A stretch of 23,944 nt of DNA, taken from positions 1-23,944 of the IMG/VR virus record IMGVR_UViG_3300033571_021661. The stretch is one strand, 5' to 3'. This document shows positions 1-23,944 of this stretch, in pieces. Below the pieces are notes generated by a model, which did no database searches, was not told where the DNA came from, and saw only the letters and a list, made by a program, of their open reading frames with translations. The position numbers and the translations under genes were made by a program. This stretch comes from a virus. Numbering within the stretch: position 1 is the stretch's first letter; each line of letters begins with the position of its first letter.

Positions 1-31
1 ATCAAAATTGAAACTATCATGGAGTTAGAAA

Positions 32-295
32 ATGTCAAGCCTACTACAGAAATCTAGTAGATTTCAACAAGACCACGAACGGTATCTAGCCAAGATCGAA
101 CAGATTCCAGAAGGTGAGTTCAAACGAGAAGTCAAAGAGCTGCTGAACAAATTGGTTTCTGAGGTTAGAAAACTAGATACCATGCACATGGAAATGATCT
201 ACACCAAACAGATGCCGTCCATGGGCGCGGACATGAAGCAGGACATCTTGACTCTTAGGAAAAAGCTAGACAGTAAACTCAAAAGTCTAGACTAG
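32..295 (+). CDS. Small coiled-coil-like phage protein, function unknown
   Basis: An 87-residue, highly charged protein with no signal peptide or membrane segment. Residues about 10-50 are rich in Glu, Lys and Leu with heptad-like spacing (EFKREVKELLNKL), and a second helix-like stretch fills the last 20 residues, so a helical, probably oligomeric protein is likely. The ATG is preceded by GGAG with a 7-base spacer, which supports the start. It is one of only two plus-strand genes and converges on the fibre gene, whose stop codon lies 11 bases beyond its own stop. I do not recognise the family. The size and helical content would fit a small phage regulatory or accessory protein, but nothing in the sequence decides this. 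Confidence 0.75.
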   Translation: MSSLLQKSSRFQQDHERYLAKIEQIPEGEFKREVKELLNKLVSEVRKLDTMHMEMIYTKQMPSMGADMKQDILTLRKKLDSKLKSLD

Positions 296-306
296 TTCGG
301 ATCTAA

Positions 307-2343
307 TTAGATGCTGCCAAAGTTCTTGATAGATATCGTGCCTACCATGCCAGCATGTGATTGGCACTGGTATCTATAGTTGCCTGATATAGAATCAGGA
401 ATCTTCCAATACAGTGTACCTGATGACTTGCCCTGTGCTGATGCGCCAGTTGTAACTACTCCGCCTGTGGTAACATGCACCAATCCAGTGTTATAATTGG
501 TACCGGTGTTGTCCTGTATTAGGAACGGGTGGCTGGAGGCTCCGGCCAAATTAAATGCTATAGTGGTAGCATTGATGGCATAAATGGTAGGATCATCTGT
601 GGTACCGTACTGATCAAATCTATAGGCTGATGTGCCGTTGGCAGTGACATCCAACATAGTGATCGCAGGAAGATAAAATCTATCCACGGTGAGACTTCCT
701 ACATCGCTAAGACCAGTGAATGCAGTAGCACCAGCGGCGACTGTGCTGGTTATGGTCACTGTGTCTGTACCTGCATCTGTGGTAATAGAAATACCCGTAC
801 CGGCTGCTATTGTTAATGTATCCGTGCTGGAATCTGCTACGACGTTGCTCTGCCCGGTGACTGCCACAGTAGAAAATGTATTTGGAGCACTGCCGCTATT
901 GGTTATAGTTATCGTATCTGTACCGGCATCTGTAGTAATAGTTATACCACTACCAGCTACCAGTGTTAATGTGTCTGTGGCAGAATCAGCTACAACAGAA
1001 CTTTGTCCAGCTACTGCGATAGTAGCGAAACTGTCAGATGCTTCTCCGCCTCCTCCTGAAACAGTAGCCCATGTATTATCTCCTCTGAGATAGGTAGTAG
1101 CGTCTCTAGTGCCAGACGCACCTAGTCTAAGCACAGGTACTGTGCCGCTGGTAAGTTCAGTGGCGTTCAATGCAGTTAGATTCGCACCGCTAGCAGCTGG
1201 CAGTGTTGCAGGTAATGCTGTGAGATTTGCTCCACTTAGTGCAGGCAGTGTGGCTGGAAAACGTGCATCCGGTATAGTACCAGAAGTCAGTTGTGTAGCA
1301 TTTAAGGCAGTGAGCGAACTGCCGATACCGCTGAAGCTGGTAGCTGTCAATAATCCAGCGTCTGATATAGTCGCAGAGCTGTTTTGAATGATCGTGCCTG
1401 TAGTGCCATCGTAGCGTACGATAGCGTTATCAACGTATCCGCCGCCCGAACTAACTACATCTCCGGTACCTGCTCCTGTGGCGCCTGCAGGACCCGGCGG
1501 CCCTTGTGGTCCGGGAACACCCACAGCTGTAGTAGACTGCCTTGTGCCGTCTGCAAATACAATTTCATTACCTACCACAACATCTGAATCAAATGCCACT
1601 GTAGGCGTGAATGTGATGGTAGAACTGTCTGCTGAATCTATTGTGGTTCCTGCAAATGTAATTGAACCTGTGCTGGTTGTTGAATTAATTGTTATGGTAT
1701 CTGTGCCAGCATTGGTAGTAATAGTAATATTAGAGCCGGCGGCTAGTGTTAGTGTGTCAGCAGTAGAATCGGCTATCACAGAGCTCTGTCCTGCAACAAC
1801 CACAGTGCTAAATGAATTGGGCAGACTAGATTCGCTGGCTACTGGCACCCAAGCACCTGCATGAGCGTAATACAATTTCCCCGTATCGTGTGCGTGGGCC
1901 ACCATACCGTGCCAATCTACAGCAGGAACTTGAGCAGTGAGATCAGCTAGCGTATCCCAGTGAAAACGGATCTTGTTTTTTTGACCCGAAACTTCTATCT
2001 GACCGTCAACGTGCAACATGCTGATACCGTCATGTGTGTGCCAGTAGACTTCTGTAAGGTCGTTAACCTGAGAGCCGTTTGAAGGATAATATGCTATTTT
2101 TCCAGCTAGGCCGGTTTGCACACCACCACTGAATCCTGCAGAATTAGCTTTGGCTAAAAAGTCGGCATTGGATACATTGACAAAATCTGCTCGAGCTAGA
2201 CTAACACTGCCCGATGAGCCGCTGTATAGTCTAAGAGTATTGGCTCCTTTGTCGTAAAAAATTTCACCCGATTCTCCGTTTTTTCTATCCAAAAACGCAC
2301 TGTCTCTAGGAGTGATTCTTAAATTTTTTAAAGGTACTGACAT
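307..2343 (-). CDS. Tail-fibre-like protein with collagen-like run and C-terminal cupredoxin-like domain
   Basis: 678 residues, a modular phage fibre. Residues 1-50 carry the N-terminal block seen in T4-like cyanophage fibres (SGEIFYDKGANTLRLYSG). Residues 175-221, 438-481 and 489-533 are three copies of a beta-rich repeat of the type VAGQSSVxADSxxDTLTL. Residues 275-292 form six Gly-X-Y triplets, and residues 340-405 carry LNATxLTSGTxP repeats. Residues about 560-678 look like a cupredoxin: H605 in SSHPFLI, then C660, H663 and M666 in the C-x2-H-x2-M arrangement of type 1 copper sites. It is the last gene of the minus-strand run. A T4-type late promoter match (2367-2374) and a GGGA ribosome site precede the ATG. 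A fibre role is well supported; copper binding is inferred from the four ligands. Confidence 0.88.
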   Translation of the reverse strand: MSVPLKNLRITPRDSAFLDRKNGESGEIFYDKGANTLRLYSGSSGSVSLARADFVNVSNADFLAKANSAGFSGGVQTGLAGKIAYYPSNGSQVNDLTEVYWHTHDGISMLHVDGQIEVSGQKNKIRFHWDTLADLTAQVPAVDWHGMVAHAHDTGKLYYAHAGAWVPVASESSLPNSFSTVVVAGQSSVIADSTADTLTLAAGSNITITTNAGTDTITINSTTSTGSITFAGTTIDSADSSTITFTPTVAFDSDVVVGNEIVFADGTRQSTTAVGVPGPQGPPGPAGATGAGTGDVVSSGGGYVDNAIVRYDGTTGTIIQNSSATISDAGLLTATSFSGIGSSLTALNATQLTSGTIPDARFPATLPALSGANLTALPATLPAASGANLTALNATELTSGTVPVLRLGASGTRDATTYLRGDNTWATVSGGGGEASDSFATIAVAGQSSVVADSATDTLTLVAGSGITITTDAGTDTITITNSGSAPNTFSTVAVTGQSNVVADSSTDTLTIAAGTGISITTDAGTDTVTITSTVAAGATAFTGLSDVGSLTVDRFYLPAITMLDVTANGTSAYRFDQYGTTDDPTIYAINATTIAFNLAGASSHPFLIQDNTGTNYNTGLVHVTTGGVVTTGASAQGKSSGTLYWKIPDSISGNYRYQCQSHAGMVGTISIKNFGSI
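745..879 (-). repeat. Fibre beta repeat, copy 3
   Basis: Codes for residues 489-533 of the 678-residue fibre: FSTVAVTGQSNVVADS, then TLTIAAG, GISITT and TDTVTIT. It directly follows copy 2 and leads into the C-terminal cupredoxin-like domain. Confidence 0.85.
901..1032 (-). repeat. Fibre beta repeat, copy 2
   Basis: Codes for residues 438-481 of the 678-residue fibre: FATIAVAGQSSVVADS, then TLTLVAG, GITITT and TDTITIT. It lies about 20 bases from copy 3 but is separated from copy 1 by the collagen-like run and the LTSGT repeats. Confidence 0.85.
1468..1521 (-). other. Collagen-like Gly-X-Y segment in the fibre
   Basis: Codes for residues 275-292: six consecutive Gly-X-Y triplets (GVP GPQ GPP GPA GAT GAG). 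Proline sits in the Y position of GVP and GPP, the position hydroxylated by animal collagen prolyl 4-hydroxylases. Short collagen-like runs are common trimerisation elements in phage fibres. Here three prolyl-hydroxylase-like genes lie just upstream in the same run. Confidence 0.85.
1681..1812 (-). repeat. Fibre beta repeat, copy 1
   Basis: Codes for residues 178-221 of the 678-residue fibre: FSTVVVAGQSSVIADS, then TLTLAAG, NITITT and TDTITIN. It aligns without gaps to the copies at 901-1032 and 745-879. Such short beta repeats usually build trimeric fibre shafts. The copies have diverged at the nucleotide level, so this is not a recent duplication. Confidence 0.85.
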
Positions 2344-2366
2344 TTATGTCCCATTGGTTCGTAATG

Positions 2367-2374
2367 TATTTATT
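2367..2374 (-). promoter_or_regulatory. T4-type late promoter candidate for the 678-residue fibre
   Basis: The minus strand reads AATAAATA, a 7-of-8 match to the T4 late promoter octamer TATAAATA. It ends 24 bases from the fibre ATG and overlaps the stop codon of the preceding gene. An initiation point a few bases downstream would leave a short leader containing GGGA before the ATG. In AT-rich DNA such matches also arise by chance, so the position is the main support. Confidence 0.5.
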
Positions 2375-2894
2375 ACAAACACAACTTTGTAGTTTTGTTG
2401 ATTCCAAAGCTGATGCCAGCTCTGGGCATTCTACTGGTGGTTTGGTGCCACATATCACGTGGTATGAAAATTAAATCATTTGGTTTTAGTGTATAGTTGT
2501 ATTCTATATCGTTATCCCAAACTTTCCAGTCAATTTCTCCGATAGTTTGCCAATACCAAACATCATAGTAATCTTGATGTTTTGGAAAACAATCAGAAGA
2601 ACTACACATACTAATAAACCAACGAGCGTCTGCAGCATACTGAGGATCTAGCTTAGAAAACTCAGATAGCATTGTTCCGATAGTTGGATATTGCTCCACA
2701 TTATGAATAATCATTCCGAAATTATCGAGAATATGCATACCCGAATCATATTTTACTGCTTTGTCGATGCAAAAAATAACGTCTTCCCATGACAACAAAT
2801 CTAAATCTACGGACGATTTCCAATGTTTTTTATCACGATAACATTCTAAAAATTCTGAAGATTTTAAAAAATCAAATCTGGATGATTCAGACAT
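2373..2894 (-). CDS. JmjC/cupin-like 2-oxoglutarate oxygenase (putative)
   Basis: 173 residues. The core is double-stranded beta-helix-like: FPKHQDYYDVWYW supplies a candidate H106-x-D108 pair, and PNDLIFIPRDMWHQT supplies the distal H150. R158 (MPRAGISFG) sits where the 2-oxoglutarate carboxylate is usually held. The segment HQD...WQTIGEIDWKVW resembles JmjC/cupin_8 proteins, in which the iron pair is followed by a G-x-x-x-W strand. JmjC-type enzymes hydroxylate or demethylate protein side chains; the substrate here is unknown. It is about 60-100 residues shorter than most cellular JmjC hydroxylases. Only 3 bases separate it from the preceding gene. Assignment rests on motif order, so a non-catalytic cupin remains possible. 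Confidence 0.6.
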   Translation of the reverse strand: MSESSRFDFLKSSEFLECYRDKKHWKSSVDLDLLSWEDVIFCIDKAVKYDSGMHILDNFGMIIHNVEQYPTIGTMLSEFSKLDPQYAADARWFISMCSSSDCFPKHQDYYDVWYWQTIGEIDWKVWDNDIEYNYTLKPNDLIFIPRDMWHQTTSRMPRAGISFGINKTTKLCL

Positions 2895-2897
2895 TTA

Positions 2898-3482
2898 TTA
2901 AATTTCCGACTTAACACTAAACGTAGGCATTTCTTTTTTGCCGGTCAGCCATCCAGTAATAATATATTTTGTTTTATTAAATGGTGGATTTCCGCGATGT
3001 ACATGAGTAAATCCAGCAGGCCATATTGCAAACCTTCCTGCCTTAGGTTTTATTCTTAATCCTTGATATAAAAATTCTGTTTCACCGCCACTTTCTACGT
3101 CATTTAAATATAAAGTCCATGCTAGCATGCGATCAGTAGTATTATAATTGGTAGTTTCACAATGCCAGGTGTGATACCCGTCGCCGGTTAACGGTTTTGT
3201 TGATTGTATAATACAAATACTTGAAATAAGATCGATGCCTTTTAACCAAGTAAAGTCATCCGAATATTTGTTAAGACAGATCGACATATTTCGATATATG
3301 TGCTCGGCCCAATCTGGTCTACTTGCATCGAGAGGTATTTGATAATCTTGGATTGATAACCCGTCCGTTGAGGTTCGTCTGTGAACCAGTCCTTTTGTAC
3401 TAGAAAACTCGAACCATTTTATCAACTGATCGCATTCGTCGACCGACAACACATTGTCGTACCATCTAATAAAATTATCCAT
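2898..3482 (-). CDS. Prolyl-4-hydroxylase-like 2OG-Fe(II) oxygenase, HxE type (copy A)
   Basis: 194 residues with the P4Hc/2OG-FeII_Oxy_3 arrangement. GYHTWHCE gives the iron pair H107-x-E109, YLNDVESGGETEFLY (residues 125-139) is the family's hallmark strand, FTHVHRGNPP gives the distal His (H160 or H162), and K172 in KYIITGW is the likely 2-oxoglutarate ligand. The family hydroxylates proline or related residues using Fe(II), O2 and 2-oxoglutarate. The acidic ligand is Glu instead of the usual Asp, as in its two paralogues at 3487-4113 and 4735-5340. It has no signal peptide, so it should act in the cytoplasm. It follows copy B after 4 bases. The catalytic class is well supported; the substrate is not visible. 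Confidence 0.85.
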   Translation of the reverse strand: MDNFIRWYDNVLSVDECDQLIKWFEFSSTKGLVHRRTSTDGLSIQDYQIPLDASRPDWAEHIYRNMSICLNKYSDDFTWLKGIDLISSICIIQSTKPLTGDGYHTWHCETTNYNTTDRMLAWTLYLNDVESGGETEFLYQGLRIKPKAGRFAIWPAGFTHVHRGNPPFNKTKYIITGWLTGKKEMPTFSVKSEI

Positions 3483-3486
3483 TTAA

Positions 3487-4113
3487 TTACTCTAAAAAAT
3501 GTAACCAAGTATTCATAATATACTTGTCTCCAGTTAGTGGAGGGTTTCCTCTATGTGTGTGAGTGAAACTTCCAGGAACAATAATTATAGTGCCTGCGGT
3601 AGGTTTAACTCTTTTTCTTTGATATAAAAATTCTGTTTCACCGCCTTCCTCGACATCATTGAGATACACTATAACTAATAGTAATCGAGAACTAGTGTTC
3701 TCGCTGCCGTGTTCGCAATGCCATACGTGATATCCAGAAGATGGCTTTGTTTTTTGTATCTTAAAGGCACTGCGAAATCCGTGTTTACCTATAGATTCTA
3801 AGATGCCATATTGTTTCATATATTCGTTATAGCAGGGCCAAAACGATTTTTTAAATTCTTCTAAAAAATATAAATCCATACTAGATACAATTTCGTCCGA
3901 TGCTTCTAACGACATGGGAGAAGAGGACAGCCTATACGTATCTGTGTCTTTATCTATTAATCTTGTTTTTTCTAATTCTTGTCTATTAACAGTCATTCCC
4001 AAAGATTGAACCTGCTCATAATGATTGATTATTTTTTCACAGGTTTCCTTAGATAATGCATTATGAAAAATGCCAATAAAGTCGTTGATTTCGTAAGCCA
4101 CTTTGTTTTCCAT
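3487..4113 (-). CDS. Prolyl-4-hydroxylase-like 2OG-Fe(II) oxygenase, HxE type (copy B)
   Basis: 208 residues, clearly paralogous to the proteins at 2898-3482 and 4735-5340. Candidate iron ligands are H132 and E134 (GYHVWHCE) and H185 or H187 (FTHTHRGNPP). GGETEF is at residues 157-162, and K197 (DKYIMNTW) is the likely 2-oxoglutarate ligand. The N-terminal 100 residues are more variable and helical, as expected for the substrate-recognition part. It begins 2 bases after the stop codon of the YczE-like membrane protein. The ribosome site is weak: the ATG is preceded by CGGTAAAATAATT, so translation may be coupled to the preceding gene. All expected catalytic positions are filled. Confidence 0.87.
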   Translation of the reverse strand: MENKVAYEINDFIGIFHNALSKETCEKIINHYEQVQSLGMTVNRQELEKTRLIDKDTDTYRLSSSPMSLEASDEIVSSMDLYFLEEFKKSFWPCYNEYMKQYGILESIGKHGFRSAFKIQKTKPSSGYHVWHCEHGSENTSSRLLLVIVYLNDVEEGGETEFLYQRKRVKPTAGTIIIVPGSFTHTHRGNPPLTGDKYIMNTWLHFLE

Positions 4114-4115
4114 AA

Positions 4116-4727
4116 TTATTTTACCGGGCCAAAGTTAGGAATATTGAAAAAATTATGATTAAATCTCACACAAGGCTGGATTCCCCAACCTACAATTAAT
4201 AAAAACATCACAGTTCCTATTCCTACAGTGCCTCCAAGAAACCACCCACCTGTTAATAACAAAATTTCGATGACTCCCTTGAACAACCAGAATGGTCTAT
4301 TAGTCTTTTCAGACAACGAGACAGCAACTAAATCCATGGCTCTGATACCAAATCCGCTCATTAGTATTAGTGCGCTTCCCTGTAAACATAACAGAGATCC
4401 TGTGATCATTTCTATCACAGGTAACAACAACGAGGTATCATTTAGTGTCCATAGTCCAAAATCAATCATATATCCGCATAAGAAAAATGTTAGAAAAGTT
4501 GTGATCGGAGGAAATTTCCAATTATGAAAATATGACCATATCGCAAGGCACAAAATAGCAAATAAACTTTGTGTTGTTCCTATCATCAGTCCGAAGGTAT
4601 GTCTTACACCAACAGAAAACACATCTAAGGGATCTGCACCCATCCCGCTAATTATAAAAAAAGTTGCCCCTAACGAAAACAACACACATCCCAGAACATA
4701 CAAAATAAGTTGCTTAAAATTTATCAT
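4116..4727 (-). CDS. YczE-like integral membrane protein
   Basis: 203 residues with about five or six membrane segments (roughly 7-27, 45-64, 76-93, 101-124 and 148-183). It resembles the YczE/YyaS group of bacterial inner-membrane proteins, with GMGADPLDVFSVG near the first helix, GFGIRAMDLVAV after the fourth and LGGTVGIGTV in the last. The function of that group is not established; some members lie next to transport or regulatory genes. GAGG with good spacing precedes the ATG. It is inserted between two copies of the HxE oxygenase and is the only membrane protein in the island, which hints at an acquired host gene. Possible roles are transport of a substrate or product, or altering the host membrane; both are guesses. 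Confidence 0.75.
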   Translation of the reverse strand: MINFKQLILYVLGCVLFSLGATFFIISGMGADPLDVFSVGVRHTFGLMIGTTQSLFAILCLAIWSYFHNWKFPPITTFLTFFLCGYMIDFGLWTLNDTSLLLPVIEMITGSLLCLQGSALILMSGFGIRAMDLVAVSLSEKTNRPFWLFKGVIEILLLTGGWFLGGTVGIGTVMFLLIVGWGIQPCVRFNHNFFNIPNFGPVK

Positions 4728-4734
4728 ACTACCT

Positions 4735-5340
4735 CTATTTGTTAAAAACTACCCAGCTGGTAATGACATATTTAGTGTTGGATAATGGGGGATTTCCTCT
4801 GTGAGTGTGTGTATATGAGCCTGGCCACACAATTAATCTTCCTTGTTTAGATTTAATTCTTCTTGGATAATATAAAAATTCAGTTTCACCGCCTTCTTCA
4901 ACATCGTTGAGATAGAGTTGAAAAGCACAAACGCGGTCACTGGTAAACTTGTTTCCTTGCTCAAAATGCCAAGCGTGAAATCCCTGCCCTATTTCTGTTT
5001 TCTGTATCTTTAATTCGTCTATGCGAAGATCACAGTTTTCTGAAATAGTAAAATATTTGTTCTTTGCATATTCAGAAAAATGACTCCAGAAAATATCTAC
5101 AAATTCTTTTGAAAGTGTTCGAGTAGCGTTGAGCGTATATGACGATTCTTCAGATAGCATAATTGATCGATCATCTTTCAACGATCGGTCGACTCCGCTT
5201 TCTTGTTGTCTAGTATAGCATAAGCCGGCAGCATTGGCATTTTCAAAAAAATCTATTACTCGCTGACAAAACTCCGAACTATATGCATTATCAAAAACAG
5301 CGATAAAATCTTTTATATCAACATTGACTACTTGTTCCAT
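4735..5340 (-). CDS. Prolyl-4-hydroxylase-like 2OG-Fe(II) oxygenase, HxE type (copy C)
   Basis: 201 residues, third member of the HxE group. Iron ligands are H125 and E127 (GFHAWHFE) and H178 or H180 (YTHTHRGNPP). YLNDVEEGGETEFLY lies at residues 143-157, and K190 (KYVITSW) is the likely 2-oxoglutarate ligand. It shares most of the C-terminal half with copy B, including the RGNPPL stretch, while the first 100 residues differ, consistent with duplication and a changed substrate-recognition part. TAGGA lies about 10 bases before the ATG. The next gene in transcription is the membrane protein, which starts 7 bases after its stop. The family assignment is firm; the target is unknown. Confidence 0.87.
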   Translation of the reverse strand: MEQVVNVDIKDFIAVFDNAYSSEFCQRVIDFFENANAAGLCYTRQQESGVDRSLKDDRSIMLSEESSYTLNATRTLSKEFVDIFWSHFSEYAKNKYFTISENCDLRIDELKIQKTEIGQGFHAWHFEQGNKFTSDRVCAFQLYLNDVEEGGETEFLYYPRRIKSKQGRLIVWPGSYTHTHRGNPPLSNTKYVITSWVVFNK

Positions 5341-5343
5341 AAT

Positions 5344-6084
5344 TTAAAATCCTATAGGGCATTTTCCTGCCGATTCTCTAAATTTTTTATTCTTTTTATA
5401 ATTTCCAAAAAAACTAGATACATAGTTTTTTAAATATATTTGATCATATTCTTCTGATGTAACAGCATGACATCTAATTTCAACATCATACTCTGTTAAA
5501 GGAATTAGGTGAACCAATGGCATTCCAGCATTAACTGTAACTGCATTATCTTTTACAGGAAAAAACAAATTTAATTGTGTTGAAGACTGATCTTTATAGT
5601 TTACTATACCTGGCGGTGTGTAAAAATTTCCCAAGTGTGTTATCTGATTCCAGAAAGGTGAAGTATAATAAAACTTACAACCTGTTTTTTCCTTTAACAA
5701 CCACGGGGATTGAATTTTTACATGTATAAAATCATTAAACTCTGTTCCGAATTCTAAGCGGTTATGAGAATCTATCCTCGTATCAGTATCATTAGATGCT
5801 AATTTGCAACCCCAATTTCCATCCTTGTCTGTTTTTATGATCATATCAATCCATGCCGGTATAATAAATCCATGATTATAAAATTGTCTGATTCCATCAC
5901 ATTGTTTAATAGTCGATCTATTAATTGCAACATCATTAAGTTCATTAACAGTATAAAAAGGAGAGATATTTTTCCACCATCGAGGTAAGAATTTTTTTGA
6001 AGGTTCTATTGGAAATAGATCGTTAATTCCAGAAATTTTGGTAAATGCATCTACCACTATCTTTTTCTTTTTAAAGAAAAACAT
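5344..6084 (-). CDS. Conserved phage protein of unknown function
   Basis: 246 residues from the chosen ATG at 6084. That start is preceded by AAGGA at good spacing and sits 2 bases after the methyltransferase stop codon. An in-frame ATG at 6111 would overlap that gene and has no ribosome site. Visible landmarks are a PSKKFLPRWWKN stretch at about 28-39, STIKQCDGI at about 57-65, GFIIPAWIDM at about 72-81 and a short C-terminal KCPIGF tail. I have seen this pattern (PS...LP.WW, then TIK.C and a G.IIP..D strand) in hypothetical proteins of marine phages, but I cannot name a function. There is no metal triad like that of its neighbours, no membrane segment and no nucleotide-binding motif. Its place between methyltransferase and hydroxylase genes suggests a shared pathway. 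Confidence 0.75.
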   Translation of the reverse strand: MFFFKKKKIVVDAFTKISGINDLFPIEPSKKFLPRWWKNISPFYTVNELNDVAINRSTIKQCDGIRQFYNHGFIIPAWIDMIIKTDKDGNWGCKLASNDTDTRIDSHNRLEFGTEFNDFIHVKIQSPWLLKEKTGCKFYYTSPFWNQITHLGNFYTPPGIVNYKDQSSTQLNLFFPVKDNAVTVNAGMPLVHLIPLTEYDVEIRCHAVTSEEYDQIYLKNYVSSFFGNYKKNKKFRESAGKCPIGF

Positions 6085-6085
6085 T

Positions 6086-6688
6086 TTAATCCTTAATCCA
6101 ATACCATACATCGTTGTCGCAGAATTTAAGATCGATTCCTGTATCTGCTATAAACTCAAATACCGCTTTCTGAACTCCCGGCCAACTAAAATCATGCCCG
6201 GAAATAATTCCGCCATGTTTTACTTTAACATAATAATTCTTTATATCTTTGGCTACAGATTCGTAAGAATGTTCACCATCTATAAAAATATAATCTAAAG
6301 AACTATCTAATATTTGATCCACCGTGTCTTCAGATTTAGCTTCGATAAATTCTACTCGATCGCCGTACGGAGAAATATTTCTTTTAAACATATTTTTTAT
6401 ATTATCGGCATTATTTTGACTTAAAAATATTCCAGGTACTCCCTGTCTAGAACCGTCTTGATCATATAAGATAAATGGATCAATTGCATATAATTTTTTA
6501 AGATTTGGCAACGCATCTAAAAAATATACCGAATTAAATCCGTGTGCCACACCAATTTCACATCCCACAAGTTCTTTTCTAGGAAGAATTTCTATCAGCC
6601 CAACAGCCGAACACCGATCTGGTGGCGGCCAATAGCCCATAGCTTTGATTTCTTCTACAGTTTCTTTGAAATAAAATTCTTCTTGCAT
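6086..6688 (-). CDS. Class I SAM-dependent methyltransferase (Methyltransf_24-like)
   Basis: 200 residues with a Rossmann-type methyltransferase pattern. CEIGVAHGFNS (residues 43-53) is motif I binding S-adenosylmethionine, YAIDPF (67-72) carries the acidic residue for the ribose, DYIFIDGEHSYESV (132-145) is the post-IV strand with the conserved DG.H, and GGIISGHDF (159-167) follows. This combination is typical of Methyltransf_24 proteins and of cephalosporin-hydroxylase-like enzymes, often near sugar or natural-product genes. The acceptor is not deducible. It heads a run of minus-strand genes, divergent from the plus-strand oxygenase across an 89-base gap. No clear ribosome site is present: AAGTGG lies just before the ATG. 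Confidence 0.85.
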   Translation of the reverse strand: MQEEFYFKETVEEIKAMGYWPPPDRCSAVGLIEILPRKELVGCEIGVAHGFNSVYFLDALPNLKKLYAIDPFILYDQDGSRQGVPGIFLSQNNADNIKNMFKRNISPYGDRVEFIEAKSEDTVDQILDSSLDYIFIDGEHSYESVAKDIKNYYVKVKHGGIISGHDFSWPGVQKAVFEFIADTGIDLKFCDNDVWYWIKD

Positions 6689-6777
6689 CCACTTATATAT
6701 CTATCTTATTGAACGGTTATTCAATTATTGAAACTCATATTTTTTTCCTACAACAGAATTAAACATTAAATAGTGAC
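6689..6777. promoter_or_regulatory. Divergent intergenic region with palindromes
   Basis: The longest gene-free stretch in the window, between the divergent methyltransferase and plus-strand oxygenase genes, so it should hold a start signal for each. It contains TTGAA at 6709, TTCAA at 6720 and TTGAA at 6728. The last two form a perfect 13-base palindrome (6720-6732, TTCAATTATTGAA), which could be an operator. On the minus strand TATATAAG lies just before the methyltransferase ATG, too close to be an ordinary -10 for that start. I find no convincing -35/-10 pair or late octamer, so promoter function rests on gene orientation. Confidence 0.35.
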
Positions 6778-7248
6778 ATGCTATTTGAAAACATACTCGA
6801 TTCGACAGATTTAAAATTATTGCAACAGGCAATTATTTACGAAACGTCTAATTTTCCCTGTCTAATGGTACCACGATATCAAACTTATCCCACAATGCAT
6901 CGAAAGTATAAATTCTATCCTTTTTGGAAAACTCTAGAAAATAAAGTTTTGAAATCTGCAGAGCAGTTATATGGTAAAGAATTTATTGTTCACTCTTGTT
7001 GGTTTAATTTATGTAAGTCTGACAGCAATTTTGAGTGGCACACTCATCAGGGGTTTGATTCTACCTGCGTGTTTTATGCTGAGAATTGCGAAAATAACGG
7101 AACCATAATTCGCACTGAAAACGGAGTTGTACAAACTCCTGCCAAGGATAACAGTTTAATTTTTATGGATATTGGAGTAGAGCATACAGTTCCTCCTTGG
7201 CAGGGGGAAGATCGTCTATCAGTTGCTTTTCAATTGGTTTTCAAATAG
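6778..7248 (+). CDS. Small HxH-type 2OG-Fe(II) oxygenase-like protein, plus strand
   Basis: 156 residues, the only plus-strand gene in the island. EWHTHQGFDST gives a candidate pair H88-x-H90, LIFMDIGVEHTV the distal H136, and EDRLSVAFQL the Arg (R146) that holds 2-oxoglutarate. The order and spacing match its HxH neighbours, which end in R-I-S-x-x-F-N, but the usual SGV.Y strand after HxH is replaced by STCVFYAEN. At 156 residues it is 40-70 shorter than they are, mainly at the N-terminus. The ATG lacks a clear Shine-Dalgarno sequence. Its last 19 bases overlap the convergent halogenase gene. The class is probable; the unusual orientation suggests separate acquisition or an inversion. Confidence 0.65.
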   Translation: MLFENILDSTDLKLLQQAIIYETSNFPCLMVPRYQTYPTMHRKYKFYPFWKTLENKVLKSAEQLYGKEFIVHSCWFNLCKSDSNFEWHTHQGFDSTCVFYAENCENNGTIIRTENGVVQTPAKDNSLIFMDIGVEHTVPPWQGEDRLSVAFQLVFK

Positions 7249-8825
7249 GCCGATAAATCATCTATTGAAATTTGATTGTATAGATTTAAATTCGCAAGTT
7301 CTTTTTTGTAAAAATCGTTGTTAGACACAGACATTGAAAGAAATATTTCATCTTGCTTTCTTCTAATTTCATAATGAGCTTCTGCCATCTTATCAAGATT
7401 GAATTGTTGCAATTCATCCGCAGCAATTTTAGGATCTAATAATTTCATCCCAATTAGTATCTGCATCCAGAGTGTGTTACCTAAATCATAAAAATTATCA
7501 TTTAATCTGCCTTTATAATCTGTGGTACGAGGCATCCGTGTTTTCCACACAGCAAGTTTACTTTTTAATTCTTCGCTTCTTCTTTTCTCAGATGAAGCTT
7601 CTATCCAAAATTCTGTATCTTTTCTCGGAGTTATATAATGCATTACTATGAAATCTTTAATATCGTCCCATATACTAGTCATAGATTTATTGTATCTGTC
7701 TTGCATGTCAATGTTATTGAAATCCATCGTATGTGTAAAATATTGTTCTATAAAATGATTTATTTGAAGCATAGTCATGTGAATTGATGTTGCCTCTAAA
7801 GGTTCAACAAACGCACTGGCTAATCCTGAAGACAATACATTTTTAATCCAAAATTTTTCTAATCTACCTGCTTCAAATTTTATATCGTTTTGAGGATTTA
7901 TTTTAAATCCTAGATCTTTTTCAATTTCTTCTTGAGCTTTTTCTGGGGTTGTAAAATTATCATTATACACATAACCACATCCTTTTCTGTGCTGTAAAGG
8001 TATATCCCACATCCATCCATATTTTTTAGCAATAACATGTGTGTAATTATTAATTATAGTGTCTTCGGTATTAGCTACATGAAACGGCATGGCCCGGTTG
8101 ACCATTAGTTCGTTATTATAGCTAACGAATTTATTTTCAAATTCTTTCTGAATCAAAACTCGAAATGTGCCGGAACAATCTATAAAAAGATCCCCTTCTA
8201 TGCGTTTTCCAGATTTAGTAATAATACATTTAACGATCCCGTCGTTAAATTTTTCTGTTCCTACGATTGTGTCGTCTATATAGCTACAATCAGGATGAGA
8301 TAACACAGCTTTTTTTAAATATTGACCTACTTTATAAGTATCTAAGTGATATGCTACATGATGATATCTTAAATCAATTCTTTGCCCGTTATTGATTAAA
8401 AAAGGCATTCGATTGTTTAGCATAAACTGAGATTGATGCGCTTGATATTTTAAATTATTTGCCACATGAAATATTCTAAAATAATCATAGGTATATGAAG
8501 GATATCCTGTGTCGTTGCGATACTCGTCACCTAGCGGTGATGTAAATGATTCTCCGATTGTATGCCAGTCAGTATGTTTGATTCCTATTTTATAAGTCGA
8601 TCCTGTCTTTTCTAAAAAATCTTTTTCGTCAATGCAAATTTTTCCTTGCAAATTTATTAATCCGTTAAATCGACCGGTTGTGCTTTCTCCTACTCCGATA
8701 ATAGGTATTTCTTCTGCAGACACAACCTCAATTTTAACATCTACTGTTTTTTGTAAAAAATTTAGTGCAGTTGCCCAGCCGGCTGTGCCTCCGCCTACAA
8801 TAACTATTTTTTTTATTTGTTTCAT
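7230..8825 (-). CDS. Flavin-dependent tryptophan-halogenase-type enzyme
   Basis: 531 residues, full length for the family. GGGTAGW (residues 11-17) is the FAD-binding loop and GVGEST (44-49) the second flavin-contact motif. W271-x-W273-x-I-P is the W.W.IP signature of flavin-dependent halogenases. K79 in STYKIGIKH falls at the number of the catalytic lysine of PrnA and RebH, and E344 in EPLEAT fits the catalytic glutamate. Such enzymes use FADH2, O2 and chloride or bromide to make HOX, which the lysine relays to an electron-rich ring; a reductase must supply FADH2, and none is present here. The ATG overlaps the preceding stop as ATGA. The substrate could be tryptophan, a peptide or another aromatic. 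The enzyme class is firm. Confidence 0.92.
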   Translation of the reverse strand: MKQIKKIVIVGGGTAGWATALNFLQKTVDVKIEVVSAEEIPIIGVGESTTGRFNGLINLQGKICIDEKDFLEKTGSTYKIGIKHTDWHTIGESFTSPLGDEYRNDTGYPSYTYDYFRIFHVANNLKYQAHQSQFMLNNRMPFLINNGQRIDLRYHHVAYHLDTYKVGQYLKKAVLSHPDCSYIDDTIVGTEKFNDGIVKCIITKSGKRIEGDLFIDCSGTFRVLIQKEFENKFVSYNNELMVNRAMPFHVANTEDTIINNYTHVIAKKYGWMWDIPLQHRKGCGYVYNDNFTTPEKAQEEIEKDLGFKINPQNDIKFEAGRLEKFWIKNVLSSGLASAFVEPLEATSIHMTMLQINHFIEQYFTHTMDFNNIDMQDRYNKSMTSIWDDIKDFIVMHYITPRKDTEFWIEASSEKRRSEELKSKLAVWKTRMPRTTDYKGRLNDNFYDLGNTLWMQILIGMKLLDPKIAADELQQFNLDKMAEAHYEIRRKQDEIFLSMSVSNNDFYKKELANLNLYNQISIDDLSAYLKTN

Positions 8826-9499
8826 TTTTGTTCTTTCTTTATATTTAGATCTGCCATTGAAACATTATGCATTTTTGGATCATTCAAATTTAAATAGTCA
8901 GATCCCAGTAACGTTCCAATGTTTCCTTCAATCCATGTATTGAAAGAAAGACTAATCCTATCATGCTTACACACATTTTTTTTAACTGCATGATCAATGT
9001 AAGACGGAAATAGTATTAGGTGTTTTTTTTGAACTCGAGTTTCAAATCTAGTTGAGTTATACTCGTTAATTTCTGAAGGATAAAGTTTTAACGGAGTATA
9101 CATCATATTTTTTTCACTAAAAAATTCTATGGGAGCGGGTTCGTCAGTCATATAGAACACTCCGCTTATTATACTGTTTACATGAAAATGGCGAAAATGA
9201 TCGGTATTGTTGGGATTTTTATTCAACCAAGAAATAGTAGGAAAAATATTATTTTCAATACACATTACATTTTTCTTAAAATTATCTAAGTGTTCTTGAA
9301 TAAAGACTTTAATCCGTGATAATTCTGGAAAATTTAAAATATTAACAGAATCCGATCCTTTATTTTTATTCACAAAATGATCTGAGCATTGATAAAGATC
9401 AGGACGATGTATGAATTCGAGTTCTTCATTAGAAAACTCTTCTTCAAATTTTGCTATGTACAGCGGTGCCGGAAAGAGATTAGAAATTTGATAATTCAT
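8822..9499 (-). CDS. 2OG-Fe(II) oxygenase, HxH type (TIGR02466-like)
   Basis: 225 residues. HFRHFHVNSIISGVFYM contains the H-x-H (H104, H106) followed by the SGVFY strand typical of TIGR02466/2OG-FeII_Oxy_5 proteins. LFPSYIDHAV supplies the distal H170, and HDRISLSFNTW supplies R181, the likely 2-oxoglutarate ligand. The start of the protein (SNLFPAPLYIAKF) matches the family's N-terminal FP.P....E pattern. The family has no established substrate that I know of. A lysine-rich tail of about 35 residues beyond the core is not shared with its paralogues. It starts 1 base after the preceding gene's stop and overlaps the halogenase start by 4 bases, so the two are probably translated together. Confidence 0.83.
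   Translation of the reverse strand: MNYQISNLFPAPLYIAKFEEEFSNEELEFIHRPDLYQCSDHFVNKNKGSDSVNILNFPELSRIKVFIQEHLDNFKKNVMCIENNIFPTISWLNKNPNNTDHFRHFHVNSIISGVFYMTDEPAPIEFFSEKNMMYTPLKLYPSEINEYNSTRFETRVQKKHLILFPSYIDHAVKKNVCKHDRISLSFNTWIEGNIGTLLGSDYLNLNDPKMHNVSMADLNIKKEQK
8842..8849 (-). promoter_or_regulatory. Possible late promoter upstream of the halogenase
   Basis: The minus strand reads TCTAAATA, 7 of 8 to TATAAATA. It ends 16 bases before the halogenase ATG, inside the 3' end of the preceding oxygenase gene. Spacing would allow a leader of about ten bases. The same octamer recurs at 11790-11797 in a position too close to an ATG to work, so chance occurrence is a real alternative. Confidence 0.25.
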
Positions 9500-9500
9500 A

Positions 9501-10007
9501 TTATATTTTTTTAAACAAATAATTTATCACATATCGTATTCCTAAAAAATGTGAAGTAGTTGGTCTAGAGCAATGATGTATATTTGAATCAAAGACTACT
9601 GCTCGTTGAGGTATTGGAAGAATTGATTTTATAATTTCGTATTGTTCCGGGTTGAAAAAAATAGTTTCTCCTCCCCAATTAATATGCCATTGTTCGTGTG
9701 GATATAAAATTACACTAAAATCCCCGCCAGTATCTTGATGAATGTCTCCATGCGATCCTGTTTGATGTGCTATAGCCCAACATCGAACTAGTTTATAATT
9801 ACCATCGGGCAATAACTTCTGTATTTTTGAAATTAAATCTAAAAATAATTCAACATTATTTAAATCAGCTCGAAAAAATATACGCTGGCTTCCGACGTTG
9901 CCGGTTGATGTGTGTGTTCCGGAAAATATAGGCCCGTTGAGATATGTTAAAATCTTAGATTGTTCGTCATCGGATAAAAAATTATCGTAGATATTAATAA
10001 TAGACAA
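9501..10007 (-). CDS. 2OG-Fe(II) oxygenase, HxD type (SM-20/PHD-like)
   Basis: 168 residues, compact. HGDIHQDTGGDFSVILY gives the iron pair H90-x-D92. INWGGETIFF (109-118) is the WGGET strand seen in SM-20/prolyl-hydroxylase-domain proteins, RAVVFDSNIHHCSRP carries the distal His (H144 or H145), and R158 (GIRYVINYLF) is the 2-oxoglutarate ligand. It opens with IYDNFLS, as many P4H-like proteins do. The start codon is TTG at 10007, preceded by GGAG with 8-base spacing; no in-frame ATG lies nearby, and the TTG sits 1 base from the upstream stop codon. In cells this type hydroxylates prolines in regulatory or ribosomal proteins; the phage target is unknown. Confidence 0.85.
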   Translation of the reverse strand: MSIINIYDNFLSDDEQSKILTYLNGPIFSGTHTSTGNVGSQRIFFRADLNNVELFLDLISKIQKLLPDGNYKLVRCWAIAHQTGSHGDIHQDTGGDFSVILYPHEQWHINWGGETIFFNPEQYEIIKSILPIPQRAVVFDSNIHHCSRPTTSHFLGIRYVINYLFKKI

Positions 10008-10008
10008 G

Positions 10009-10578
10009 TTACCAACTCCAAGATACGAATGAATATCGAGTTCCTGCGGTCACTGAATTTACTCGATGTGGAAACATAAAATTTGAAGGAAATATTAATA
10101 AGCTACCGGCAGACATCGGAATCACTTCGCCGTCCCACATTATAAATTCGCCGCCTTCAAAATCGTCATTAAGTAATCCTACCATAGATAATATCGGAAC
10201 TCCTTGCCTGTTTCCGTCAAATAAACTATGGATATGATCACAATGCAGTTTCATATCGGTATTTTCAGAATATCGATTAAAACGAATAGGAGTGTATCCG
10301 TTCCATTTATTCCACCAATTAAATTCTGCGAAATCATTTAGAATATATCGTTCCAATGCAAACCAAAGTCTTTCGTTTATAATATTTCGAATCGGTATAT
10401 CACTATAGCTTACACTTAATTCGTTTTCTGTTGAATTTAATTCTTTAGTTTGAGAATTATAAAATTGATGATCTTTCCATTGTGCTCGTGCGATTAAATC
10501 ACTTACTGCAAAGTTACACATTGGAGGGTCTAAAAACCCATCGTACAATTTAACATATTGTCGTAGATCGTAATCCAT
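10009..10578 (-). CDS. 2OG-Fe(II) oxygenase, HxD type
   Basis: 189 residues. MKLHCDHIHS supplies H112-x-D114, LLNDDFEGGEFIMWDG (135-150) is the GGEF strand, SLLIFPSNFMFPHRV gives the distal H171, and GTRYSFVSW gives R181 for 2-oxoglutarate. Between iron pair and GGEF lies GNRQGVPILSMV, an insertion that may form a substrate loop. GGGA precedes the ATG. This architecture, P4Hc-like with a GNRQG loop, is one I associate with T4-like marine phages. It is preceded after 11 bases by an HxH oxygenase and followed after 1 base by the TTG-started gene. The catalytic class is confident; the target is not identifiable. Confidence 0.86.
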   Translation of the reverse strand: MDYDLRQYVKLYDGFLDPPMCNFAVSDLIARAQWKDHQFYNSQTKELNSTENELSVSYSDIPIRNIINERLWFALERYILNDFAEFNWWNKWNGYTPIRFNRYSENTDMKLHCDHIHSLFDGNRQGVPILSMVGLLNDDFEGGEFIMWDGEVIPMSAGSLLIFPSNFMFPHRVNSVTAGTRYSFVSWSW

Positions 10579-10589
10579 TGCTGTCCCAA

Positions 10590-11189
10590 TTAAATTTGTA
10601 AATTTGTCAAACCGCTGACATCGCCGATATCACCAGATACGAATGTGTTAAATGCTAAACTTATTCTAGTTCCGACACTTTTAGTTGTAGTAACCATATG
10701 TGTTAACGACGAGGGAAAAATAATTAGATCGTTCGTTTTAACTGAAAATTGCCAACTATCAGAATTAAACACATTATGTTCTCTCGGAGAAATTTGAATT
10801 TGTCTATAATCTCTATTAAAAAAGAATATCGAGTCGACGTTTTCTTCGGCTTCGATATAAAAAACTCCCGATAGCAGAGAATTAGGGTGGTCGTGACGAT
10901 GATGATACTCTCCAGGTTCTGTAAAATTAATCCATGACTGGGTAATCTCTAGTTTACAATTTGTTTTGGGCTTGTAGACATTTTCAAAATATGTATCTAG
11001 CGATGACTGAATAAAATCACGGATTTTTACTAGTTCTTGACAATTTAAAACACTTACATTAGAAGTCATGGTGTTTCCCATACTTCGACGTGTCGGTTGA
11101 TTTTTTACAAACGCACTTTCTGAGGATGATAACGATTGGTCATACTCAAAAAAAGCCACAGGAGATGGAAACAGTGTATGTAATAACAT
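10590..11189 (-). CDS. 2OG-Fe(II) oxygenase, HxH type (TIGR02466-like)
   Basis: 199 residues. GEYHHRHDHPNSLLSGVFYI is a textbook form of the family's central motif, with H99-x-H101 and the SGVFY strand. DLIIFPSSLTHMV supplies the distal H164, and GTRISLAFNTF supplies R175. The N-terminal HTLFPSPVAFFEY and the C-terminal FVSGDIGD stretch resemble the protein at 8822-9499, so the two are probably paralogues. Its ATG overlaps the previous gene's stop by one base and is preceded by an AT-rich stretch without a good ribosome site, which points to translational coupling. Enzymatic activity is likely; no substrate is known for the family. Confidence 0.85.
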   Translation of the reverse strand: MLLHTLFPSPVAFFEYDQSLSSSESAFVKNQPTRRSMGNTMTSNVSVLNCQELVKIRDFIQSSLDTYFENVYKPKTNCKLEITQSWINFTEPGEYHHRHDHPNSLLSGVFYIEAEENVDSIFFFNRDYRQIQISPREHNVFNSDSWQFSVKTNDLIIFPSSLTHMVTTTKSVGTRISLAFNTFVSGDIGDVSGLTNLQI

Positions 11190-11788
11190 TAAGAAAAATT
11201 AAAAGATATTGAAATTCTATCTTCTGTTGATAGATTCGCACCTACACTGTGTTTTAACCATCCTGGAAAAATTACCAAGGTTCCTTGAACAGCTTCAAAC
11301 ACAGCCCAACCGTCAGTGAAAAAACTTTTTTGATTAGGATTGGTAAAATGTTCTCCACCGTCGCTGCGCATGAATTCTATAGATCCTGAATTTTCAGGCT
11401 TTTTAATATAGTATGTTCCTGATAAAATTGCACCAGGATGCACATGCAATTGATTATAATTGTATGATCCGTTTATATTGGCCCATAAATTAGTTAGCGT
11501 TAAGTTTTGTAAACTTAGTTCTTTGGCTACTGAATCGACTACATTTAGTATTTGATTTAACAGTTCTTTCAAATCTTCGTGATCTAGATTTAAATCTTTA
11601 CTTTGCCAGCCGCCTTTATTGCTGTATGTTCTGCCTTCTTGGTCTTGTTCTTTGACAGAGTAGATAAACTTTTCTAATTTGTCGTTATCAATAGAAAGTT
11701 CAGAGGTCGAAATAACTGTTGGAAAAATTATTCGATTATTAATTTTAGTATCCGGTACTGGATTGTTTTGAGGTGGTATATGCATCAT
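11189..11788 (-). CDS. 2OG-Fe(II) oxygenase, HxH type (TIGR02466-like)
   Basis: 199 residues. NQLHVHPGAILSGTYYI gives H115-x-H117 with the SGTYY strand, LVIFPGWLKHSV the distal H180, and EDRISISFNFS R191 at the very C-terminus, so the protein ends just after the last core strand. A mid-protein segment (RTYSNKGGWQSKDL) resembles the 'S.GGWQS' substrate region of cellular TIGR02466 proteins. Two ATG codons occur in a row at 11788 and 11785; AGGA lies 11 to 14 bases upstream, and either could be used. The leader also contains TCTAAATA, too close to the ATG to be a promoter. It sits 30 bases after the JmjC-like gene. Confidence 0.85.
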   Translation of the reverse strand: MMHIPPQNNPVPDTKINNRIIFPTVISTSELSIDNDKLEKFIYSVKEQDQEGRTYSNKGGWQSKDLNLDHEDLKELLNQILNVVDSVAKELSLQNLTLTNLWANINGSYNYNQLHVHPGAILSGTYYIKKPENSGSIEFMRSDGGEHFTNPNQKSFFTDGWAVFEAVQGTLVIFPGWLKHSVGANLSTEDRISISFNFS

Positions 11789-11818
11789 ATATTTAGATAT
11801 TCCTATGTAGTAAATTGT

Positions 11819-12547
11819 TTAAATCTGATTAATTGTATAGTGGTTCCGGTCAATACTATACTCCGTCGGTTCGTTAAATTTTGGCCAACAAGGTATACTG
11901 ATTGACAATCGTTTAGTTTCGGGCATCGCTACATGATAAGTTCTAGCAGGAATATATAATAGATCTCCTGGATGCAAATCAACTGTTAGTGCCGGGACAA
12001 ATTTTTGAATTTCTTCATCAGTTGGTCGATAGCCGGAAGCAACTAGAGTAGATGCTCTGTTTTCAAACACAGTCCACGATGTTACTCCTTCTATTTGTAA
12101 TATAAAATTTGAAGGTATGTCTTCATGAACTTTGAAAGATTTTGATCCAGATAATCCACAATACACATGCATTGCAGCATCAGTATAAAATAAAGTCTCG
12201 ATAAGTTTTAATAGTTCGTTAGTGGCTGTGTTGTAAAACCCATAATTATTAATGATCAGCGTATGACCTAGATCTAGCTGTTCAAATAAAAATTTTTTAT
12301 CTTGAACTAGTTTGTTAAAAACCCATGCTTTTTTGTATTCTGGAATTTTTATTTTATCGTTGGTGTTTGAATCTATGATATCAAAATTATATAACACTGG
12401 ATTATTCAGACATTCTTCAACAGTATTCCAAGTAAGAAATTCTTCCGGAGCTGTTATTAATTTTTCAAAAACAAAAGGCTTGTCTGTTGTTAAAAGATGA
12501 GAATCTTTAAAAAGTTTCTGTCTAATATTGTTGTAATTATTTGACAT
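11819..12547 (-). CDS. JmjC-type (cupin_4/ribosomal-oxygenase-like) 2OG oxygenase
   Basis: 242 residues, the longest oxygenase here. The pattern fits JmjC hydroxylases of the bacterial YcfD/RoxA group: FKVHEDIPSNFILQIEGVTSW (split at residues 138-158) carries H141-x-D143 followed by the Q.EG..W strand, and VDLHPGDLLYIPARTYHVA (189-207) carries the distal H205. R213 near the end (KRLSISI) may contact 2-oxoglutarate. YcfD-type enzymes hydroxylate an arginine in ribosomal protein L16, which raises the idea of a ribosome-directed role, but the C-terminal winged-helix and dimerisation parts of those enzymes are missing here. The ATG overlaps the upstream stop by one base. The class is well supported; the target is inference. 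Confidence 0.82.
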   Translation of the reverse strand: MSNNYNNIRQKLFKDSHLLTTDKPFVFEKLITAPEEFLTWNTVEECLNNPVLYNFDIIDSNTNDKIKIPEYKKAWVFNKLVQDKKFLFEQLDLGHTLIINNYGFYNTATNELLKLIETLFYTDAAMHVYCGLSGSKSFKVHEDIPSNFILQIEGVTSWTVFENRASTLVASGYRPTDEEIQKFVPALTVDLHPGDLLYIPARTYHVAMPETKRLSISIPCWPKFNEPTEYSIDRNHYTINQI

Positions 12548-13167
12548 TATATTTTTGACTTCTCTGTATCAAATAAAATATTTCCAGACATAGATATTCG
12601 AGTGTCGTCTACTGTATAAAACGGATATACACAGTGCGATAGAGATGCCGGAAACATCATTATTTTTCCTTCAAAACTTTTATCAATCTTAATTATTTCT
12701 GAAAAAGAATTTCCAGTTATTGTCGAATAGTTAAATTGAAAACACGATGCATACATGCCGTCTTTAGTTTCTTCTTCAACATCATACGGAATTTTAAACC
12801 ATGCACTATAACTTAAAATTCCGTCGTGTGTATGAATAGGAATAAATTCTCCGCGTTTTTGTATATTAAACCAAGGATTTCCGGCTGTAAAAGAAACACT
12901 GTGTGATAGAGATTTATATGTTAATAAGTGATCTTGATATATATTAAGATATATGTCTTTTAATTTCATAATGTATTCTATAAATTCTGGCTGATGTGTT
13001 TGTTTCATAAAAAAATGTTTGGCAACACCGGCACCCGATAATCCAGAAGTCATTACTGTGTTATTTTTTTCTAAAGATGATGCTTCAGATTTTAGTTTAA
13101 GATAAAGATCTGTTGGGATTTCATCAATAATCACTCCAGAGTTACTTAAAATTAATTCTTTTATCAT
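12547..13167 (-). CDS. 2OG-Fe(II) oxygenase-like, HxH type, phage family
   Basis: 206 residues. WFNIQKRGEFIPIHTHDGILSY (residues 99-120) holds H112-x-H114 and D115, KIMMFPASLSHCVYP the distal H178, and DDTRISMSGNI the likely 2-oxoglutarate Arg, R190. The run H-T-H-D makes the iron pair ambiguous: H112-x-H114, or H112 with D115. It differs from the TIGR02466 set by a longer stretch between the iron pair and the distal His (FKIPYDVEEETKDG...), which may be a substrate lid. It starts 11 bases after the preceding stop and overlaps the JmjC gene by one base. The ribosome site is poor. Assignment to the superfamily is likely. Confidence 0.78.
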   Translation of the reverse strand: MIKELILSNSGVIIDEIPTDLYLKLKSEASSLEKNNTVMTSGLSGAGVAKHFFMKQTHQPEFIEYIMKLKDIYLNIYQDHLLTYKSLSHSVSFTAGNPWFNIQKRGEFIPIHTHDGILSYSAWFKIPYDVEEETKDGMYASCFQFNYSTITGNSFSEIIKIDKSFEGKIMMFPASLSHCVYPFYTVDDTRISMSGNILFDTEKSKI

Positions 13168-13178
13168 TTATTTTTTCT

Positions 13179-13748
13179 TTATAAATTAGTTGGTAATGCA
13201 CCAAACTGCAAAGCAAGGCTATATCGATATTGAGTAGCCATCATTGTTGGCGTCATAATCATATGAGGTATAGTTCCGTCAAATACAACCATCCTTCCAG
13301 GTTTATAGATACAGGTATACACAGCTTCGTCTAAATTATCGTCCATAAACAATGTATGCCCGCCCCATTCTAATTTCCATGTTATGCTAGCATAGTACAG
13401 TACCGTAACTCCAGCAGCGTCGCAATGAATAAAATTTCTTTCGCTAGGTGGAGAAAAATTTACTCTTATTAATTTTAGTTGACGGTTCTGTAAATCATAT
13501 CTATCGGTTATCTCTTTGAATAACGGAGTACTAGAAAATTCCATTTTGTCTATATCTGCTGGTGAAAATACAGAATAGATTTGTTGTATTTGATCGTGTT
13601 GTTCCTGACCCGATCCGTCGTTTCCTCCGATTTTATATATTGAATTTTTTATATAATTAAAAAATTTATATCGATCATTGAATGAAAAATAATCATCGTA
13701 CACATCTAATACTCTATTGTTGGGCAGAGAAATTTTTGTCATTGTCAT
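13179..13748 (-). CDS. 2OG-Fe(II) oxygenase, HxD type (SM-20/PHD-like)
   Basis: 189 residues. RNFIHCDAAGVTVLYY gives H108-x-D110, LEWGGHTLFMDD the WGG.T strand (residues 128-132), GRMVVFDGTIPHMIM the distal H162, and QYRYSLALQF R175. The order and the WGG.T strand match the protein at 9501-10007, so these two are probably related by duplication. In the WGGET motif Glu is replaced by His here. ATGA overlap with the preceding gene fixes the junction; a second in-frame ATG lies two codons in (MTMTK). AGGG lies about 10 bases upstream. Cellular relatives hydroxylate protein prolines. Confidence 0.84.
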   Translation of the reverse strand: MTMTKISLPNNRVLDVYDDYFSFNDRYKFFNYIKNSIYKIGGNDGSGQEQHDQIQQIYSVFSPADIDKMEFSSTPLFKEITDRYDLQNRQLKLIRVNFSPPSERNFIHCDAAGVTVLYYASITWKLEWGGHTLFMDDNLDEAVYTCIYKPGRMVVFDGTIPHMIMTPTMMATQYRYSLALQFGALPTNL

Positions 13749-14365
13749 TTGATGGTTACCCTGTTAATTGCGTCTTCTGTGCCGAAACCGCCTTTCACAA
13801 AAGAATTAAATCCAATAATTCTACGATTTTCGTTAGATAAATTTTCTCTCGCTCGATGCCTTAACCAACTTGGAAAAATTACAATAGTTCCTTGATTGGG
13901 TTTAATAGCCCAATTAGAACTGTTGAAGATATTCCATTCTGTAATGTCATATTCAAAATTAAAATCTTTAGACATCGGGCGAGAATAATAATGAAATTCT
14001 AAATCTCCATCTGGAACGTCTACATAATATACTCCTGAAAATATCGAGTTTGGATGCATATGGCTATGGTGAGATGAATTTTTTGGATTTCTTGTGGCCC
14101 AGGAATCTGTTATATAAAAATCTTGTTTTATTTTTAGAACTTCTTTGGTGTATATTTCTAACTCTTTTTGAAGATCCGATTTTAAATTGTTAAATGCTGT
14201 TTCTTCGAGAATAGTTTTATTTTTTGAAATATAATTATCATAAGGCAACTTAACTTCGTCTAAATTTTCTAAAAAATTTCTTTCGTCTGATGTTAGTGTT
14301 CTAGACAGATCTTTAACAAAGATTGGTATTCCGGCTAGTGGTATAACTTCAAATCTATTGCTCAT
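13745..14365 (-). CDS. 2OG-Fe(II) oxygenase, HxH type (TIGR02466-like)
   Basis: 206 residues from the ATG at 14365, chosen because GAGGA lies 7 bases upstream. An upstream in-frame ATG at 14401 would add 12 residues inside the preceding gene and has no such site. HHSHMHPNSIFSGVYYV gives H102-x-H104 and the SGVYY strand, TIVIFPSWLRHRA the distal H170, and ENRRIIGFNSF R181/R182. The N-terminus (VIPLAGIPIFVKDL) is the family's usual opening. It overlaps the end of the upstream gene by 11 bases and the start of the next by 4, so the three genes are tightly coupled. The family is firm; the substrate is unknown. Confidence 0.86.
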   Translation of the reverse strand: MSNRFEVIPLAGIPIFVKDLSRTLTSDERNFLENLDEVKLPYDNYISKNKTILEETAFNNLKSDLQKELEIYTKEVLKIKQDFYITDSWATRNPKNSSHHSHMHPNSIFSGVYYVDVPDGDLEFHYYSRPMSKDFNFEYDITEWNIFNSSNWAIKPNQGTIVIFPSWLRHRARENLSNENRRIIGFNSFVKGGFGTEDAINRVTIK

Positions 14366-14993
14366 GTTTATCCTCAATAAACATAAACTGACTAATTGCA
14401 TATCTACCCAACCCTTGGTTTTGAAATTCTGGTAACATATTCACAGTATCAACTTCGTGTGATAAAATTGATGGAAAGATCAAACATCGATTGTTTTTAC
14501 ATTCGAGTGTAAGAGTATTTTCAAATATAATGTCTCCGCCTGTAAATGCTTTGGGTTCTTTGTACAAGTAATAAATTACAGTTATCATTGATGCATCATG
14601 ATGTAATTTATAATAATTAGTATTTTCAAAATAGTGTACTTTGGTAGAATCGTTATTGACATTTGTTATAAGTTTAAAAAATTTATGTGCTTGTATCAAT
14701 GAAGATACCAATTCTGCATGATATATTGATCTTGTCTCTGTTATTATATTTGATGCTGATTTATCAGCATATACCGCGTCTAAAACTGTTCCGATGTTAT
14801 TTTTTAGATAGATTTTTTCGCCGTTGACGGTGTTGTAACCGCCACCTGTTCTATCGGGTGTACGCATTTTATTTGAGCCGTCATTTAGATATTCCAGTTC
14901 GCGCCAAATGTTTTTACAACTATTTTCGCTAAAATAATCATCAATAACAACAATTGGAAGATCGCAAGATTTGTACACTTCTATTTTGGTCAT
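14355..14993 (-). CDS. 2OG-Fe(II) oxygenase, HxD type (first gene of the island)
   Basis: 212 residues. YYKLHHDASMITVIYYLY gives H131-x-D133, AFTGGDIIFEN (149-159) is the GG(D/E) strand, CLIFPSILSHEVDTV supplies the distal H179, and GLGRYAISQFMF supplies R197. The opening PIVVIDDYFSENSCKNIW is the common N-terminal helix-strand of P4H-like enzymes. It is the most upstream gene of the oxygenase island on the minus strand. Its Shine-Dalgarno sequence (AGGA, 8 bases before the ATG) lies inside the 3' arm of the inverted repeat at 14996-15034, so folding of that hairpin would hide it. The enzyme class is confident. Confidence 0.86.
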   Translation of the reverse strand: MTKIEVYKSCDLPIVVIDDYFSENSCKNIWRELEYLNDGSNKMRTPDRTGGGYNTVNGEKIYLKNNIGTVLDAVYADKSASNIITETRSIYHAELVSSLIQAHKFFKLITNVNNDSTKVHYFENTNYYKLHHDASMITVIYYLYKEPKAFTGGDIIFENTLTLECKNNRCLIFPSILSHEVDTVNMLPEFQNQGLGRYAISQFMFIEDKHEQ

Positions 14994-14995
14994 TA

Positions 14996-15034
14996 AAAAA
15001 TCCTAGTAATGTGAATTTATTTACTAGGATTTTT
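14996..15034 (-). terminator. Perfect inverted repeat between structural module and oxygenase island
   Basis: Arms 14996-15009 (AAAAATCCTAGTAA) and 15021-15034 (TTACTAGGATTTTT) pair perfectly over 14 bp around an 11-base loop. The run of T at the 3' side on either strand is typical of a rho-independent terminator. It lies 21 bases beyond the stop of the 114-aa gene, so it would end structural-module transcripts. The 3' arm on the minus strand also holds AGGA, the ribosome site of the next gene. The GC content of the stem is low, so termination may be partial. Confidence 0.75.
15018..15025 (-). promoter_or_regulatory. Weak late-promoter candidate in the hairpin loop
   Basis: The minus strand reads AGTAAATA (6 of 8 to TATAAATA, with the TAAATA core intact) across the arm-loop junction. 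Initiation about six bases downstream would give a leader of about 18 bases with AGGA before the ATG at 14993 and only one hairpin arm. The match is weak, but this is the only candidate at the head of the oxygenase island. Confidence 0.3.
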
Positions 15035-15055
15035 GTTTTACGAAACGAAAGATGG

Positions 15056-15400
15056 TTATGCTTTTGGTATACGTTGTTTTACAGATAACACATGTTTATA
15101 CCACTCGGATGTTTCTTTTCCGGGCAATCTACCATAATGAATATCGTCAAATAACATTCCAAGCTGTGAATACGGATCTCCGTAGAAATGCACCCGTTCT
15201 GGTTGCCACGGTTTTGGACCGTAATCAGTTAGTTGAATTTTGCCAGTTTCTGTATTGTACTCATAATCTGCTTCTTGATCATATGTTTCTGGTCCTTCTG
15301 CCCAAAAATAATTATCGTGTACAGGAAATTTTAATTCGGCATTGTCGACGACTTGTGTTACTGTATTTGTTGATTTAATAACTAATGAATAATATGGCAT
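15056..15400 (-). CDS. Small protein following a fibre gene, function unknown
   Basis: 114 residues, acidic and rich in aromatic residues, with no signal peptide or membrane segment. The C-terminal half (GDPYSQLGMLFDDIHYG, then EWYKHVLSVKQRIP) follows a pattern I know from small proteins beside fibre genes in T4-like marine phages: a D-P-x-x-Q-L stretch followed by W-Y-x-x-V-x-x-V-K. Fibre chaperones and assembly proteins often lie just downstream of the fibre they serve, so an assembly role is plausible but not shown. AAGGAG precedes the ATG, and the gap to the 434-residue fibre is 9 bases. The terminator-like hairpin follows its stop codon. Confidence 0.7.
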   Translation of the reverse strand: MPYYSLVIKSTNTVTQVVDNAELKFPVHDNYFWAEGPETYDQEADYEYNTETGKIQLTDYGPKPWQPERVHFYGDPYSQLGMLFDDIHYGRLPGKETSEWYKHVLSVKQRIPKA

Positions 15401-15409
15401 CTCGGCTCC

Positions 15410-16714
15410 TTAGCTGTAATTATAAACAATAACGCAACCGCCACCACCGTTGCCATATCCAGCGTTTCTGTCTGAGTAGTAACCAGATGATCCACCCGAA
15501 CCCCATTGTCCGTGCAGGATTTCAATATTTGAGTTTTGATTCATATGATGCGAACCTGCTTTAAACCAAAAACTTGAACCGCCGCCGCCTTCTCTGTTAG
15601 AACCGTGGCTCATTGTACCACCACCGCCTGGAAGATTGATATCTCCACCTGATGCGTCTCCGCCTGGTCCACCTTCATACGGGTTATCTGTAATACCGCC
15701 TTGTCCACCAGTGGCTGTGACAAATGGTCCAAAAGAACTGGTTCCACCAGTATTGCCTCGACCTCCGTAGTTATGTGTTCCGCCTCCACCTGCTGTGACA
15801 GAAACAGAACTGATATTAGTAACATCTAACCAACGTATAGCTGTGGCACCACCACCACCGCCAGCACCGCGATAATCGTTGTTAACATGTCGGCATCCAC
15901 CACCACCGCCTGTGACATAAACCAGTACGTTGGTGCAACCCGCTGGTCGTGTCCATGTGCCGCTAGTACCACCGCTGCTAACACTGTTCCATTGGCCGTT
16001 TTGTGTTGTATAAACGTTAACTGACAATAAACGTCCTCTTGAAGGAACGTTGGTTAATCCCGCACCGTCACCATAGAAATTAGCTGCATATATAGCTCCG
16101 CCTACACCAACTCCGCCTGCAACTCGCAATGCACCTGTGGACGTAGACGACGCTGCTGTGCTTTCATCTACGTAAACCTGACCTTTGGTAGCATTTGACG
16201 TTGATCTAAGAACTAGACTATTACCGGAACCTGTGCCTCCTGTTACTATAGGATTAAACAGCGTTCCTGTACTCGGTTGGAAACTTAATTTGGTGCTTGA
16301 AACTTTTGGACTTACAATTGCTCCTGTGGTAGACGCATTTAATACAGGATAGTGAATTGTTCCGGAGGCAGTTTCGTCAGCTACTGTGGCCTGAACCGTG
16401 GCAAAGGTTAATTCTCCAGATCCATTTGTAATGATGGCTTGATTGGCTGTGCCGTCTGTAGAAGGCAAAGTCCATGTGACATTTGCTGCCACTGTGGATG
16501 GCGCTTGAAATGCCACGTAGTTTGAACTATCTGCATCTGCAAATCTCAAATCTCCTTGTGCATCTATCTGTGCATCACCTACTACTTTAAATATTCCAGT
16601 ACCAGAAGGATCGAAAGTAATGTCTAGATTTTCTGCAGCCGTAACTGTGGTGTTGGTAATATTAATACCACCTACCGCTCCACCTACTTCGCCTGTTGTA
16701 ATTCTTCTTGCCAT
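15410..16714 (-). CDS. Tail fibre with glycine-rich adhesin-like C-terminus
   Basis: 434 residues in two parts. Residues 1-225 are a fibre shaft with short beta repeats (ITFDPSGTGIFKVVG, DGTANQAIITNGSGELTF, STGALRVAGGVGVGGAIYAANFYGDGAGL), known from cyanophage fibres. Residues about 250-434 form a glycine-rich domain with GTWTRPAGCTNVLVYVTGGGGG at its start and runs at 269-273, 285-289, 309-312, 363-366, 376-379 and 423-426, ending GGGGCVIVYNYS. Glycine runs of this kind build polyglycine-II sandwiches in receptor-binding adhesins of T-even-type phages, with variable loops between the runs. Here the loops (for example HVNNDYR and FWFKAGSHHMNQNSN) would be the host-contacting surface. AGGAG precedes the ATG. 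Confidence 0.85.
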   Translation of the reverse strand: MARRITTGEVGGAVGGINITNTTVTAAENLDITFDPSGTGIFKVVGDAQIDAQGDLRFADADSSNYVAFQAPSTVAANVTWTLPSTDGTANQAIITNGSGELTFATVQATVADETASGTIHYPVLNASTTGAIVSPKVSSTKLSFQPSTGTLFNPIVTGGTGSGNSLVLRSTSNATKGQVYVDESTAASSTSTGALRVAGGVGVGGAIYAANFYGDGAGLTNVPSRGRLLSVNVYTTQNGQWNSVSSGGTSGTWTRPAGCTNVLVYVTGGGGGCRHVNNDYRGAGGGGGATAIRWLDVTNISSVSVTAGGGGTHNYGGRGNTGGTSSFGPFVTATGGQGGITDNPYEGGPGGDASGGDINLPGGGGTMSHGSNREGGGGSSFWFKAGSHHMNQNSNIEILHGQWGSGGSSGYYSDRNAGYGNGGGGCVIVYNYS

Positions 16715-16727
16715 TTGATTCTCCTAA

Positions 16728-17048
16728 TTACGCTGTTGAGGTTTCAATGCCGTAGACTATAGCGTTCACGTTTACTGAACTGGAACGGACCACTAATAGT
16801 TTTCCAGCGTCTAAAACAAGACCCATCCTTTCTAAAACACCCTTAGCGGCTAAACTTACATCATATTCAATATATTCCGAGTCTGCAGGCGATGCTGATG
16901 CCGATATTGCTACTCTAATATTGGCAGCTGATGCTCCTCGATTTACTACGTTCAAAGTCACCACTGCAAATGTGCTTGCAGGCACTGTATAAAGCGTGGT
17001 GTTGGTAGCTGCTGCTAAATCCGCTACTCCTAGTCTTCCTGTTGCCAT
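16728..17048 (-). CDS. Small conserved virion-type protein
   Basis: 106 residues, beta-rich, with no Cys. The opening MATGRLGVADLAAATNTTLYTVPA followed by VVTLNVVNRGASAANIRVA matches a small protein conserved next to fibre genes in T4-like cyanophages, where it is annotated as structural or hypothetical. The strand-turn pattern suggests a compact beta-sandwich, such as a fibre connector or decoration protein. GGAGA lies before the ATG, and a late-promoter match (17068-17075) lies 20 bases upstream. The stop codon is 13 bases before the next fibre. The role is inferred from neighbours and resemblance. Confidence 0.78.
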   Translation of the reverse strand: MATGRLGVADLAAATNTTLYTVPASTFAVVTLNVVNRGASAANIRVAISASASPADSEYIEYDVSLAAKGVLERMGLVLDAGKLLVVRSSSVNVNAIVYGIETSTA

Positions 17049-17067
17049 AATTTATTCTCCATGTATA

Positions 17068-17075
17068 TATTTATG
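17068..17075 (-). promoter_or_regulatory. T4-type late promoter candidate for the 106-aa and fibre genes
   Basis: The minus strand reads CATAAATA, 7 of 8 to TATAAATA. It overlaps the stop codon of the giant fibre gene and ends 20 bases before the ATG of the 106-residue gene. GGAGA lies between motif and ATG at normal spacing. It would drive the 106-, 434- and 114-residue genes up to the hairpin at 15034. Confidence 0.55.
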
Positions 17076-20000
17076 TTAAAAAGTAATTGAACGCCAACGG
17101 AAGGCCAATTACTCCGCCTCTAAAATCAAAGGTAGCATTCATTTTAATCGCACCACCTGTGGTAGTTGTGATGATGTTCGAGCTGATAAACACTGAACCT
17201 GCTGTCACTGAGTTTACGTTCAAGCTGGCACCACCACCGCCAATCTGGCTAGCAATATAGGCTTTAATTGCTCGTTGTGTGGGTACGATATTATCTGAAT
17301 CTTGTGTGAAGAACGGATCTGTTGAGAATTCAGTGATCGTAGCAGAACCACCACCCAGTGTTACGTTGCCCAAATTCAGTTCTTGCAGACCTGAAATATT
17401 AAATGCATCAGCATTCAATGTGGCGATACCAGTGCTCTGCTCAATATTAAACAGATCTCCAACCCTAAAGTTTCCGTCCTGATCTGTGCTTGTAAAGAAC
17501 ACACGACCGCCGTTGGCTTCAGCCGCTTCATTGGCCGGGATAGGCGGCTGTAACGGAGTGTTAGGATAATTTGTCTCTATGAAACTACCGGTGCCTATGT
17601 CCAAGAAGTCATGTCCAGTTAAACGGCACTGGCTGTAACGCAGTCTAGTGGTAACTGTCACAGCATCTTCGGGAGCTTCACCTATAGTTAAACTAGGACT
17701 GACCTGTAAGAATGCTGTGTAAGCACCGTCGTTGCTGCCCAAGAACGTGATCACGTTTACCAATTTAAATGTGCGATCTGGCAAATGTCCGAACACCACA
17801 TTAGACCCCGGTGTTGGTTGTTCGGTTATCTGTCTCACCGCTACAAATGCGCCTGGTTGGAACACGTTGGCATACCCGTCGCCAATATCTACTTCACAAC
17901 TGCTGGTGACATACTGTGTGCCTCGATTTACGAACGATGGATTAGCTAGTACTCCTGATCCTCGTCTCACGGTTACCGGAGCTTCGAAGGTGTTGTTAGG
18001 ATCCGTAAATATTATAGTTGGTTCAGTGGTATATCCAGAACCAGGTTCTGTGATGTTGACCTGGAATATCTTGTTAGCCGCTACTAGTGCGCGGGCTCTA
18101 GTTGTGGCTCCAGTTCTGATGTAAGTGGCCACTGTACCTGTGCTGCCACCAACACCTACAAATTGTCCATAACGATTTCTGTTACCAAACGTGATAGCTG
18201 AGAACCCATTAGCTGCGGTACTGGTTGTTCTCGTGGTCCATGTTACGCCGTCCGGTGAAGTTGCTGCTGCTGTGGTTGTGCTCACAGCAAGGAACACTCC
18301 TTGACCGTATGTGACTTTGGTCCATTGCGCTGTTGCAGGCAGTGTGCTGGCGGTCCATGTTATACCATCTAGGCTGTAGGCAGCCACAGTGCCACTGGTA
18401 TTAGATACAGCAACAAACCTGTTGTTGCCATAGGCTACGCTGTTCCAGTTCGATGAACTTGGCAGTGTGCCTGCAGTCCATGTGCCTGTTGTTCCTGATG
18501 TAGTAGAATAATTTGTAACGTCACTACCACTCTTGATAGCCACAAATCTGTTTTTACCGTATGCGATTGCTGTAAAACCGGTAGTAGTCAATGTGCCTGT
18601 TTGATCCCAGTTTTCACCATCATTGCTGATCCTCACTGTGGTCGAATCACTGCTGATAGCTACGAATTTCTGTGCGCTAAATCCACCAAATGCCACATCC
18701 ACCCATGTTGCTGATGTGACCATGTTGGCTGCTGTCCATGTTATACCATCTGAACTGTACGCACCTGTGGTGTTAGCTGTGGTTCCGGCAACTGCAACGA
18801 ATTTGCTGACTTTGCCCACGGTGGATCCGTCATCAAATAGTCCAGCAGTCATCGCTGACCAGTTTGCAGCACTAGGCATCAAGCTGGCTCGAGTATCCCA
18901 TGCAATACCATCTTCAGATGTTGCGCCCACTGTGGATCCTGTACGCAGTGCCACATATCTGCCACCTATACCATAACCTGCGTGATCAAAGTTTAAGATA
19001 GCACCAGTTGCGGCATTAACCGCTGTGATAGTTATCACTAGATCGTTGGCTGGGCTAAGGCCACCGAGGCTGGTTCCTAGTATGGTTATGGTCTGTAATC
19101 TAACATACCCTGTACCTGCTGTCTGTAAGGAAGGAGTGTATTTCCATCCGTTTCTAATTACACTGAATGTAGCACCAACACCTGCACCACTGTAGGTGCC
19201 TGTGACTGATGCATACACCGCAGCAGTTTCTCCGTATTTCACTGCTGACCATGTTCCCGAAGTTGGCAGTGTAGCTGCTGTTGATGTGTAACCGGGTGCC
19301 GAGAATGTTACTCTAGGTTCAATGATATAGGTACTGGAAGCATCCGGCGCCACGATAGCTGTACCAGCAATCATATGATCAAAACCTGCTGTGCCGTCAG
19401 ATTCTTTGACTACACCTGCTACTTTGGTGCCTGAATTGTATGTGGTTATGATACCGAACTGGTTAACTCCTGCGCCGCCTGTGAGAACGATCTTCATACC
19501 TATGTAGGCTGTGCTGGTCTCACCATCTGTGGCAGCGATAGTCACTGAAGTCGATGTGCCGCCTTGTGCGGTATTGGAATTAGTAATGTAACCAAATCCA
19601 CCAAAATTACCTTGAGCTTCTTCGGCGTTGGTGCTGTCTTCCACAAGATCCAACATGCGTATTTCAAACACAGCGTCATCACGGAATTCATCCTGCTGTA
19701 CTGATCCCCCAGTGCCGCCTCCCGAAATTACATAAGTGACTTCAGTGTAGTCAATACCGGCATTGGTGAACTCAAACTGTGTAAGAGCCGATCCGGTGGT
19801 AACTATACGATCAATAACTGCTTCAAATTGCAGTCTATTATCTACTACTGCTGTACCAGGTGTTTCGCTGGCATCAAAGCCTTCGGCCACCGCACCAAAA
19901 TCACCGTATGAACAGTTGCCGTTGGTGCCACGGATTCTACCGCCATTTTCTGCTAGATATCCTATGTGTGCATAGTATGAGAACACAGACACCAATTCAG

Positions 20001-23000
20001 CGCGACCGTTGTTGGTAATCCAAGCTCCGATGCCGTCTGATATAACCTGGGTGAAGTCATTGCTAACGATGGAATCGTTTCCACCATTGTGCAGCGAGCC
20101 GTCGATCTTCTGTCCCACGGCAGCCGTACCTAGTGTGGTCACCCCCTGTACATATGGTGAGCGAGTGTTGATCCAGACACGATAGTCTTCTGGGCCCCAG
20201 CCCGGATCCAAGGAACAGTAGGCACCGGCTGAAACTCTTGATGTGCCAAATTCATTTTCAGCCAACAGATCACCTGTAAGTCCTTGTAATGTCATATCTC
20301 TTACACCAGTACCATCACGTAGATAGTACATGTCTTCTTCTAGGCTGCCAACTACGCTGTTGCCGTAGTATCTAGCGGCATATCGAGATTTGTAGTTGCC
20401 TGGATATTTCAAATCATATTTTAGTGCGTCAATATATGTACCAACATCTCGCAGGCATGCTTCGCTGCTGTAATACAAGTTCACAGTCATAGATCCGGAT
20501 GCATCAGACGCGATGTTTAACGCTGTGTTTGAATCTCTTGTAGTTGCGATTTTAAATGTAGTGGCACTGACTACGTTCTGTATGTAGTAGGTAGTGCCTG
20601 TGCTAACGCCGCCAAATACAGTACCTGTAAATCTCACTGCTGCATTACGCTGCATCCAAGCTGTGCTGGTGCAGGTAAACACATCTGTGGCCGCTGTGGC
20701 ATTCGTTACTGTAGTTGTGTACGTTGAGTCTATATAGGCATCGATCTCTGCAACAATGTAATCTCTGTTTCTTTCTAACTGCAGAACTGCGTAATCAATC
20801 ATTCTGTTGCCAGAGGCACAACGACTACCTTCATTAGTAGCACCATAAATGATATCATCAAGCAGGGTCATTAGTGTTTCAATGCGAGCCTGTGCAGTGG
20901 CATCACCGCCTACGTTGGCTTTAGCTAATCCTTTGACGTAAGTAAATGCTGCTCGAGTAGCTGCTTTCTGTCCTAGACTATACACATCCGATGAGCTGGC
21001 TCTTAGATAGGCCAATGCAGCATTTCTAGTTTGTCCGTTGGCGTTGAACATGAAGTCATAGCCTACTGCATCTAAAATAATTTTAGCATCGCGTTCGCAT
21101 TTCGCAGAGTTATAGACCAATGTGGGGAAGTTAGCAGCGATATAGGCGGTCATTGCTGATACGATGGTGCCGACCTGCGCACTCAGTGTAGTAAATGCAG
21201 TGATCAGTGCTGTGGTAGAAGTCACACCGTCTGTGGCAATCGGACGATCTTCATAGGTCATTACCAGTGTGAGTCCAGTGCCGTTGGTAAATCCTGTGGC
21301 TGCTGCGCCTGCATATGATGTTGATACCTTGAAATCAGTAGCTGTAAGTCCTGATGCGATTACGTAATAACGTGTGCCTACAGTGAGTCCGTTCTGTGTC
21401 TCAATAGGAACCACTAGGTCGCCTGCTTGTAGACTGTGACCAGCAGTGACAAAGGTGTCTGTACCGGTGATCGAAGTCACTGTAACGATAGGTGGAGTGG
21501 CTGCTGTTGAGTCGCCTGCTAATAGGTTAGTGATGTTGTCAATGTTTGCGCCGATGAATGAGCTAGCTGCTGAACCGCCTGTGAGGTTGGTTGAGTCAGT
21601 CCATTGTGTAGCAGCATTGCCTGTGGATTTGGTCACTGTGGTGTTGGCAGCAATTTCTTGCATCACAGTTTTTAATCTACCATAAGCGGCCACAGTAGCA
21701 GTGACTTCTGATGCGTCGATTTCCAGTCCAGTAGTGCCGTCAAAATAGGCCAATCCTGCATTCAGTGTTTGGGTAAATCCGCCATAGGTTAAATCATAGA
21801 TCATTGCATCGACGATAAATCCTGTGTCTCTTTTGCATATGGTTTTAGAATATTTCACCGAAGGATAATTTTCAGTGATGTAGGCGATAATTTCTGCTTT
21901 GATAAATTCTTTGTTTTCTTTTATCAGTGTTCTTGCATCACCGTAGCCTGTGAGATAAGCAGTATCGTAACCTGTAGGATCTGCGTTGGCAACCATGTGA
22001 GTGGTGCTGACGCGGTAATCGATCTGGTGCTGCATGACTCTGACCAACCGCGTAATATCTACTGCTTCAAAAAGTCCGGAGAATGGAAATGCTGCACTCT
22101 GTATAGCAGTGTTACCTGAGCTTTCTGTTACATTGGTGCCTAGAATAATTTGTCCGACCACTGTTTCCAGTCTTGACAGCGCACCCATTGAGTATTTGAC
22201 ATCTGAAAGGTTAGTCAAGCTGCCTGCAGGTCCAGCGTTTGTGGATCTTAATTCGTCTCCAATCACGCAGGTCTGTTCTGGAACGATAATTGGCAGAGTT
22301 TCTCTGTACTGTCCAGTGGCGATACTGATAAGATTGTTAGGACTTCTACGAGCAGGCACACTAGCTAACGCTGCTGCGATCTGTGCAGGAGTTGAAGCTG
22401 CTGCACGAGCAGCGATAGCATCAGTAATCACTTCAACTAATCCTGCTGCTGTGGTATAGGCGCCTGGTTCTGCTGTGAGATCTGCATTGAAATACTGCGC
22501 TACTGTGGCAGTTGAATTGTCACCGTTTAAGACCTGATAGTTCACTGCTGGTGCTGTCTGTGCCAGCACATCCTCGACCACAGTGACCATGTAATTATAG
22601 GCCGCTATGGATTCGTCTGATTCTGCAGCTAGACCAGGATATGCTTCTGTTTCTTCTGCGCTGAGTCCACCTATGAGCGCATTGGCTGCTCCTCTAGTTT
22701 TAATGTTGCCGCCGTGTCTTAGGTCATAGATCAATGCGTCTACAACAAATCCCACATCTCTTTCGCATTTAAAATCGTCGTAGACAAACGCTGATGTGAA
22801 CGGTGCTATGTTGTTAGTGATCTGATTCTGTATGAATTCTGTAGTCTCACGTTGTATAAACACACGATTTAATTCTAACAGATACGTGGCATCAGGATTC
22901 CTTGGACCGCGTTCTACCTGTTCACAGGCATATCGAATAGTCTTGAAAGGTTTATCCCAGGTCTTGCCATGTATAGGTGCAGGCAGATCTGTGCCGTGTG

Positions 23001-23944
23001 GCGCTACAAAATAATTGTGATCGATTTCGCCCAAGGTGACCCATACTGGATCTACACCGTCTGACTGTAGGATCTGACCTTCACGTCCTACGGGCAATCT
23101 TGTTGGGCCGGCTCCGCCGTAGTAGACCAGGTCGCCACGTACCGACAGAATGTCAGTCTCTGATCCTATAGACAATAGGCTCCAATAGGTACCAGTGATG
23201 TCTTGATCAGGGCGGCTGTTGGCCTGACCGCCGCCTGCTGCGCCTACTGTAGATCCGTCATCACCTTCTGATCTGTGTGCCAGCAAGCAGATGTAAGCGT
23301 TTGCACCAAATCTCACTGCATCGCCCTGTAGATAATCCACATCGTCTGTCCAGGCACCTTGCCAGCTGATACCAGAACTCAATCTAGTCCAATAAGAAGT
23401 ATTTGGTGGTTCTGCAGACACTGTAGCGGTCATAGAACCTGTGGCGCTACCAGTGTTGAATATCGTTCCTCCAGGTGTGGAGCTGATAGTGAACTCTGTA
23501 CCACTAATAATTTGTCTTATGTAATATCTAGCACCTGTAAACACATTACCGAATGTCGTACCGGTAAATCTCACAGTCATACCTACTACCAGACCTGTGG
23601 TATTGCTAGTGCTCCAGTAGTCAGTTGCACCTACCACTGATGTAACTGTGTAGGTATTAGATGGTGAGTTTGCAGTAGCAAGATAGGTATAGGCGCCTAG
23701 TCTTACAACTTCACCAATCTTGTATGAAGTCGTGTTGGTCCAGTCTGATTGAAATTTCAATCCTTCAGTGAACAGATCCCAATCTGCAGTTGTGATCACA
23801 GGATTGGCCGCAGCTGATGCAGCGGTATGCACGGTTTTGGCTATGTATTGATTTCCGCCATAAACAACTATGTCGCCTGGTTGATACAGTGTGGCTGAAT
23901 TCCATGTGCTTTCAAATTCTGCACCTTCTGCAAACTGTGCCCAG
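17071..23944 (-). CDS. Giant multidomain tail-fibre-like protein (N-terminus beyond the window)
   Basis: At least 2,290 residues; the frame stays open to the window edge. The GTG at 23832 is an internal codon, since 37 more in-frame codons of the same repeat type precede it. Numbering from that GTG: residues up to about 220 carry carbohydrate-binding-like W...Y..GD.V..G...Y repeats; 273-304 (YFVAPHGTD...GKTWDKPFKTIRYA) begins a pectate-lyase-like part; four C.RD...DA..YDL repeats start at 356, 666, 912 and 1126; 1180-1320 looks beta-helical; 1621-1905 has seven propeller-type blades. The C-terminus (TSTDQDGNFRVGDLF at 2114-2128, then DNIVPTQRAIKAYIAS) is a conserved cyanophage structural block. 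Probably a long tail fibre or baseplate-attached receptor-binding protein. Confidence 0.88.
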   Translation of the reverse strand, partial: WAQFAEGAEFESTWNSATLYQPGDIVVYGGNQYIAKTVHTAASAAANPVITTADWDLFTEGLKFQSDWTNTTSYKIGEVVRLGAYTYLATANSPSNTYTVTSVVGATDYWSTSNTTGLVVGMTVRFTGTTFGNVFTGARYYIRQIISGTEFTISSTPGGTIFNTGSATGSMTATVSAEPPNTSYWTRLSSGISWQGAWTDDVDYLQGDAVRFGANAYICLLAHRSEGDDGSTVGAAGGGQANSRPDQDITGTYWSLLSIGSETDILSVRGDLVYYGGAGPTRLPVGREGQILQSDGVDPVWVTLGEIDHNYFVAPHGTDLPAPIHGKTWDKPFKTIRYACEQVERGPRNPDATYLLELNRVFIQRETTEFIQNQITNNIAPFTSAFVYDDFKCERDVGFVVDALIYDLRHGGNIKTRGAANALIGGLSAEETEAYPGLAAESDESIAAYNYMVTVVEDVLAQTAPAVNYQVLNGDNSTATVAQYFNADLTAEPGAYTTAAGLVEVITDAIAARAAASTPAQIAAALASVPARRSPNNLISIATGQYRETLPIIVPEQTCVIGDELRSTNAGPAGSLTNLSDVKYSMGALSRLETVVGQIILGTNVTESSGNTAIQSAAFPFSGLFEAVDITRLVRVMQHQIDYRVSTTHMVANADPTGYDTAYLTGYGDARTLIKENKEFIKAEIIAYITENYPSVKYSKTICKRDTGFIVDAMIYDLTYGGFTQTLNAGLAYFDGTTGLEIDASEVTATVAAYGRLKTVMQEIAANTTVTKSTGNAATQWTDSTNLTGGSAASSFIGANIDNITNLLAGDSTAATPPIVTVTSITGTDTFVTAGHSLQAGDLVVPIETQNGLTVGTRYYVIASGLTATDFKVSTSYAGAAATGFTNGTGLTLVMTYEDRPIATDGVTSTTALITAFTTLSAQVGTIVSAMTAYIAANFPTLVYNSAKCERDAKIILDAVGYDFMFNANGQTRNAALAYLRASSSDVYSLGQKAATRAAFTYVKGLAKANVGGDATAQARIETLMTLLDDIIYGATNEGSRCASGNRMIDYAVLQLERNRDYIVAEIDAYIDSTYTTTVTNATAATDVFTCTSTAWMQRNAAVRFTGTVFGGVSTGTTYYIQNVVSATTFKIATTRDSNTALNIASDASGSMTVNLYYSSEACLRDVGTYIDALKYDLKYPGNYKSRYAARYYGNSVVGSLEEDMYYLRDGTGVRDMTLQGLTGDLLAENEFGTSRVSAGAYCSLDPGWGPEDYRVWINTRSPYVQGVTTLGTAAVGQKIDGSLHNGGNDSIVSNDFTQVISDGIGAWITNNGRAELVSVFSYYAHIGYLAENGGRIRGTNGNCSYGDFGAVAEGFDASETPGTAVVDNRLQFEAVIDRIVTTGSALTQFEFTNAGIDYTEVTYVISGGGTGGSVQQDEFRDDAVFEIRMLDLVEDSTNAEEAQGNFGGFGYITNSNTAQGGTSTSVTIAATDGETSTAYIGMKIVLTGGAGVNQFGIITTYNSGTKVAGVVKESDGTAGFDHMIAGTAIVAPDASSTYIIEPRVTFSAPGYTSTAATLPTSGTWSAVKYGETAAVYASVTGTYSGAGVGATFSVIRNGWKYTPSLQTAGTGYVRLQTITILGTSLGGLSPANDLVITITAVNAATGAILNFDHAGYGIGGRYVALRTGSTVGATSEDGIAWDTRASLMPSAANWSAMTAGLFDDGSTVGKVSKFVAVAGTTANTTGAYSSDGITWTAANMVTSATWVDVAFGGFSAQKFVAISSDSTTVRISNDGENWDQTGTLTTTGFTAIAYGKNRFVAIKSGSDVTNYSTTSGTTGTWTAGTLPSSSNWNSVAYGNNRFVAVSNTSGTVAAYSLDGITWTASTLPATAQWTKVTYGQGVFLAVSTTTAAATSPDGVTWTTRTTSTAANGFSAITFGNRNRYGQFVGVGGSTGTVATYIRTGATTRARALVAANKIFQVNITEPGSGYTTEPTIIFTDPNNTFEAPVTVRRGSGVLANPSFVNRGTQYVTSSCEVDIGDGYANVFQPGAFVAVRQITEQPTPGSNVVFGHLPDRTFKLVNVITFLGSNDGAYTAFLQVSPSLTIGEAPEDAVTVTTRLRYSQCRLTGHDFLDIGTGSFIETNYPNTPLQPPIPANEAAEANGGRVFFTSTDQDGNFRVGDLFNIEQSTGIATLNADAFNISGLQELNLGNVTLGGGSATITEFSTDPFFTQDSDNIVPTQRAIKAYIASQIGGGGASLNVNSVTAGSVFISSNIITTTTGGAIKMNATFDFRGGVIGLPLAFNYFLT
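18118..18972 (-). repeat. Seven-blade propeller-like repeats in the giant fibre
   Basis: Codes for residues about 1621-1905. Seven strands of the type FVAV (RYVALR, KFVAVA, KFVAIS, RFVAIK, RFVAVS, VFLAVS, QFVGVG) are spaced about 40 residues apart. Most are followed by a DG-x-x-W turn (SSDGITWT, LDGITWT, SPDGVTWT) and a W..V.YG strand. This is the layout of BNR/kelch-type beta-propellers. The copies differ in sequence, so the domain is old. Confidence 0.75.
20383..20457 (-). repeat. C.RD...DA..YDL repeat, copy 4 of the giant fibre
   Basis: Codes for residues 1126-1150: CLRDVGTYIDALKYDLKYPG then NYKSR. It leads into the beta-helical part beginning DMTLQGLTG. Confidence 0.78.
21025..21099 (-). 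repeat. C.RD...DA..YDL repeat, copy 3 of the giant fibre
   Basis: Codes for residues 912-936: CERDAKIILDAVGYDFMFNA then NGQTR. It is the most diverged copy at the YDL position (YDF). It follows an AYIAANFPTLVY segment like that before copy 2. Confidence 0.78.
21763..21837 (-). repeat. C.RD...DA..YDL repeat, copy 2 of the giant fibre
   Basis: Codes for residues 666-690: CKRDTGFIVDAMIYDLTYGG then FTQTL. It follows a helical TLIKENKEFIKAEIIAYI segment. Confidence 0.8.
22693..22767 (-). repeat. C.RD...DA..YDL repeat, copy 1 of the giant fibre
   Basis: Codes for residues 356-380: CERDVGFVVDALIYDLRHGG and the following NIKTR. The equivalents are at 21763-21837, 21025-21099 and 20383-20457. Each is preceded by a helical stretch, and the last three by a Y...N(Y/F)P or Y...Y element. 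Confidence 0.8.
23173..23944 (-). repeat. Carbohydrate-binding-like repeats at the visible N-terminal end of the giant fibre
   Basis: Three copies of a W...Y..GD.V..G...Y unit can be read: FESTWNSATLYQPGDIVVYG (in the codons upstream of the GTG at 23832), FQSDWTNTTSYKIGEVVRLG (from about residue 27) and WQGAWTDDVDYLQGDAVRFG (from about residue 157). The pattern resembles the small CBM5/12 chitin-binding-type fold. More copies may lie beyond the window edge. Confidence 0.65.

Follow-up and report, generated by a model that had tools for sequence, protein, structure and literature searches.

A 23,944-nucleotide stretch of viral DNA (IMG/VR record IMGVR_UViG_3300033571_021661, hereafter the window) derives from a marine virus of bacteria and carries an enlarged version of a module that is conserved in marine T4-like phages. 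As judged from sequence, the module comprises a glycine-rich tip gene, a small gene (Y), a flavin halogenase, a gene with a predicted dUTPase fold (F), and 7–15 oxygenases that include the pair N and O. The window is the richest example among the loci scanned, and we found no published description of the module. We give an even chance to the proposal that the enzymes of this cassette modify the presumed receptor-binding tip encoded beside them.

Layout and gene content of the island

The features of the window are given in Table 1. The island (positions 2373–14993) contains 19 open reading frames presumed to be genes, 15 of which are identified by Pfam or PHROGs as 2OG-Fe(II) or JmjC-type oxygenases, in agreement with an earlier note made from the letters alone. 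The remaining four encode a YitT-like protein (D), a protein modelled with a dUTPase fold (F), and the methyltransferase (G) and tryptophan-halogenase family protein (I) that the earlier note had also recognised. Within the island, neighbouring genes on the same strand are spaced by at most 30 nt; the longer gaps are those of 89 nt between G and H and of 62 nt between S and Y. The GC content of the island is 0.33, against 0.45–0.47 in its flanks. The island does lie between fibre genes as had been described, with a fibre module at 15410–23943 and the small gene Y on the right, and a fibre or connector gene on the left. It is not the single transcription block that had been supposed, since gene H, on the opposite strand, splits it.

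Table 1. Features of the window and the matches that support them
Feature	Positions	Strand	Support
Fibre/connector protein with short collagen-like GPQGPPGPAGATGAG stretch	307..2343	-	phrog_677 3.1e-46; stretch read in translation
A, JmjC-type oxygenase	2373..2894	-	PF08007 7e-8; HQD
B, 2OG-Fe(II) oxygenase	2898..3482	-	PF13640 2.7e-12; HCE
C, 2OG-Fe(II) oxygenase	3487..4113	-	PF13640 1.9e-10; HCE
D, YitT-like membrane protein	4116..4727	-	PF02588 1.1e-3, below cut-off
E, 2OG-Fe(II) oxygenase, prolyl-4-hydroxylase-like	4735..5340	-	PF13640 3.6e-11; HFE; PDB P4H 5hv0 3.2e-5
F, dUTPase-like fold (predicted), module core gene	5344..6111	-	phrog_7084 3.4e-26; AF2 pLDDT 82.9; 2y8c_C Z 11.6, 2.8 Å over 126
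G, methyltransferase (Methyltransf_24/TylF-like)	6086..6688	-	PF13578 4.8e-20
H, short 2OG-Fe(II) oxygenase	6778..7248	+	phrog_81 6e-13; HTH; model resembles PHD2
I, flavin-dependent tryptophan-halogenase family protein	7230..8825	-	PF04820 1.7e-100; PDB Thal 6e-65, VirX1 6qgm 1.3e-42
J, 2OG-Fe(II) oxygenase	8822..9499	-	PF13759 9.3e-16; HFH
K, 2OG-Fe(II) oxygenase	9501..10007	-	PF13640 1.9e-8; HQD; TTG start in ORF list
L, 2OG-Fe(II) oxygenase	10009..10578	-	PF13640 3.6e-13; HCD; PDB PiuC 3.3e-5
M, 2OG-Fe(II) oxygenase	10590..11189	-	PF13759 1e-20; HxH
N, 2OG-Fe(II) oxygenase, module core gene	11189..11788	-	PF13759 4.8e-23; HVH; PDB 3bvc 7e-14
O, JmjC/cupin oxygenase, module core gene	11819..12547	-	PF08007 9.6e-15; HED; PDB NO66 1.6e-7
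P, 2OG-Fe(II) oxygenase	12547..13167	-	PF13759 1.6e-9; HTH
Q, 2OG-Fe(II) oxygenase-like	13179..13748	-	phrog_274 2e-19; Pfam 3.1e-4, below cut-off; HCD
R, 2OG-Fe(II) oxygenase	13745..14401	-	PF13759 2.8e-21; HMH
S, 2OG-Fe(II) oxygenase	14355..14993	-	PF13640 1.4e-8; HHD; best relative S-SM1_56, 37%
Y, conserved small protein between tip and cassette	15056..15400	-	phrog_1787 1.8e-22
Glycine-rich tail-tip, presumed receptor-binding	15410..16714	-	PF21722 2.2e-9; phrog_863; own tip profile 4e-63 (window tip among its seeds)
Small tail-fibre protein	16728..17048	-	phrog_11338 6.7e-12
Giant tail-fibre protein, open at window end	17071..23943	-	PHROG tail fibre matches, phrog_9851 7.6e-99 and others

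The tip protein is the product of the distal fibre gene, and its glycine-rich domain is C-terminal, starting at about residue 248. It is a divergent member of its family: three polar columns (E, N and H), conserved without exception in 80 other tips, are occupied by A284, I341 and Y346, and a search against PDB sequences gave no match up to E 1. By sequence, the arrangement resembles that of S16 and PP01 gp38 and Pam3 gp24, which likewise have a glycine-rich C-terminal domain at the fibre tip. According to the available passages on these adhesins, receptor binding falls to a glycine-rich domain of broadly this type in PP01 gp38 and presumably in S16 gp38 as well (PMC12892980), and a receptor-binding role is proposed for that of cyanophage Pam3 gp24 (PMC9608196); modification is not mentioned in them.

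Predicted activities of the island enzymes

Thirteen of the named oxygenases exceed the Pfam curated cut-off, while H and Q fall below it and are assigned via PHROG only. Thirteen genes belong to the Fe(II)/2OG oxygenase superfamily, and A and O are of the JmjC/cupin type; activity is predicted for all. The pair that the earlier note read as binding iron was found in all 15, as HxD (A, K, L, O, Q, S), HxE (B, C, E) or HxH (H, J, M, N, P, R). The HxH form accounts for six of the 15 and is also seen in 3bvc and 2rg4, two solved members of PF13759; it could add unusual chemistry. A distal His and a C-terminal Arg or Lys, also claimed earlier, were seen by eye in the translations; when H was aligned with 14 relatives, H88, H136 and R146 proved invariant and H90 almost so. 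The earlier note had looked to structures for all fifteen; the one modelled, H, gave an AlphaFold2 model (pLDDT 84.4) with the double-stranded beta-helix fold that can be superposed on prolyl hydroxylase PHD2 (Z 16.7, 2.5 Å over 146 residues), the fold of the other 14 being assigned by family only. phrog_274, matched by Q, carries the label DNA endonuclease V; K and S also match it, yet pass PF13640.

The oxygenases are distinct from one another, as had been stated: the highest identity among the pairs that BLAST detects is 40% (C–E), so they are not recent tandem copies. N and O are reciprocal best hits in six cyanophages each, with a weaker one for N in an S-RIM44 isolate that lacks the cassette. 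Among solved proteins, prolyl-4-hydroxylase is closest to E and NO66/MINA to O, both named as protein hydroxylases, at a weak sequence similarity from which substrates are not transferable. Those closest to N and L are an uncharacterised protein (3bvc) and the iron-uptake factor PiuC, the latter no named protein hydroxylase. Reading the translations by eye revealed no evident signal peptide at the oxygenase N-termini.

Gene I encodes a member of the flavin-dependent halogenase family, for which halogenation is predicted. Its translation contains GGGTAG and WMWDIP, which we take to be the GxGxxG and WxWxIP motifs of these enzymes. VirX1 of cyanophage Syn10 is in the same family and reportedly iodinates diverse substrates; Thal and PrnA outscore it against I. 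Protein F has no Pfam match. All 50 listed entries in the structure search with its model are dUTPases, at a best Foldseek E of just 1.4e-3, and C71, K132, W137 and P198 are invariant among its relatives. Y has no accepted Pfam match either, and is suspected to be a chaperone or adaptor; its relatives occupy the equivalent position in P-RSM6, S-SZBM1, S-WAM1, S-CREM1 and L013. No relative of D was present in the related loci fetched for comparison.

A module linked to the tip gene

The same neighbourhood of tip, halogenase and oxygenases is present in Syn9, S-RIM44, S-CREM1, P-TIM40, Sf-FP1, S-WAM1, S-SZBM1 and P-RSM6, and IMG/VR loci hold up to 13–14 oxygenases per 13 kb, compared with 15 in the window. 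The earlier claim that the density of oxygenases is exceptional is not supported. The neighbourhood is routine in known cyanophages, the very condition that the earlier note had named as refuting; this refutes its uniqueness and does not decide its function. Among tip-anchored IMG/VR loci with room, Y is found in 66/66, the halogenase in 51/51, F in 47/47, and N and O each in 38/38 (these 38 loci are redundant, forming nine clusters at 80% tip identity and five at 70%, and the phages are related). When loci were anchored on O, with at least 7.5 kb upstream, the tip, Y, halogenase and N were found in 59/59 and F in 58/59. Beyond this core the cassette varies between loci.

The window holds all six core genes (tip, Y, halogenase, F, N and O), in an order that differs from its relatives. 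The fibre-distal runs of Syn9, S-RIM44 and S-CREM1 (Kyanoviridae) share the core tip–Y–halogenase–F–N–O and have fewer oxygenases, with a single O-like JmjC gene apiece. In the window, by contrast, O precedes N in the direction of transcription, the halogenase and F are placed after the first ten oxygenases, the tip protein is longer and divergent, and a methyltransferase and a YitT-like gene are added. Two isolates of the cyanophage species S-RIM44, whose flanking DNA is 94–96% identical, differ in this interval. One carries three glycine-rich tips, Y, two halogenases, F, at least four oxygenases (gp158–160 and gp162) and two further likely oxygenases (gp157 and gp161); the other has a single PF13759 oxygenase and a tip that lacks PF21722. 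Because the swap includes fibre genes, the linkage in this pair is to the recognition region and not strictly to the tip.

The linkage was also apparent in positional counts. In the nine genomes with a PF21722 match (eight above cut-off) among sixteen cyanophage genomes from a 2010 comparison, the 13 kb downstream of PF21722 contain 33 of the 99 oxygenase loci against 7.8 (sd 3.8) expected, a count reached in none of 5000 rotations. Seven genomes picked because of their cassette, six of them with PF21722, gave 22 of 81 loci in this zone against 6.1 expected. With E as query, a non-core oxygenase independent of the tip, a glycine-rich ORF ends within 2 kb upstream in 19/64 loci and starts within 2 kb downstream in 0/61. 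That unrelated auxiliary genes have accumulated at a recombination hotspot, with targets as different as DNA repair, the ribosome and fibres, is quite unlikely in our estimation: low GC and the variable remainder of the cassette fit it, and the available part of PMC7029224 calls this genome region hypervariable, but all loci with room have the core (one of them lacking F), and glycine-rich genes lie upstream, never downstream, of E relatives.

The association has exceptions. In the nine PF21722 genomes 66 of the 99 oxygenase loci fall outside the 13-kb zone, and the seven of 16 genomes without PF21722 still have 5–9 oxygenase loci apiece. Halogenases lie far from tips in P-SSM2 and Syn1 and occur without PF21722 in S-PM2 and S-SCSM2R; S-SM1 has a glycine-rich tip and many oxygenases with the halogenase absent; and in Syn30 an O-like gene lies in the replication region, where the 22 kb read contain neither a tip nor a halogenase. 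The genome of S-SCSM1, credited with 24 2OG-Fe(II) oxygenase genes in the accessible text of PMC9602691, resembles the window in having many oxygenases that belong to the same Pfam families and have diverged. It differs in that, of 19 loci from a two-family search, none lies within 13 kb downstream of its PF21722 match. Oxygenases are scattered across many cyanophage genomes.

Candidate substrates of the cassette

For cyanophage 2OG oxygenases and halogenases, the parts of papers available to us suggest DNA repair, nitrogen signalling and antibiotic protection. The second of these has been published as the idea that oxygenases consume 2-oxoglutarate to influence the nitrogen signalling or energy of the host (Sullivan et al. 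2010; PMC3037559, seen in part). Their dispersal through many genomes is compatible with it, but fifteen diverged enzymes, the reciprocal-best-hit partners of N and O, the halogenase and the tip linkage are left unexplained, and we consider it scarcely probable.

In the reading we prefer, the last fibre gene would provide a glycine-rich, presumably receptor-binding tip, and the genes behind it a possible adaptor or chaperone (Y), the halogenase, F and many Fe(II)/2OG oxygenases. Cytoplasmic oxygenases would hydroxylate, and the halogenase would halogenate, side chains in loops of the newly made tip before virion assembly, perhaps with the collagen-like fibre as a second substrate. Differing enzyme sets would then give differing tip chemistry and, with it, differing receptor binding or stability. 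This proposal builds on gene families, predicted metal-binding motifs, the conserved module, its tight linkage to the tip and joint presence or absence in one isolate pair; from these we infer active enzymes, the tip as their substrate and an effect on binding. The dedicated modification system envisaged earlier is supported by the gene linkage beside fibres, though not by exceptional density or a single block. Among its proposed targets fibres fit best, with host ribosome or surface proteins and a small molecule as further candidates. We hold more tentatively the broader notion that marine phages use hydroxylases and a halogenase as a multi-enzyme assembly line to diversify their own tip, host range being partly a matter of post-translational chemistry in addition to sequence. 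Linkage to one tip family points to a definite substrate that can be tested for the 2OG oxygenases and halogenases found in T4-like cyanophages; if the proposal is true, phage receptor binding gains a post-translational layer and viral halogenases a natural substrate.

The main rival, which we judge unlikely, has the cassette act on the receptor or envelope precursors of the host that the tip sees, masking them against reinfection or competing phages. Linkage would arise since tip and cassette see one receptor, and it is accounted for equally well. Envelope-type genes do occur in such settings: behind glycine-rich tips of S-SSM7, a halogenase is accompanied by genes annotated as heptose and carbamoyltransferase genes, S-SCSM2R has annotated glycosyltransferases among its oxygenases, and D is a membrane-type protein. 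The available text of a pelagimyophage paper proposes that glycosyltransferases of this region change the surface against coinfection (PMC7029224). However, no island gene matches a glycosyltransferase or lipid-A type family, the eight named cassettes contain no such annotation (some of their genes are hypothetical), E and O have protein hydroxylases as nearest solved relatives, and the oxygenases have no evident signal peptide.

A biosynthetic cluster for a halogenated, hydroxylated small molecule, serving for example in antibiotic protection, appears highly unlikely. A halogenase, a methyltransferase and oxygenases do stand side by side, I is a relative of VirX1, and antibiotic protection has been suggested for PrnA in cyanophages (PMC9964418 and PMC2984593, each seen in part). 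Against this, the 19 island genes include no recognised scaffold-building enzyme or carrier (the window covers part of the genome), and a separate precursor peptide would hardly fit into the small intergenic gaps. The coupling of a structural tip gene to the cassette in every scored locus is likewise hard to explain by such a cluster.

Gene content of the oxygenase island

The window spans a complete IMG/VR record (23,944 bases) that is itself a fragment, open at both ends. Megablast against 50,697 phage records, from which the same or very near genomes may be omitted, returned no DNA relatives. The island holds 19 genes, lettered A to S, and has a GC content of 33% versus 45–47% in its flanks. 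Related cassettes in named cyanophages are also lower in GC than their own fibre genes (7/7 compared). Fifteen of the 19 genes encode Fe(II)/2OG or JmjC-type oxygenases, as the earlier note had proposed. Thirteen pass a Pfam cut-off, H and Q are recognized via PHROGs, and an HxD, HxE or HxH pair is present in all 15. The remaining four encode a halogenase (I), a methyltransferase (G), a YitT-like membrane protein (D) with no relative in the fetched loci examined, and a protein (F) modelled with a dUTPase fold, which rules it out as a sixteenth oxygenase. Pairwise identities of 40% or less rule out recent tandem duplication as the origin of the oxygenases, and a small precursor peptide in the island was set aside given the little intergenic room. 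The genes were also thought to form a single transcription block, but H lies on the opposite strand and thus splits it. The T4-type late promoter has the consensus TATAAATA; the window contains 0 matches versus 2.7 expected, which is therefore uninformative on the timing of expression.

All six PF13759-type oxygenases (H, J, M, N, P and R) carry HxH instead of HxD/E as the putative metal-binding pair. Since the solved proteins 3bvc and 2rg4 share HxH, it looks like a trait of PF13759. The model of H, the shortest oxygenase, shows the expected fold; the others were assigned via sequence family only.

Coordinates of features in the window and in related phage sequences
Feature	Sequence	Positions
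Fibre/connector gene	window	307-2343
Oxygenase island	window	2373-14993
D, YitT-like membrane protein	window	4116-4727
Y, small gene	window	15056-15400
Gly-rich tail-tip gene	window	15410-16714
Tip-like stretch	S-CREM1, OP535465.1	54758-55282
Genes with doubtful labels	Syn9, L099	15682-21145
Gly-rich tips and the genes behind them	S-SSM7, L119	4270-18380
Oxygenases among other enzymes	S-SCSM2R, L098	4822-14333
O-like JmjC gene	Syn30, L121	7186-7746
Halogenase frame	S-PM2, NC_006820.1	121319-122608

A conserved module of tip and enzymes

The neighbourhood occurs beyond the window: a Gly-rich tip, Y, halogenase and oxygenases follow one another in eight named cyanophages. Six profiles (tip, Y, I, F, N, O) were used to score a core, which runs tip - Y - halogenase - F - N - O in Syn9, S-RIM44, S-CREM1, P-TIM40, Sf-FP1 and two IMG/VR loci (L013 and L015); S-WAM1, S-SZBM1 and P-RSM6 gave no profile match for F. 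All six core genes are present in the window, where O precedes N as transcribed and ten oxygenases come ahead of the halogenase and F. Comparison with six tip-cassette phages gave reciprocal best hits for N and O, scoring above the window's own paralogues. Most other window oxygenases have only distant partners in those phages, and the rest of the cassette is therefore variable.

A tip-alignment scan of IMG/VR gave 308 relatives, from the best 80 of which 78 distinct loci were kept. Wherever these loci had enough room, the partners were present: Y in 66/66, the halogenase in 51/51, F in 47/47, and N and O each in 38/38. Clustering by tip identity reduces the last 38 loci to 9 groups at 80% and 5 at 70%. 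An O-alignment scan gave 196 relatives, of which 80 were kept. Of these loci, 59 had 7.5 kb or more upstream; the tip, Y, halogenase and N accompany O in all 59, and F in 58. The other 21 had less upstream room and were left unscored. The two sets overlap in contigs and are not additive, and both scans are biased to the module's tip subfamily because the queries came from module-bearing phages. Single-sequence searches of IMG/VR found no relatives of F or H; relatives of F were found among loci already fetched.

High oxygenase density had been thought rare. Scanning 254 sequences with our own profiles put the window first, at 15 oxygenases per 13 kb; one locus reaches 14 and 13 further loci reach 13, so the density is not rare; these counts are estimates because the wider profile seeds are permissive. 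Our first profiles were too narrow, finding 6 oxygenases in S-CREM1 versus 9 annotated, where the annotation lists nine consecutive 2OG/JmjC genes. Halogenase counts per locus were discarded as unreliable, overlapping ORF fragments being likely. S-SCSM1 is reported to carry 24 2OG oxygenase genes in its genome (PMC9602691). No other scanned sequence is as rich an example of a conserved module as the window; we found no description of this set as a module in the portions of the open-access literature searched.

Several cassette genes in tables of the named phages are annotated as DNA endonuclease V, minor coat protein or ferrochelatase; such labels were seen in Syn9 and in loci L012 and L117. 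We suspect these labels because the PHROGs concerned are also hit by window oxygenases: phrog_274 by K, Q and S, and phrog_3531 by L (4.4e-17), with K, L and S above the PF13640 cut-off. Some of the labels probably conceal oxygenases and look like transferred mislabels.

Linkage of the cassette to the tip

The tip is recognized by PF21722, which is present in 9/10 fibre proteins of six cassette phages. Among further fibre proteins it was found in 8/10, one of the eight below cut-off, and was absent from two: one from a cassette-less S-RIM44 isolate and the Phage_tail_APC protein of S-SSM7. Comparison of 80 tips from the subfamily shows one W, Y, F and N and several H to be nearly or wholly invariant. 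The window tip retains W254, P257, Y316, F328, N360, H370, H389 and H401, and has A284, I341 and Y346 at three polar positions otherwise invariant in the 80. Just upstream of the intact S-CREM1 tip, a tip-like stretch with five in-frame TAA codons looks like a decayed tip gene.

Linkage was measured in 16 cyanophage genomes, which we take to be the set of a 2010 comparison. PF21722 matched in nine of them, eight over cut-off. In those nine genomes, 33/99 oxygenase loci lie at most 13 kb downstream of PF21722 (7.8 expected; none of 5000 rotations reached 33), a test weakened by the shared ancestry of the genomes. A non-core oxygenase, E, was used as a second anchor, taking the best 80 of at least 598 relatives. 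In this set a same-strand Gly-rich ORF ended within 2 kb upstream in 19/64 loci, and one started within 2 kb downstream in 0/61. At 4 kb the counts were 18/49 and 2/41, and at 3 kb 18/54 versus 9.0 by random placement (maximum of 2000, 16).

Two S-RIM44 isolates of one species, NC_047734 and KX349295, differ by a swapped part, with DNA identity of 96% on one side of it and 94–95% on the other. One carries three Gly-rich tips, Y, two halogenases, F and at least four oxygenases (three Pfam, one JmjC) plus two likely ones. In the other, annotation and our own profiles show one PF13759 oxygenase and a tip lacking PF21722; no PF21722 occurs anywhere in this isolate's genome. The swapped part takes in fibre genes, and the large fibre protein is 51–59% identical between the isolates.

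Candidate substrates

The simplest reading is that the cassette enzymes act on the tip, a putative substrate, because a structural tip and soluble modifying enzymes are so constantly paired. Fibres were among the targets suggested earlier; that hint is probably right, and the constant linkage with the tip is now added to it. Among solved structures, E and O are nearest to protein hydroxylases, L to PiuC and N to an uncharacterized protein. No proposal that these enzymes modify the tip was found in the sections of open-access literature searched. In phage PP01 the receptor is bound via loops of the Gly-rich tip (PMC12892980), and assembly of such a fibre in cyanophage Pam3 involves a phage-encoded chaperone (PMC9608196). 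By analogy Y could be such a chaperone; as a Pfam-recognized one it was rejected, with no accepted match among 9 members. Genes 51-54 appear in the virion proteome table of S-SZBM1 (PMC9146016), and no entry was found in that one table for genes 46, 48, 49 and 50, of which 48 and 49 are tips; this absence is not evidence of modification.

Enzymes that modify the host surface bound by the tip would yield the same linkage, and we keep this alternative alive: the S-SSM7 and S-SCSM2R loci contain sugar-related genes. Against the tip as substrate, 66/99 oxygenase loci in the nine genomes lie elsewhere, halogenases also occur far from tips or without PF21722, and an O-like JmjC gene of Syn30 sits amid replication genes in 22 kb of sequence that contain neither a tip nor a halogenase. 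A collagen-like fibre as sole target was set aside: its collagen-like stretch is short, and it is the Gly-rich tip that recurs as partner. The stretch, GPQGPPGPAGATGAG, belongs to the window's fibre/connector gene, which also shows a weak plastocyanin-like match at its C-terminal end (E 0.095).

In S-SSM7 another chemistry stands behind Gly-rich tips, which are followed by annotated carbamoyltransferases, heptose enzymes, a halogenase, a cysteine dioxygenase and oxygenases. S-SCSM2R, with no PF21722 in its genome, has oxygenases annotated among glycosyltransferase, radical SAM, AHBA-synthase-like and amidinotransferase-like genes. The S-PM2 halogenase frame has one in-frame TAA. In an S-TIM4 evolution experiment, most genes that acquired mutations were structural, chiefly fibre and baseplate genes; a 2OG gene, ORF23, was also among them (PMC6224464).

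Follow-up and report, generated by a model that had tools for sequence, protein, structure and literature searches.

Flavin-dependent halogenases (FDHs) are already known from phages and are common in aquatic ones. The best described of them is VirX1, which was termed the first viral FDH and possesses an open active site and a broad substrate range, accepting many small aromatic compounds in vitro (PMC8407142). VirX1 corresponds to PDB 6qgm, and its gene occupies 5998-7587 of our Syn10 locus L007 (HQ634191 CPUG_00131). FDHs are carried by 20 of 153 cyanophages (PMC10452541), relatives were matched in 66 phage records, and at least 586 IMG/VR stretches encode one (586 of 600 among the stretches examined). 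In cyanophage S-SSM6a, a halogenase is clustered with 2OG oxygenases, cupin-type enzymes, carbamoyltransferases and methyltransferases, and the predicted product of this cluster is a secondary metabolite or a capsule decoration (PMC7824862). For T4-like cyanophages, prnA and multiple 2OG oxygenases have been listed, the oxygenases being related to the 2OG level or to DNA repair (PMC3037559), and a speculative role of a phage halogenase in antibiotic protection is repeated in PMC2984593. A first-pass annotation of the DNA described here had suggested that halogenation of protein or peptide tryptophan by a phage would be novel. In view of VirX1, the cyanophage survey (PMC10452541) and the described halogenase and 2OG clusters (PMC7824862), novelty of a phage FDH is not supported, and the gene at 7230-8825 is not a first. 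In the literature searched, we found no paper linking halogenases to tail fibres.

The gene is located in the IMG/VR virus record IMGVR_UViG_3300033571_021661, a 23.9-kb record that is probably a fragment. The whole stretch of 23,944 nucleotides was analyzed and is referred to as the window; its features are as follows.

307-2343, minus: baseplate wedge/tail fibre connector with a short collagen-like stretch, at the island edge (phrog_677)
2373-2894, minus: JmjC_2/cupin-type oxygenase (PF08007)
2898-3482, minus: 2OG-Fe(II) oxygenase (PF13640)
3487-4113, minus: 2OG-Fe(II) oxygenase (PF13640)
4116-4727, minus: YczE/YitT-like membrane protein (below curated cut-offs)
4735-5340, minus: 2OG-Fe(II) oxygenase of prolyl-hydroxylase type, HxE...H (PF13640)
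5344-6111, minus: phrog_7084/DUF6065-related protein with a predicted dUTPase-like fold, recurring beside phage halogenases
6086-6688, minus: methyltransferase, TylF/O-methyltransferase-like (PF13578)
6778-7248, plus: weak 2OG-Fe(II) oxygenase-like ORF, convergent with the halogenase (PF13759, below cut-off)
7230-8825, minus: flavin-dependent halogenase, 531 aa, K79/E344, WMWDIP at 271-276 (PF04820, phrog_2928)
8822-9499, minus: 2OG-Fe(II) oxygenase upstream of the halogenase, 4-bp overlap (PF13759)
9501-10007, minus: 2OG-Fe(II) oxygenase (PF13640)
10009-10578, minus: 2OG-Fe(II) oxygenase (PF13640; PRK05467-like, below the PRK05467 cut-off)
10590-11189, minus: 2OG-Fe(II) oxygenase (PF13759)
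11189-11788, minus: 2OG-Fe(II) oxygenase (PF13759)
11819-12547, minus: JmjC_2/Cupin_8 oxygenase (PF08007)
12547-13167, minus: 2OG-Fe(II) oxygenase (PF13759)
13179-13748, minus: 2OG-Fe(II) oxygenase-like, HxD...H present (PF13640, below cut-off)
13745-14401, minus: 2OG-Fe(II) oxygenase (PF13759)
14355-14993, minus: 2OG-Fe(II) oxygenase (PF13640)
15056-15400, minus: small protein adjoining the fibre gene (phrog_1787)
15410-16714, minus: tail fibre protein with a C-terminal glycine-rich domain, candidate adhesin and candidate substrate (phrog_863, PF21722)
16728-17048, minus: small tail fibre protein (phrog_11338/693)
17071-23943, minus: very large structural protein resembling tail fibres, gene possibly cut at its 5' end by the contig edge

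The halogenase ORF is free of internal stops over its 531 codons' worth of protein, and the product matches Pfam PF04820 (Trp_halogenase; E 1.7e-100, 337 bits at a cut-off of 21) and phrog_2928 ("tryptophan halogenase", E 2e-102), scores that place the family match far beyond chance. The GxGxxG dinucleotide motif is present near the N-terminus as GGGTAGW (residues 11-17), the catalytic lysine, K79 in PrnA and VirX1, falls exactly at residue 79, and the WxWxIP motif is intact as WMWDIP (271-276). EPLEAT occupies residues 341-346, and the catalytic glutamate E344, sitting in EPLEATSI, is aligned opposite E357 of RebH (counterpart E346 in PrnA). The four motifs named in the first-pass annotation could thus all be located, and the near-identical numbering of K79 and WxWxIP relative to PrnA was confirmed. 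Across an alignment of 153 FDHs, K79, W271, E341 and P342 are invariant and residue 344 is a glutamate in 146. The AlphaFold2 model, which was predicted using virus-contig relatives (pLDDT 88.1, pTM 0.88), matches SttH with a Z of 51.6 over 479 residues, indicating an FDH fold over the full length; further matches over about 480 residues are AbeH, 9luq, BrvH (Z 50.0), PrnA (46) and VirX1 (37.2). Judged by sequence and predicted structure, 7230-8825 encodes an intact FDH, as had been claimed before, and the unbroken ORF, the PF04820 match and the fold of the model all agree with this. Also in agreement with the earlier annotation, Pfam revealed neither a flavin reductase nor natural-product genes among the window proteins scanned. 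FDHs commonly work with unlinked reductases, and in enzymes of this kind it is usual for the reductase to be missing.

The relationships of the enzyme were analyzed with a FastTree phylogeny of 153 sequences. As the tree is midpoint-rooted and its deep supports are mixed, only the local clade is used. The halogenase groups with that of virus locus L001 (67-69% identity) in a clade that consists of virus-contig sequences only (L001, L011-L026, with L050 at its base) and that is separate from RebH/Thal/LooH/PyrH, from BrvH/6y1w/9luq and from VirX1. The phylogenetic placement suggested in the first-pass annotation therefore yields an all-phage clade away from the RebH and BrvH groups; PrnA itself was left out, and RebH, Thal and LooH stand in for its group. 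On this placement the halogenase belongs to a phage-specific clade.

The halogenase is embedded in an island of oxygenases, 11 of the 2OG-Fe(II) and two of the JmjC_2 type scoring above Pfam cut-offs and two more scoring weaker, which amounts to about 15; in most of them the Fe-binding residues are visible. This island is bounded by the phrog_677 connector (307-2343) on one side and by the phrog_863 gene and other tail-fibre genes (15410-23943) on the other. The first-pass annotation did not refer to this array. The halogenase gene overlaps the gene of the 2OG oxygenase upstream of it (8822-9499) by 4 bp (ATGA) and, tail to tail, the weak 2OG-like ORF on the plus strand (6778-7248) by 19 bp. 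The overlap with an oxygenase had been read earlier as a sign of joint action. The overlap and the association with 2OG enzymes are real, but such an overlap is ordinary compact-operon spacing, and since oxygenase neighbours are nearly as frequent downstream (26) as upstream (34), it was rejected as stand-alone proof. The T4-type late promoter TATAAATA is absent from both strands of the window (2.7 expected by chance), so late (co-)expression is unsupported. Low G+C was considered as a sign of recent import and rejected, because island genes lie below tail genes in G+C in 13 of the 13 loci compared. The island contains tailoring enzymes only: Pfam scans found no carbamoyltransferase, glycosyltransferase, sugar-nucleotide or scaffold-building enzyme in it. 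The YczE/YitT-like protein (4116-4727) lies within the oxygenase array and was not seen by profile search in the other virus loci searched.

Two of the flanking structural proteins contain residues that are possible targets of the island enzymes. The glycine-rich part of the fibre protein at 15410-16714 comprises 189 residues with 30% Gly and contains four Trp, nine Tyr and six His, possible sites for the halogenase. Residues 275-292 of the connector form the short collagen-like stretch GVPGPQGPPGPAGATGAG, which oxygenases of the prolyl-hydroxylase type adjoin and which is a possible target of prolyl hydroxylation. Residues 653-673 of the same connector include CQSHAGMVG, which resembles the copper-ligand motif of plastocyanin in weak matches (E 0.005 and 0.095), and a C-terminal cupredoxin domain is possible. 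The closest matches to the largest tail protein (17071-23943) are fibres of pelagiphages and Synechococcus phages, which align with roughly a quarter of its length at 34-38% identity. The window fibre protein gave no significant match to the annotated S-SRM01 adhesin and no match in the PDB by sequence.

Profiles made from the window genes were searched across all virus loci retrieved. Among the compared loci there are islands that contain between one and five halogenases, as many as a dozen oxygenases near one of these, and often phrog_7084. Such islands are flanked on one or both sides by the same tail-gene families in L027, L028, L029, L031 and L036, and these flanks are found further at L051, L052, L053, L063 and L069. 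In Syn10, P-TIM40 and S-RIM44, one or more glycine-rich fibre proteins are followed by a pair of halogenases, by phrog_7084 and finally by 2OG/JmjC genes. S-WAM1 has a glycine-rich fibre, one halogenase and oxygenases, with phrog_7084 absent, and here a relative of the window phrog_1787 gene lies between the fibre gene and the halogenase. The window protein 15410-16714 has the glycine-rich domain PF21722 in common with the fibre proteins of S-WAM1 and Syn10, and receptor binding has been proposed for the glycine-rich tips of Pam3 and S16 (PMC9608196). S-SRM01 carries its halogenase directly before a gene annotated as gp37-gp38 adhesin tip; in S-PM2 and HTVC008M the halogenase is away from fibre genes. 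Halogenases of several clades occupy the fibre-linked sites (L027, L051, L052, L053, L063, L069 and the window), and this speaks against a single layout having simply been inherited. Conversely, close relatives of the window halogenase often lie outside such islands: in L001 and L013-L015 the gene is situated between sigma-factor-like and gp47-like genes, several close relatives have no adjoining oxygenase, and no oxygenases surround the halogenase of L001. Island membership is therefore not a property of the halogenase's clade. In L020, L021 and L025, whose halogenases belong to the same clade, the gene is flanked by one tail-fibre-like and one baseplate-like neighbour, and no oxygenase was detected in the vicinity.

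Four to five halogenases per locus are found in L031, L036, L028, L032, L042 and L035, and as they stem from different tree clades, simple duplication seems less likely than a difference in their targets or positions. The recurrent partner phrog_7084 is predicted to be dUTPase-like (pLDDT 86.5, best Z 11.0 over 119 residues), and the best 50 listed matches are all dUTPases. It recurs beside phage halogenases in the window and in L029, L044, L059, L073, L007, L091 and L176, in as many as three consecutive copies, and some phrog_7084 genes are near neither halogenases nor fibres. A homologue in the archaeal virus HRTV-15 passes the DUF6065 cut-off and lies three genes away from an adhesin type that is linked to host range in that virus family (PMC8651126).

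Clustering was tested against uniform placement in ten large virus records that have matches to halogenases as well as to oxygenases. The distance to a halogenase is at most 8 kb for 47 of the 53 oxygenases (18.5 expected, P 5e-5) and for 9 of 11 tail-fibre matches (3.3 expected, P 1.4e-4), P values that are indicative only and overstate independence, because the records were found via their halogenase, represent related phages with shared gene order, and tail genes take up a large share of the genome. Oxygenase matches occur in 6 of 80 bacterial halogenase loci and in 40 of 81 virus loci, a contrast that is biased by the training of the profiles on virus loci. Taken as indicative, oxygenases and tail-fibre genes cluster around phage halogenases beyond chance.

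Our leading hypothesis, which we derive from gene location alone and to which we give somewhat less than an even chance, is that the island enzymes chemically modify the neighboring fibre or adhesin. The host would supply FADH2, from which the halogenase, with O2 and halide, would form hypohalous acid. As sequence and predicted fold suggest, this would reach K79/E344, where an electron-rich aromatic group would be halogenated. The halogenase, the roughly 15 2OG-Fe(II)/JmjC oxygenases, the O-methyltransferase and the dUTPase-fold partner would together form a tail-fibre-linked island of oxidative modification, acting on side chains of the tail fibre and the glycine-rich adhesin-like protein prior to virion assembly. 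Such modification could stabilize the receptor-binding tip or broaden the range of its chemistry. Host flavin supply, activity, action on protein and the fibre as target are what we infer here. The broader proposal, that many aquatic tailed phages carry a fibre-linked island whose halogenase(s) and about a dozen 2OG-Fe(II) hydroxylases modify the receptor-binding fibre tip post-translationally, we consider doubtful as it stands.

A strong rival, although itself rather unlikely in our view, is that the island enzymes synthesize or tailor a small molecule or a polysaccharide on the infected cell's surface, resulting in an antibiotic-like metabolite or an envelope change that blocks rival phages. 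Such a role was predicted for the S-SSM6a cluster (PMC7824862), sugar enzymes are found beside the halogenase at the S-SSM7 locus, and the in vitro activity of VirX1 on many small aromatics (PMC8407142) points in the same direction, as does the TylF/O-methyltransferase-like protein of the window; the methyltransferase and the membrane protein of the island would also fit a role in small-molecule or envelope chemistry. However, the island lacks the carbamoyltransferase, glycosyltransferase, sugar-nucleotide and scaffold-building enzymes, about 15 oxygenases are many for one metabolite, and the location at the tail fibres is left unexplained.

It is less probable still that the enzyme is a free-standing auxiliary halogenase acting on host aromatics or on oxidant or halide species, with the island being a hot spot for cargo genes. 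Phage halogenases do occur at many genomic places, and the 67-69% identical one of L001 has no oxygenases around it, but in whole records halogenases cluster with oxygenases, the same layout recurs with different halogenase clades, and recent import cannot clearly be read from the lower G+C of the island, a feature common to all 13 loci compared. That the protein is a flavoprotein of halogenase fold that does not halogenate, such as a monooxygenase, is very improbable, as both catalytic residues are intact, as is WxWxIP, which is believed to block monooxygenation, and as VirX1, another phage member of the family, halogenates actively.

The family name raises the question of tryptophan as substrate. 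Tryptophan-binding motifs have been defined as Trp1, Trp2 (HxF), Trp3 (group B only) and Trp4, and absence of Trp4 is associated with no interaction with tryptophan (PMC8269204). Trp4 was tested as YYxxF..EF..NFW (group A) or (Y/H)YHG.. (group B). In the window halogenase, S-P-L is found at 96-98 instead of HxF, and the region aligned to Trp4, YKGRLNDNFYDL-GN, has neither the group A Glu and Trp nor the group B YHG. Its Trp1 is GESTTGRF, resembling GESTLGHF of VirX1 and not GEATIPNL. From these motifs, the catalytic machinery appears intact and the known tryptophan pocket does not. With the recognition elements for free tryptophan gone, the published motif test indicates that the substrate is probably not free tryptophan; the missing motifs do not reveal the actual substrate. 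A 5-, 6- or 7-halogenase of free L-Trp, as the Pfam and PHROG names and the best phmmer matches in the PDB (Thal and LooH) would have it, is the least probable reading of all, given the exchange of HxF for SPL, the loss of Trp4, which PMC8269204 ties to no interaction with tryptophan, and the grouping apart from RebH, Thal, LooH and PyrH.

If the fibre hypothesis is true, halogenated and hydroxylated residues would serve in host recognition, VirX1-like enzymes would have their natural function there, and phages would enzymatically widen the chemistry of their adhesins beside the known ways to vary adhesin sequence. We think that the recurrent fibre-linked island is worth following because it offers a directly testable substrate for phage halogenases: halogenases of multiple clades with many hydroxylases recur at the tail-fibre locus, and the question of the natural substrate can be addressed directly in cultured phages.

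Among the named systems, the S-SSM6a and S-SSM7 clusters combine a halogenase with 2OG oxygenases and cupin-type enzymes like the window island (PMC7824862), but they also possess carbamoyl and sugar enzymes, whereas the window island has none by Pfam and is bounded by tail-fibre genes. The marine Pelagibacter phage HTVC008M likewise encodes an FDH, and the start of its gene overlaps a preceding gene of 2OG type; this halogenase is 30% identical to that of the window and is located between terminase subunit genes. PrnA, RebH, Thal and PyrH share the fold, the catalytic Lys and Glu and WxWxIP with the window enzyme, at almost the same numbering, but they have Trp2 and Trp4, which it lacks, and RebH, Thal and PyrH fall into a separate clade. 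BrvH (6frl), Xcc4156 (6y1w) and 9luq have the FDH core (model Z 47.5-50) and are devoid of Trp4 like the window enzyme, yet they keep the HxF of Trp2, which it does not have, and form a separate clade. VirX1 is only 24% identical, belongs to a different clade, has EPLESTG where the window enzyme has EPLEATS, and is encoded in Syn10 by one of two tandem halogenase genes, whereas the window has one. Nevertheless, VirX1 shares K79, WxWxIP, EPLE and a Trp1 of the type GEST.G.F with the window halogenase, and its locus presents the same neighbourhood of glycine-rich fibre, halogenase, phrog_7084 and 2OG/JmjC genes.
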